Under the pieces are notes generated by a model. It was not told where the DNA came from, did no database searches, and was given only the letters and a program-made list of their open reading frames with translations. Shown one piece after another: positions 1 to 64,000 of a DNA stretch of 64,000 bases. The translations under genes and the position numbers were made by a program. The first letter of the stretch is position 1. Each line of letters opens with the position of its first letter. The DNA is from Kappaphycus alvarezii (lineage: Eukaryota > Rhodophyta > Florideophyceae > Gigartinales > Solieriaceae): NCBI GenBank assembly GCA_002205965.3, contig NADL03000523.1, positions 372,001 to 436,000 of the forward strand, read 5' to 3'.

Positions 1-585
1 GGGTGACCAAGTCGAAGCAGGATCATGTATGTCCAGCTTTAAATAAACCCTATTCAGGGCCTATTCAGGTATGTACAGTAAGTGGTTACCCTACTTACAG
101 TAGTCCTAGTCTGCGATTGTCTTAGCAGGAGAGTCAAGTATACCAACCCATTGAAGTAAACCCAATTTACCCTATTCAGAGATTGTTGTTATCAGGAAAA
201 TTAAGTTAACCACCCTATTTAGCCCTATTCAGCCCTAAACGCTTAACTCCACCATCTGATTTTATCTACCTATCTACGGACCTGACCCCGGACCCTACTT
301 TTCCAAAGCTCGATTTTCATTTTGTTCCGCTTGCTTTCGACTCTTTTGCCGCGCCCTGTAAGTCAACCTCTGGGGTGATTGAGACCCATGCGAAATTGAT
401 ATCGCGACGACTGTTCTGTACACAAGCGGCGGCCCTTGACCATCTGCGGCAACGAATCTCGTCGACCATATGGTCTATCTTTGCAACATCGATCCTAGCG
501 CGTACTCCCAAGCTGGGCAGCAACGAACTTCAACTATCTTAGCTTACACTGTCAGCTAGGCTTGTACGCCTTTTATAATACATGA
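1..585. other. Intergenic, no gene seen
   Basis: No coding region or known repeat family is supported. The first 240 bases contain five or more loose, irregularly spaced copies of a CCCTATTCAG-like decamer. They do not form a telomere or a regular satellite. Confidence 0.5.
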
Positions 586-597
586 AGTAAATATGAT

Positions 598-743
598 GGC
601 CTGAAGGTAGCATTTTAGGAAGCGTAGTTCCTTCCCCATTACGCTGTAGGTATAACCTTTTTGAGTCGATTGCGGTTGTCTGGAAAACCATGGGATAGGT
701 CGGAAATATCTTCCAACAGTAAAACACCCAAACGCTGCAGCAG
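598..743 (+). mobile_element. 5'-truncated LINE-A tail with 12-bp TSD
   Basis: 146 bp matching the last codons of LINE-A (a GLKVAF-like end) and its 3' untranslated tail, ending with the GTAAAACACCCAAAC motif and a short extra CTGCAGCAG. It is flanked by a perfect 12-bp direct repeat AGTAAATATGAT at 586-597 and 744-755. A target-site duplication plus 5' truncation is the hallmark of target-primed reverse transcription. The reading frames that run through it on both strands are incidental. Confidence 0.85.
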
Positions 744-1096
744 AGTAAATATGATTGCACATCTACGGTCCTATTATATTGGACGGTTGTCTTTCGCCTT
801 CTATTTGCTTGATTTCGCAGTATTTGCTGTACGGGTAATTTCGTGCTCTTCAAGAAAGTCAGCCCCACTCCCCCTGCTGTAGTTCTCGAAGCTGATCGGG
901 CAGGTAAATTGACAAACCGCCCTCTTCGTTTCGTATCCTCCGCATTAAACCTTTCCCGATTTTTAGCTTTCCAACGTTTCGTGGCAAGAATACTCTCTAT
1001 TTCGCTGTAACAAAAGGCCCCGGAAATGGGCGAAATCAGCCATAGCTCAGCTGCTGATCAACCTAGTGCTAATATCATAAATTTCTATGTTCGACT

Positions 1097-1162
1097 CTCG
1101 CAATACACTCTCTTTTGAGAAGAGAGTGTACACTCTCTTTTGAGAAGAGAGTGTATTGCGAG
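1097..1162. repeat. 66-bp near-perfect palindrome
   Basis: Two 33-bp arms meet at GTGT|ACAC (1129/1130). Each arm is the reverse complement of the other except for a few central bases. Each arm also contains its own smaller hairpin (CACTCTCTT, TTGAG, AAGAGAGTG), so the site can be read either as a tandem pair of hairpins or as one long cruciform. No gene is attached to it. A transposon end or a replication fold-back product are both possible. Confidence 0.85.
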
Positions 1163-1192
1163 ATTATTCTTTTGAGAATAAGCAGTGATTTG

Positions 1193-1243
1193 CCCCGCTA
1201 GAAGGGTCATACGACGAAGTAAATTACCCCATCATCACCCCCA
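1193..1243 (+). mobile_element. LINE-C tail, 51 bp, 7-bp TSD
   Basis: A 51-bp copy of a third tail family (CCCCGCTAGAAG ... CATCACCCCC), also seen at 2991-3049 and, reversed, at 10206-10262. It is flanked by TGATTTG at 1186-1192 and 1244-1250. One frame in all three copies reads roughly LEVSDDEVNYPIIPP, so the tail may include the last codons of an unseen element. Confidence 0.7.
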
Positions 1244-1288
1244 TGATTTGGTCCATTGGGTCTGTTCTAATATCATCACATACTCTCA

Positions 1289-1428
1289 AAAGCGTTTAAT
1301 CTCCAAGTGACGCAGGCGCGACAGGCTTCCACCTGCCGCCCGCATTCGTAGTTAATTTTTGAATACCCTCCGCACGATTCTGTGCCACACTGCACAACTC
1401 GTAACAGATGTACCGCCCAAAAGCTTGT
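1289..1428 (+). mobile_element. LINE-B 3' end fragment
   Basis: Encodes the end of the LINE-B protein (FAFNLQVTQARQ ... RPHS, then stop) followed by the family's 3' untranslated region, up to a degraded version of its terminal tail. The same stretch occurs at 9850-9999 on the same strand and reversed at 1690-2003 and 13921-14035. I saw no clear TSD. Confidence 0.7.
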
Positions 1429-1481
1429 CTCCTGAAGCTTGCAAATTACGACTACAGAATACGCATCTCTTAGAACAGCCT

Positions 1482-1526
1482 GGTGGTAAATCTTTACGAG
1501 GTGTACAGTGTTATTCAGAAGCGTAG
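1482..1526 (-). mobile_element. LINE-B tail-only fragment
   Basis: About 45 bp matching only the terminal tail of LINE-B in reverse orientation (GTGGTAAATCTTTACGAG on the plus strand). It lies 55 bp from an oppositely oriented LINE-B end. Confidence 0.6.
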
Positions 1527-1689
1527 TCCCGTAGCCCTCGCGAGCTCCTCGCCGAGACAACAATCAATGTTCAAATCGGCACTAAGGTGACTCTCTTGAT
1601 AATGTTACATTAAATATGTGAGCAATCTAGTTTGGTTCTGTTGAAAGCCACTTTAACCACTCGAGAAAAACGCAGTGACGTCTACTGGG

Positions 1690-2003
1690 TGGTAAATCTT
1701 TACGAGTTGTACAGTATGACACAGAAGCGTGCGGAGGGTATTTAGAAACTAACTACGAATGCGGGCGGCAGGTGGAAGCCTGTCGCGCCTGCGTCACTTG
1801 TAAATTAAACGCAAAACGGGTAAAGAAGTAGCGAAGCTCCTGTTGAGGGGAGGAACCTCGACAGGAAGCAGCGAAGGAAGCAATGCGGAAGAAACACTGG
1901 CCGTCGTCGCCCAAGGCACCATAGATATCAATCCCGGCAGGGGAGAGGCGGGTATCGTCTTGTTCGCAGTAGTCGCAGTAAGGACTATTCTATTGCGTCT
2001 GTT
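1690..2003 (-). mobile_element. LINE-B 3' fragment
   Basis: Read on the minus strand, this encodes the C-terminal part of the LINE-B endonuclease region (DIYGALGDDG ... RGSSPQQEL ... RPHS, stop) followed by the terminal tail at the low-coordinate end. It is a 5'-truncated copy. The frame is open across most of its length, but no start or catalytic core is present. Confidence 0.75.
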
Positions 2004-2528
2004 GAAAGTAAAGCATCCAACTTCCCAACGTCCGTATTACCCAGGGCTATATATGTGATGAGTACTAGTCATTTAGTATTTTTTGCACACAACTGGTGCC
2101 GATAATATCAAAGACGAGGGTCTTCCTCAAACAGAGCTCCAAAGCGACGCCACGCGGTTTGTCTTCTGCTTGCATACAAGCCCTTAAGATTCTCACCCGG
2201 TGCTTTACTGGTTAGTCTCTCTGTAATCTCCCCTCTGCATTTAACATGCCTTGATCCGCCTCGTTAAAGATTGACCACCAAGATAAAGAATAGTTTGGAC
2301 GAAATTACATTGGCGGATCGACGAGCTGAAGATTAACTATATTTACGAGGGTTCGGTTGGATGTAACTGCCCCTATCTTCGCAAGGTCTATTATATGGAA
2401 CGCGGCTAGATTTTAGAAAGTTGCACGGAGAATAAGATGAGAGGAAATTTGCTTTACGAGTCCCCAAAAGCCTAAGATGGAATATCAAGAGAATTAATAT
2501 TAACGAAGAAGTTTTCTACTGCATTAAC
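2004..2528. other. Intergenic, little recognisable
   Basis: No supported gene. A short stretch near 2125-2150 resembles 10080-10105 (GAGCTCCAAAGCGAC versus GCGCTCTAAAGCGAC), which suggests a further decayed dispersed repeat. Confidence 0.35.
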
Positions 2529-2538
2529 ACAGCTAAGC

Positions 2539-2626
2539 GTAGTGGTAAATCTTTATTGGTTGTACAATGTCGCACAGAAGCGTGCGGAGGGTATTCATAA
2601 ATTAACTACTTATGCGGGCGGCGGGA
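2539..2626 (-). mobile_element. LINE-B tail insertion, 88 bp, 10-bp TSD
   Basis: An 88-bp reverse-oriented LINE-B tail (GTGGTAAATCTTTATTGG on the plus strand) flanked by the perfect direct repeat ACAGCTAAGC at 2529-2538 and 2627-2636. The TSD fixes the 3' terminus of the family and shows that the tail alone was mobilised. Confidence 0.85.
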
Positions 2627-2990
2627 ACAGCTAAGCAACGAAATTTTTCCCTAAAATCGTTGGAGTCTGGCTGATTGAAATCTTGGCGATAACGTATGTT
2701 ACGCGAAGCATATTTGGGGCAATTAATATTCGAATATGATTGGGCAATTGCACACTCCCTACTAATTGCAAAAAGGCTTTGGCGGTATCTTAGAGTAGTT
2801 TATTATTGGAAATTACTGACTGCATACTGGAGAGGATATACTGTAAAGATACATAGCTACCCACTGCTAATGCGAAAGTTATCAGCTCACGCAGTGGAAA
2901 GTCCTACGTAAAACACCGAAATTTAAAAGGTTGCGCCGGCTGGTTCTGGTTGCCCTCAAATTTCAGCACAAAAAAGGAATCTACAATGTT

Positions 2991-3049
2991 TAGATTCCCC
3001 CGCTAGAAGTGCCAGACGACAAAGTAAACTACACCATCATTCCCCCGCC
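2991..3049 (+). mobile_element. LINE-C tail insertion, 8-bp TSD
   Basis: A short copy of the LINE-C tail (CCCCGCTAGAAGTGCCAGAC ... CATCATTCCCCC) flanked by ATCTACAA at 2979-2986 and 3050-3057. The match continues as ATCTACAANGTT with one difference, so the target repeat may be longer and the insert a few bases shorter. Confidence 0.75.
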
Positions 3050-3140
3050 ATCTACAAGGTTCTTTATTTTTTAGTAAAGAGGGTTTATGGGGTAAATTGG
3101 TTTTACTTGAATGGGTGAATGGGGCTTGGTTTTACTTGAA

Positions 3141-3241
3141 TGGGGGAAATTTGGGGTGTTTTTAATGCATGAAAAATATGGTCAGCTGTTCCCTAAGGGA
3201 TGTCGTGATGGTAAAGGCTTACAATGTAAAGGGTTGGCGGG
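3141..3241. repeat. 101-bp perfect duplicate, copy 1
   Basis: Identical over 101 bp to 4896-4996. This copy sits in a G-rich, loosely repetitive stretch (several GAATGGG and TTACTTGAATGGG repeats at 3090-3280) that looks like its native context. It has no coding meaning that I can support. Confidence 0.85.
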
Positions 3242-3249
3242 TGAATGGG

Positions 3250-4150
3250 GCTTACAGTCGAATGGGTTGGTATGCTTAATTTTCCTGCCAGGAGCAATGG
3301 GGTAGGTTTACTGCGAATGGAGCAAACTTTGTGGGCCCAATGAATTTGTATTTAAATTGTGTGGTAATATCTAACAATAAATTACGGAATTAATGGTCGG
3401 GACGAGAGAAATACTGAGGGGCAATCTTTATGGAGGCGGATCAAAGAAATTTTTCTTAATGGATGCTCTCAAATCCACCTTACAAAATCATAGGCTTGTT
3501 AGTTAAACATGCTGGCTCGAAGGGATGAGGCGGAGGATAGAGGTGAGCCCACCGAGCGGACAGAAGAACCTAACGATTTTCCAAGTGCAGAGGAAGATGG
3601 TGCTGGAAGTACCTTATTTACGCGATAGGGCAGAAGGGCGCTCATTCAGCACTAACATAGTGCGTAAGAAAGGACTTCATTTGGTTAAAACTGTAAAAGG
3701 TTGAAACCCAATGACGGATTAGTAGCAGAGCAAGGGCTCGCAGCAACGTTTTAGTCGCCTTTCCATAGCACGACCATTTTCACGATAGTGTTTTCTCCGC
3801 CGCCGCCACACGGCGCAGGCTTATGGAAATTTCACCCTATGTTCCAGTTGCCTTAAACTAACCCAAACATTTCCCCTACCAAACCAATAGAAATTAAAGC
3901 TTCACGAAATAGTCTTGATAACGTCCTTGAGTTTTGAATGACAGCTGCTGCTCTCGAATGACTCTAGATTCCGAAGAACCCCGAAAAAATTTTGACATAC
4001 TGGGTTTTTGGGAGAATCGGTCGATTCCTTCAGCTTGCATGGCTGAGTAGTCCACAGGCTACAAGAGGTTCATAAGCCTATTATATTTCAAGGTACCCTT
4101 GCTTCCAACCGTAGCACCACCTGCAGAAAGTCGATCCCTGTACCCCCCTC
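3250..4150. other. Intergenic; one small acidic ORF
   Basis: No recognised gene. ATG at 3509 opens a 39-residue frame to 3628 with a charged sequence (RRDEAEDRGEPTERTEEP ...), possibly a remnant of an element ORF. The rest shows no open frame or repeat I can name. Confidence 0.3.
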
Positions 4151-4158
4151 GTCTAAGG

Positions 4159-4205
4159 GGAAAAGGTTTGGGTGTTTTACTCTTGGAAGATATATCCGGT
4201 CTGTG
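4159..4205 (-). mobile_element. LINE-A tail, 47 bp, 6-bp TSD
   Basis: Reverse-oriented terminal LINE-A tail (GGTTTGGGTGTTTTACTC on the plus strand) flanked by CTAAGG at 4153-4158 and 4206-4211. It is among the shortest insertions in the window. Confidence 0.65.
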
Positions 4206-4509
4206 CTAAGGCGAACACGGAAGTTGTAGGCAATTACGTTGTGCAATTGGCCAGCTGTGCTGTCTATAAAGTTGGAAGCAGTGATGAAAAATCCTCTAGC
4301 AGTGTAGGGGTCTTATCCACTCTAGGATTTATTCTGGGACGATTTCGAGACCTCCCTTATCGTATCCTAGGCAACACAATAGATGAATAATCCACAGGGG
4401 GGGAGTAAGTAAGGCTCATTTACTTCGAGTGGTGCAAAGTTTGGGAGGTCTGTGAACTTACTGTCAAACCTGGCCACAGGATGTACAATAAGAAGAACTG
4501 CGCATTTCA

Positions 4510-4600
4510 GTAATACTAAAAATTGCTGGGAGCTCAGTCAATAAGCAGGCGGCGCTGGAAGTGATCACCAACGCGGCATTGCCCTGAGGCAGAATAGCCG
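4510..4600 (-). mobile_element. LINE-A extreme C-terminal fragment
   Basis: On the minus strand this reads ILPQGNAALVITSSAACLL, matching the LINE-A C-terminus (ILLQRHAALTVTSNAACLL in the copy at 11147-11914). It is a diverged remnant. Confidence 0.55.
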
Positions 4601-4606
4601 CCACCC

Positions 4607-4752
4607 TTGATGGCTGGCCTGAAGGTAGCATTTTAGGGAGCGTAGTTCCTTCCCCACTACTCTGTCGGTATACCCTTTTTGAGTTCGGTATACCCTTTTT
4701 GAGTCAATTGCGGGTGTCTGGAAAACCATGGGATAGATCAGATATATCTTCT
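4607..4752 (+). mobile_element. LINE-A 3' tail fragment
   Basis: Last codons of LINE-A plus the 3' untranslated region, lacking the final ~25 bases of the tail. It contains a small tandem duplication of a GGTATACCCTTTTTGAG unit at about 4666-4703. No TSD was found. Confidence 0.7.
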
Positions 4753-4895
4753 GTTAGGCGCAGATTTTTTTGTCGCCGTCATCTACAGGCCTATAGTTTA
4801 CTGTACTACCTCTCCTTGTACAAATTTGCTTGTAGTTCCGGTCTTTCCTCGTCCTCCCTGAACCTCGCTTATCATTACCGCGGTCCTCTCCAAAT

Positions 4896-4996
4896 TGGGG
4901 GAAATTTGGGGTGTTTTTAATGCATGAAAAATATGGTCAGCTGTTCCCTAAGGGATGTCGTGATGGTAAAGGCTTACAATGTAAAGGGTTGGCGGG
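4896..4996. repeat. 101-bp perfect duplicate, copy 2
   Basis: Identical to 3141-3241. Its right end runs straight into the 3' end of a minus-strand LINE-A fragment, suggesting the segment was joined there during insertion or repair. Confidence 0.85.
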
Positions 4997-5492
4997 AACT
5001 TGTCAAAACGCTAGAAACCGACGGGAGGCCGGCCAACAGGCACGCTGCATTGGACATTACTGCTGCTGCGGCATGACGCTGTGTTAATATTTCTTTGACC
5101 TTTGCGTAGGTCTCCCTTGCCCTCGTAGCGACGTTGCGTGCGACGTCAGTAGCAACGCGTGGGCGTCCGGGTGCCATCCCCCGAGGGTGGAGATAGGGAC
5201 GGGCACTAGCCTACTTCCGGCGGAAGACGCGATAAAGGACTCGTATCTTCTGTGTTTCGCCGTTCTTGCCGCGTTAAGCGAGGTGAGTGGGTTGAATGTC
5301 CTCACTCTCCTGTTCGAAGGCGCTAGCGGGTTGACAAAAGTGACGTCGAAGAAGTCTGTTCTGCCGGTTCGTCCCATTGCGCGAATATCAGGTCTTGTGC
5401 GGTGGACCCCTTCTCGCGGCTCGATGACTGGATGTCGCGCGGCTTTCATGAGATCGCTTGCCAATAAACGAACCTGACAGTCGTGTCTTCGG
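4997..5492 (-). pseudogene. LINE-A CCHC-less RLE fragment
   Basis: The minus strand encodes the LINE-A endonuclease: KAARHPVIEP, HRTRPDIRAMG, FDVTFVNPLAPSNRR, KHRRYESF, LVPVPISTLGGWHPDA, then in another frame VARNVATRA ... QRHAAAAVMSNAACLLAGL. The R-P-D ... D-V-T ... K-x-x-x-Y order is that of R2-type restriction-like endonucleases, which nick the target in LINE retrotransposition. One frameshift near 5165 separates the two pieces. The copy is 5'-truncated just before the domain and its 3' end joins the 101-bp duplicate. Confidence 0.8.
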
Positions 5493-5743
5493 AACCAGAA
5501 GTTGCGCTAGAGGTTTTCAAGTTGGCGGTTATATAGCCCTGTTGAACCGGTCTTGATCGTGGTTCAAGTCCCCTTGCGCAAGCGGTACGGCTGCTAGTAG
5601 AAACCAGGAAGCATATGCGGCCGCGGCAGCGAGTGTATGGTGTACAACGGTAGGCTGCCTACGTGGCCATCATAAAAGGTGCTTACAGTCCGGGATAGGG
5701 AGCGACGGAGCTAGGACGCTGGTATTTGTTGAGCTTGCCGACC

Positions 5744-6169
5744 TCAGCGTAGGTAGAGGTTGTCGGCGGCGAGTACGTGTGGCCGTGACAGTTGGCGCAG
5801 GTTGAGAAACCATGATTGAGCGGGCCAATACGGCGTGACCAAGATTCCTGCGGCCTGTTCCTTGATGATCTTGGCTACGACGAGTGGTATCAACTTGAGA
5901 GGCGGGTTCCAAAAATTGACTTCGGATTGCCAGTCCTGGGAGAGCGCGTCTACGGCGAGGGAGCCAGGAGACGAAAACTCGCTGTTGGCGGGATAGGGAG
6001 CGACGGAGCTAGGACGCTGGTATTTGTTGAGCTTGCCGACCTCAGCGTATTCCTGGCGGGTAGCGAGTGTGTCGGCAACTGCGGTTGCAGAGGGCGTGGG
6101 CAATGTGAACTGAAGAACGCCCGTTTTGTAAGCCTCAGCGGATCCCGCGCTCTCCAAATTTACTTCCAT
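5744..6169 (-). mobile_element. DIRS-like retroelement fossil
   Basis: A broken minus-strand remnant. The reading around VDALSQDWQSEVNFWNPP ... LVTPYWPAQSWF resembles the region after the RNase H domain in DIRS/Ty3-type elements, where a TDALSQDW ... NPPW ... PYWPxQ pattern is common. Only this piece is present; no ends, RT or recombinase are visible. A 59-bp segment of it (5991-6049) recurs directly at 5692-5750. Family assignment is by motif memory only. Confidence 0.55.
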
Positions 6170-6333
6170 TTTATCTAAATATTTTTATACTGTATCTACC
6201 CCCCTAAATCGATCCCAAATCAAGTTCTTTTTCCCTTTTTGCTTACCTCCTCCTCCAAATTCACTTTTTTGAGAAAAAGTGCGCAAATGCACTACTACAA
6301 AAACCCTTGCAGATTTATTTTACCTATTTCTAA

Positions 6334-7062
6334 TCTATAGAACCTGCCCTGGGAGCCTATTTAAACCCTTTTATTCCAAGTTTTAAACGTCCCCGATCAT
6401 TTTTCTCATCACATTTCTCCCCCACACACACCCGAAACACCCTCCATTACCTCCCATTCCCCCAAACCTACCGAACTGACCAATCTACGCCTCTCAAAAA
6501 TCATTTCCAAAAATCGCCATCCCCGCCCCTAAACTTTATTCCACTACTCCCTTTCGGACCTACTGACCCCGAGGACTACCTGCGCCGGCAAACCAAGAAA
6601 AAGGTCATCGAATTCGTGCGTCGCCTCTTTATCGAGGATGAGGCGGAGGAGGTAGGTAAGGGGCGGGAGTGGGACATCGAGGAGGGAGCTAGGGAGACCT
6701 TTGAGGAGTGGGTAGCCCCTGGATTGGTCTATGAGGTTAATAACGAGGAGGACGGGGAGGATGAGGAGGATGAGGAAGATGAAGAGGAGGATGAGGAGGA
6801 AAAGGAGGATGACGGGGACGAGGACGAGTTGGATGAGGAAAATGGGGGCATGGAAAGTGTTGTACTGGTGGGGCCTGGACTGGAGAGTATGGAACAAGTG
6901 GTGCCGACGCTGGAACCGGATGGAGATATCTTTAGTAGTTTAGATATCTCCCAGGGGGGAATAGAGAGCTGTGAGCCATTCGCAGATATTTGTGGGGACT
7001 GCTCGGACAGCATGGATATTTTAGAGGAGTTGTTTGGATCTGATTTAGAGAATGGGAAATAA
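6334..7062 (+). CDS. Acidic protein, unknown function
   Basis: A frame open from about 6334 to the stop at 7060-7062 with no ATG before 6841, so it may be an exon, use a non-ATG start or be a fossil ORF. It reads PFGPTDPEDYLRRQTKKK, then FVRRLFIEDEAEEV, FEEWVAPGLVYEV, a ~35-residue run of Glu/Asp (6745-6840), and a hydrophilic tail ending FGSDLENGK. A decayed relative at about 51300-51665 on the minus strand keeps TDVEGYLRRQNR, CFEELVASELVYG and an acidic run. This suggests a dispersed element ORF rather than a unique host gene. No known domain was recognised. Confidence 0.4.
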   Translation, partial: SIEPALGAYLNPFIPSFKRPRSFFSSHFSPTHTRNTLHYLPFPQTYRTDQSTPLKNHFQKSPSPPLNFIPLLPFGPTDPEDYLRRQTKKKVIEFVRRLFIEDEAEEVGKGREWDIEEGARETFEEWVAPGLVYEVNNEEDGEDEEDEEDEEEDEEEKEDDGDEDELDEENGGMESVVLVGPGLESMEQVVPTLEPDGDIFSSLDISQGGIESCEPFADICGDCSDSMDILEELFGSDLENGK

Positions 7063-7490
7063 GAGGACCTCATTGATTGTTAGTTTCTTGAGTATCTTCT
7101 GTTTAGAGTATGTCATCCATACAAATTATTTCTGTGCATTTCCTGGTACCTTCTGTAGTTTTGTTCGGACTTTAGGGGTAGCCAAAAGTCTATATAAGCT
7201 GAGTAAACTGCTTCCTCATGGAGAGGTCAAGCAAGTTGGCAGACAACTTCAAGCCCAGTCCCAAATAGTTAGGAAGTTGAGAGTCAACTTCAGACCCAGG
7301 AAGCATTTATTTTACCCTAGTCACTAAGCGTAGGTGGTAGACCCTGCTCCTTCCATACTTGCTTGTAGCCCATTCAACTGTCTTCCCTATCCACTCCTTT
7401 TCGTTCGTTCAACTATACCACGGTAGCACTTCTGTCGCTTGCAACACCTCCTTCTTGGGGAAATTGGTTCTGGGGATCTCTTCCCCTGCT
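7063..7490 (+). repeat. 3' flank of the acidic ORF, repeated at 53.6 kb
   Basis: Non-coding stretch whose second half (7263-7480) is clearly related to 53650-53880: shared AGTCAACTTC, CCCAG-AAGCATTT, TAGACCCT and GGTAGCACT blocks in the same order. Two small hairpins lie at 7233-7249 and 7274-7290 (AAGTTGAGAGTCAACTT), and the second is kept at 53667-53683. This supports the acidic ORF belonging to a dispersed repeat of at least ~1.1 kb. Confidence 0.55.
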
Positions 7491-7499
7491 GATTTATCC

Positions 7500-7545
7500 C
7501 TAACATCTTCCAAGAGTAAAACGCCCAAACCTTTCTCCCCGGAAA
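7500..7545 (+). mobile_element. LINE-A tail-only fragment
   Basis: About 45 bp matching the terminal LINE-A tail (CTTCCAAGAGTAAAACGCCC, then AAACCTTTCTCCCC). It is a heavily truncated copy at the end of the repeat that follows the acidic ORF. No TSD was identified. Confidence 0.65.
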
Positions 7546-7609
7546 GATTGGCTCCATTTTCGGCCAGCAACAGATCGGAACATCTCCTTTATTTAAGGAA
7601 ACGCATCGA

Positions 7610-7775
7610 GTTGTTCCCTCTCAGCATGGAGATTGGAACGGGGACTAGCACATTCCTACCGAGTAATCCGGCTATAAAAAAATTGGTATTTTCAGAGCTT
7701 TTCACCATCGCCTGTGCTCAAGCGCGTGAGAGGGTTGATGGTTCTCATGCCGAGGTGGGCAAAGTAGCAGCTGAT
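7610..7775 (-). pseudogene. Decayed LINE-A RLE fragment
   Basis: The minus strand reads INPLTRLSTGDGEKL ... KYQFF, matching FNPLTSLNAA ... KHRRYESF of LINE-A, with several stops. It is a small old remnant. Confidence 0.5.
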
Positions 7776-7789
7776 TAAAGAAGTTAATA

Positions 7790-8340
7790 TCAAAGCAGCC
7801 GGCTCCACCAGCGGCGCTTGTTGCTCTGATATTTGGCCTAATCTTTTTCTAAACGTTGGGCCTGGGTTCGACGGTGGATTGCCTTTTGCCTAGTCGGAGA
7901 TAGTTACATAGTAAAGTGACCCAGTCATTGTGAGGGTAGATCAGCTGCACTTAACTGCAGTGTATGAGATGACTGCCATCCGAGGTTTCCGGACATCCGA
8001 AGTTTAGACAGGGGGTTCCTGGTTCGAACAATGAGACCCCACAAAAGTATTTGGCCAGTATCGAGGATTGCTGGTTCCAGTCTTGAGATCTTCCTGGAGG
8101 GCATCGGATTCATTCCTTAGGTCGCACTACAGTAAGTTGTGGGCAACCCGCTTCCAGACACAAGCAGCTTTGCTGGTCCCTTCCAGCGCCACTAGTTTCT
8201 GAATGTGCTACCATCCTTATTCGAGAGTCTGAAATGCTCGAAACATCAAAATGTTAATGTGGCAACCTTGTTTTCTAGCAAGACTTTTGGACCTCCAACT
8301 TTTGACTCGCGGTAAACAAACTTAATTTCCTCTTATCTTC
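7790..8340. other. Intergenic, nothing recognised
   Basis: No open frame with a recognisable product, no repeat family and no RNA gene was identified here. Confidence 0.4.
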
Positions 8341-8344
8341 GAAA

Positions 8345-8866
8345 ATGTCCTCGACTATGAGCACGTCGAACGCTCACAATAAAACCCATGACCCATTCCC
8401 GTCCCTTACCACTAAGACTTGTGAGTGCGGTGTCTTACATACACCCATGCCAGGATACTTGCATAGTGAATATTGCGAAACAGTCAAAAGTTCCATTCAC
8501 AAACTCCGAACTAAGCCCAACCAATGCGAAGCTTCATCAACATTTCGCCGCTTTCGCCGCCCTCCCTGTGCGATATGTCGTCGGGTGCGGGCGCGTCCAC
8601 TTGCACCGGTCTCTAGCAGGTGGATATCCCGCAACGGCTTCTCGTCGATACCGATCGTCGCCCTCGTCGAGCATCCGCTCCTCTACCAGCTTCCCAACTC
8701 GTCTGCACATTCGGAGTCCCCCGCGTTACGAATGGACATGTACATTCCTGCTACCTACGGGCCTCGCACTGCGGATACCGCCGTCGACGTTACTGTTGCT
8801 AACCCTTCCGCTCGCCGCCACATCTCGCCAAGTATGGTTACCGCAGGTGCTGCCGCGACACTTCCG
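8345..8866 (+). pseudogene. LINE-B endonuclease region, 5' part
   Basis: An open frame from ATG 8345 runs 174 codons to the point where a LINE-A copy interrupts it. Residues 26-44 hold a Cys/His cluster (CECGVLH ... HSEYC). Residues 104-110 read IVALVEH, 129-135 RMDMYIP and 147-153 VDVTVAN, the same order as the LINE-A RLE, with M in place of the usual P before the first Asp. This suggests a second, divergent restriction-like endonuclease lineage. The remainder of the domain continues at 9673. No RT of this family is in the window, so whether the ATG is a true start is unknown. Confidence 0.65.
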
Positions 8867-9672
8867 GGAGCCAAGGAATAGGTGTATTGTCCCCCATGCC
8901 CCGGACTGCAGACAAGCATTGACCCTCGAGAATTCTCGGTGTGGCTTCAATACTACTGTCAAGTCCCACTTTTTCACCCTGGCACGCCATGCCCGAGAAG
9001 GAATTGCCCGGACACACTCGATGTACATGGCGATCATCTGATGCACTGCTTGCATGGAGCCCAAAGGATCAACCGACAAGATCGCCAAGAAACCCTTCTC
9101 GCGAAAGACCTGGCAAGAGCTGCTCGTCATCCTGTTGTAGAGCCACGCCATGGTCTCCACCGCACGAGACCAGACATTCAGGCAATGGGAAGCAGCGGAG
9201 GGACCGACTTTTTTGATGTTACCTTCGTGAATCCCCTCGCTCCCTCCAACAGAAGAGTAAGGGCCTTCAACCCAATGTCCTCTCTGAATGCGGCGCGAAA
9301 TGCAAAGCAGAGAAGATATCAATCCTTTATCGCGACCTCCACCAAAGGCAGGCTCGTGCTTGTGCCAATCTCCACTCTTGGAGGTTGGCACCCGGATGCA
9401 TGTGCAGTGCTAAATGACGTGGCAAGAAACGTGGCTGTGAGGGCACTGGAGACGTACGGAAAGGTTCGGGGGGTTTTGATACAAAGGCACGCTGCAGCAG
9501 CCGTCATGTCCAATGCGGCCTGCTTGATGGCTGGCCTGAAGGTAGCATTTTAGGAAGCGTAGTTCCCTTCCCCATTCCGCTGTAGGTATACCCTTTTTGA
9601 GTCGATTGCGGTTGTCTGGAAAACCATGGGATAGGTCGGAAATATCTTCCAACAGTAAAACACCCAAACGTT
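8867..9672 (+). mobile_element. LINE-A copy inserted in LINE-B
   Basis: A 5'-truncated LINE-A of ~806 bp. After an in-frame stop at 8879-8881 it has an intact 223-codon frame (8882-9553). CCHC knuckle at residues C37, C42, H52, C56 (CPRRNCP ... GDHLMHC), RLE with RTRPDI at 94-99 and FDVTFVNP at 111-118, then K142/Y146 and STLGGWHPDA at 164-173. The C-terminus is QRHAAAAVMSNAACLMAGL. The 3' untranslated tail runs to ~9672. LINE-B sequence is continuous across the insertion (ACACTT before it, CTTGCAGAG after), with at most a 2-3 bp target duplication. This defines the LINE-A 3' end. Known role of such domains: target-DNA binding and nicking during retrotransposition. Confidence 0.85.
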
Positions 9673-9999
9673 TTCCTTGCAGAGCGCGAGAACAATCGTC
9701 ATTACGGCACATACTGCGACCGAAACGATATCCTCTTCTCCCTTGTCGGGATTGATATCTATGGTGCCTTGGGCGACGACGGCAAGGGTTTCTTCCGCCT
9801 CTTTGCTTCCTTCGCTGCTTCCCATCGCGGTTCCTCCCCTCAACAGGACCTCCGCGATTTCGTCACCCGTTTTGCGTTTAGTATCCAAGTGATGCAGGCG
9901 CGACAGGTTTCCACCCGCCGCCCGCATTCGTAGTTAGTTTCTGAATACCCTCCTCACGCTTCTGTGCCATACTGTACAACTCGTAAGGGTTTACCACCG
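9673..9999 (+). pseudogene. LINE-B C-terminus and 3' UTR
   Basis: Continuation of the interrupted LINE-B. The frame reads AERENNRHYGTYC, ILFSLVGIDIYGALGDDG, FASFAASHRGSSPQQDL and ends RRPHS with a stop at 9931-9933. The untranslated tail follows to about 9999 (TTTACCACCG). The intact version AAATLAEREKHRHYGTYC is seen in the uninterrupted copy at 13921-14500, which proves the break point. The RHYGTYC ... IDIYGALG stretch corresponds to the LINE-A RRYxxF ... ISTLGGW stretch. Confidence 0.75.
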
Positions 10000-10262
10000 T
10001 TGTCGAAAGTACCTCCACTTCTCTCCCGCCGGAGCACGTTGGACGACCCGGGAACGATGTGCATAGAGGGCGTTTCTTTTCGAACAGCGCTCTAAAGCGA
10101 CTCTGCAACGAATTCGACAAGGTTGCCCGTCTGCGGTGCAGCGTGTCGCCGCAGCATCCTTCTGTAGGTTTTTTAATAGCAGGCGAAGGAGCAGATTTTT
10201 TGAAGGGGGAATGATGGGGTAGTTTACTTCATCGTCTGACACTTCTAGCCGGGGAATCTAAA
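10000..10262 (-). repeat. Repeat remnant with LINE-C tail
   Basis: 10206-10262 is a reverse LINE-C tail (frame LEVSDDEVNYPIIPPSK on the minus strand). The minus frame continues about 80 codons with no recognisable domain. The rest, 10000-10200, carries blocks resembling 2105-2160. No TSD was found. Confidence 0.4.
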
Positions 10263-10384
10263 CGGGGTTTGGAGAGAAGGAAAGGAGAAAAAAGAAACTG
10301 TCCTGTGCCTCCGGGACCCTGTAAATACATCGACGGGGCATGTGGCACTAGGGGTTTTGTGGTGGAAGAAAACTTTACTGCATT

Positions 10385-10436
10385 GATATGGGATAGATCG
10401 GAAATATCTTCCAGGAGTAAAACACCCAAACCTTAA
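10385..10436 (+). mobile_element. LINE-A tail-only fragment
   Basis: About 50 bp of LINE-A tail (ATGGGATAGATCGGAAATAT ... GTAAAACACCCAAACC). No convincing TSD. Confidence 0.7.
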
Positions 10437-10605
10437 TATCGGGGGTCCGGTGCAGGAACCGACTATGTTGCTAACTAAGTGCTAGCCGGGTGGTCCACGT
10501 CGGCCACGCACACAGGTGTACGGGACACGATAGCGTTCGCCAGAGACGACCAGATCGTGCAACTAATGCGTCGGTAGATTCTCGTTTTGATGACTCCTAC
10601 AGACG
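10437..10605. other. Short intergenic stretch
   Basis: Nothing recognised. Confidence 0.3.
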
Positions 10606-10611
10606 TCTTGA

Positions 10612-10674
10612 AAACTATGGGATAAATCGGATATATCTTCCAAAAGTAAAACACCCAAACGTTTCCCCCTTAGA
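10612..10674 (+). mobile_element. LINE-A tail-only fragment
   Basis: About 63 bp of LINE-A tail ending AAACGTTTCCCCC. It abuts, in the opposite orientation, the 3' end of a minus-strand LINE-A protein fragment, so the same tail occurs in both orientations relative to LINE-A coding sequence. Confidence 0.7.
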
Positions 10675-10860
10675 CAGTACAGCTTGCTCTGCGTGTCTAT
10701 GTGTGAGGACCATTTTTGCTCTCGAGAAGCTCTCCATTGCCCTCGTGGCCGCATTTGCTGCCAACTCCGACCCGAACGCGTATGCCTCCGGATCCCATCC
10801 TCCCAGAACAGATATCGAGATCAGCACCAGCCTCTCCCTTCTCTCAGCAGAAAGTAGCCC
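10675..10860 (-). pseudogene. LINE-A C-terminal fragment
   Basis: Minus-strand reading LISISVLGGWDPEAYAFG ... ANAATRAMESFSRAKMVLTHRHAEQAVLS, matching the LINE-A stretch ISTLGGWHPDA ... QRHAAAAVMSN. A diverged fragment without the catalytic residues. Confidence 0.75.
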
Positions 10861-10864
10861 TTCC

Positions 10865-11146
10865 TACCTTGTACGCTTTGGAGATCGGCCGCGTTCAGGG
10901 AAGTTTGGGGGTTGAAGATCATGATCATGTTTGATTGCTTTTTTGAAGCCATGGAAGCTATGTTCTGTAGGGTATTTTCAGAGGAATTTCTGTGGCTCTT
11001 CTCTCTGTTGTTTCAATTTTCCTCCCCATTCTTTCCAGTAACCAAGACCAACCAGACTTCTCTCAAAACCTACGTGTCTACAGAAACCTCCTCGCACATC
11101 ACCATTGGATGTACAATGCGTCGAAAACTGTAGATGGCACTCCAAT
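10865..11146. other. Presumed 3' flank of LINE-A, no tail
   Basis: Follows the stop of the minus-strand LINE-A at 11147. The usual terminal tail motif is absent, so the element's 3' end is either diverged or lost. No other gene seen. Confidence 0.35.
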
Positions 11147-11914
11147 CTACCAGAAGGTAGAAGGGAGGCCAGCCAGCAAACAAGCGGCATTGGAGGTTAC
11201 TGTCAATGCGGCGTGCCGCTGTAAAAGAATACCTCTAACCTTCGAAAACCGTTCCATTGCGCGAGTGGCAACAGTTCTCGAGAGTTCCTTGACGACGGAG
11301 AACGCCGCCGGATGCCATCCTCCAAGCGTTGAGATGGGAACAGGAACCAGCCTGTTTCTCCCAGGCAGCTCAGCAAGGAACCCTTGGTGTTTCCCCTGCT
11401 TCTCTGCGTGGGCTGCGCTGAGGCTTGTGAGTGGGTTGAAAGCCCTGGCTCTTGCGTGGGAGGGAGCGAGCGGGTTGACGACGGTTACGTCAAAATAATC
11501 CGTGCCACCGACAGCTCCCATTGCCCTGATATCCGGCCTTGTCCTGTTTTGGTAGTGTAAACGAGGTTCAATGAATGGACGTCGGGCGGCTCTTGCAAGA
11601 TCGTTCCCCAGTAAAGTCACCTGGTTGTTGTGGCGAGTATTCCGCTCGCAGCCAAAGCGACAATGTAGCAAGTGGTCCCCGTAGATATCCAGCATTTCAG
11701 GATACCCTGCTTTGGGGTAAGAGGTGCCTGGGGCGAATAAAGGGGTTGGGCAAAAGTACTGGAACCACACAGAGAAGTCTTTGCTCTTGGTGTGCGTCCT
11801 CAATCCACAGCAAGGTGCACAGTAGACCCAGCCTTTGGCGCCGGGGAGGGACATGCTAGCGCGGAAGGCGCGGGTGCGGATGTTTCCGAGCCGCAAGGCC
11901 TCTTGTGCAGCCAC
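11147..11914 (-). pseudogene. LINE-A CCHC-RLE segment, most complete copy
   Basis: A 255-codon open frame, the C-terminal third of the LINE-A copy that runs on the minus strand from 13828 to 11147. LPGAKGWVYCAPCCGL is at 23-38. The knuckle region (LDIYGDHLLHC, 75-85) keeps its last His and Cys but has lost the first two cysteines seen in the copy at 8867. RLE: RTRPDI 124-129, YFDVTVVNP 140-148, STLGGWHPAA further on, C-terminus QRHAALTVTSNAACLLAGLPSTFW. It belongs to a subfamily different from the 8867 copy (PSTFW versus KVAF end). Lies outside the tandem array, immediately to its left. Confidence 0.8.
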
Positions 11915-12037
11915 ATGAATTGCATCTGTTAGCTTCTTCTGCGATGGTGGGTTGGAGGAGCAGAAATTGCTAAACGAAATTCGTTCTGAGGGTCGACAAG
12001 AGGGGCTCCATGTGATAAAGGCGGCTGTAGCATCCTC

Positions 12038-12451
12038 TTACTGCGTCAGGTCTCGAACACAGGACGGCAAAGACTTCTCGCATAACTGCTGCGTCGCGGC
12101 GCTAGACGCAAGAATTGAAGCGGCGGCGACGTCTCGCGCAGAGGTGAAACCGATTCCCAAGGTCGGCTTCTTCTCCTGTAGTGGCTCAACGGGCAATTCC
12201 AGCTCCTTGAATATAGAGTTGTCCAGTATTCCACCCGCTAAAGTACGGCAGCAGTTCTCGATTAAGCTGTCGAAATATTCAGCCCCTTTCCACGAACAGG
12301 AGGGCGGCGCAACTCGCAAGAGGTATCCCACTTTGCAAACCCCAACGCAGTTGCGTAGTAGTTGGAATGAAGCGTGTGCGTCTTCGATTTCCATGACAGC
12401 GTTAAGTAAAGGCTCAAGGGAGTGTACATGGTCCAGGAAGTATTGTTCCAT
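12038..12451 (-). pseudogene. LINE-A region between RT and CCHC
   Basis: A 137-codon frame reading SFQLLRNCVGVCKVGYLLRV, then SLIENCCRTLAGGIL, PTLGIGFTSARDVAAASILAS. This corresponds to the thumb/linker zone between the RT and the zinc knuckle and matches the plus-strand copy at 14500-15117. Separated from its neighbours by frameshifts or stops at about 11915-12037 and 12452-12505. Confidence 0.75.
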
Positions 12452-12505
12452 GAACGTTTAGGAGCCGACTGGCGCGTTTAAAACCAAAGTCCCAGCACTG
12501 TATTC

Positions 12506-13294
12506 CTACCGCATATCAGAGGGGTATGCGGACTGAACCGACGCGGAGGGGGTAGTGGGCCACCATACTTTGCATTTCGAGACTGCCAGACGGAGACCAC
12601 GACGTTTGGCCTCGGGAGAAGACAGAACCTCGATTACCTTGAGTATAGCCTCGTGTTTGGCTACAATGTAGCCATCGTCGTGATACCAAAGCTCCAAAAG
12701 GAGTGTGTCTATCCCTGTGTCCTCGTCGGGGAATCCCGACAGTAGCTCTTTGATCTTCAGGGCGATGGGGTGGAGTACAATAGCGAAAAGCAACCCGCTA
12801 AGCGGGTCTTCTTGCTGGGTACCCACGACACTCCGTATAATCTCGAATCCCGTCCAGAGGAACGCTGGGTCGTTGTTGTAGCAATACAATACCCAAGGAA
12901 GCAACTGGGGAAAGAGGTTCCGGACCGCATTGAAAAAGGAAGCACGGCTGCACAGGTTGAACGCATTCTTCAGATCGACCGACAAGAGCGCATATTCAGA
13001 GCGTGTACCAAACTCATTCACGATGCGCCGAACACCATGAACTACTGCATATATTCCTGAGCTTGTAGCGATACCAACCTGAAGAGGCTGGAAATAGGTA
13101 GCGGCCTTCTCATTGTCCTGAGTAGCGAGGCAGCTACAAACTAACCGTCGCAAAGTCTCTCCCACTGCAATGGGGCGCGGAGTCAGGTCCTTCTTCGCAA
13201 GTGGTGTGAGTGGAGCTCCAGCAATCCACGGGGCGAGGGCAGTAGGAGCCTTTCCGGAAGCCAGGACGTTCACCAGTTCTGTTAATAAATCCAA
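12506..13294 (-). pseudogene. LINE-A reverse transcriptase core
   Basis: A 262-codon frame with the non-LTR RT motifs in order: LTPRPIAVGETLRRLVCS (37-54), SVDLKNAF with catalytic Asp107, QQEDPLSGLLF (160-170), and WYHDDGYIV with the Asp pair at 206-207. The usual Gly in QQGDP is Glu here, which may weaken activity. RT copies the element RNA at the nicked target. The frame continues the upstream piece at 13334-13828 but a shift near 13295-13333 divides them. The left end of the tandem array (12794) cuts this gene at about residue 167, so the YHDD motif exists only in this copy. Confidence 0.85.
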
Positions 13295-13333
13295 GAATTT
13301 CCCCTGCGAGGAAGATGTGGGTGTCCGGAGAAG

Positions 13334-13828
13334 CTACTCGACGTGAGAGGGGCGATGTCCAGATCCCCCCGGGGCTGAACCGGGTTTGAAAGAGCGAACT
13401 GCCAGCAAAACCTCATCCTTTGTGATCGCTGAGATGTCGGGGGGTGCGGAAGGCGGTTCAAAGTATTCCTCATCCTCCCGGGAAGATTGAGGATGTTTAG
13501 CTCGGAGGGCGTCAGACACAGACTTAGTTGCCGGTAACACCCCGAGAGATCCTAAAGCCTGTGAAGCTTTCCCGTTTGCTCCTTCGCGGGCGAGTCTTAT
13601 GGCACGACGGATGTTGGCCTGTTTCTGCTCCCGGGGCGTTAAAGTTCGCTTTGTTCGGGAGGTCGCTTGGTAAAGTGCGTTCTGCCATAAGGTTTGGAAC
13701 TGTTCTGCATTCGACAATTCGAGCCGTTCTCTGACTAAGTCGCTGGTCGATTGGACTTGCGTTATCACAATTGGCTTTGCCATTATACGGTATCTACGCT
13801 CCGGTACAAATTTACTGGGTACCAACAC
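13334..13828 (-). pseudogene. LINE-A N-terminal RT segment
   Basis: A frame on the minus strand. The first ATG is at 13781-13783 (MAKPIVITQVQSTSDL); the open frame itself reaches 13828. It contains IRRAIRLAREGANGKASQAL, AITKDEVLLAVRSFKPGSAPG and GHRPSHVE, the standard lead-in to the RT finger domain. A stop after HVE and a frameshift separate it from the core. No N-terminal zinc fingers precede it; a LINE-B 3' end lies ~90 bp upstream, so this copy is probably 5'-truncated. Confidence 0.75.
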
Positions 13829-13920
13829 ACATATCTACCATAGTAAATTAACCCCCATTTTTCAAGTTTCAAAAAAAAATCATAGGAATCCCACCTGACC
13901 TATAGGGCACGCAAATGGTG

Positions 13921-14500
13921 GTGGTAAATCTTCATAGGCTGTACAATGTTGCACAGAAGCGTGCGGAGGGTATTCATAAATCAACTACGGATGCGGGCGG
14001 CGGGTAGAAACCAGTCGCGCCTGCATTATTTGGAGACTAAATGCAAAACGGGTAAGGAAGTCACGGAGCTCCTGTTGAGGGGAGGAACCGCGACGGGAAG
14101 CAGCGAAAGAAGCAAGGCGGCGGAAGAAACCCTTGCCGTCGTCGCCCAAGGCGCCATAGATATCAATCCCGATAGGGGAGAGGAGGATATCGTTTTGGTT
14201 GCAGTAAGTGCCGTAATGACGATGCTTCTCGCGTTCTGCGAGTGTTGCGGCAGCGCCTGCGGTAACAGTACTTGGCGAAATGTGGCGGCGTGCGGCGGGT
14301 GGGCAACAGTAACGTCGACGGCGATATCGGTGCTGTGAAGCCCGTATGCAGCGGGTATTTAAATGTCCATTCGTAGCGCGGGGGACTCCGAATGCCAAGA
14401 TGAGTTGGGAACCTGGTAGAGGAGCGGATGCTCGACGAGGGCGACGATCCCAACTTCCTTGCAGTGGCGGGGAAGAACGTTGCGGAGAATGTGATGACGA
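13921..14500 (-). pseudogene. LINE-B 3' half, unit 1
   Basis: Minus-strand LINE-B without the LINE-A interruption seen at 8867: ILRNVLPRHCKEVGIVALVE, then (other frame) AAATLAEREKHRHYGTYC, LLSPIGIDIYGALGDDG, RGSSPQQELRDF, RRPHP stop, and the tail down to 13921 (GTGGTAAATC on the plus strand). Several frameshifts. It meets a plus-strand LINE-A at about 14500, head to head. Confidence 0.75.
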
Positions 14501-15811
14501 AAATAGCGTTCCAGCTGCTCCGAAATTGCTTCGGAGTCTGCAAACTCGGCTACTTACTGAGCGTAGTCCCGACGTCGTCCACCGCCGAGGGCGCTGCCAT
14601 GTTTGACGATATGATGGAGCGCTGCGTCCGCACACTGGCAAGGGGGGTCTTGGAGTCAAAGGTCTTCCGTGAACTTCAACTCCTAGTGAAACCACTGGAT
14701 GCGAAGCGGCCCTCCCTTGGGATCCGATTCACTTCCGCCAAAAACATCGCCGCGGCCGCCTTCCTCGCCTCCAGGGCGGCCGCCAACAGGTTGTGCAAAG
14801 TTTTTCTGCCCGCTCCTATCACGAGTCTCGCCACCTACAACGACGCTTTGGGCGCCCACCGGAATTGCTCACTTTCCTGTCTGCAGTCAAGGATTCTACC
14901 ATTTCGTGCCTTTTGCTCACGCAATACACCATCGCAAAAGAAACTAACAGACGCAATCCATGCAGCAGTGGAAGAGAGCATTTCCCACGGTGATCAAAGA
15001 AGGCAGGCATTCCGCGCATCTATGGCCCTCCCGGGTGCCAAGGAATGGGTGTACTGCGCCCCGTGCCCCGGCCTCAAGATCAGTATTGATCCCCGTGAAT
15101 TTGCGGTGTGGTTTTAATACGTCTGCCAAGTCCCGTTCTTCCCTTCGGACGTCTCGTGCCCGAGACGAAACTGCCCGAAACCCTCGACTGTCTCGGGGAT
15201 CACCTCCTTCACTGCAGATATGGTGGGCACAGAACTCGACGGCATGACCATCAAGTGGCCCTGTTTGCACAAGGCCCGCAGAGAGCGGCCCGTCACCCTG
15301 CCGTCGAACCGGGGGACGGGGTCCATCGCACGAGGCCAGACATCCCGGCGATGGGAAGCAGTGGAGGTACGAATTTCTTTGACGTGATGTTCGTCAACCC
15401 GCTGGCGCCCTCCCACAGGGGGGCCCAAACGTTTAATCCGCTCACCTCCCTCAATGCGGCCGTCTCTGCGAGGCATAGAAGATATGAATATTTTATTGCA
15501 ACCTCTGTGAGAAGTAAACTCGTGCCTATCCCTATATCTTCTCTCGGAGGTTGGCACCCAGACGCTTACAGGGTGCTAACCGACGTCGCGCGGAACGTGG
15601 CCGTTAGGGCGATGGAGGCATATGGTAAGGTCCGAGCGGTACTTACTCAGAGGCACGCTGCGGCGGCCGTAATGTTCAACGCAGCTTGTCTGCTGAGCGG
15701 CCTTGAGCCGGCTTTTTAGAGAAATTTAAGAGGTATTACTGGTCACTCTGTAGGATATTCCGGTTCACAACCGACCATATCTTTCAAATATTAAATCACC
15801 CCACATTTTCC
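14500..15811 (+). pseudogene. LINE-A 3' half, unit 1
   Basis: 5'-truncated plus-strand LINE-A. The first frame to the stop at 15115-15117 encodes AFQLLRNCFGVCKLGYLL ... TSAKNIAAAAFLASRAAANR, LPGAKEWVYCAPCPGL and EFAVWF, where a TAA replaces the CAA codon of the intact copy. A second frame (to 15719) gives GDHLLHCRYGG, HRTRPDIPAMG, FFDVMFVNPLAPSHRG, SSLGGWHPDA and QRHAAAAVMFNAACLLSGL. The diverged 3' tail ends near 15811 (TCAAATATTAAATCACCCC). Not functional in this state. Confidence 0.8.
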
Positions 15812-18800
15812 ACCTTACCGCCACTTGCAGTACACAAAATACCCATTTAAGCGGGCGCTACCGCAGATTTATCCAAATTGGCCAGTTAAAAGTCAAAGGA
15901 GATTCCGCACACGTGACGCTCTCGTAGCGAGGTGTCTGCCTTAGCAAGGTGATTACGGTTATCGCTCTTTAGTATCACTGTGTGCCTACCTTTCCAACGC
16001 CACCTGCTTGTTGACTTAGCTACCAGCTGCTTTTCAGTTGGTGCAAAGCCTCCGTTTTTCCGGGGATAGGTTATGAAGCATGGTCTGAATGAAAGTTATT
16101 ACACCCTCAGCTTGAGCACCAATCGCGGTAAATCAAACCCATTTACCCGCTTAAAAACTCCCCTGGTTTTTTTCTAAGAATCATGGCTGTAAAATAGCCT
16201 CTATTTCTCCCTACCACTAAACTTCTGATTCTTGTAACTCTTTCGCTACAAACGATTTAATTTCATCCTAGATAAAACATCGTGTATCTACAACACTAAA
16301 GCATGGGTGCTACATGCCCCTGAAAACCTCCCTGAGGACTACCTTCTCTCCCAAACAGTCGACTCGCTATTTTCAGCAGGCGGCTACAGGCTCCATTTTA
16401 GTTAATGGAAATGCTGTGTTGTTAGTGCTGTAGATCCTGAAACATGGTCTTAGTGCAAATTCTTGGCATTCCCACCCTTTGAACTACTCGCACTAAATCA
16501 ACCGAACATATTTCCGTAATTAATAACTAGACGACACCCTGAACTCAATTCTGTCCTTTTGGAATCTTAGCTTGAATGAGTAGTGGAATCATACATGCTT
16601 AAGTCTTGATCATTAACATCAAGCTCTGGGTAGGACAACTTCCATTTCTGGTAACAATGGCTACCTCGTCTGTTTTTCATCACCTACCACCCCAGATTAT
16701 CTTAGTTACAATGCATACGTTTGTAGCTCGGGCTCTGGTACAGTTATTTACCAGAATGCTCATCGATATCACCCTGTGCTTCCCGCTTTACATGCTAGAA
16801 AGACTATCGGAGTTCTTACTTTCACACACCTGCTCTCCATCAATTTGAATCACTGTACTCGGCGCGCCAACGGGAACATGCTAAAATATAGACCCCGCTA
16901 GGTATTTACGTCTCTGACGCTGCTTTTTCAGCCACAATGAACAGCATTGATGTCCTCGTAGTACGTACTCACTCCTCTTGTCAGCGCATGTGCGTTCCCG
17001 TTGAAAATTTCTCTTCCAAGAAAACCGCAATACATTACCACGATAACATTTTTTCAAATATTATTTCATCTTTGTGTTTTAGCATACACCGAGGATTGCC
17101 GACCGGCACCTTTCAAATATGAAAGAACCGAATGGATCCGTTCTTTGTGTTCCTAGCGACTACGGTTGTTCACAAATGCTTTGGAAGGTGTTTTGAAGGG
17201 TGTCTCCACCAAGTTGTGATATTCTCCCTGTGATGATTACTAAATCTTCAGCGTTTGAGAAACCATAATTTTATTCACTTCCCTTTTCATGTCCACAACC
17301 AGTTCTTTTTTCGACGAATGGCCACTTCTTGCATCAACAGTCCTGTTTTCTATTTCTTTCCCTTCTACATCGCTACTCCAAATAAAGTCACGTACTTATA
17401 TATTGTCATCACAAAATACAATGAAGTCCCTCGCTATGTACTTGCAAAGGAAATTTCAGTTGTTTCTGCCGGTGGAGTAAAATTTAGTCCGAAGAATTTA
17501 TTATATCAACTGCAATCCAGCGATCTATAGGTCCTGCCAATGGTTTGATTACAAGTACAGAGGACTCCCAACCTTTCCATTACTCACAGTAAACCACCCC
17601 TTTACCCCTGTAATCAGCGAGGTACATACAATGTACAACCGCCGGGACATTCCAGCTGCTAGAAAGAAGTTTTAAGTTACAGTAGAAATCAAACCAATGT
17701 TCTAATAAAAATAGGCAAGCATATGAGAAAGGCTATCCTTAAACTTAAGTGGATGTACGAGGTTCTCATTTACTGTAACAGATATGCTAGCTGATTCCCA
17801 GTAGAATTGTATGGAAATTAAAATCAAGTAAATATGGGATTTGGTTTGTAACAAAAACCGTTCAAGGTTCTAAATGGATAATAAGTAAGAAAGAAACAAT
17901 ATTGCGCAGATTTACGCAGCCTCCATGCTAATTTTTAAACTTTTTTCGTGTATCGATTTCTGAATTGCTTTATAAAAGGCTACAAGTAACAACCTTCATA
18001 GGAATATTACAGAAAAGATTGAGCATGTGTTTAAATTTTTGATATTCCAGTAGCTGTATGACGACATCTGACCAGACTTTCCATTTTCTGTTAGACACTG
18101 AAATCTTAAGGCTTTAACCAGATCATCCGCTACCAGATGTGAGAGCCAGTTGGCGGGAGCCAATTGTTAGTGCCCATAGCAGGGGATTCTTTTCAAATAG
18201 AGAATCACCCCAAAGTTCTTTATTTTAAAACAGAAATTTATAACTGTCATCCTAATGTCTGAAATTGAATATCTGTATCTCATTGAAGATTATACAGTGC
18301 TGTAGTTTAGAAAAATGAGACTCTTGCGCAAAATGACATGAATTTGCAGGAGGTTACGTTCTTCCAAGCTGATCCTCGCCCTCAATTGTAACATACGTTC
18401 TTAGTGTATTGTAACAATAATCTCTTGCATCGTACATATGATAATTTCTACGCACTATATCGTTCACTATAACACTCTGTCTATGTCATGTATGTAATTA
18501 TTAATGGAAATGAGAGAATAAATACCCCTTTCCCGGTACTCAATGAAACTAAAATAAAGACCTACCCAAAATGGTAAATAATGAGTGGTGGCTAGTCCTC
18601 AGCATTTATCCTACAATTTTTTTGGCGCGATGAAGCACACGATAACTTGTTGCATTTTTGAAACGTTCTTTGATGCAAATACAAAAATTGATTAGAGAAG
18701 CTCTTAAATCAAATGCCCCGCACTTTTGCTTTATTACCTCTCTTACCAAAATAGTTGTTGTTCCATTACTCTTGTGAAAAAGCGGTAATTATATACTTGC

Positions 18801-19403
18801 ATACTACGCTGCCTTACACATTTCCAATCAATCATTCGACATAGCGAAAGTAACCTGTGTCTATAAAAGAGAGAGCCTCGATATTTATTTTTTGATGTTA
18901 TCTATGTAAGGTGCTTACAATTTTTCTACGCCCACTCTAAAGTGACTCGTGCACTGCACGGAATGTGCTTAAAGGAAATGTAGTTGGAATGCAAAAATAT
19001 TAGTAGTATATTTAATATCTAAGGAACGGAGGATTTTCTTGCATTTCCACTATATATATTTCCAAGAGTGACACAACCAAAAGTTTTCCTCTTTATAGAT
19101 CTCTCTGAGTACAAACAAGCCGTTTCATTTAAGTACTTCTTTGATTTGGGAAAAATGTATGATGTAAGTAACAATTGAAGCTGTGCAATTCTCCATATTT
19201 ACATTTACCTGATATTATAACTAGAGGTGAGCCATCCAGATTGAACTTTTAGTATACTGTAAAGTTATCTATTTCAAGCTAGCAGATTGATAAAATTTGC
19301 TTGGACTAGAAATCAAAGTACCAAAGGAAAGTTGGACCATTAGACCTTCTTGGAAATAATTTTGCACAAGATGCCTTTGGAAAACCTGCGGTCCTGTTGC
19401 GGA
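15812..19403. other. Gene-poor block of the array unit, copy 1
   Basis: About 3.6 kb, AT-richer, no recognisable protein, RNA or known repeat. Small frames exist (80 codons at 16606, 61 at 16937, 91 at 17255, all plus) but resemble nothing I know. They are identical between units only because the whole block is, so conservation is no evidence for them. The ATG at 16937 follows a CTTTTTCAG, which could be a 3' splice site; this is weak. Equivalent blocks: 24913-28502, 33933-37522, 43013-46604. Confidence 0.5.
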
Positions 19404-19412
19404 TCAATACTA

Positions 19413-19592
19413 GGGGGGAAGGTTTGAGTTTTTCACTCTTGGAAGATATATCTGATCTATCTCATGGTTTTCCAGACAACCAGAATCGACTCAAAAAGGA
19501 ATGCGGACACAGTGTTGGGGAAGGAACTACGCTCCCTAAAAGGCTACCTTCAGGCCAGCCATCAAGCAGGCCACATCAGACATGACGGTTGC
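19413..19592 (-). mobile_element. LINE-A tail insertion with 9-bp TSD, unit 1
   Basis: 180-bp minus-strand insertion holding the last ~18 codons of LINE-A (SDVACLMAGLKVAF, stop) and the complete 3' tail, ending in CCTTCCCCC. It is flanked by TCAATACTA at 19404-19412 and 19593-19601. It inserted next to or into a LINE-B piece. Copies of this same event are at 28512-28690, 37532-37711 and 46614-46792, so it predates the amplification. Confidence 0.9.
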
Positions 19593-19601
19593 TCAATACT
19601 A

Positions 19602-20079
19602 TCATTCAAGATTTCAATTTATGCTGAGATCAATATTTTAAATAACAATGTCCTCCGGAATGCCATCCACCGGTACTGCAAGGAATTGGGCATCTCCGCA
19701 CTCGTCGAAGACACTCCTCCCCGTAGGGATCCAAACTCGTCTCCATCTCTACGCATGGACCTCTACATTCCGGGTGCCTATGGGCTCGACTCTCGTGATA
19801 TCGCCCTGGACGTCACTGTGGCCCATCCTCACTCCGTCAATTGCATCTCCCAAAGCGCATATTCCGCCGGAGCCAGCGAGGTTCCGACATTACGGTCCGC
19901 ACTGCAACGCTCACGACATCTTTCTCCTTCCGGTAGGTGTTGACTCCTATGGAGCTTTAGGGGCCAGCGGAACAAAATTATTGCGCCTTCTCGCATCTTT
20001 CGCTTTAAAGCCGCCGGAATTCGGCGCCAGCGCTGGAGCCTCAGGACTTAGTTACCCGCTTTTCGTTTTTCCTTCATAA
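19602..20079 (+). pseudogene. LINE-B endonuclease fragment, unit 1
   Basis: Plus strand: NNNVLRNAIHRYCKELGISALVED, RMDLYIPGAYGLDSRDIALD, DVTVAHPHS, ISQSAYSAGASE, then in another frame HYGPHCNAHDIFLLPVGVDSYGALG and LLRLLASFALK. It carries the LINE-B RLE order (R-M-D ... D-V-T). It is a subfamily clearly diverged from the 8345 and 13921 copies. At least one frameshift near 19880. Confidence 0.75.
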
Positions 20080-20378
20080 GATGCTGGCCCGCTAGGTCAA
20101 TACCCGCCGCGTGCCTGAGTAGTTATCATTGGTCTTCTCCCTCACACTTGCTTTAGGGGCTTTCGTTTGTTGTAAAAGAATTCCACACACAATAACAGCA
20201 GCTTTTCCCTTTCAGCAAACATTAGAAAAAACAAGATTTTTTCAAACATGAAGTGGGCTAAAATCTGTCATAGATAATGGAGACTTTCACGCCAAGATCG
20301 GTTGAGCTGTCGCCGATTATTCGAGGTAGAAGTTAATTATTGTGGTAGAGAACAAACTATCGAGCTCGATGGCAGACT
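20080..20378. other. Spacer between LINE-B piece and zinc-finger region
   Basis: About 300 bp, nothing recognised. Confidence 0.35.
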
Positions 20379-20588
20379 TCAGTCTGAAGTTTGTGTAATT
20401 TCATTAACAGATCGCTCCTGTTTCGATTCCGTCACTTTGAGTGAATATTCAGCAAACCGATGAAGAAGCCGTAAAGACCTTTTTACTTTGCCCAGGTCTG
20501 TAGTAATATACGACTCCTTGCAAGTGGCTTTTCCGCAACCCCTTTTGATGCACTTGTACTGTAAAACTGAAACAATCAGGACTGTCAA
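20379..20588 (-). CDS. Small Cys/Lys-rich ORF, unit 1
   Basis: 69-codon frame 82 bp downstream of the zinc-finger gene, same strand, different frame: VLQYKCIKRGCGKATCKESY ... LRLLHRFAEYSLKV. It may be a second exon, a separate small gene or chance. Closely equivalent frames occur at 38496-38693 and 47579-47788, and an altered one at 29471-29707. Basic composition with four cysteines hints at a zinc-binding remnant, but the spacing does not fit a standard finger. Confidence 0.3.
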   Translation of the reverse strand: MTVLIVSVLQYKCIKRGCGKATCKESYITTDLGKVKRSLRLLHRFAEYSLKVTESKQERSVNEITQTSD

Positions 20589-20670
20589 ACACTTTTGTGG
20601 AGTCTAATTACTTCAACCATCCCTTTTTCGCAACAAGCATCGAAATAAATACTTAAGAGTTAAAGGGGAG

Positions 20671-21144
20671 CTATATACGCCGCGAAAGATTATCTTGCAG
20701 TGGGGACTGGACGTGGAAGCTCTGATGAACGCTTCGAATATGACGATTAAGAGATGAGCGATGTCCATAACATTTGCCACAGCCAAAAGGACAAAGATGA
20801 GGCCTTTTACCTTGATGTACTGTCTCCTTGTGAGTATTTAAGTGACCAATCCTTTGAAAAAGAGATCCACAGCTGTTGCAGAGGAACTTCCTTGCATTTC
20901 GAGATGAGGATTTTGAAGATTTCACAACAGAGAGGAGCGAATCTTTTGACTCCCTTGAATGTCGAGGCTCCACTTTATCAGGTTCGTTCGGATTGTTCAG
21001 GACAATATTCCAAAATTCCTTTGGTCTTGAACCGTTCTCAGAGTATGAAGAAGGTGCATTCAGGTCCTTTTTGCTTGAACATAGGGTTTGAGCAACATTC
21101 GACTTTGCCGAAGACTGCTGCGTAACTGTTCCTTGTTGCTCCAT
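20671..21144 (-). CDS. C2H2 zinc-finger protein, unit 1 (intact)
   Basis: 157-codon frame from ATG (21142-21144) to stop. Residues 1-85 are low-complexity Ser/Asn/Lys-rich. Finger 1 has C89, C92, H105, H110 (FLCNSCGSLFQRIGHLNTH). A linker QGKRPH follows. Finger 2 has C118, C122, H135, H140 (CPFGCGKCYGHRSSLNRH). Tandem C2H2 fingers with a GKRP linker normally bind DNA, so a nuclear DNA-binding or regulatory role is inferred. It could be a host transcription-factor-like gene or an element-borne gene. It is the only plausible intact protein gene of the array and is present in four copies; this one and unit 4 are intact. No intron is needed. Confidence 0.7.
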   Translation of the reverse strand: MEQQGTVTQQSSAKSNVAQTLCSSKKDLNAPSSYSENGSRPKEFWNIVLNNPNEPDKVEPRHSRESKDSLLSVVKSSKSSSRNARKFLCNSCGSLFQRIGHLNTHKETVHQGKRPHLCPFGCGKCYGHRSSLNRHIRSVHQSFHVQSPLQDNLSRRI

Positions 21145-21465
21145 TTTACTAAAACCCGAAGGACATAAACTTCAGGAAGTCAAAAGATGGAGAAGTTTGG
21201 TACTGAGAAGCTTTCTATCCCTTCATATTAAGATCCTTTTTTAAGTAGGGAGCAGATGGCTTAGAATGGATGACGAGAAATATATTGATAAACAGTTGCA
21301 TTGCGTTTCCTGTACATCTTACGAACAGAATAATAGTTGCACTCTGCTTATTCACATCTACTGTCCCCTATAGGTACCTCTTGTCTAAAGTTCCAACACA
21401 AAGACTGTTTTCATTCAGTAGTAACGCTCTTGTGACAGAGGCTATCACGAGGCACTTTGAATAAG

Positions 21466-21532
21466 TTGTCTGGAAAAACATGGGATAGACCGGATATATC
21501 TTCCAAGAGTAAAACACCCAAACCTTTTCCCT
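21466..21532 (+). mobile_element. LINE-A tail insertion, 67 bp, 11-bp TSD, unit 1
   Basis: Only the last 67 bp of LINE-A (TTGTCTGGAAAAACATGGG ... AAACCTTTTCCCT), flanked by CTTTGAATAAG at 21455-21465 and 21533-21543. Equivalent copies: 30548-30613, 39582-39648, 48666-48732. Confidence 0.9.
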
Positions 21533-21590
21533 CTTTGAATAAGAAAACTTTCTGAGTAACTTTATGGCATCAGTATAATGGGTGTCAACT

Positions 21591-21642
21591 ATGGGATAGA
21601 TCGGATATATCTTCCAAAAGTAAAACACCCAAACCTTTCCCC
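21591..21642 (+). mobile_element. LINE-A tail fragment, second, unit 1
   Basis: 52 bp of terminal LINE-A tail ending AAACCTTTCCCC, same orientation as the previous one and ~50 bp away. No clear TSD. Equivalent copies: 30671-30722, 39706-39758, 48791-48842. Confidence 0.75.
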
Positions 21643-21893
21643 TTTTGACTAAAACCATTATCAAGTGGAGGTCTCAGGAAATCGATGAATAAGTGGCAGC
21701 AGGTACCCGATCAATTTTTTGCAACTAATCTGGTATGGATTTCCTTGTGATGAGAGATGAACACTTCAAATCATATAGCTAAATTTCCTGTCGATCATGT
21801 TGAGAAAGTACGGTGAATTTTTTTCAAGTTAGGAAAAGGGGCAAAAAGGGGGGTGTCTTTATTGAGATGTGTGGATTTGCTGGAACCCATTAA

Positions 21894-22928
21894 CCCGCTA
21901 AGCGGGTCTTCTTGCTGGGTACCCACGACACTCCGTATAATCTCGAATCCCGTCCAGAGGAACGCTGGGTCGTTGTTGTAGCAATACAATACCCAAGGAA
22001 GCAACTGGGGAAAGAGGTTCCGGACCGCATTGAAAAAGGAAGCACGGCTGCACAGGTTGAACGCATTCTTCAGATCGACCGACAAGAGCGCATATTCAGA
22101 GCGTGTACCAAACTCATTCACGATGCGCCGAACACCATGAACTACTGCATATATTCCTGAGCTTGTAGCGATACCAACCTGAAGAGGCTGGAAATAGGTA
22201 GCGGCCTTCTCATTGTCCTGAGTAGCGAGGCAGCTACAAACTAACCGTCGCAAAGTCTCTCCCACTGCAATGGGGCGCGGAGTCAGGTCCTTCTTCGCAA
22301 GTGGTGTGAGTGGAGCTCCAGCAATCCACGGGGCGAGGGCAGTAGGAGCCTTTCCGGAAGCCAGGACGTTCACCAGTTCTGTTAATAAATCCAAGAATTT
22401 CCCCTGCGAGGAAGATGTGGGTGTCCGGAGAAGCTACTCGACGTGAGAGGGGCGATGTCCAGATCCCCCCGGGGCTGAACCGGGTTTGAAAGAGCGAACT
22501 GCCAGCAAAACCTCATCCTTTGTGATCGCTGAGATGTCGGGGGGTGCGGAAGGCGGTTCAAAGTATTCCTCATCCTCCCGGGAAGATTGAGGATGTTTAG
22601 CTCGGAGGGCGTCAGACACAGACTTAGTTGCCGGTAACACCCCGAGAGATCCTAAAGCCTGTGAAGCTTTCCCGTTTGCTCCTTCGCGGGCGAGTCTTAT
22701 GGCACGACGGATGTTGGCCTGTTTCTGCTCCCGGGGCGTTAAAGTTCGCTTTGTTCGGGAGGTCGCTTGGTAAAGTGCGTTCTGCCATAAGGTTTGGAAC
22801 TGTTCTGCATTCGACAATTCGAGCCGTTCTCTGACTAAGTCGCTGGTCGATTGGACTTGCGTTATCACAATTGGCTTTGCCATTATACGGTATCTACGCT
22901 CCGGTACAAATTTACTGGGTACCAACAC
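21894..22928 (-). pseudogene. LINE-A 5' part, unit 2
   Basis: Same two frames as in unit 1 (22434-22928; core beginning at 22394) but the RT is cut at the unit junction after QQEDPLSGL. The frame then runs 33 codons into unrelated sequence, ending at 21795. Motif C and everything downstream are missing, so it cannot encode a working RT. Confidence 0.85.
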
Positions 22929-23020
22929 ACATATCTACCATAGTAAATTAACCCCCATTTTTCAAGTTTCAAAAAAAAATCATAGGAATCCCACCTGACC
23001 TATAGGGCACGCAAATGGTG

Positions 23021-23601
23021 GTGGTAAATCTTCATAGGCTGTACAATGTTGCACAGAAGCGTGCGGAGGGTATTCATAAATCAACTACGGATGCGGGCGG
23101 CGGGTAGAAACCAGTCGCGCCTGCATTATTTGGAGACTAAATGCAAAACGGGTAAGGAAGTCACGGAGCTCCTGTTGAGGGGAGGAACCGCGACGGGAAG
23201 CAGCGAAAGAAGCAAGGCGGCGGAAGAAACCCTTGCCGTCGTCGCCCAAGGCGCCATAGATATCAATCCCGATAGGGGAGAGGAGGATATCGTTTTGGTT
23301 GCAGTAAGTGCCGTAATGACGATGCTTCTCGCGTTCTGCGAGTGTTGCGGCAGCGCCTGCGGTAACAGTACTTGGCGAAATGTGGCGGCGTGCGGCGGGG
23401 TGGGCAACAGTAACGTCGACGGCGATATCGGTGCTGTGAAGCCCGTATGCAGCGGGTATTTAAATGTCCATTCGTAGCGCGGGGGACTCCGAATGCCAAG
23501 ATGAGTTGGGAACCTGGTAGAGGAGCGGATGCTCGACGAGGGCGACGATCCCAACTTCCTTGCAGTGGCGGGGAAGAACGTTGCGGAGAATGTGATGACG
23601 A
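23021..23601 (-). pseudogene. LINE-B 3' half, unit 2
   Basis: Copy of 13921-14500. It differs by one extra G near 23400 (GCGGGG versus GCGGG in unit 1), which changes the incidental frames. Confidence 0.75.
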
Positions 23602-24912
23602 AAATAGCGTTCCAGCTGCTCCGAAATTGCTTCGGAGTCTGCAAACTCGGCTACTTACTGAGCGTAGTCCCGACGTCGTCCACCGCCGAGGGCGCTGCCA
23701 TGTTTGACGATATGATGGAGCGCTGCGTCCGCACACTGGCAAGGGGGGTCTTGGAGTCAAAGGTCTTCCGTGAACTTCAACTCCTAGTGAAACCACTGGA
23801 TGCGAAGCGGCCCTCCCTTGGGATCCGATTCACTTCCGCCAAAAACATCGCCGCGGCCGCCTTCCTCGCCTCCAGGGCGGCCGCCAACAGGTTGTGCAAA
23901 GTTTTTCTGCCCGCTCCTATCACGAGTCTCGCCACCTACAACGACGCTTTGGGCGCCCACCGGAATTGCTCACTTTCCTGTCTGCAGTCAAGGATTCTAC
24001 CATTTCGTGCCTTTTGCTCACGCAATACACCATCGCAAAAGAAACTAACAGACGCAATCCATGCAGCAGTGGAAGAGAGCATTTCCCACGGTGATCAAAG
24101 AAGGCAGGCATTCCGCGCATCTATGGCCCTCCCGGGTGCCAAGGAATGGGTGTACTGCGCCCCGTGCCCCGGCCTCAAGATCAGTATTGATCCCCGTGAA
24201 TTTGCGGTGTGGTTTTAATACGTCTGCCAAGTCCCGTTCTTCCCTTCGGACGTCTCGTGCCCGAGACGAAACTGCCCGAAACCCTCGACTGTCTCGGGGA
24301 TCACCTCCTTCACTGCAGATATGGTGGGCACAGAACTCGACGGCATGACCATCAAGTGGCCCTGTTTGCACAAGGCCCGCAGAGAGCGGCCCGTCACCCT
24401 GCCGTCGAACCGGGGGACGGGGTCCATCGCACGAGGCCAGACATCCCGGCGATGGGAAGCAGTGGAGGTACGAATTTCTTTGACGTGATGTTCGTCAACC
24501 CGCTGGCGCCCTCCCACAGGGGGGCCCAAACGTTTAATCCGCTCACCTCCCTCAATGCGGCCGTCTCTGCGAGGCATAGAAGATATGAATATTTTATTGC
24601 AACCTCTGTGAGAAGTAAACTCGTGCCTATCCCTATATCTTCTCTCGGAGGTTGGCACCCAGACGCTTACAGGGTGCTAACCGACGTCGCGCGGAACGTG
24701 GCCGTTAGGGCGATGGAGGCATATGGTAAGGTCCGAGCGGTACTTACTCAGAGGCACGCTGCGGCGGCCGTAATGTTCAACGCAGCTTGTCTGCTGAGCG
24801 GCCTTGAGCCGGCTTTTTAGAGAAATTTAAGAGGTATTACTGGTCACTCTGTAGGATATTCCGGTTCACAACCGACCATATCTTTCAAATATTAAATCAC
24901 CCCACATTTTCC
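23601..24912 (+). pseudogene. LINE-A 3' half, unit 2
   Basis: Same two frames, same internal TAA and same tail as the unit 1 copy at 14500-15811. No difference noticed in the frames. Confidence 0.8.
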
Positions 24913-27900
24913 ACCTTACCGCCACTTGCAGTACACAAAATACCCATTTAAGCGGGCGCTACCGCAGATTTATCCAAATTGGCCAGTTAAAAGTCAAAGG
25001 AGATTCCGCACACGTGACGCTCTCGTAGCGAGGTGTCTGCCTTAGCAAGGTGATTACGGTTATCGCTCTTTAGTATCACTGTGTGCCTACCTTTCCAACG
25101 CCACCTGCTTGTTGACTTAGCTACCAGCTGCTTTTCAGTTGGTGCAAAGCCTCCGTTTTTCCGGGGATAGGTTATGAAGCATGGTCTGAATGAAAGTTAT
25201 TACACCCTCAGCTTGAGCACCAATCGCGGTAAATCAAACCCATTTACCCGCTTAAAAACTCCCCTGGTTTTTTTCTAAGAATCATGGCTGTAAAATAGCC
25301 TCTATTTCTCCCTACCACTAAACTTCTGATTCTTGTAACTCTTTCGCTACAAACGATTTAATTTCATCCTAGATAAAACATCGTGTATCTACAACACTAA
25401 AGCATGGGTGCTACATGCCCCTGAAAACCTCCCTGAGGACTACCTTCTCTCCCAAACAGTCGACTCGCTATTTTCAGCAGGCGGCTACAGGCTCCATTTT
25501 AGTTAATGGAAATGCTGTGTTGTTAGTGCTGTAGATCCTGAAACATGGTCTTAGTGCAAATTCTTGGCATTCCCACCCTTTGAACTACTCGCACTAAATC
25601 AACCGAACATATTTCCGTAATTAATAACTAGACGACACCCTGAACTCAATTCTGTCCTTTTGGAATCTTAGCTTGAATGAGTAGTGGAATCATACATGCT
25701 TAAGTCTTGATCATTAACATCAAGCTCTGGGTAGGACAACTTCCATTTCTGGTAACAATGGCTACCTCGTCTGTTTTTCATCACCTACCACCCCAGATTA
25801 TCTTAGTTACAATGCATACGTTTGTAGCTCGGGCTCTGGTACAGTTATTTACCAGAATGCTCATCGATATCACCCTGTGCTTCCCGCTTTACATGCTAGA
25901 AAGACTATCGGAGTTCTTACTTTCACACACCTGCTCTCCATCAATTTGAATCACTGTACTCGGCGCGCCAACGGGAACATGCTAAAATATAGACCCCGCT
26001 AGGTATTTACGTCTCTGACGCTGCTTTTTCAGCCACAATGAACAGCATTGATGTCCTCGTAGTACGTACTCACTCCTCTTGTCAGCGCATGTGCGTTCCC
26101 GTTGAAAATTTCTCTTCCAAGAAAACCGCAATACATTACCACGATAACATTTTTTCAAATATTATTTCATCTTTGTGTTTTAGCATACACCGAGGATTGC
26201 CGACCGGCACCTTTCAAATATGAAAGAACCGAATGGATCCGTTCTTTGTGTTCCTAGCGACTACGGTTGTTCACAAATGCTTTGGAAGGTGTTTTGAAGG
26301 GTGTCTCCACCAAGTTGTGATATTCTCCCTGTGATGATTACTAAATCTTCAGCGTTTGAGAAACCATAATTTTATTCACTTCCCTTTTCATGTCCACAAC
26401 CAGTTCTTTTTTCGACGAATGGCCACTTCTTGCATCAACAGTCCTGTTTTCTATTTCTTTCCCTTCTACATCGCTACTCCAAATAAAGTCACGTACTTAT
26501 ATATTGTCATCACAAAATACAATGAAGTCCCTCGCTATGTACTTGCAAAGGAAATTTCAGTTGTTTCTGCCGGTGGAGTAAAATTTAGTCCGAAGAATTT
26601 ATTATATCAACTGCAATCCAGCGATCTATAGGTCCTGCCAATGGTTTGATTACAAGTACAGAGGACTCCCAACCTTTCCATTACTCACAGTAAACCACCC
26701 CTTTACCCCTGTAATCAGCGAGGTACATACAATGTACAACCGCCGGGACATTCCAGCTGCTAGAAAGAAGTTTTAAGTTACAGTAGAAATCAAACCAATG
26801 TTCTAATAAAAATAGGCAAGCATATGAGAAAGGCTATCCTTAAACTTAAGTGGATGTACGAGGTTCTCATTTACTGTAACAGATATGCTAGCTGATTCCC
26901 AGTAGAATTGTATGGAAATTAAAATCAAGTAAATATGGGATTTGGTTTGTAACAAAAACCGTTCAAGGTTCTAAATGGATAATAAGTAAGAAAGAAACAA
27001 TATTGCGCAGATTTACGCAGCCTCCATGCTAATTTTTAAACTTTTTTCGTGTATCGATTTCTGAATTGCTTTATAAAAGGCTACAAGTAACAACCTTCAT
27101 AGGAATATTACAGAAAAGATTGAGCATGTGTTTAAATTTTTGATATTCCAGTAGCTGTATGACGACATCTGACCAGACTTTCCATTTTCTGTTAGACACT
27201 GAAATCTTAAGGCTTTAACCAGATCATCCGCTACCAGATGTGAGAGCCAGTTGGCGGGAGCCAATTGTTAGTGCCCATAGCAGGGGATTCTTTTCAAATA
27301 GAGAATCACCCCAAAGTTCTTTATTTTAAAACAGAAATTTATAACTGTCATCCTAATGTCTGAAATTGAATATCTGTATCTCATTGAAGATTATACAGTG
27401 CTGTAGTTTAGAAAAATGAGACTCTTGCGCAAAATGACATGAATTTGCAGGAGGTTACGTTCTTCCAAGCTGATCCTCGCCCTCAATTGTAACATACGTT
27501 CTTAGTGTATTGTAACAATAATCTCTTGCATCGTACATATGATAATTTCTACGCACTATATCGTTCACTATAACACTCTGTCTATGTCATGTATGTAATT
27601 ATTAATGGAAATGAGAGAATAAATACCCCTTTCCCGGTACTCAATGAAACTAAAATAAAGACCTACCCAAAATGGTAAATAATGAGTGGTGGCTAGTCCT
27701 CAGCATTTATCCTACAATTTTTTGGCGCGATGAAGCACACGATAACTTGTTGCATTTTTGAAACGTTCTTTGATGCAAATACAAAAATTGATTAGAGAAG
27801 CTCTTAAATCAAATGCCCCGCACTTTTGCTTTATTACCTCTCTTACCAAAATAGTTGTTGTTCCATTACTCTTGTGAAAAAGCGGTAATTATATACTTGC

Positions 27901-28502
27901 ATACTACGCTGCCTTACACATTTCCAATCAATCATTCGACATAGCGAAAGTAACCTGTGTCTATAAAAGAGAGAGCCTCGATATTTATTTTTTGATGTTA
28001 TCTATGTAAGGTGCTTACAATTTTTCTACGCCCACTCTAAAGTGACTCGTGCACTGCACGGAATGTGCTTAAAGGAAATGTAGTTGGAATGCAAAAATAT
28101 TAGTAGTATATTTAATATCTAAGGAACGGAGGATTTTCTTGCATTTCCACTATATATTTTCCAAGAGTGACACAACCAAAAGTTTTCCTCTTTATAGATC
28201 TCTCTGAGTACAAACAAGCCGTTTCATTTAAGTACTTCTTTGATTTGGGAAAAATGTATGATGTAAGTAACAATTGAAGCTGTGCAATTCTCCATATTTA
28301 CATTTACCTGATATTATAACTAGAGGTGAGCCATCCAGATTGAACTTTTAGTATACTGTAAAGTTATCTATTTCAAGCTAGCAGATTGATAAAATTTGCT
28401 TGGACTAGAAATCAAAGTACCAAAGGAAAGTTGGACCATTAGACCTTCTTGGAAATAATTTTGCACAAGATGCCTTTGGAAAACCTGCGGTCCTGTTGCG
28501 GA
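24913..28502. other. Gene-poor block, unit 2
   Basis: Counterpart of 15812-19403, practically identical; a 2-bp loss in a TA run near 28150 is one of few differences. Confidence 0.5.
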
Positions 28503-28511
28503 TCAATACTA

Positions 28512-29176
28512 GGGGGGAAGGTTTGAGTTTTTCACTCTTGGAAGATATATCTGATCTATCTCATGGTTTTCCAGACAACCAGAATCGACTCAAAAAGGAA
28601 TGCGGACACAGTGTTGGGAAGGAACTACGCTCCCTAAAAGGCTACCTTCAGGCCAGCCATCAAGCAGGCCACATCAGACATGACGGTTGCTCAATACTAT
28701 CATTCAAGATTTCAATTTATGCTGAGATCAATATTTTAAATAACAATGTCCTCCGGAATGCCATCCACCGGTACTGCAAGGAATTGGGCATCTCCGCACT
28801 CGTCGAAGACACTCCTCCCCGTAGGGATCCAAACTCGTCTCCATCTCTACGCATGGACCTCTACATTCCGGGTGCCTATGGGCTCGACTCTCGTGATATC
28901 GCCCTGGACGTCACTGTGGCCCATCCTCACTCCGTCAATTGCATCTCCCAAAGCGCATATTCCGCCGGAGCCAGCGAGGTTCCGACATTACGGTCCGCAC
29001 TGCAACGCTCACGACATCTTTCTCCTTCGGTAGGTGTTGACTCCTATGGAGCTTTAGGGGCCAGCGGAACAAAATTATTGCGCCTTCTCGCATCTTTCGC
29101 TTTAAAGCCGCCGGAATTCGGCGCCAGCGCTGGAGCCTCAGGACTTAGTTACCCGCTTTTCGTTTTTCCTTCATAA
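28512..29176. pseudogene. LINE-A tail insertion plus LINE-B piece, unit 2
   Basis: 28512-28690 is the TSD-flanked minus-strand LINE-A tail (TCAATACTA at 28503-28511 and 28691-28699). 28700-29176 is the plus-strand LINE-B fragment. One-base losses make a single 226-codon frame run through both; this fusion is incidental. Confidence 0.8.
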
Positions 29177-29757
29177 GATGCTGGCCCGCTAGGTCAATAC
29201 CCGCCGCGTGCCTGAGTAGTTATCATTGGTCTTCTCCCTCACACTTGCTTTAGGGGCTTTCGTTTGTTGTAAAAGAATTCCACACACAATAACAGCAGCT
29301 TTTCCTTTCAGCAAACATTAGAAAAAACAAGATTTTTTCAAACATGAAGTGGGCTAAAATCTGTCATAGATAATGGAGACTTTCACGCCAAGATCGGTTG
29401 AGCTGTCGCCGATTATTCGAGGTAGAAGTTAATTATTGTGGTAGAGAAATATCGAGCTCGATGGCAGACTTCAGTCTGAAGTTTGTGTAATTTCATTAAC
29501 AGATCGCTCCTGTTTCGATTCCGTCACTTTGAGTGAATATTCAGCAAACCGATGAAGAAGCCGTAAAGACCTTTTTACTTTGCCCAGGTCTGTAGTAATA
29601 TACGCTCCTTGCAAGTGGCTTTTCCGCAACCCCTTTTGATGCACTTGTACTGTAATGAAACAATCAGGACTGTCAAACACTTTGTGGAGTCTAATTACTT
29701 CAACCATCCCTTTTTCGCAACAAGCATCGAAATAAATACTTAAGAGTTAAAGGGGAG

Positions 29758-30228
29758 CTATATACGCCGCGAAAGATTATCTTGCAGTGGGGACTGGACG
29801 TGGAAGCTCTGATGAACGCTTCGAATATGACGATTAAGAGATGAGCGATGTCCATAACATTTGCCACAGCCAAAAGGACAAAGATGAGGCCTTTTACCTT
29901 GATGTACTGTCTCCTTGTGAGTATTTAAGTGACCAATCCTTTGAAAAAGATCCACAGCTGTTGCAGAGGAACTTCCTTGCATTTCGAGATGAGGATTTTG
30001 AAGATTTCACAACAGAGAGGAGCGAATCTTTGACTCCCTTGAATGTCGAGGCTCCACTTTATCAGGTTCGTTCGGATTGTTCAGGACAATATTCCAAAAT
30101 TCCTTTGGTCTTGAACCGTTCTCAGAGTATGAAGAAGGTGCATTCAGGTCCTTTTTGCTTGAACATAGGGTTTGAGCAACATTCGACTTTGCCGAAGACT
30201 GCTGCGTAACTGTTCCTTGTTGCTCCAT
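29758..30228 (-). pseudogene. C2H2 zinc-finger gene, unit 2 (frameshifted)
   Basis: Copy of 20671-21144, three bases shorter. A 2-bp loss (GAAAAAGATCC versus GAAAAAGAGATCC) and a one-base loss in a T run divide it into a 73-codon N-terminal frame and a 74-codon frame carrying the fingers. Finger 2 is unchanged; finger 1 loses its cysteine pair from the frame. Real inactivation and a consensus-sequence error are both possible. Confidence 0.7.
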
Positions 30229-30547
30229 TTTACTAAAACCCGAAGGACATAAACTTCAGGAAGTCAAAAGATGGAGAAGTTTGGTACTGAGAAGCTTTCT
30301 ATCCCTTCATATTAAGATCCTTTTTTAAGTAGGGAGCAGATGGCTTAGAATGGATGACGAGAAATTATTGATAAACAGTTGCATTGCGTTTCTGTACATC
30401 TTACGAACAGAATAATAGTTGCACTCTGCTTATTCACATCTACTGTCCCCTATAGGTACCTCTTGTCTAAAGTTCCAACACAAAGACTGTTTTCATTCAG
30501 TAGTAACGCTCTTGTGACAGAGGCTATCACGAGGCACTTTGAATAAG

Positions 30548-30722
30548 TTGTCTGGAAAACATGGGATAGACCGGATATATCTTCCAAGAGTAAAACACCC
30601 AAACCTTTTCCCTCTTTGAATAAGAAAACTTTCTGAGTAACTTTATGGCATCAGTATAATGGGTGTCAACTATGGGATAGATCGGATATATCTTCCAAAA
30701 GTAAAACACCCAAACCTTTTTT
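30548..30722 (+). mobile_element. Two LINE-A tails, unit 2
   Basis: 30548-30613 with TSD CTTTGAATAAG (30537-30547, 30614-30624), and 30671-30722. The C run at the end of the second tail reads as T here. Confidence 0.8.
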
Positions 30723-30967
30723 TGACTAAACCATTATCAAGTGGAGGTCTCAGGAAATCGATGAATAAGTGGCAGCAGGTACCCGATCAATTTTTGCAAC
30801 TAATCTGGTATGGATTTCCTTGTGATGAGAGATGAACACTTCAAATCATATAGCTAAATTTCCTGTCGATCATGTTGAGAAAGTACGGTGAATTTTTTTC
30901 AAGTTAGGAAAAGGGGCAAAAGGGGGGTGTCTTTATTGAGATGTGTGGATTTGCTGGAACCCATTAA

Positions 30968-31995
30968 CCCGCTAAGCGGGTCTTCTTGCTGGGTACCCAC
31001 GACACTCCGTATAATCTCGAATCCGTCCAGAGGAACGCTGGGTCGTTGTTGTAGCAATACAATACCCAAGGAAGCAACTGGGGAAAGAGGTTCCGGACCG
31101 CATTGAAAAGGAAGCACGGCTGCACAGGTTGAACGCATTCTTCAGATCGACCGACAAGAGCGCATATTCAGAGCGTGTACCAAACTCATTCACGATGCGC
31201 CGAACACCATGAACTACTGCATATATTCCTGAGCTTGTAGCGATACCAACCTGAAGAGGCTGGAAATAGGTAGCGGCCTTCTCATTGTCCTGAGTAGCGA
31301 GGCAGCTAAACTAACCGTCGCAAAGTCTCTCCCACTGCAATGGGGCGCGGAGTCAGGTCCTTCTTCGCAAGTGGTGTGAGTGGAGCTCCAGCAATCCACG
31401 GGGCGAGGGCAGTAGGAGCCTTTCCGGAAGCCAGGACGTTCACCAGTTCTGTTAATAAATCCAAGAATTTCCCCTGCGAGGAAGATGTGGGTGTCCGGAG
31501 AAGCTACTCGACGTGAGAGGGGCGATGTCCAGATCCCCCGGGGCTGAACCGGGTTTGAAAGAGCGAACTGCCAGCAAAACCTCATCCTTTGTGATCGCTG
31601 AGATGTCGGGGGGTGCGGAAGGCGGTTCAAAGTATTCCTCATCCTCCGGGAAGATTGAGGATGTTTAGCTCGGAGGGCGTCAGACACAGACTTAGTTGCC
31701 GGTAACCCCGAGAGATCCTAAGCCTGTGAAGCTTTCCCGTTTGCTCCTTCGCGGGCGAGTCTTATGGCACGACGGATGTTGGCCTGTTCTGCTCCCGGGG
31801 CGTTAAAGTTCGCTTTGTTCGGGAGGTCGCTTGGTAAAGTGCGTTCTGCCATAAGGTTTGGAACTGTTCTGCATTCGACAATTCGAGCCGTTCTCTGACT
31901 AAGTCGCTGGTCGATTGGACTTGCGTTATCACAATTGGCTTTGCCATTATATACGGTATCTACGCTCCGGTACAAATTTACTGGGTAAACACACA
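30968..31995 (-). pseudogene. LINE-A 5' part, unit 3
   Basis: Same segment as in unit 2, further split by several single-base losses, so no frame exceeds 157 codons and the RT frame is scattered over three frames. Cut at the unit junction like the others. Confidence 0.8.
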
Positions 31996-32080
31996 TATCT
32001 ACCATAGTAAATTAACCCCATTTTTCAAGTTTCAAAAAATCATAGGAATCCCACCTGACCTATAGGGCACGCAAATGGTG

Positions 32081-32653
32081 GTGTAAATCTTCATAGGCTG
32101 TACAATGTTGCACAGAAGCGTGCGGAGGTATTCATAAATCAACTACGGATGCGGGCGGCGGTAGAAACCAGTCGCGCCTGCATTATTTGGAGACTAATGC
32201 AAAACGGTAAGGGAAGTCACGGAGCTCCTGTTGAGGGAGGAACCGCGACGGAAGCAGCGAAAGAAGCAAGGCGGCGGAAGAAACCCTTGCCGTCGTCGCC
32301 AAGGCGCCATAGATATCAATCCCGATAGGGAGAGGAGGATATCGTTTTGGTTGCAGTAAGTGCCGTAATGACGATGCTTCTCGCGTTCTGCGAGTGTTGC
32401 GGCAGCGCCTGCGGTAACAGTACTTGGCGAAATGTGGCGGCGTGCGGCGGGGTGGGCAACAGTAACGTCGACGGCGATATCGGTGCTGTGAAGCCCGTAT
32501 GCAGCGGGTATTTAAATGTCCATTCGTAGCGCGGGGGACTCCGAATGCCAAGATGAGTTGGGAACCTGGTAGAGGAGCGGATGCTCGACGAGGGCGACGA
32601 TCCCAACTTCCTTGCAGTGGCGGGGAAGAACGTTGCGGAGAATGTGATGACGA
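32081..32653 (-). pseudogene. LINE-B 3' half, unit 3
   Basis: Counterpart of 13921-14500 with numerous one-base losses, mostly in runs of the same base. Confidence 0.7.
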
Positions 32654-33932
32654 AAATAGCGTTCCAGCTGCTCCGAAATTGCTTCGGAGTCTGCAAACTC
32701 GGCTACTTACTGCGCATAGTCCCGACGTCGTCCACCGCCGAGGGCGCTGCCATGTTTGACGATATGATGGAGCGCTGCGTCCGCACACTGGCACGGGGGG
32801 TCTTGGAGTCAAGGTCTTCCGTGAACTTCAACTCCAGTGAAACCACTGGATGCGAAGCGGCCCTCCCTTGGGATCGATTCACTTCCGCCAAAAACATCGC
32901 CGCGGCCGCCTTCCTCGCCTCCAGGCGGCCGCCAACAGGTTGTGCAAAGTTTTCTGCCCGCTCCTATCAGGAGCCTCGCCACCTACAACGACGCTTTGGA
33001 CGCCCACCGGAATTGGTCACTTTCCTGTCTGCAGTCAAGGATTCTACCATTTAGTGCCTTTTGCTCAGCAATACACCATCGCAAAAGAAACTAACAGACG
33101 CAATCCATGCAGCAGTGGAAGAAGCATTTCCCCGGTGATCAAAGAAGGCAGGCATTCCGCGCTCATGGCCCTCCCGGGTGCCAAGGAATGGGTGTACTGC
33201 GCCCGTGCCCCGGCCTCAAGACAGTATTGACCCCGTGAATTGCGGTGTGGTTAATACTTCTGCCAAGTCCCGCTTCCCTTCGGACGTCCGTGCCCGAGAC
33301 GAAACTGCCCGAAACCCTCGACTGTCTCGGGGATCACCTCCTTCACTGCAGATATGGTGGGCACAGAACTCGACGGCATGACCATCAAGTGGCCCTGTTT
33401 GCACAAGCCGCAGAAGCGGCCGTCACCCCGCCGTCGAACCGCGGGACGGCGCATCGCACGAGGCCAGACATCCGGCGATGGGAAGCAGTGGAGGTACGGA
33501 CTTCTTTGACGTGATGTTCGTCAACCCGCTGGCGCCCTCCCACAGGGGGCCCAAACGTTTAATCCGCTCACCTCCTCAATGCGGCCGTCTCTGCGAGCAT
33601 AGAAGATATGAATATTTTATTGCAACCTCTGTGAGAAGTAACTCGTGCCTATCCTATATCTTCTCTCGGAGGTGGCACCCAGACGCTTACAGGGTGCTAA
33701 CCGACGTCGCGCGGAACGTGGCCGTTAGGGCGATGGAGGCATATGGTAAGGTCCGAGCGGTACTTACTCAGAGGCACGCTGCGGCGGCCGTAATGTTCAA
33801 CGCAGCTTGTCTGCTGAGCGGCCTTGAGCCGGCTTTTTAGAGAAATTTAAGAGGTATTACTGGTCACTCTGTAGGATATTCCGGTTCACAACCGACCATA
33901 TCTTTCAAATATTAAATCACCCCACATTTTCC
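32653..33932 (+). pseudogene. LINE-A 3' half, unit 3, distinct variant
   Basis: Counterpart of 14500-15811, but with substitutions absent from units 1, 2 and 4. It reads LLRIVP (others LLSVVP), DALDAHRNWS (others DALGAHRNCS) and GGTDFFDVMF (others GGTNFFDVMF). The Asp variant agrees with other LINE-A copies in the window (8867, 11147), so it is the ancestral-looking state. Also carries many single-base losses that break the frames. Confidence 0.75.
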
Positions 33933-36900
33933 ACCTTACCGCCACTTGCAGTACACAAAATACCCATTTAAGCGGGCGCTACCGCAGATTTATCCAAATT
34001 GGCCAGTTAAAAGTCAAAGGAGATTCCGCACACGTGACGCTCTCGTAGCGAGGTGTCTGCCTTAGCAAGGTGATTACGGTTATCGCTCTTTAGTATCACT
34101 GTGTGCCTACCTTTCCAACGCCACCTGCTTGTTGACTTAGCTACCAGCTGCTTTTCAGTTGGTGCAAAGCCTCCGTTTTTCCGGGGATAGGTTATGAAGC
34201 ATGGTCTGAATGAAAGTTATTACACCCTCAGCTTGAGCACCAATCGCGGTAAATCAAACCCATTTACCCGCTTAAAAACTCCCCTGGTTTTTTTCTAAGA
34301 ATCATGGCTGTAAAATAGCCTCTATTTCTCCCTACCACTAAACTTCTGATTCTTGTAACTCTTTCGCTACAAACGATTTAATTTCATCCTAGATAAAACA
34401 TCGTGTATCTACAACACTAAAGCAATGGGTGCTACATGCCCCTGAAAACCTCCCTGAGGACTACCTTCTCTCCCAAACAGTCGACTCGCTATTTTCAGCA
34501 GGCGGCTACAGGCTCCATTTTAGTTAATGGAAATGCTGTGTTGTTAGTGCTGTAGATCCTGAAACATGGTCTTAGTGCAAATTCTTGGCATTCCCACCCT
34601 TTGAACTACTCGCACTAAATCAACCGAACATATTCCGTAATTAATAACTAGACGACACCCTGAACTCAATTCTGTCCTTTTGGAATCTTAGCTTGAATGA
34701 GTAGTGGAATCATACATGCTTAAGTCTTGATCATTAACATCAAGCTCTGGGTAGGACAACTTCCATTTCTGGTAACAATGGCTACCTCGTCTGTTTTCAT
34801 CACCTACCACCCCAGATTATCTTAGTTACAATGCATACGTTTGTAGCTCGGGCTCTGGTACAGTTATTTACCAGAATGCTCATCGATATCACCCTGTGCT
34901 TCCCGCTTTACATGCTAGAAAGACTATCGGAGTTCTTACTTTCACACACCTGCTCTCCATCAATTTGAATCACTGTACTCGGCGCGCCAACGGGAACATG
35001 CTAAAATATAGACCCCGCTAGGTATTTACGTCTCTGACGCTGCTTTTTCAGCCACAATGAACAGCATTGATGTCCTCGTAGTACGTACTCACTCCTCTTG
35101 TCAGCGCATGTGCGTTCCCGTTGAAAATTTCTCTTCCAAGAAAACCGCAATACATTACCACGATAACATTTTTTCAAATATTATTTCATCTTTGTGTTTT
35201 AGCATACACCGAGGATTGCCGACCGGCACCTTTCAAATATGAAAGAACCGAATGGATCCGTTCTTTGTGTTCCTAGCGACTACGGTTGTTCACAAATGCT
35301 TTGGAAGGTGTTTTGAAGGGTGTCTCCACCAAGTTGTGATATTCTCCCTGTGATGATTACTAAATCTTCAGCGTTTGAGAAACCATAATTTTATTCACTT
35401 CCCTTTTCATGTCCACAACCAGTTCTTTTTTCGACGAATGGCCACTTCTTGCATCAACAGTCCTGTTTTCTATTTCTTTCCCTTCTACATCGCTACTCCA
35501 AATAAAGTCACGTACTTATATATTGTCATCACAAAATACAATGAAGTCCCTCGCTATGTACTTGCAAAGGAAATTTCAGTTGTTTCTGCCGGTGGAGTAA
35601 AATTTAGTCCGAAGAATTTATTATATCAACTGCAATCCAGCGATCTATAGGTCCTGCCAATGGTTTGATTACAAGTACAGAGGACTCCCAACCTTTCCAT
35701 TACTCACAGTAAACCACCCCTTTACCCCTGTAATCAGCGAGGTACATACAATGTACAACCGCCGGGACATTCCAGCTGCTAGAAAGAAGTTTTAAGTTAC
35801 AGTAGAAATCAAACCAATGTTCTAATAAAAATAGGCAAGCATATGAGAAAGGCTATCCTTAAACTTAAGTGGATGTACGAGGTTCTCATTTACTGTAACA
35901 GATATGCTAGCTGATTCCCAGTAGAATTGTATGGAAATTAAAATCAAGTAAATATGGGATTTGGTTTGTAACAAAAACCGTTCAAGGTTCTAAATGGATA
36001 ATAAGTAAGAAAGAAACAATATTGCGCAGATTTACGCAGCCTCCATGCTAATTTTTAAACTTTTTTCGTGTATCGATTTCTGAATTGCTTTATAAAAGGC
36101 TACAAGTAACAACCTTCATAGGAATATTACAGAAAAGATTGAGCATGTGTTTAAATTTTTGATATTCCAGTAGCTGTATGACGACATCTGACCAGACTTT
36201 CCATTTTCTGTTAGACACTGAAATCTTAAGGCTTTAACCAGATCATCCGCTACCAGATGTGAGAGCCAGTTGGCGGGAGCCAATTGTTAGTGCCCATAGC
36301 AGGGGATTCTTTTCAAATAGAGAATCACCCCAAAGTTCTTTATTTTAAAACAGAAATTTATAACTGTCATCCTAATGTCTGAAATTGAATATCTGTATCT
36401 CATTGAAGATTATACAGTGCTGTAGTTTAGAAAAATGAGACTCTTGCGCAAAATGACATGAATTTGCAGGAGGTTACGTTCTTCCAAGCTGATCCTCGCC
36501 CTCAATTGTAACATACGTTCTTAGTGTATTGTAACAATAATCTCTTGCATCGTACATATGATAATTTCTACGCACTATATCGTTCACTATAACACTCTGT
36601 CTATGTCATGTATGTAATTATTAATGGAAATGAGAGAATAAATACCCCTTTCCCGGTACTCAATGAAACTAAAATAAAGACCTACCCAAAATGGTAAATA
36701 ATGAGTGGTGGCTAGTCCTCAGCATTTATCCTACAATTTTTTTGGCGCGATGAAGCACACGATAACTTGTTGCATTTTTGAAACGTTCTTTGATGCAAAT
36801 ACAAAAATTGATTAGAGAAGCTCTTAAATCAAATGCCCCGCACTTTTGCTTTATTACCTCTCTTACCAAAATAGTTGTTGTTCCATTACTCTTGTGAAAA

Positions 36901-37522
36901 AGCGGTAATTATATACTTGCATACTACGCTGCCTTACACATTTCCAATCAATCATTCGACATAGCGAAAGTAACCTGTGTCTATAAAGAGAGAGCCTCGA
37001 TATTTATTTTTTGATGTTATCTATGTAAGGTGCTTACAATTTTTCTACGCCCACTCTAAAGTGACTCGTGCACTGCACGGAATGTGCTTAAAGGAAATGT
37101 AGTTGGAATGCAAAAATATTAGTAGTATATTTAATATCTAAGGAACGGAGGATTTTCTTGCATTTCCACTATATATATTTCCAAGAGTGACACAACCAAA
37201 AGTTTTCCTCTTTATAGATCTCTCTGAGTACAAACAAGCCGTTTCATTTAAGTACTTCTTTGATTTGGGAAAAATGTATGATGTAAGTAACAATTGAAGC
37301 TGTGCAATTCTCCATATTTACATTTACCTGATATTATAACTAGAGGTGAGCCATCCAGATTGAACTTTTAGTATACTGTAAAGTTATCTATTTCAAGCTA
37401 GCAGATTGATAAAATTTGCTTGGACTAGAAATCAAAGTACCAAAGGAAAGTTGGACCATTAGACCTTCTTGGAAATAATTTTGCACAAGATGCCTTTGGA
37501 AAACCTGCGGTCCTGTTGCGGA
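33933..37522. other. Gene-poor block, unit 3
   Basis: Counterpart of 15812-19403 with very few differences (an extra A near 34425, single-base losses near 34632 and 34795). Confidence 0.5.
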
Positions 37523-37531
37523 TCAATACTA

Positions 37532-38196
37532 GGGGGGAAGGTTTGAGTTTTTCACTCTTGGAAGATATATCTGATCTATCTCATGGTTTTCCAGACAACC
37601 AGAATCGACTCAAAAAGGAATGCGGACACAGTGTTGGGGAAGGAACTACGCTCCCTAAAAGGCTACCTTCAGGCCAGCCATCAAGCAGGCCACATCAGAC
37701 ATGACGGTTGCTCAATACTATCATTCAAGATTTCAATTTATGCTGAGATCAATATTTTAAATAACAATGTCCTCCGGAATGCCATCCACCGGTACTGCAA
37801 GGAATTGGGCATCTCCGCACTCGTCGAAGACACTCCTCCCGTAGGGATCCAAACTCGTCTCCATCTCTACGCATGGACCTCTACATTCCGGGTGCCTATG
37901 GGCTCGACTCTCGTGATATCGCCTGGACGTCACTGTGGCCCATCCTCACTCCGTCAATTGCATCTCCCAAAGCGCATATTCCGCCGGAGCCAGCGAGGTT
38001 CCGACATTACGGTCCGCACTGCAACGCTCACGACATCTTTCTCCTTCCGGTAGGTGTTGACTCCTATGGAGCTTTAGGGGCCAGCGGAACAAAATTATTG
38101 CGCCTTCTCGCATCTTTCGCTTTAAAGCCGCCGGAATTCGGCGCCAGCGCTGGAGCCTCAGGACTTAGTTACCCGCTTTTCGTTTTTCCTTCATAA
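37532..38196. pseudogene. LINE-A tail insertion plus LINE-B piece, unit 3
   Basis: 37532-37711 LINE-A tail, minus strand, TSD TCAATACTA (37523-37531, 37712-37720). 37721-38196 plus-strand LINE-B, with single-base losses near 37840 and 37922 shifting frames relative to unit 1. Confidence 0.8.
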
Positions 38197-38788
38197 GATG
38201 CTGGCCCGCTAGGTCAATACCCGCCGCGTGCCTGAGTAGTTATCATTGGTCTTCTCCCTCACACTTGCTTTAGGGGCTTTCGTTTGTTGTAAAAGAATTC
38301 CACACACAATAACAGCAGCTTTTCCCTTTCAGCAAACATTAGAAAAAACAAGATTTTTTCAAACATGAAGTGGGCTAAAATCTGTCATAGATAATGGAGA
38401 CTTTCACGCCAAGATCGGTTGAGCTGTCGCCGATTATTCGAGGTAGAAGTTAATTATTGTGGTAGAGAACAAACTATCGAGCTCGATGGCAGACTTCAGT
38501 CTGAAGTTTGTGTAATTTCATTAACAGATCGCTCCTGTTTCGATTCCGTCACTTTGAGTGAATATTCAGCAAACCGATGAAGAAGCCGTAAAGACCTTTT
38601 TACTTTGCCCAGGTCTGTAGTAATATACGACTCCTTGCAAGTGGCTTTTCCGCAACCCCTTTTGATGCACTTGTACTGTAAAACTGAAAACAATCAGGAC
38701 TGTCAAACACTTTTGTGGAGTCTAATTACTTCAACCATCCCTTTTTCGCAACAAGCATCGAAATAAATACTTAAGAGTTAAAGGGGAG

Positions 38789-39261
38789 CTATATACGCCG
38801 CGAAAGATTATCTTGCAGTGGGGACTGGACGTGGAAGCTCTGATGAACGCTTCGAATATGACGATTAAGAGATGAGCGATGTCCATAACATTTGCCACAG
38901 CCAAAAGGACAAAGATGAGGCCTTTTACCTTGATGTACTGTCTCCTTGTGAGTATTTAAGTGACCAATCCTTTGAAAAAGAGATCCACAGCTGTTGCAGA
39001 GGAACTTCCTTGCATTTCGAGATGAGGATTTTGAAGATTTCACAACAGAGAGGAGCGAATTTTTGACTCCCTTGAATGTCGAGGCTCCACTTTATCAGGT
39101 TCGTTCGGATTGTTCAGGACAATATTCCAAAATTCCTTTGGTCTTGAACCGTTCTCAGAGTATGAAGAAGGTGCATTCAGGTCCTTTTTGCTTGAACATA
39201 GGGTTTGAGCAACATTCGACTTTGCCGAAGACTGCTGCGTAACTGTTCCTTGTTGCTCCAT
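38789..39261 (-). pseudogene. C2H2 zinc-finger gene, unit 3 (frameshifted)
   Basis: One base shorter than the intact copy, with the change in a C/T run near 39060. The N-terminal 73 codons and an 84-codon frame containing both complete fingers are in different frames. The fingers themselves are unaltered. Confidence 0.7.
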
Positions 39262-39581
39262 TTTACTAAAACCCGAAGGACATAAACTTCAGGAAGTCAA
39301 AAGATGGAGAAGTTTGGTACTGAGAAGCTTTCTATCCCTTCATATTAAGATCCTTTTTTAAGTAGGGAGCAGATGGCTTAGAATGGATGACGAGAAATAT
39401 ATTGATAAACAGTTGCATTGCGTTTCCTGTACATCTTACGAACAGAATAATAGTTGCACTCTGCTTATTCACATCTACTGTCCCTATAGGTACCTCTTGT
39501 CTAAAGTTCCAACACAAAGACTGTTTTCATTCAGTAGTAACGCTCTTGTGACAGAGGCTATCACGAGGCACTTTGAATAAG

Positions 39582-39758
39582 TTGTCTGGAAAAACATGGG
39601 ATAGACCGGATATATCTTCCAAGAGTAAAACACCCAAACCTTTTCCCTCTTTGAATAAGAAAACTTTCTGAGTAACTTTATGGCATCAGTATAATGGGTG
39701 TCAACTATGGGATAGATCGGATATATCTTCCAAAAGTAAAACACCCAAACCTTTCCCC
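39582..39758 (+). mobile_element. Two LINE-A tails, unit 3
   Basis: 39582-39648 with TSD CTTTGAATAAG (39571-39581, 39649-39659), and 39706-39758. Confidence 0.8.
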
Positions 39759-40008
39759 TTTTGACTAAAACCATTATCAAGTGGAGGTCTCAGGAAATCG
39801 ATGAATAAGTGGCAGCAGGTACCCGATCAATTTTTTGCAACTAATCTGGTATGGATTTCCTTGTGATGAGAGATGAACACTTCAAATCATATAGCTAAAT
39901 TTCCTGTCGATCATGTTGAGAAAGTACGGTGAATTTTTTTCAAGTTAGGAAAAGGGGCAAAAAGGGGGTGTCTTTATTGAGATGTGTGGATTTGCTGGAA
40001 CCCATTAA

Positions 40009-41040
40009 CCGCTAAGCGGGTCTTCTTGCTGGGTACCCACGACACTCCGTATAATCTCGAATCCGTCCAGAGGAACGCTGGGTCGTTGTTGTAGCAATAC
40101 AATACCCAAGGAAGCAACTGGGGAAAGAGGTTCCGGACCGCATTGAAAAAGGAAGCACGGCTGCACAGGTTGAACGCATTCTTCAGATCGACCGACAAGA
40201 GCGCATATTCAGAGCGTGTACCAAACTCATTCACGATGCGCCGAACACCATGAACTACTGCATATATTCCTGAGCTTGTAGCGATACCAACCTGAAGAGG
40301 CTGGAAATAGGTAGCGGCCTTCTCATTGTCCTGAGTAGCGAGGCAGCTACAAACTAACCGTCGCAAAGTCTCTCCCACTGCAATGGGGCGCGGAGTCAGG
40401 TCCTTCTTCGCAAGTGGTGTGAGTGGAGCTCCAGCAATCCACGGGGCGAGGGCAGTAGGAGCCTTTCCGGAAGCCAGGACGTTCACCAGTTCTGTTAATA
40501 AATCCAAGAATTTCCCCTGCGAGGAAGATGTGGGTGTCCGGAGAAGCTACTCGACGTGAGAGGGGCGATGTCCAGATCCCCCGGGGCTGAACCGGGTTTG
40601 AAAGAGCGAACTGCCAGCAAAACCTCATCCTTTGTGATCGCTGAGATGTCGGGGGGTGCGGAAGGCGGTTCAAAGTATTCCTCATCCTCCCGGGAAGATT
40701 GAGGATGTTTAGCTCGGAGGGCGTCAGACACAGACTTAGTTGCCGGTAACACCCCGAGAGATCCTAAAGCCTGTGAAGCTTTCCCGTTTGCTCCTTCGCG
40801 GGCGAGTCTTATGGCACGACGGATGTTGGCCTGTTTCTGCTCCCGGGGCGTTAAAGTTCGCTTTGTTCGGGAGGTCGCTTGGTAAAGTGCGTTCTGCCAT
40901 AAGGTTTGGAACTGTTCTGCATTCGACAATTCGAGCCGTTCTCTGACTAAGTCGCTGGTCGATTGGACTTGCGTTATCACAATTGGCTTTGCCATTATAC
41001 GGTATCTACGCTCCGGTACAAATTTACTGGGTACCAACAC
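40009..41040 (-). pseudogene. LINE-A 5' part, unit 4
   Basis: As in unit 2, with single-base losses. The N-terminal frame (40495-41040) reads through as 181 codons because one C is missing from a C run near 40578, and the RT frame ends in junction sequence at 39974. Confidence 0.8.
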
Positions 41041-41132
41041 ACATATCTACCATAGTAAATTAACCCCCATTTTTCAAGTTTCAAAAAAAAATCATAGGAA
41101 TCCCACCTGACCTATAGGGCACGCAAATGGTG

Positions 41133-41707
41133 GTGGTAAATCTTCATAGGCTGTACAATGTTGCACAGAAGCGTGCGGAGGGTATTCATAAATCAACTAC
41201 GGATGCGGGCGGCGGGTAGAAACCAGTCGCGCCTGCATTATTTGGAGACTAAATGCAAAACGGGTAAGGAAGTCACGGAGCTCCTGTTGGGGAGGAACCG
41301 CGACGGGAAGCAGCGAAAGAAGCAAGGCGGCGGAAGAAACCCTTGCCGTCGTCGCCCAAGGCGCCATAGATATCAATCCCGATAGGGAGAGGATATCGTT
41401 TTGGTTGCAGTAAGTGCCGTAATGACGATGCTTCTCGCGTTCTGCGAGTGTTGCGGCAGCGCCTGCGGTAACAGTACTTGGCGAAATGTGGCGGCGTGCG
41501 GCGGGGTGGGCAACAGTAACGTCGACGGCGATATCGGTGCTGTGAAGCCCGTATGCAGCGGGTATTTAAATGTCCATTCGTAGCGCGGGGGACTCCGAAT
41601 GCCAAGATGAGTTGGGAACCTGGTAGAGGAGCGGATGCTCGACGAGGGCGACGATCCCAACTTCCTTGCAGTGGCGGGGAAGAACGTTGCGGAGAATGTG
41701 ATGACGA
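41133..41707 (-). pseudogene. LINE-B 3' half, unit 4
   Basis: Counterpart of 13921-14500 with a few small losses near 41289 and 41388. Confidence 0.7.
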
Positions 41708-43012
41708 AAATAGCGTTCCAGCTGCTCCGAAATTGCTTCGGAGTCTGCAAACTCGGCTACTTACTGAGCGTAGTCCCGACGTCGTCCACCGCCGAGGGCG
41801 CTGCCATGTTTGACGATATGATGGAGCGCTGCGTCCGCACACTGGAAGGGGGGTCTTGGAGTCAAAGGTCTTCCGTGAACTTCAACTCCTAGTGAAACCA
41901 CTGGATGCGAAGCGGCCCTCCCTTGGGATCGATTCACTTCCGCCAAAAACATCGCCGCGGCCGCCTTCCTCGCCTCCAGGGCGGCCGCCAACAGGTTGTG
42001 CAAAGTTTTCTGCCCGCTCCTATCACGAGTCTCGCCACCTACAACGACGCTTTGGCGCCCACCGGAATTGCTCACTTTCCTGTCTGCAGTCAAGGATTCT
42101 ACCATTTCGTGCCTTTTGCTCACGCAATACACCATCGCAAAAGAAACTAACAGACGCAATCCATGCAGCAGTGGAAGAGAGCATTTCCCACGGTGATCAA
42201 AGAAGGCAGGCATTCCGCGCATCTATGGCCCTCCCGGGTGCCAAGGAATGGGTGTACTGCGCCCCGTGCCCCGGCCTCAAGATCAGTATTGATCCCCGTG
42301 AATTTGCGGTGTGGTTTTAATACGTCTGCCAAGTCCCGTTCTTCCCTTCGGACGTCTCGTGCCCGAGACGAAACTGCCCGAAACCCTCGACTGTCTCGGG
42401 ATCACCTCCTTCACTGCAGATATGGTGGGCACAGAACTCGACGGCATGACCATCAAGTGGCCCTGTTTGCACAAGGCCCGCAGAGAGCGGCCCGTCACCC
42501 TGCCGTCGAACCGGGGGACGGGGTCCATCGCACGAGGCCAGACATCCCGGCGATGGGAAGCAGTGGAGGTACGAATTTCTTTGACGTGATGTTCGTCAAC
42601 CCGCTGGCGCCCTCCCACAGGGGGCCCAAACGTTTAATCCGCTCACCTCCCTCAATGCGGCCGTCTCTGCGAGGCATAGAAGATATGAATATTTTATTGC
42701 AACCTCTGTGAGAAGTAAACTCGTGCCTATCCCTATATCTTCTCTCGGAGGTTGGCACCCAGACGCTTACAGGGTGCTAACCGACGTCGCGCGGAACGTG
42801 GCCGTTAGGGCGATGGAGGCATATGGTAAGGTCCGAGCGGTACTTACTCAGAGGCACGCTGCGGCGGCCGTAATGTTCAACGCAGCTTGTCTGCTGAGCG
42901 GCCTTGAGCCGGCTTTTTAGAGAAATTTAAGAGGTATTACTGGTCACTCTGTAGGATATTCCGGTTCACAACCGACCATATCTTTCAAATATTAAATCAC
43001 CCCACATTTTCC
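41707..43012 (+). pseudogene. LINE-A 3' half, unit 4
   Basis: Counterpart of 14500-15811, the same amino-acid variants as units 1 and 2 (GGTNFFDVMF) but with several single-base losses that split it into four or more frames. Confidence 0.75.
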
Positions 43013-46000
43013 ACCTTACCGCCACTTGCAGTACACAAAATACCCATTTAAGCGGGCGCTACCGCAGATTTATCCAAATTGGCCAGTTAAAAGTCAAAGG
43101 AGATTCCGCACACGTGACGCTCTCGTAGCGAGGTGTCTGCCTTAGCAAGGTGATTACGGTTATCGCTCTTTAGTATCACTGTGTGCCTACCTTTCCAACG
43201 CCACCTGCTTGTTGACTTAGCTACCAGCTGCTTTTCAGTTGGTGCAAAGCCTCCGTTTTTCCGGGGATAGGTTATGAAGCATGGTCTGAATGAAAGTTAT
43301 TACACCCTCAGCTTGAGCACCAATCGCGGTAAATCAAACCCATTTACCCGCTTAAAAACTCCCCTGGTTTTTTTCTAAGAATCATGGCTGTAAAATAGCC
43401 TCTATTTCTCCCTACCACTAAACTTCTGATTCTTGTAACTCTTTCGCTACAAACGATTTAATTTCATCCTAGATAAAACATCGTGTATCTACAACACTAA
43501 AGCATGGGTGCTACATGCCCCTGAAAACCTCCCTGAGGACTACCTTCTCTCCCAAACAGTCGACTCGCTATTTTCAGCAGGCGGCTACAGGCTCCATTTT
43601 AGTTAATGGAAATGCTGTGTTGTTAGTGCTGTAGATCCTGAAACATGGTCTTAGTGCAAATTCTTGGCATTCCCACCCTTTGAACTACTCGCACTAAATC
43701 AACCGAACATATTTCCGTAATTAATAACTAGACGACACCCTGAACTCAATTCTGTCCTTTTGGAATCTTAGCTTGAATGAGTAGTGGAATCATACATGCT
43801 TAAGTCTTGATCATTAACATCAAGCTCTGGGTAGGACAACTTCCATTTCTGGTAACAATGGCTACCTCGTCTGTTTTTCATCACCTACCACCCCAGATTA
43901 TCTTAGTTACAATGCATACGTTTGTAGCTCGGGCTCTGGTACAGTTATTTACCAGAATGCTCATCGATATCACCCTGTGCTTCCCGCTTTACATGCTAGA
44001 AAGACTATCGGAGTTCTTACTTTCACACACCTGCTCTCCATCAATTTGAATCACTGTACTCGGCGCGCCAACGGGAACATGCTAAAATATAGACCCCGCT
44101 AGGTATTTACGTCTCTGACGCTGCTTTTTCAGCCACAATGAACAGCATTGATGTCCTCGTAGTACGTACTCACTCCTCTTGTCAGCGCATGTGCGTTCCC
44201 GTTGAAAATTTCTCTTCCAAGAAAACCGCAATACATTACCACGATAACATTTTTTCAAATATTATTTCATCTTTGTGTTTTAGCATACACCGAGGATTGC
44301 CGACCGGCACCTTTCAAATATGAAAGAACCGAATGGATCCGTTCTTTGTGTTCCTAGCGACTACGGTTGTTCACAAATGCTTTGGAAGGTGTTTTGAAGG
44401 GTGTCTCCACCAAGTTGTGATATTCTCCCTGTGATGATTACTAAATCTTCAGCGTTTGAGAAACCATAATTTTATTCACTTCCCTTTTCATGTCCACAAC
44501 CAGTTCTTTTTTCGACGAATGGCCACTTCTTGCATCAACAGTCCTGTTTTCTATTTCTTTCCCTTCTACATCGCTACTCCAAATAAAGTCACGTACTTAT
44601 ATATTGTCATCACAAAATACAATGAAGTCCCTCGCTATGTACTTGCAAAGGAAATTTCAGTTGTTTCTGCCGGTGGAGTAAAATTTAGTCCGAAGAATTT
44701 ATTATATCAACTGCAATCCAGCGATCTATAGGTCCTGCCAATGGTTTGATTACAAGTACAGAGGACTCCCAACCTTTCCATTACTCACAGTAAACCACCC
44801 CTTTACCCCTGTAATCAGCGAGGTACATACAATGTACAACCGCCGGGACATTCCAGCTGCTAGAAAGAAGTTTTAAGTTACAGTAGAAATCAAACCAATG
44901 TTCTAATAAAAATAGGCAAGCATATGAGAAAGGCTATCCTTAAACTTAAGTGGATGTACGAGGTTCTCATTTACTGTAACAGATATGCTAGCTGATTCCC
45001 AGTAGAATTGTATGGAAATTAAAATCAAGTAAATATGGGATTTGGTTTGTAACAAAAACCGTTCAAGGTTCTAAATGGATAATAAGTAAGAAAGAAACAA
45101 TATTGCGCAGATTTACGCAGCCTCCATGCTAATTTTTAAACTTTTTTCGTGTATCGATTTCTGAATTGCTTTATAAAAGGCTACAAGTAACAACCTTCAT
45201 AGGAATATTACAGAAAAGATTGAGCATGTGTTTAAATTTTTGATATTCCAGTAGCTGTATGACGACATCTGACCAGACTTTCCATTTTCTGTTAGACACT
45301 GAAATCTTAAGGCTTTAACCAGATCATCCGCTACCAGATGTGAGAGCCAGTTGGCGGGAGCCAATTGTTAGTGCCCATAGCAGGGGATTCTTTTCAAATA
45401 GAGAATCACCCCAAAGTTCTTTATTTTAAAACAGAAATTTATAACTGTCATCCTAATGTCTGAAATTGAATATCTGTATCTCATTGAAGATTATACAGTG
45501 CTGTAGTTTAGAAAAATGAGACTCTTGCGCAAAATGACATGAATTTGCAGGAGGTTACGTTCTTCCAAGCTGATCCTCGCCCTCAATTGTAACATACGTT
45601 CTTAGTGTATTGTAACAATAATCTCTTGCATCGTACATATGATAATTTCTACGCACTATATCGTTCACTATAACACTCTGTCTATGTCATGTATGTAATT
45701 ATTAATGGAAATGAGAGAATAAATACCCCTTTCCCGGTACTCAATGAAACTAAAATAAAGACCTACCCAAAATGGTAAATAATGAGTGGTGGCTAGTCCT
45801 CAGCATTTATCCTACAATTTTTTTGGCGCGATGAAGCACACGATAACTTGTTGCATTTTTGAAACGTTCTTTGATGCAAATACAAAAATTGATTAGAGAA
45901 GCTCTTAAATCAAATGCCCCGCACTTTTGCTTTATTACCTCTCTTACCAAAATAGTTGTTGTTCCATTACTCTTGTGAAAAAGCGGTAATTATATACTTG

Positions 46001-46604
46001 CATACTACGCTGCCTTACACATTTCCAATCAATCATTCGACATAGCGAAAGTAACCTGTGTCTATAAAAGAGAGAGCCTCGATATTTATTTTTTGATGTT
46101 ATCTATGTAAGGTGCTTACAATTTTTCTACGCCCACTCTAAAGTGACTCGTGCACTGCACGGAATGTGCTTAAAGGAAATGTAGTTGGAATGCAAAAATA
46201 TTAGTAGTATATTTAATATCTAAGGAACGGAGGATTTTCTTGCATTTCCACTATATATATTTCCAAGAGTGACACAACCAAAAGTTTTCCTCTTTATAGA
46301 TCTCTCTGAGTACAAACAAGCCGTTTCATTTAAGTACTTCTTTGATTTGGGAAAAATGTATGATGTAAGTAACAATTGAAGCTGTGCAATTCTCCATATT
46401 TACATTTACCTGATATTATAACTAGAGGTGAGCCATCCAGATTGAACTTTTAGTATACTGTAAAGTTATCTATTTCAAGCTAGCAGATTGATAAAATTTG
46501 CTTGGACTAGAAATCAAAGTACCAAAGGAAAGTTGGACCATTAGACCTTCTTGGAAATAATTTTGCACAAGATGCCTTTGGAAAACCTGCGGTCCTGTTG
46601 CGGA
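43013..46604. other. Gene-poor block, unit 4
   Basis: Counterpart of 15812-19403; I noticed no difference from unit 1 in the three small frames. Confidence 0.5.
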
Positions 46605-46613
46605 TCAATACTA

Positions 46614-47279
46614 GGGGGAAGGTTTGAGTTTTTCACTCTTGGAAGATATATCTGATCTATCTCATGGTTTTCCAGACAACCAGAATCGACTCAAAAAGGA
46701 ATGCGGACACAGTGTTGGGGAAGGAACTACGCTCCCTAAAAGGCTACCTTCAGGCCAGCCATCAAGCAGGCCACATCAGACATGACGGTTGCTCAATACT
46801 ATCATTCAAGATTTCAATTTATGCTGAGATCAATATTTTAAATAACAATGTCCTCCGGAATGCCATCCACCGGTACTGCAAGGAATTGGGCATCTCCGCA
46901 CTCGACGAAGACACTCCTCCCCGTAGGGATCCAAACTCGTCTCCATCTCTACGCATGGACCTCTACATTCCGGGTGCCTATGGGCTCGACTCTCGTGATA
47001 TCGCCCTGGACGTCACTGTGGCCCATCCTCACTCCGTCAATTGCATCTCCCAAAGCGCATATTCCGCCGGAGCCAGCGAGGTTCCGACATTACGGTCCGC
47101 ACTGCAACGCTCACGACATCTTTCTCCTTCCGGTAGGTGTTGACTCCTATGGAGCTTTAGGGGCCAGCGGAACAAAATTATTGCGCCTTCTCGCATCTTT
47201 CGCTTTAAAGCCGCCGGAATTCGGCGCCAGCGCTGGAGCCTCAGGACTTAGTTACCCGCTTTTCGTTTTTCCTTCATAA
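46614..47279. pseudogene. LINE-A tail insertion plus LINE-B piece, unit 4
   Basis: 46614-46792 LINE-A tail, minus strand, TSD TCAATACTA (46605-46613, 46793-46801). 46802-47279 plus-strand LINE-B with one substitution (ISALDEDT instead of ISALVEDT). Confidence 0.8.
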
Positions 47280-47870
47280 GATGCTGGCCCGCTAGGTCAA
47301 TACCCGCCGCGTGCCTGAGTAGTTATCATTGGTCTTCTCCCTCACACTTGCTTTAGGGGCTTTCGTTTGTTGTAAAAGAATTCCACACACAATAACAGCA
47401 GCTTTTCCCTTTCAGCAAACATTAGAAAAAACAAGATTTTTTCAAACATGAAGTGGGCTAAAATCTGTCATAGATAATGGAGACTTTCACGCCAAGATCG
47501 GTTGAGCTGTCGCCGATTATTCGAGGTAGAAGTTAATTATTGTGGTAGAGAACAAACTATCGAGCTCGATGGCAGACTTCAGTCTGAAGTTTGTGTAATT
47601 TCATTAACAGATCGCTCCTGTTTCGATTCCGTCACTTTGAGTGAATATTCAGCAAACCGATGAAGAAGCCGTAAAGACCTTTTTACTTTGCCCAGGTCTG
47701 TAGTAATATACGACTCCTTGCAAGTGGCTTTTCCGCAACCCCTTTTGATGCACTTGTACTGTAAAACTGAAACAATCAGGACTGTCAAACACTTTTGTGG
47801 AGTCTAATTACTTCAACCATCCCTTTTTCGCAACAAGCATCGAAATAAATACTTAAGAGTTAAAGGGGAG

Positions 47871-48344
47871 CTATATACGCCGCGAAAGATTATCTTGCAG
47901 TGGGGACTGGACGTGGAAGCTCTGATGAACGCTTCGAATATGACGATTAAGAGATGAGCGATGTCCATAACATTTGCCACAGCCAAAAGGACAAAGATGA
48001 GGCCTTTTACCTTGATGTACTGTCTCCTTGTGAGTATTTAAGTGACCAATCCTTTGAAAAAGAGATCCACAGCTGTTGCAGAGGAACTTCCTTGCATTTC
48101 GAGATGAGGATTTTGAAGATTTCACAACAGAGAGGAGCGAATCTTTTGACTCCCTTGAATGTCGAGGCTCCACTTTATCAGGTTCGTTCGGATTGTTCAG
48201 GACAATATTCCAAAATTCCTTTGGTCTTGAACCGTTCTCAGAGTATGAAGAAGGTGCATTCAGGTCCTTTTTGCTTGAACATAGGGTTTGAGCAACATTC
48301 GACTTTGCCGAAGACTGCTGCGTAACTGTTCCTTGTTGCTCCAT
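47871..48344 (-). CDS. C2H2 zinc-finger protein, unit 4 (intact)
   Basis: Same 157-residue product as the unit 1 gene, with no amino-acid difference noticed: both fingers (C89/C92/H105/H110 and C118/C122/H135/H140) and the Ser/Asn-rich N-terminal half are intact. Being intact in the first and last units, it is a plausible expressed gene in more than one dose. DNA binding is inferred from the fingers only. Confidence 0.7.
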   Translation of the reverse strand: MEQQGTVTQQSSAKSNVAQTLCSSKKDLNAPSSYSENGSRPKEFWNIVLNNPNEPDKVEPRHSRESKDSLLSVVKSSKSSSRNARKFLCNSCGSLFQRIGHLNTHKETVHQGKRPHLCPFGCGKCYGHRSSLNRHIRSVHQSFHVQSPLQDNLSRRI

Positions 48345-48665
48345 TTTACTAAAACCCGAAGGACATAAACTTCAGGAAGTCAAAAGATGGAGAAGTTTGG
48401 TACTGAGAAGCTTTCTATCCCTTCATATTAAGATCCTTTTTTAAGTAGGGAGCAGATGGCTTAGAATGGATGACGAGAAATATATTGATAAACAGTTGCA
48501 TTGCGTTTCCTGTACATCTTACGAACAGAATAATAGTTGCACTCTGCTTATTCACATCTACTGTCCCCTATAGGTACCTCTTGTCTAAAGTTCCAACACA
48601 AAGACTGTTTTCATTCAGTAGTAACGCTCTTGTGACAGAGGCTATCACGAGGCACTTTGAATAAG

Positions 48666-48842
48666 TTGTCTGGAAAAACATGGGATAGACCGGATATATC
48701 TTCCAAGAGTAAAACACCCAAACCTTTTCCCTCTTTGAATAAGAAAACTTTCTGAGTAACTTTATGGCATCAGTATAATGGGTGTCAACTATGGGATAGA
48801 TCGGATATATCTTCCAAAAGTAAAACACCCAAACCTTTCCCC
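48666..48842 (+). mobile_element. Two LINE-A tails, unit 4
   Basis: 48666-48732 with TSD CTTTGAATAAG (48655-48665, 48733-48743), and 48791-48842. Confidence 0.85.
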
Positions 48843-49186
48843 TTTTGACTAAAACCATTATCAAGTGGAGGTCTCAGGAAATCGATGAATAAGTGGCAGC
48901 AGGTACCCGATCAATTTTTTGCAACTAATCTGGTATGGATTTCCTTGTGATGAGAGATGAACACTTCAAATCATATAGCTAAATTTCCTGTCGATCATGT
49001 TGAGAAAGTACGGTGAATTTTTTTCAAGTTAGGAAAAGGGGCAAAAAGGGGGGTGTCTTTATTGAGATGTGTGGATTTGCTGGAACCCATTTGGAGTTGA
49101 AAGTCTGAATGTCATATTAAATACATGTACCGATAGTCGAAGCAATGTACAAATCATTGCTGTCGAATGCTAGCACCAGAAAGAGT

Positions 49187-49272
49187 CTACCAGAAAGTCG
49201 ATGGGATGCCACCCAGCAGAGAAGCAGCGTTAGAAGTTACTGTCAACGCCGACTGTCGTTGTAGAAGAATGC
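49187..49272 (-). pseudogene. LINE-A C-terminal fragment right of the array
   Basis: Minus strand reads ILLQRQSALTVTSNAASLL and ends PSTFW, the same subfamily as the LINE-A left of the array (11147). So LINE-A pieces of one subfamily and orientation flank the array on both sides. Confidence 0.75.
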
Positions 49273-49459
49273 CTAGTTAGGGAAATGCCGAGCGATTAAT
49301 TATTTGAAAAGAAAGGTCGATCTTTTGTACTAACAATTGGCGTCCGTTAGGCCACTTCACTATTAATCTGTTATTAATCGATTTGGTTTTTTAATATTTG
49401 AAAGGTGTCGTTCGGCTATCCCCTGGTGTATGCTAAACGTGTCTGGCGAGGAAATATAA
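49273..49459. other. Short intergenic stretch
   Basis: Nothing recognised. Confidence 0.3.
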
Positions 49460-49500
49460 GATCGAATATATCTTCCAACAGTAAAACCACCCACAACTTC
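49460..49500 (+). mobile_element. LINE-A tail-only fragment
   Basis: About 40 bp (AGATCGAATATATCTTCCAA ... AAACCACCCACAACTTCCCC). No TSD found. Confidence 0.65.
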
Positions 49501-49888
49501 CCCATACAAGAAAACAGATCAGCGTCCCAATGAGAACATTTACGGCCGTTCACATGACCATTCAACTCTGGCGTGAAAACGGCGCCCGCAGAATGGTTCT
49601 AAATCATAAACCAGAGAGATGGCAAAGCTATACTATTAAGTGACAAGCAGAATTATGGAGGTGAACGTAACTGATACCTGCGATGGCTGTTTTCATGGCG
49701 GGATGAAAAAGTGATGGATAAACGGGGATGGGTCGTTCAATGAGATCCGTATCATTTCTGGACCACTCCCTCGTTTCGTGGGCTCTTCTCAGCCAGAGGT
49801 ATAGTTTCTGCATATCTCTTTGAGGTACCGCATGTCATGACATACGATGAAGCTACTACTTTGAGAAAAGGTGCACGCGGAGTAACTG

Positions 49889-49967
49889 GAGGGGAATGGT
49901 CTGGGCGTTTTACTGTTGGAAGATATATTCGATCTATGCTTAAGTTTTCCACACAGCCATAATCGAT
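49889..49967 (-). mobile_element. LINE-A tail insertion, 79 bp, 7-bp TSD
   Basis: Reverse-oriented LINE-A tail flanked by GTAACTG at 49882-49888 and 49968-49974. Its version of the tail (ATCGAATATATC, AACAGTAAAACGCCC) is closest to the one at 49460. Confidence 0.8.
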
Positions 49968-49974
49968 GTAACTG

Positions 49975-50950
49975 AAGTGTAGCATGAAAGGCGATGCTGC
50001 ACAAAAATGTTGCCAGAATGCATGGAAAACATTTCCATGTCCAAACTACTGTACGGTATATAAATTGACTACAGGGCCACGTTAGAGTTTGCTATTTTGT
50101 TGCCCCGTAGAAGTACAGGAGAGAAAAGGCCACCTTTATTAGGTGGTCAAAGGAAGACCAGAACTTCGAGGGCGTACCCAATTGCAGCTTCCGGCGATTG
50201 ATGTTTATACTCGACGAAGAAACAGGGACACATTAGGAGCGTGTGGCGTTTGTCAAAGTGCTTGGTGCATTCGCGACAAGCGATATATTCGTATATTTCG
50301 GGAGCGGATACATTCGGATATGCAGTCAAGCCCCGCTTCAATACTGGGTCTAACACAGTCACGGAAATCGAAGGACAAAAGATAAAGATCGCTGCCCAAA
50401 TCATCACATAGGGCAATGTCGGTGCCCTCTTTGGTACGTTTGGCCTGTAAAGGAGCAACAGTGTGGTCGTGGTCACGGTGGCGGAGATATGAATTGGAAT
50501 AGAGACTGATGTCAGTGACATCATGAACATTGGGTACGAGGCGAGAAACTAGGATCATCAATATGGAGATCGCGGCGACGGCGACAAGCAAAAGATTTGA
50601 AGAGGTCCTGAGGAAACCACTACTCGCTTGTAGGCACAAAAGAGATAGAGTTGTTTGTCATATAGGTGTAAAAGGTTTCCAGAAGCAACTTTTGAAGGCG
50701 AGTGGAACCATTGGCAAAGGGGCAGATGAAAGCGTGGTGCCTATGGATGTTAAGGGCCGGGACAGAGCGGAAACTAGCAGCAGCACATTATTTTCAATGG
50801 GAGGTGCCGAAAAAAGGAGGCGCACTGTGGCTGAGATCACTAGTGGTACACCATATCTCTGGGGAGCATCGAACCCCGGGAAACTCAATCGTAGAAGTAC
50901 CCTTTGCATCGCGATATGTCTTAGTGCTGTATTCTCCATATTGATTTCAA
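49975..50950. other. Unassigned region
   Basis: Frames of 105-161 codons occur on both strands (for example 50253-50639 minus, 50530-51015 plus) but overlap each other and carry no motif I recognise. Part of this may be highly decayed LINE-A, since recognisable LINE-A begins at 50955. Confidence 0.35.
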
Positions 50951-50954
50951 CTCT

Positions 50955-51015
50955 CATTCGCATTTCGTGTCTCATTCAGAAAGGACATTGGGTTGAAGGC
51001 TCTCTGATAGCGTAA
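50955..51015 (-). pseudogene. LINE-A fragment (FNPMSFLNETRNA)
   Basis: About 60 bp whose minus strand reads AFNPMSFLNETRNAN, matching AFNPMSSLNAARNAK of the 8867 copy. Confidence 0.55.
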
Positions 51016-51299
51016 AAATGGCGCTAATCGAAAAGAGAACCACTAACTACCCGAGGTGAGAGTCGTTGCGAGCGACTGAGATGCTAAAGTAGACGTTTAC
51101 CGGCAAAAGATAATTGAATGAAACTAAATGAATCTACTCCTCAAAATCTCCATTCTTTGGATTAGAACCCAGCACTTCCCTTAAGACATCATAAGTACAC
51201 ATGTACTTCCGACATATACCTGTTCATGGTGCAGAATTGTCTGTCCCTTCTTGCAAAGAATAAAGCTCACCTGAATCCCCTCCAACCGAGTCCATGGCC

Positions 51300-51665
51300 A
51301 AGATCACCTGTTCCAAGCAGTTCATTCCTTCCTCTCCCGTATGACCCGGTTCGAGACACCATTCATTTATGGACTCCTCATCTTCCTCCTCTTACTCCCG
51401 GCCTCCTCTTTTTCTTCCTCCTCTCCGGACTCGTCCTCGGCATCCCGTTCTTATATCCCGTAGACCAGCTCGGAGGCCACCAACTCCTCGAAGCACTCCC
51501 CTTCCTTACCATCCTCCTTCCTCAAGTCCCCTCTTACCTATTCTTGTGGTTCAATCTCAACCAGGTGAGGAGCAACGAGCTCCGTCAAACAGGTCCTGTT
51601 TTGGCGACGGAGGTAGCCCTCGACGTCAGTTTGGCCAGAATTGAATAGAGGAGAGACGGTTACGG
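51300..51665 (-). pseudogene. Decayed relative of the acidic ORF
   Basis: Minus-strand readings TDVEGYLRRQNR, CFEELVASELVYG and a Glu-rich run align in order with the plus-strand ORF at 6334-7062 (TDPEDYLRRQTK, TFEEWVAPGLVYE, Glu/Asp run). Stops interrupt it. This shows the acidic ORF exists in at least two dispersed copies. Confidence 0.55.
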
Positions 51666-51669
51666 GTCA

Positions 51670-52205
51670 AGGGTGACGGTTTTTGGTAATTAGGCGAGAA
51701 GCAGGTAGGTCGGTGCTTCATGGCTGTCAAGGGTTAGATGTTAATCGTCGAGCTTTTGTTGTTTTAGGGACATAGATGAGTTTTAGGCGGCACCCAGCCT
51801 TTTCAAATAGCGCCAAACGGTCCAGATTGGTAATTCCGCTGAGACAAAAAATTAGGCGAGAGTTGGCCTGTAGTGGGATTAAGTGAAAACCGCGTTAATA
51901 AGGGTGACTAACTGCGAAAATCATGAGCAGAAATGTTGATACAGGAAAAAGATATCTAGGGACGAAGAAGTTCAAATAAACGGAGAAAACTAAAAGAATT
52001 ACCATCAAAAGAGAAGCCAATCGCTCATAAAAAGAAAAAAGAGAAAGGGAATAGTATGAAGAAATGTTAAATTAATGACGCAAAAAAAGAAAGTGAAGAT
52101 AGAAGCAAATGAAAAGGAAGTGAGAAGGTAAACGTAAAAGGAAGAATTTCTGGGCGTAAAAGTAATACTTTAACTTTCTCTGTTAACACCCTCATTCTCC
52201 TTTTC
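51670..52205. other. Intergenic, A/G-rich on the plus strand
   Basis: 51960-52140 is strongly purine-rich (many GAAAA and AAGAA runs). No gene seen. Confidence 0.4.
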
Positions 52206-52209
52206 GAAG

Positions 52210-52490
52210 TAGCGAGATGCTTTTCGAAGGTCACATTATCAGTTCAGTCCCTTCGTTCCTTGCAGTTGCTTGGATGTCCGGTATTATGCAGTTGAGGCCA
52301 TCGTTCTGCTCTACAACAGGATGATGAGCAGTTCCTGCATGATCTTTTGCGGAAAAGGTGACTTGGCAATTATGTCGGATGATCCTGTGCTCTTCATTCA
52401 AGCATTGTATGAGACGATCTCCATGTACTTCGAGTTTTTACGGGAAATTCCTTCGCGAGCATTGCGTGACTAGGTAAAAAACCGAAAGTT
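52210..52490 (-). pseudogene. LINE-A CCHC-RLE fragment
   Basis: Minus strand: QCSRRNFP, LEVHGDRLIQCLNEEHRIIRH, AKDHAGTAHHPVVEQNDGL, PDIQATARNEGTEL, matching the knuckle and first half of the RLE in the 8867 copy. Few stops, moderately diverged. Confidence 0.75.
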
Positions 52491-52494
52491 GGGA

Positions 52495-53595
52495 GTGGTG
52501 TAGAACCTGTTACTACAAAAAAGACCCTTTCCGCAAATTCCTGCTGCTTTCATCCCTAGATCTATCCATAAATCTTCCTTCAAACCAGTCTTCATAGCTT
52601 TTCTTTCTAAAATAAATTCTGAAGTACTCTTCGTTCACTATACCAAGTTCACTTTGCGGTTGCATTCTCTAATGCCTGATTGAAGATTTGGTCCTTCTTT
52701 TCCGAAGAAAATCTCTCGGCAATTGATCCGCTTCGTCTTGCAAAATCAGTTTCGATATTCTATCAAGTTGATTTTTTACTATTGCCCTGAATGCATGAAA
52801 ATTCAAAGCGTCAACAATACCTCGCGTTTTTTATTTTGCTCAATGCTGTTTCAGTTTTCGAAAACATTTTCCTAGCGAAATTTTAATAGAAACGTCATTA
52901 AAGCAAAACCGCTGACACAAACCGCTCCATCAGCTCAGCCAGTTTGTCCTTAACATGATCAACCTCCGCCCGTCCCTCGCCATCGCCAATTTAGCCTGAC
53001 GACGCAGTAACATCAACACCCTAACTTTGATGTCCAATGGGCCCACTCATTACGTTGAGTATTACAGAAAGATGGATATGAGACGGGTTTGAGATTGCGT
53101 CTGCCGTCATTGTTTCAAGGAGGCAGACGAGGCAGAAGAGCCGGAAGGGCTGAAGTGGACGTGGAGGTATGTGAAAATGAGGGGACTGGGATATGTCATG
53201 AGAGGCACTGCTGTACAACCCAGTCGGAGGTCCAGATGAGAATGGAAGGGACAGTTTGGGTGTAGTCGTAATCTAGAAATTTTTTATTGGAAAATAGAGC
53301 GAAGCTTGAGGGTCGTAGAGAAACATTTGAATACCCGGATATTTGCAAGGAGGCTATTTATCATTCTGAGCCATTATACAGAGTTTTCAGGGACTTCATT
53401 GGGGGTATGCGTATTTCGCAGTAATTTTATTTGTGATCTGGAAAATGAATATTTTGAAGATGAATTGTAGATATTTATTCTAACGGTTTCTTCTGTAAGT
53501 CTTTTCCGGTCACAACATTCTCTTAAATACAATTAATGGTATTTATTATGTTTGTTTGAAACTTTGGGATTAAATAAAAAGCTTAAGTGAGCTGA
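52495..53595. other. Intergenic, nothing recognised
   Basis: About 1.1 kb without a supportable gene or repeat. Confidence 0.4.
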
Positions 53596-53599
53596 TTCA

Positions 53600-53885
53600 A
53601 CTGCTATATCCAGGTGATGAAAAGAAAGTAAGGAGGCAGATTCTTGTGTAGACCTAGGTAATTCAGAAGTTGAAAGTCAACTTCGGGCCCAGAAAGCATT
53701 TCTTCCACGTTATACTGTCGGAACAGAGTGTAGACCCTATCCCTTCTATACTCACTTGTAGTCTCTTGACATTCGGCCCTTATTCTACTGTTCTCGTTCC
53801 CACAAACTTGCTTCGGTAGCACTCTTATCACTTACAAGAGCTATATTCATGCAAAAGTGGTTCTGCCAGTGTCCTCTTCTAATTA
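53600..53885 (+). repeat. Second copy of the acidic-ORF 3' flank
   Basis: Related to 7180-7490 with conserved blocks in order, including the AAGTTGAAAGTCAACTT hairpin at 53667-53683 and the TAGACCCTAT and GGTAGCACT blocks. No ORF accompanies it here. Confidence 0.6.
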
Positions 53886-53989
53886 TTTCAATCAGAAGCC
53901 AAACCGAGAATTCTGGAGTTTAAATGCTTGTCTCAGGTTCGGGATATATAGGCTGTTAAACCTATTTTTTATCACCAAGGAGGGAAATA

Positions 53990-54440
53990 AAAGCGCGAAA
54001 ATGCCCGTCTTGTGGAAGCTTGAAGATGAATTCTACTTTTCTACCTCATGGACTGCGTGCGTCGATTTCTTTTACGATTATGTTTTTTATGAGCAAAATA
54101 AGCAGAAAAGAATATTCCTTGACGGCAGATAAGAGGCTAACCACCTCCGATGAGCCCCTGCAGCTACTCCGCATGCTGAAATCTCCTTTGGGTAGTGGAT
54201 GTTTAGCGGTTTGCGTGGATGATGTATTGCCGGAGTGACCAGTGGATTGTTTTGGATGGATTCGTGCATACTGCGCTGCATGTTGGCGAATTTGGTTTAG
54301 AGTACATGAACTCGTACATAACTTGAGTGGCGCGTTCAAGTATGCAGAGATGCCGAAGTGAAAAGTAAGGATACTGAAGCCGTCGCAATACTCGTAGGAG
54401 CAAAGAATTTCCCACCAATCCACTTTCGCCACATTACAAG
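53990..54440 (-). pseudogene. Decayed LINE-A linker region
   Basis: Minus strand GAHRRWLASYLPSRNILFCLFCS ... KKSTHAVHEVEK aligns with GAHRNCSLSCLQSRILPFRAFCS ... KKLTDAIHAAVEE of LINE-A. Multiple stops; the upstream part is recognisable only vaguely. Confidence 0.6.
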
Positions 54441-54654
54441 CAAAACTAGCGGGGTATTGCTGGCTATTTTAGATTTTTAGCAATTGAGAGCACCCCTCCA
54501 GGAGACTAAAATTGCAAATTTGCAACAAGACTCGGTGATCAGTACCAGAAGCATTACCGAGGACACAAAAAAGGTACGTGGGTCGGATTAGGAAAAAAAA
54601 GTGGAGGGCAATGGCCAGACTGGAGCGAAAGAGTTGATGCGGACAGTAGTGCGG

Positions 54655-54800
54655 GCTGATGGACAGAAATAGAGAGAGGGAGCGAGGGAGCCAGACAGAG
54701 AGTGAGGGAGAGAGCGGGAGAGCAGGAGAGAGAAAGAGGAGGATACAAAGAGTGAGTGACCGAGAAGGAGAAATGAGAGAGGGGAAAGTGGTGAGTAACT
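54655..54800. repeat. Purine-rich tract, related to 60670-60735
   Basis: GA-rich stretch (GAGAGAGGGAGCGAGGGAGCC and similar). A related sequence, GAGAGAGGGAGCGAAGGAGCC, starts near 60680. In both places it is preceded by ATGGACAGAA, so this is more than simple sequence. Confidence 0.6.
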
Positions 54801-54849
54801 TTACTCAAATAGAAGATGGAGAGAGACCGGGGCTTATGTAGACTTCAAA

Positions 54850-55230
54850 GCGAGTCGATTAATGCTTTCTGTTGATCGAAGGAAGTTTCCAGAGGACATG
54901 AAGACGACGGTGAGTGTCTGACCCTAAACCTGCTTGAACCGGTTTTAAGTAGATCAGCTCAAGCTTACAGCACTGTACATAAACATGACGGTGAAGTTAT
55001 AGGTTGAACGGTAGAGTACAGTAATACCTGTGAGCCTCTTTGCGAGTTTCTAGCTGTCAGAAAAATGAAAAGAAGTCAAATTGAACTAACAAGCCCCCTC
55101 AAACTAGAACTGACCTCAGCAGCGCCCCTTCGATATTAAATCAATAAAATAATAACTTGAAATACCAGGAGGAAAATGGCCAACTTACTTCGAAACTTCA
55201 CAAACTTAACTTACAGAAAAGGTTTCGTTA
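54850..55230. other. Flank of the copia fossil
   Basis: No gene seen; a candidate place for a 3' LTR, but no LTR could be matched by eye. Confidence 0.3.
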
Positions 55231-58200
55231 GAAGTTCCTAGACTTGTTCTTCGGTTCTACAGTGAGAAGAATAGATACGTTTGGACGACACAGCTTCACG
55301 AACGAAATGATACCGAATGTCAACGTGGTTGCTCCGTTCATTGATTGATTCGTTCTGGGACCCGCTAATTGCACCTGAGTTGTTAACTTATATCCTTATA
55401 GAAGTAGGGAATTTCTCAATCATCAAATTGCAGAGAAGGTTTGACAACCAAATAGCTTCTCTAGAGGCAGTGCACAGAGATATGCACTCTGCTTCGCAGA
55501 GAAAGACAGCGGGACACATCCTTGCTTCTTCGAGCGCCATGAGATAAGTCCACCAGACATCATGAAAATGAAACTTTCGGTAGACTTGCGAGTCGAATGG
55601 CAGCAAGCCCAGTCAGAGTCACTGAATCTGGTGATGGTATGAGATGGAGACAGACCGTAGCGAATTCCAAAAGTTTTAGATCCGTTCAAATAGCGATACA
55701 CACGTTTGGCAGCCGTCCAGTGAGTGATCACCGGCTTTTCGCAGAACTGCGACAGCTTTACTACAGCGAATCCAATGTCTGGACGAGTGAAGATCATCAA
55801 ATGCATGACACTGCCTATTGCAGAGCGATATGGTACTGATGAAAGAAGTTCTTGATCATTAGTTCTGTCCTTGCTGGAATTGCTTTGGACTATTGGAGTA
55901 TCGACAGGTTTTTAGTCCGCCATTTGGAACCTTTCCAAGATCTTGTCTGCGTATATTGATTGCGAAAGATGCAGCGTTCTCTCAAAGTGGTTTCGCTGCA
56001 CTTGAATATCAAGGAACTCCTGGACAGGACCTAAGTCTTTCATCTTGAATCTTTTCTTCAGTTCTGCCTTGATATTGTTGAGCATACGTCGACTGCTGCC
56101 TGAAATGAGGAGATCATCGACATATAGTATTATCATGCAGAACACAGTCTCCTTCCGATATACATAAGGACATGGCTCTTGCGGGTTTCTGACAAAGTTG
56201 AATTGCAAAGTCAGAAATGCATCTATTTTTTCATACCATTGGCGAGGAGCCTGCTTCAATCCGTACAGGGCCTTAGAAAGTCGAAAGAAGAGGCTAGGCT
56301 TGTTTGGATCTCAGAAACCAGCTGGAGTCTCCATGATTATCTCTTCGTCCAAGTCACCATTCAGAAATGCGGTTACTACATCCATCTGATCGCATTCCAG
56401 ATCTAACAGATTGAGTAGTGGAACATTCGTACAACAGCAGTAGAAACTGCAGGGGCATATGTGTTTGTGTACTCTAGTCCGGGAACTTTTCTGAATACTT
56501 TAGCGAGGATACGAACCTTAGGACCGACGTCGGGTTTAATACGAAAAACGTCGCGACATGGAATCACGTGCATTACTGGTTTCCTTGGAACGAGATCAAT
56601 GGTTCTGTTCTCACGGATAAAGTATTCTTCCTTTTTGATAAGTGGCACCCAAAAACCAATGTTTTCTGCAGAATTAGCTTCTTCGTATGTTGCAGGAACA
56701 CCTGTTGAGAGCAGTGCAGTTTCTGCGACGACTGACACATTTGAGGAAGAAATACAAGGACAACAGCGGGTGGGATTCTTTGAGAATCGAGAGGAACGAC
56801 GAGGAGCTACTGAATGGGCTTCTTCAGATGAGAGTGGATTGTCTTCACCGGCAGTGGACTCTTCAGAATCTTCTTCTTCGTCAGCGGAATTCTATACTTC
56901 GAAAAAATCTTCAGAAGGAAAGGTGTACTCATCGGAAGAAAACTTTTGGCCGTGGTCTCCATTCGGTAGCTCACAAGTGAATTGAAGCTGTGTACAAGTC
57001 CCAGTTTCATTGAGAATTACATCTCGTCAGATAATCATTCTTTCTGAGCCAGTATCCCACAGCTTATATCCCTTGCTCTGAGAGGAGTATCCCATCAAAA
57101 AGGCTTCACGAGATCTGGGATCAAACTTCTTGAGTTTGTTCTTTGGCAAGACATACCGGCACTATGCACCAAATACCCGCATGTGAGATATGTTAGGGGC
57201 AACGCCGTTCAAGCGGTGGTGAAGAGTGGTGTTCTCTGGCAAAGAGCTTGAAGTAACGCGATTCGGACCATAGAAAGCCGTGGAATGTACTTCAGCCCAG
57301 AAATGCTTTGGAAGACCCTTGTGTTGTAATATCGAACGGACCAGATTGAGAAGAGTCAGATTCATCAGTTCTGCAGTTCTGTTTTGCCGGGGGGTGTGAG
57401 CCACGGTGAGCTGATGTTGTTTGCCTTTCTCCTTTGAGAAGTTCTTGAACTCGGTTGAGAGGTACTCTCCGCCATTGTAGGATCATAAAGCCTTAATGAG
57501 AAGCTGATATTCATCCAATGGAGTTTTCATTTCAGGAAACTCATGAACCCGGATATATTTCAGAGACTGGCTAGTGTGTTTCTCCGCAAATGCTTTGTAG
57601 TTTTCAAAGCAATCTATGACCTTTGAATTGTGGCTCATAGGATATACAACCGTCCACTTGGAGTAGTCGTCGATGAATGATACAAAATACCTAGCTCCTC
57701 CCAGGGAAGGAGTTTCAGCCCGTCCCAAGACATAAGAATGAACCATTTCTAGAGGTTCTGCCGAGCGACTTTCTCTTTTTCCTCGGTATTGGGTCACGGT
57801 TGGATTTACCAAATATGCATCCGACGCAGACACCATCTTCCTCGTTTCCTTGTGAAAGTTTTACACCTTTCACGACACAGCTTCTGACCATTTATTTGAT
57901 TCCGGAAGCATGTACGTGCGCCAATCTATGATGCCAGATTGAAACTGGGCATATCAAGGAAACTTGAGATCCCGTCGGTGGCTTTAGTGTAGGCCTGGTG
58001 ACATCCAAGCAGTATAGGCCATTGGTAAGCGTACCTGTCGCCACAAGAGTAGAGTACGACTGACGGACAAGAGTGACTGTATCGGTATTAGAGCGCGTCT
58101 CAATTCCAAGCTTTGCCATGACAGATACGGAGAGCAGTTGGCAGCGAAGGTCTGGATCGTATAATACGTTTTTCATTACACACCTGACAGTTTCTCCCTT

Positions 58201-59275
58201 CCGTCGTAACGTGAGATCAACGTCACCGGAGCCAATAATCATAGCCGTAGAATCTGCCCCAAGGTCAAGAGTTGAAGGGGACGCGAGAAGGTGATAGCTT
58301 GTGAAAGTTGAGCGTTCGTAAGTAACATGCTAGGTACATCCCGAGTCGATGATTCATTGCATAGATGAAAGCGGATGGCCTCCGGTAGATTGAAGTGCTA
58401 CTTGTGCAGGGGAAGTCGACGCAGAGAGACAAACGACATCTTGGTGTTCGGTAGTTTCAGCTACCTCCGTGGCATTGAGGGATTTTCCTCCACTTCCTCT
58501 AGCCCTATAAAGATGAGCTCTAGCTGGATGTCCTGTGGAGGAGAGATGAGGGAACTTCTAGTGGCATCGGCTGCTATCCCGATGTCTGCCGCAGTGTATG
58601 CACATTTCAGTGGAAGTTCCTGTTCGAGGCTTGGAAGACTGGGTTCCCAGGAGTGTAGCCGGTTCTGCGACTTTGAGTGCGTCTTGATTCCGCTGAGCAT
58701 GGCACTGATCTTCTTGGAGACATCTATTCTGTACAAACTCGAACAAAAGCTTGTCATCTTCTATATTGGCAGCATTGAGGGCTCATATGAGGCTGTCAAG
58801 CGATCGGACAAGCCATTTAGGAAGTTCATGGCCATTTCGCTGCCCTCGAAATACAAAGATATGGATTTTACAGTGGCCGCCAGTTGGCGAATACGGGCAG
58901 CAAATAGTAGATCTTTCACGTTTGGGTGAATCTGTGCAGTATAGAAGCGACGTCTTGCGGCGAGCTTTTTTTAGCAGAGTATGCTTTTCGAAAATTTAAC
59001 AAATAAGTTTCCACACTTGTTTGGCTGTAGTGGAGTGTTGAACGTTCTCAATTTGAGCATCTGAAAGTGTGAGTTTAATGATGGTCCTTGCCTTGGCATC
59101 TGCTTTTTGCCATGCGGGGTGAGTTAACGAAGATGATTTTGTAAATCAACAGTAAGATGATTGTCAACCTCCCCGAGAGATAGGATGAGTTGAATTCGAG
59201 CTTTCCAAATGTGAAATTTATCATCACGGAGCTTCTCGAGATCATCAATACGAGGTCCGGCAGAGGAATCCATGA
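55230..59275 (-). mobile_element. Ty1/copia retrotransposon fossil
   Basis: Minus-strand element in the copia order: gag start near 59273, a gag zinc-knuckle-like zone ~58460-58760, protease/pre-integrase ~57890-58250 (LYDPDLRCQLLSVSVMAK, WHHRLAHVH), integrase ~57160-57840 (FIDDYSKW, PRQNRTAELMN), reverse transcriptase ~55910-56740 (ILYVDDLLISG, DLGPVQEFLDIQV) and RNase H ~55420-55810 (FSDSDWA, SWRSKKQ). Integrase before RT is diagnostic of Ty1/copia. It is clearly broken, with roughly ten or more interruptions, and no matching LTR pair is visible. Moderately old. Confidence 0.9.
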
Positions 59276-59305
59276 TGAGTATTATCGGACCAAGTGAATC
59301 AAAAT

Positions 59306-60250
59306 TTAATTTCTGTGTTTGTGGTCAATGTGTTTGTTGCGGTCGTGTCTAGTTTGGAAGAGGCTGTTATGGTGGGAACAAGGAGTAACAACCGACTTCC
59401 GCCCATATCTGTTGCGACACTTCCTACCACCTCTATGCTGAGCAAGTTGCTTCGGACCCGATACTTTGAGCTGACAGAGATCACAGGTGAGGAAAGAAGA
59501 CTTGAGTTCCGAAACAGAGGGTATTATAGGTGCCACAGGAGCTGAAGGAGAGGGTAAAGTGGACAAATGATGTGGAGCCGGAGAGAGAGATTCGACAGTA
59601 AGCGGAGTCGGGATTATAAACGCTGGAGGGTCAAAAGGAAGAGGCGGCACCGCAGGCGATAAAGAAGACTGCGTGAGAGTGACTGAAGCAGAAGCCCAAA
59701 GTGTCGGAAGTTCTCGAGGTGCTGGAGTAGGTAAGATCTAGTTAATAACTTGAACTGGGGTAGCTACGTTTACTAAACGGTTTATTCTGACCCTTAGGTT
59801 TCGACACATGGCTTTTTGAGACGGGTGGAGGCTTTGAGCGGAGCTTGACTAGATTATTGGAGTTGTTCCGGATTGTGGGACCTTTTTTTTGTACTCAATG
59901 CCAAGATTTGTATGAGAAAATTTATCTTCTTGGGATAGATAATCTTCTTGTGAAAGTGAGGAGGGAGTGAAACGATGTCCGGAGTGGTTGCAGCGGAGGT
60001 TATATCACCGCCTTCACCGTCGGAATCAATAGCGCAGTCGTCGGTATAACGGGAACTCGGGAGAAGCTGCGGTTTCTTGGATCTAGGCGGGGCTTGAGCA
60101 TGGTCTAATGAGTAGTCGTTGTAAGTGAAATTGATACGGCGGATGACAGGATCGTCTGGAGAGATCTTGATTCCTCGAAGGAAGACGGAGCCGCAGATGA
60201 ACTCTAGAGGCAGGGTGTTGCGAGGTTAGGCGAAGGCTGAGGAAGAAGCG
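59306..60250 (-). pseudogene. Pro-rich, zinc-finger-bearing broken ORF
   Basis: Minus strand. An upstream frame (~60225-59900) reads LPLEFICGSVFLRGIKISPDDP ... YTDDCAIDSDGEGG. Downstream (59738-59306) a Pro/Ser-rich stretch (LPFDPPAFIIPTPLT ...) is followed by CDLCQLKVSGPKQLAQHRGGRKC and a His-rich end. A Cys-Cys-His-Cys cluster after a Pro-rich spacer resembles the N-terminal zinc-finger region of R2-type LINE ORFs, so it may be the missing N-terminus of a LINE family here. A broken host gene is the alternative. It lies directly upstream of the copia fossil. Confidence 0.4.
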
Positions 60251-60259
60251 TAAAATATA

Positions 60260-60825
60260 TAAGGAAGCAAGAGGTTTCGAAGAGATTTGGTCTTACTGTT
60301 CAAACAAGACATAGGCTGTGAGACAAACCGAGGTATTCGACACAGAGACGAGGCGAGTAGCAACGAGGAGTAGGACGCAAAATGGATTTTGTTCTGTGTT
60401 GCAGGGATGAAAACCGTCGAAGGGCCGCAAAAACAACCAAGTTAGATAGTGCAGAGACGACTGGCTTTAGACAGGCCACAAGACAGAAGGTCAGTAGATA
60501 GTGCAGAGATGACGAATAAGTCAGATCAAACCTTAGATGCTTTTTTTTGGAGCTTCTGTGTTTTCCTCCCTACATGGAGTGTAGGGTAGCCCCGAGGTGG
60601 TTCGCGTCGAACAGGGAGCGCGAAAGAGATAAGTCGGTGTGCAGCGCTAGAAGTCTGGGCCCATGAACTTATGGACAGAACGAGAGAGAGGGAGCGAAGG
60701 AGCCAAATAGAGAGTGAGAGAGGAGTGTGAAGGTACACTGTCGCTTCCAGTCAACACTCATTTTAGTATGGCACTTTACAGTGGAATAGGTGGCAAGTAC
60801 AGAAATTAGACTCAAAAGTAGCCTT
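60260..60825. other. Intergenic with short repeats
   Basis: TAGATAGTGCAGAGA occurs at about 60444 and 60495 in a direct pair. The purine-rich relative of 54655-54800 is at 60670-60735. No gene. Confidence 0.4.
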
Positions 60826-60915
60826 TTTGAGTCGATTCTGCTCGTTTGGAAATCTCTACGGTACATCTAAACATCTGATATATCTTTCAACAGTACTAAC
60901 ACCCAAAAATTTTCC
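60826..60915 (+). mobile_element. Diverged LINE-A tail
   Basis: About 90 bp: CCTTTTTGAGTCGATTCTG ... TGATATATCTTTCAACAGTA, then AACACCCAAAAATTTTCC, matching the LINE-A 3' untranslated region with ~20% differences. It is the most diverged tail in the window. TSD not clear. Confidence 0.75.
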
Positions 60916-63900
60916 TCCAGTAGAGATAGGGAGAAATGGAAATAAAAGATTTTAACTTTCCTTTTGAATGGGAACGCCAAAAGGACAACTACAAAACTCA
61001 TAAAATAACCATACGATGAATTAATGATCGCTTGCTTCTAAGTATAATTCTCTCCGTGAGACGGCACTTGAGCGAAAAAGGCTGTTGCTCGGCTGAACCA
61101 GATAGCAAAACTTTCTGGTAGCACCTTTTGTATTGATAATGAAATTTCGAAAGGCAGAACAAAATGAGATAATTTTTGCATATCCTTCTACGAAAAGATG
61201 CGAGCTCGTGGAACTCTGGCCTTGTTTCTCAAATTATTGCAGGAATAAATACCGCTAAACTTGGATATATGGTCTGCAACCTCCGAAAGTAGGAGTATGT
61301 CGCGCACTTATTTCTTGAATATACTCTGTTTATTATCGTGGGCGAGATCACCAGCGCCAACAGCCCTTTTGGTTGTGTTTGGACCGTGGAATACGCAGAA
61401 ATGGAAATAAAAATAGTTTTTATGCAGTAAGCTTCTCTCCGGGCGAACTAGAGATGCTTGGGTGGCGTTTGAAGAGTTTTAAGACTGCACAAAGAGTTTT
61501 AAGACTGCACAAACGGCTTCAATATCGATCAGAATGGTAAATTTATGTATCAATTCTAGTTTGAGGTGCTCGACCACAGTATGGTGAAAAGTTTCGTCTG
61601 AGAATTTAATCGAGACAACGAGAACGATGCGGTATGTGTACCGCGATATGATCAATGATTTTGATGAAGTATATCATATTTTACGACGATACCCCTCTGG
61701 GAAAGCATCATTGCATTACTTGCAATAATTTTTGTACAAAAAAAATCGATTTAGTGTGGCCTGATGATGTCTTTAGTGATGGTTGCTTCCGAAGATGGAC
61801 GAGGCTGTTCGCTATATTATTTTTTATAATGAAGAATTGTTCACATTGAAGACTTAAACGTTATCAGAAGAATGGTTGTCACCAAATCAATAGAAGACCA
61901 TGGGCCTAGACCTCCCCGCCAACCCTGTTAAAAAAAATTCCCGCAGCGCTTTCTTTCCTCTCCACTTACCATGTCTGATCATTACTACACGGTAGGAATT
62001 CGTCTGCTCCGTGAAAGAGCGACTACGCCATGAATTATCCGCGTCGTACCTGCTGTAGAGTAAAAGGTTTGGATAAGTCGCAGGAAAAGCCTGCAGCCAT
62101 GGCATTATACGAACACCACTCTATATGTGCTGTAAAGAACGCCTTACCCACCCATGCTGAAACCAAGCCAAGTAATCAATGCCAAACGAGCAACGTGATT
62201 GTCAGAACGCTCAGTGATGAAGATTTTCTAGTCTTCATACCCGTTAATGTATTTCTCGATCACGCACTGGCAACCTAGAGCGACGGGATGACTAGCGCTC
62301 GACCGCGTTCACAGTTTTTAAGATGTGTTAATTTTTTTCGACGTTGTAAGCAGGCTTTCTATACACTACTTAGAAACACGCTGACCAAATGAACGGACTT
62401 ATCGAGCAGATGCGCAGCATGAAAATCACGTTAAATAATATGCTCTAAATCAGAGCTCTGGTCTTTTTTGTCGAGATCGTCTACCTGCGGCCAGTAATTA
62501 CCGCGTTTTACGCAAGCGTAACAGGACGATATATAAGTTAGATATCAGTTGAAAAAAGTCACCATCCTCCTCATTGATGGAATGAAATCGTGCCCGTCTA
62601 GCAACGGACACGTCAAAATTTAGCGCAGCTCTCTTGTCACATCTTTCACAAGTTTCATTCAAAGGACAGGTGATTTATAAATCAAATAAGCGATTATATT
62701 CGCCCCTTTTTGCCGTCTGATGTAGTAACTATCAAATTTAAAGGTACGGATAAGGGCATTAAAGGCCGAATTCCGACAAAAAAATTCTATAAAGATGGTT
62801 ATTGAGCGCAGCTGTTGATCTTCAGTATGAACGACTTTCTCAAATCTGCTTTTTGGTACAGAAATTTTGTTTTGATAGTGATTTTATATAATCAGGTGTA
62901 TCAATGTTAGTGTTATCTCTTTTTCTGAAAGTTACCCATTTTAGGTTGAGAAATCAGCGTGTAAGTGCTGCTTCAACTTTTGCATGCAGCAGTATACTAA
63001 CAAGACTGTGGAAATGATTACCTACGAGTGGATTTTAATAACTTTGTCTGGTCAGTGCAGTCCCCTTACACGTTCGTGGCAGTCAAAGCCATTGTATGTA
63101 GCTCAGGTCAGGTATGTTTACTGCACTAACACATTCGTATACTAGCCTTGATGCAAGATTGTTTGAATAATTTCATTGTAGCGAAAAGCTGACAATAGTG
63201 CTATGGGAACTCAAATTTTAAGAAAATAATGGCCTTTTTATTCTTTATTTACATCTAAATCTGCTCCCTAAAACATAAATGATTCTTCTAGCTGTATGTT
63301 TTTGTCTCCAAATTGCAGCTGCCATAAAAGGCTCTTACAATGGATCTGGGAAGCTGGTATCCATCGCAACCACAGCAAACGTAGAGCGACAAGTAGATTT
63401 GTTTTCTGTATCATTGATGGAAATTCATCCCAGTATTGAGAGTCAATTTATAATGCTCTCTTATAATATTCACAAGAACAACTAAATAACTCTTAAATTA
63501 GGATAATAGCACTTATGTCAAAGTATAAATTGAAAACTAGTGGGTAATAAAACTACTCCACCCAAGAATATGCGACAGTGTTTACGGGTCATTAAACACA
63601 ACGAATCCCTCGTCAGATTTATGTAATGATATCTGATCGGCAAAATAAGTAAAATTGTTCATAAAGCCCATTTGGATATCTACAGGGCATTTGGCCATTA
63701 TATAAAGAAACATTTGTTTTGAGCGGAATCGGGAGAACAACTTCATATCTTTGGGTCAACATTCTAGCTTTAGCAAATGAAAACATTTTAAAATCCACAA
63801 ACAGAGAATCAGATATGTTTCCATGATATTTTGAAAGCATGATTTTGTCATCATTAAAAATTTCCATACCTTTTGGTTTGCAAATATTGATAAGCTATTC

Positions 63901-64000
63901 CATCTTTTTGTCATCATTTTTTCACAATAAAGGAAGGTTTAATTATTTCAGCCCGGTTTAAGTATTTCAGCGATCTTTACAGAAATCAACTTAAATTTAT
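60916..64000. other. AT-rich intergenic region
   Basis: No supportable gene, RNA or transposon. A perfect 20-bp tandem duplicate (AGAGTTTTAAGACTGCACAA) lies at 61473-61492 and 61493-61512. A 68-codon plus frame at 63279-63485 begins with a hydrophobic MILLAVCFCLQIAAA, and an 82-codon frame lies at 62030-62278. Neither has recognisable homology or context, so they are not called genes. Confidence 0.45.

What the first reader, a model, noticed from the sequence alone, without database searches (positions are those of the whole stretch)
12794..49091. Four-copy, 9.1-kb tandem amplification with one zinc-finger gene
Four head-to-tail units of 9100, 9074, 9041 and 9083 bp are nearly identical, including 3.6 kb with no selective constraint that I can see. 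Either this is a very recent amplification or the units are homogenised. The amplified unit contains one recognisable intact protein gene, a C2H2 finger protein. Two of the four copies are intact.
Basis: seen in the sequence. Interest (0 to 1): 0.75.

Follow-up and report, generated by a model that had tools for sequence, protein, structure and literature searches.

The report
Recent zinc-finger gene block tandem amplification
A 9-kilobase piece of what is probably a red-alga genome, carrying one small DNA-binding gene among remains of mobile elements, sits in near-identical copies side by side; it looks like a real, very recent duplication of an ordinary kind, but the copy number and the 'broken' copies cannot be trusted without reads.

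Summary
The array is there: four head-to-tail units, 12792-49091, in a probably florideophyte red-alga genome. Both outer edges look ancestral: 5 of 5 tested retroelement copies align through the left edge, and a roughly 90% paralog on C653 aligns through the right. Only the internal joint AACCCATT|AACCCGCT is derived, without microhomology.

97 of 121 private variant columns lie in 4.5 kb spanning the array's midpoint, mostly single-base deletions plus letters typical of other retroelement copies. 'Four copies' and 'two intact' are thus assembly statements. Elsewhere three unit comparisons show 1 substitution in 17,382 sites.

The gene encodes two C2H2 fingers, conserved (dN/dS 0.05-0.13), with a weakly constrained N-terminal part (0.52-0.90). 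The co-amplified companion DNA is near neutral but also lies downstream of four paralogous genes. 10 of 18 family loci lie on two contigs, 1.2% of the assembly. The array is the newest of several block duplications: a known kind of event, modest interest.

The parts
12792..21891 (+). unit 1 (9100 bp); its left edge is the ancestral joint with the left flank
   Evidence: 5 of 5 dispersed retroelement copies tested (25 listed) align through position 12792
21892..30965 (+). unit 2 (9074 bp); its last ~1.7 kb lies in the error-rich centre
30966..40006 (+). unit 3 (9041 bp); its first 2.8 kb lies in the error-rich centre
40007..49091 (+). unit 4 (9085 bp); its right edge is the ancestral joint with the right flank
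   Evidence: C653 homology runs 48733-49451 through the edge
21882..21899 (.). derived joint, copy 1 of 3 (others at 30965/30966, inside the error-rich centre, and 40006/40007, lacking one C); no microhomology
29292..33791 (.). error-rich middle of the array: 97 of 121 private variant columns; array midpoint is 30941
   Evidence: in 1.3 kb of unit 3, 20 of 39 private substitution columns carry the majority letter of 13 dispersed element copies
20671..21171 (-). C2H2 two-finger ORF, unit 1 (166 codons stop to stop; first Met at residue 10), open
29761..30255 (-). same ORF, unit 2: small deletions, one TGA; lies in the error-rich zone
38792..39288 (-). same ORF, unit 3: split by a one-base deletion beside a T run; lies outside the error-rich zone
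47871..48371 (-). same ORF, unit 4: open, identical protein to unit 1
11147..13834 (-). retroelement (RVT_1 reverse transcriptase, then a C-terminal region without a Pfam match) that runs through the left edge; the left breakpoint cuts it in the derived joints
14404..15719 (+). C-terminal part of a second, related retroelement; dispersed copies at 90-92% cover 14497-15811
16277..19647 (+). co-amplified, near-neutral companion stretch shared with C653 and, in part, with three older paralogous blocks
19648..20190 (+). insert absent from the C653 paralog; its ORF resembles a retroelement fragment (by eye)
49092..49451 (+). right flank still homologous to C653, showing that the right edge is ancestral

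Best explanation
A C2H2 two-finger gene lies in a roughly 6-kb block that has been copied several times within a small part of this probably red-algal genome. On contig C519 retroelements had landed beside it. One break inside the left retroelement and one just past the gene's right side were joined head to tail without microhomology (end joining or replication template switching). That produced a tandem duplication, and unequal exchange, or further rounds of the same process, then raised the copy number to at least 2 and, as assembled, 4. Shown: the anatomy, which edges are ancestral, the blunt derived joint, the near-identity outside the centre, the conserved fingers, and the older paralogous blocks. 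Inferred: the joining mechanism, the growth by unequal exchange, and a mere gene-dosage effect on a transcription factor whose predicted DNA-contact residues are nearly fixed.
For: Units and joints. Left edge ancestral: 5 of 5 retroelement loci tested align across it (2 without gaps, 3 with), and all 5 stop exactly at the derived joint. Right edge ancestral: 732-bp alignment at 90.3% through it. Clean comparisons, zones chosen after seeing the profile: units 1-2 0/5792, units 1-4 1/6297, units 1-3 0/5293 substitutions, with 1, 1 and 7 gaps, against 0.087 per site to the C653 paralog. Fingers dN/dS 0.05-0.13, N-part 0.52-0.90 in 5 pairs. Older blocks in the same order and orientation: C653:445-451k, C519:63-79k, C525:91-96k.
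Against: No reads or depth were available. The centre, including the second joint, is poorly resolved, and unit 3 differs from unit 1 by 25 substitutions and 46 gaps in its first 2.8 kb. The assembly holds near-identical redundant sequence elsewhere: C460 and C695 differ by one gap in 4973 bp. Polishing may have erased true differences. No expression data. On re-checking, only one joint is both exact and in clean sequence, so I lowered this from 0.75 to 0.73.
Confidence: 0.73

Rival explanations
1. Assembly artefact: a chimeric or mis-joined read created the joint and the assembler multiplied the unit; the genome holds one copy.
For: Error-rich centre spanning the array midpoint, with letters of other dispersed retroelement copies; the second joint lies inside it. 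Near-identical redundant contigs (C460/C695) and contigs that look bacterial by inspection show an imperfect assembly.
Against: The first joint lies in clean sequence 9.1 kb from the left flank, and the third, apart from one missing C, in fairly clean sequence 9.1 kb from the right flank. Overlap-driven mis-joins need shared sequence at the joint, and none over 9 bp was found. Unsplit hairpin reads give inverted, not direct, repeats (recalled).
Confidence: 0.17
2. Older array kept uniform by gene conversion or unequal crossing-over (concerted evolution).
For: Would also give near-identical units, spacer included. The tract in unit 3 with letters of dispersed element copies could be a conversion tract.
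Against: Edge units 1 and 4 are hardly diverged (1 substitution in 6297), whereas edge copies of old homogenised arrays usually are (recalled). Not excluded.
Confidence: 0.07
3. The 9.1-kb unit is the tandem form of an extrachromosomal circle put back at its own place.
For: Anatomy (one joint, head to tail) is the same as shown.
Against: Beyond retroelement pieces and the finger gene no gene was recognised in the unit's ORFs that were scanned; nothing calls for it.
Confidence: 0.03

Closest known systems
Recent tandem segmental (copy-number) duplication of a gene
   Same: Head-to-tail, one derived joint, ancestral outer edges, near-identical units
   Different: Nothing in kind; copy number unproven
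C2H2 zinc-finger transcription factor expansions of multicellular red algae (PMC8304369, PMC12567131: passages seen)
   Same: C2H2 is typically the most abundant factor family in red algae outside the Cyanidiophyceae; gains after the split from Cyanidiales reported
   Different: Here expansion goes by block duplication of one small two-finger gene with a K-[ED]-F-W motif; this family is not mentioned in the passages seen
Clustered fast-evolving zinc-finger genes of animals (KRAB type, PRDM9), recalled
   Same: Local clusters growing by duplication
   Different: Here 5 of 6 predicted base-contact residues are invariant among 9 members, not diversifying

Membership tests
Tandem segmental duplication | Head-to-tail copies with a repeated identical derived joint | tested here: met
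   (third joint lacks one C; second lies in the error-rich centre)
Tandem segmental duplication | Outer edges correspond to the unduplicated state | tested here: met
Tandem segmental duplication | Copy number supported by depth and spanning reads | not testable with these tools
   no reads held
C2H2 zinc-finger protein | Two C2H2 fingers by profile, fold and invariant ligands | tested here: met
   PF00096 in 9 of 9 members at E up to 0.01; ligands C98, C101, H114, H119, C127, C131, H144, H149 invariant; two beta-beta-alpha units, block pLDDT 82-92 over residues 91-150
Diversifying (arms-race) zinc-finger cluster | Base-contact positions vary between copies | tested here: not met
   contact positions -1, 3 of finger 1 and -1, 3, 6 of finger 2 (R107, H110, H137, S140, R143; numbering recalled) invariant in 9 of 9; position 6 of finger 1 varies; fingers dN/dS 0.05-0.13 in 5 pairs. 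The 9 rows are half of 18 loci
U/V gametolog pair (C519 and C653 as the two sex haplotypes) | Collinear allelic genes on two diverged contigs | tested here: inconclusive
   two collinear pairs, dS 0.11 and 0.135; but in 34 kb of C653 around the block the window's flanks find only short or repeat-like matches beyond 49451 and left of the block, and C519_63k/C653_450k are not a closest pair

The most novel reading that the evidence does not exclude
C519 and C653 are two diverged, mostly non-recombining haplotypes of one chromosome region (for example the U and V sex regions, or a structurally frozen haplotype pair), in which a small two-finger factor has repeatedly duplicated, and the array is a haplotype-specific dosage amplification of that regulator in progress.
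Probability: 0.06. Interest if true: 0.7.

Novelty: new member of a known kind. Interest (0 to 1): 0.3.

Why it matters
If real, it is a clean snapshot of a young tandem amplification with both ancestral edges and an outgroup block still readable, in a lineage where zinc-finger expansion is discussed. It also warns that intact and broken copies in the middle of such arrays can be consensus errors.

Tried and rejected
Rfam on the window: nothing at gathering scores. SSU rRNA search of the genome failed twice. The COX1 search returned bacterial-looking contigs and nuclear mitochondrial-like pieces, so the lineage was judged by a phycobilisome linker instead. The name Kappaphycus alvarezii is only my recollection of an assembly of about 336 Mb. 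Three searches with that name and assembly terms returned no paper; passages of two papers mention that a K. alvarezii assembly exists, without the figures that I would need. The name is not claimed.

C653 as a plain allele of C519: tested with 34 kb of C653 around the block and one gene pair. Beyond the shared block only short or repeat-like matches were found, so it was kept only as the novel case.

Companion stretch as a second gene: tblastx hits against three older blocks are spread over frames on both strands with similar scores, and divergence is close to dS, so it was rejected.

Arms-race zinc-finger reading: rejected because 5 of 6 predicted contact residues are fixed. Viral origin of the gene: 41 stretches matched a pattern and none was a relative in viral contigs. 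Flank ORF at 59306-59737 as a gene of the same kind: it belongs to a dispersed family of at least 150 matches (150 of 713 candidates scored). A search for papers on assembly errors found none. A paper on C2H2 genes of Pyropia haitanensis (PMC12071319) was seen in a listing only.

My notebook entry does not give the count of the error zone wrongly in the report's sense but says 99 of 121; the correct figure is 97.

Full report
What is there. The window is C519:372001-436000 of a 336,021,096-bp, 884-contig assembly. Self-comparison confirms four head-to-tail units between 12792 and 49091, pairwise about 99.1-99.8% identical. With joints at 21891/21892, 30965/30966 and 40006/40007 they measure 9100, 9074, 9041 and 9085 bp. 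A 3.2-kb stretch of the unit (16400-19640) was found four times at 100% (rounded), all on this contig. The other listed hits are at most 93%: paralogous blocks on C519, C653 and C525, and dispersed copies of a repeat of about 180 bp near its end (40 of 2831 candidates scored).

Organism. Phycobilisome linker matches lie on 15 contigs (17 matches). One of these contigs, C695 (2.77 Mb), also carries a copy of the unit's second retroelement, so the linkers belong to the same organism. One linker was compared with the Protein Data Bank. The highest summed score is the repeat linker CpcN of 8imn (553 bits over 5 stretches). The best match in one stretch over nearly the full length is LR3 of 5y6p (448 bits), against 277 bits for LR3 of 6kgx. 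I recall 5y6p as the red alga Griffithsia and 6kgx as Porphyridium, so a florideophyte red alga is most likely; species not claimed. COX1 matches on C546, C562 and C580 look bacterial by inspection.

Which edges are old. At the left edge a reverse-transcriptase element (minus strand, RVT_1) has an open frame that continues from unit 1 into the flank. Five dispersed copies were tested (L023-L026 and L028, of 25 listed). All five align through position 12792 (2 without gaps, 3 with), and all five stop exactly at the derived joint. At the right edge a block on C653 (89.6-103.2 kb) aligns at about 90% through position 49091 as far as 49451. So both outer edges show the unduplicated state, and the internal joint AACCCATT|AACCCGCT is the only new joint. 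It has no microhomology, and no exact match over 9 bp was found between the two breakpoint regions (400 bp either side). This points to an in-situ tandem duplication, not an inserted array.

How far the differences between units can be trusted. Of 136 variable alignment columns, 5 at the joints were left out and 10 have no 3:1 majority. The other 121 are private to one unit: 88 deletions, 29 substitutions and 4 insertions (columns, not events; some substitutions next to gaps are alignment effects). 97 of the 121 lie in 29292-33791 (bins of 1.5 kb). The array's midpoint is 30941. 60 of 88 deletions fall in runs of two or more equal bases, while 48.5% of bases lie in such runs. In the second retroelement (unit columns 1706-3010), 20 of 39 private substitution columns of unit 3 carry the majority letter of 13 other genomic copies, while 29 of 29 deletions are seen in none of them. 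As a yardstick, where the four units agree the others' majority differs in 62 of 1220 columns. In columns 4-972, where 5 other copies were compared, 7 of 8 private columns of unit 3 go against the others and 1 fits neither side. The simplest reading is that the array's middle was closed with few or mis-recruited long reads and little polishing. A gene-conversion tract from a dispersed copy is a weaker alternative for the substitutions. So the stop in unit 2 lies in untrustworthy sequence. The one-base frameshift in unit 3 (beside a T run) lies outside the worst zone but is of the same error type. The copy number 4 is not proven. Of the joints, the first is exact and in clean sequence, the second is exact but inside the worst zone, and the third is in fairly clean sequence but lacks one C. 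The first and third lie 9.1 kb from the flanks.

Age. In three comparisons in cleaner zones, chosen after seeing the profile, there are 0 substitutions in 5792 sites (units 1-2), 1 in 6297 (units 1-4) and 0 in 5293 (units 1-3); two further ones give 0 in 2997 (units 2-3) and 1 in 5292 (units 3-4). In the dirty zones there are 25 substitutions in 2737 (units 1-3), 1 in 2779 (units 1-4) and 1 in 3272 (units 1-2). Divergence to the C653 block is 0.087-0.089 in noncoding sites and dS 0.11. Taken at face value, the amplification is more than a thousand times younger than the C519/C653 split. Two cautions apply: polishing with short reads can make copies look alike, and concerted evolution would look the same.

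The gene. The ORF (first Met at residue 10) encodes a low-confidence, probably disordered N-terminal part with a K-[ED]-F-W motif and two C2H2 fingers: PF00096 in 9 of 9 family members scanned, and an AlphaFold2 model with two beta-beta-alpha units, block pLDDT 82-92 over residues 91-150, overall pLDDT 61.5 and pTM 0.28. In five paralog pairs dN/dS is 0.05-0.13 in the fingers and 0.52-0.90 in the N-terminal part. The C525:91k copy, which has stops, was kept apart: dN 0.09 and dS 0.507 in the fingers, 0.409 and 0.424 in the N-terminal part. Five of six predicted base-contact residues (R107, H110, H137, S140, R143; contact positions recalled) are invariant in nine members, eight of which share 38-89% identity with the window's protein; the sixth, position 6 of finger 1, varies. 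The nine rows are half of the 18 loci; two held loci with stops (C525:91k, C62:119k) were left out. The family looks like a conserved DNA-binding module with a fast-changing tail, not an arms-race cluster.

A block that has duplicated before. The noncoding DNA upstream of the gene gives 0.089, 0.165, 0.278 and 0.338. tblastx hits are spread over frames of both strands. Yet it is not random baggage: parts of it lie downstream of the gene in the same orientation in the C653:90k, C653:450k, C519:63k and C525:91k blocks. Of 18 family loci with E up to 1e-17 (array counted once), 10 lie on C519 and C653, together 4.10 of 336 Mb; 2 lie on C525 and 6 elsewhere (150 of 231 candidates were scored). The array is thus the newest of a series of block duplications, most of them in one small part of the genome.

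Other possibilities. An artefact is the main rival: the assembly holds near-identical redundant stretches (C460/C695, one gap in 4973 bp), and only one joint is both exact and in clean sequence. A mis-join without shared sequence at the joint is still less likely than a real joint. C519 and C653 share two collinear gene pairs of similar dS (0.11 and 0.135), which would fit diverged haplotypes. But in 34 kb of C653 around the block the window's flanks find only short or repeat-like matches beyond the shared part, and the third pair (63k/450k) is not a closest pair: dS 0.558, against 0.228 for 450k to the array gene. [quoted passage not shown] the window's gene matched only zinc-finger families in Pfam at E up to 0.01.

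Verdict. Real feature, ordinary kind: a probably very recent tandem duplication of a zinc-finger block, with an unproven copy number. The passages seen report C2H2 expansion in red algae in general; I saw no mention of this family in them. Beyond those the search for prior work was one paper listing, so absence from print is not claimed.

Noticed in passing
G000:C460:503001-508000 (L063) and G000:C695:2562501-2567500 (L064): Two contigs near-identical over the 5 kb compared (one gap, no mismatch): redundant sequence or a nearly identical second haplotype in the assembly.
   Followed up: partly
G000:C546, C562, C580 (L029, L030, L032): Contigs with cytochrome oxidase genes that look bacterial by inspection, probably associated bacteria left in the assembly.
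   Followed up: partly
G000:C519:796013-796399 (L031); also C519:598818-599036 and C508:686314-686751: COX1 fragments with in-frame TGA (read as Trp in L031; C508 also has a TAG), probably nuclear mitochondrial DNA, two of the places on the window's own contig.
   Followed up: partly
window 55423-58329: Decayed copia-type retrotransposon (RVT_2, Pol_BBD matches), minus strand.
   Followed up: no
window 59306-59737: ORF with a weak zf-met match that belongs to a dispersed family with at least 150 matches in the genome, probably carried by a mobile element.
   Followed up: partly
window 9622-9679, 10613-10668, 19414-19469, 21587-21643, 49890-49937 and others: Short repeats of about 45-70 bp in both orientations, scattered around the retroelement ends and the array; nature not determined.
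   Followed up: no
window 11147-12037 and 14404-15719: C-terminal regions of retroelements with a conserved RPDI-AMG...FFDV-like stretch but no Pfam family; perhaps a restriction-like endonuclease domain (recalled resemblance).
   Followed up: no
G000:C519:824662-825132 (L041) and G000:C62:119397-119834 (L044): Finger-gene pair at 93-95% DNA identity in its longer pieces, with many small gaps; the C62 frame has stops.
   Followed up: partly
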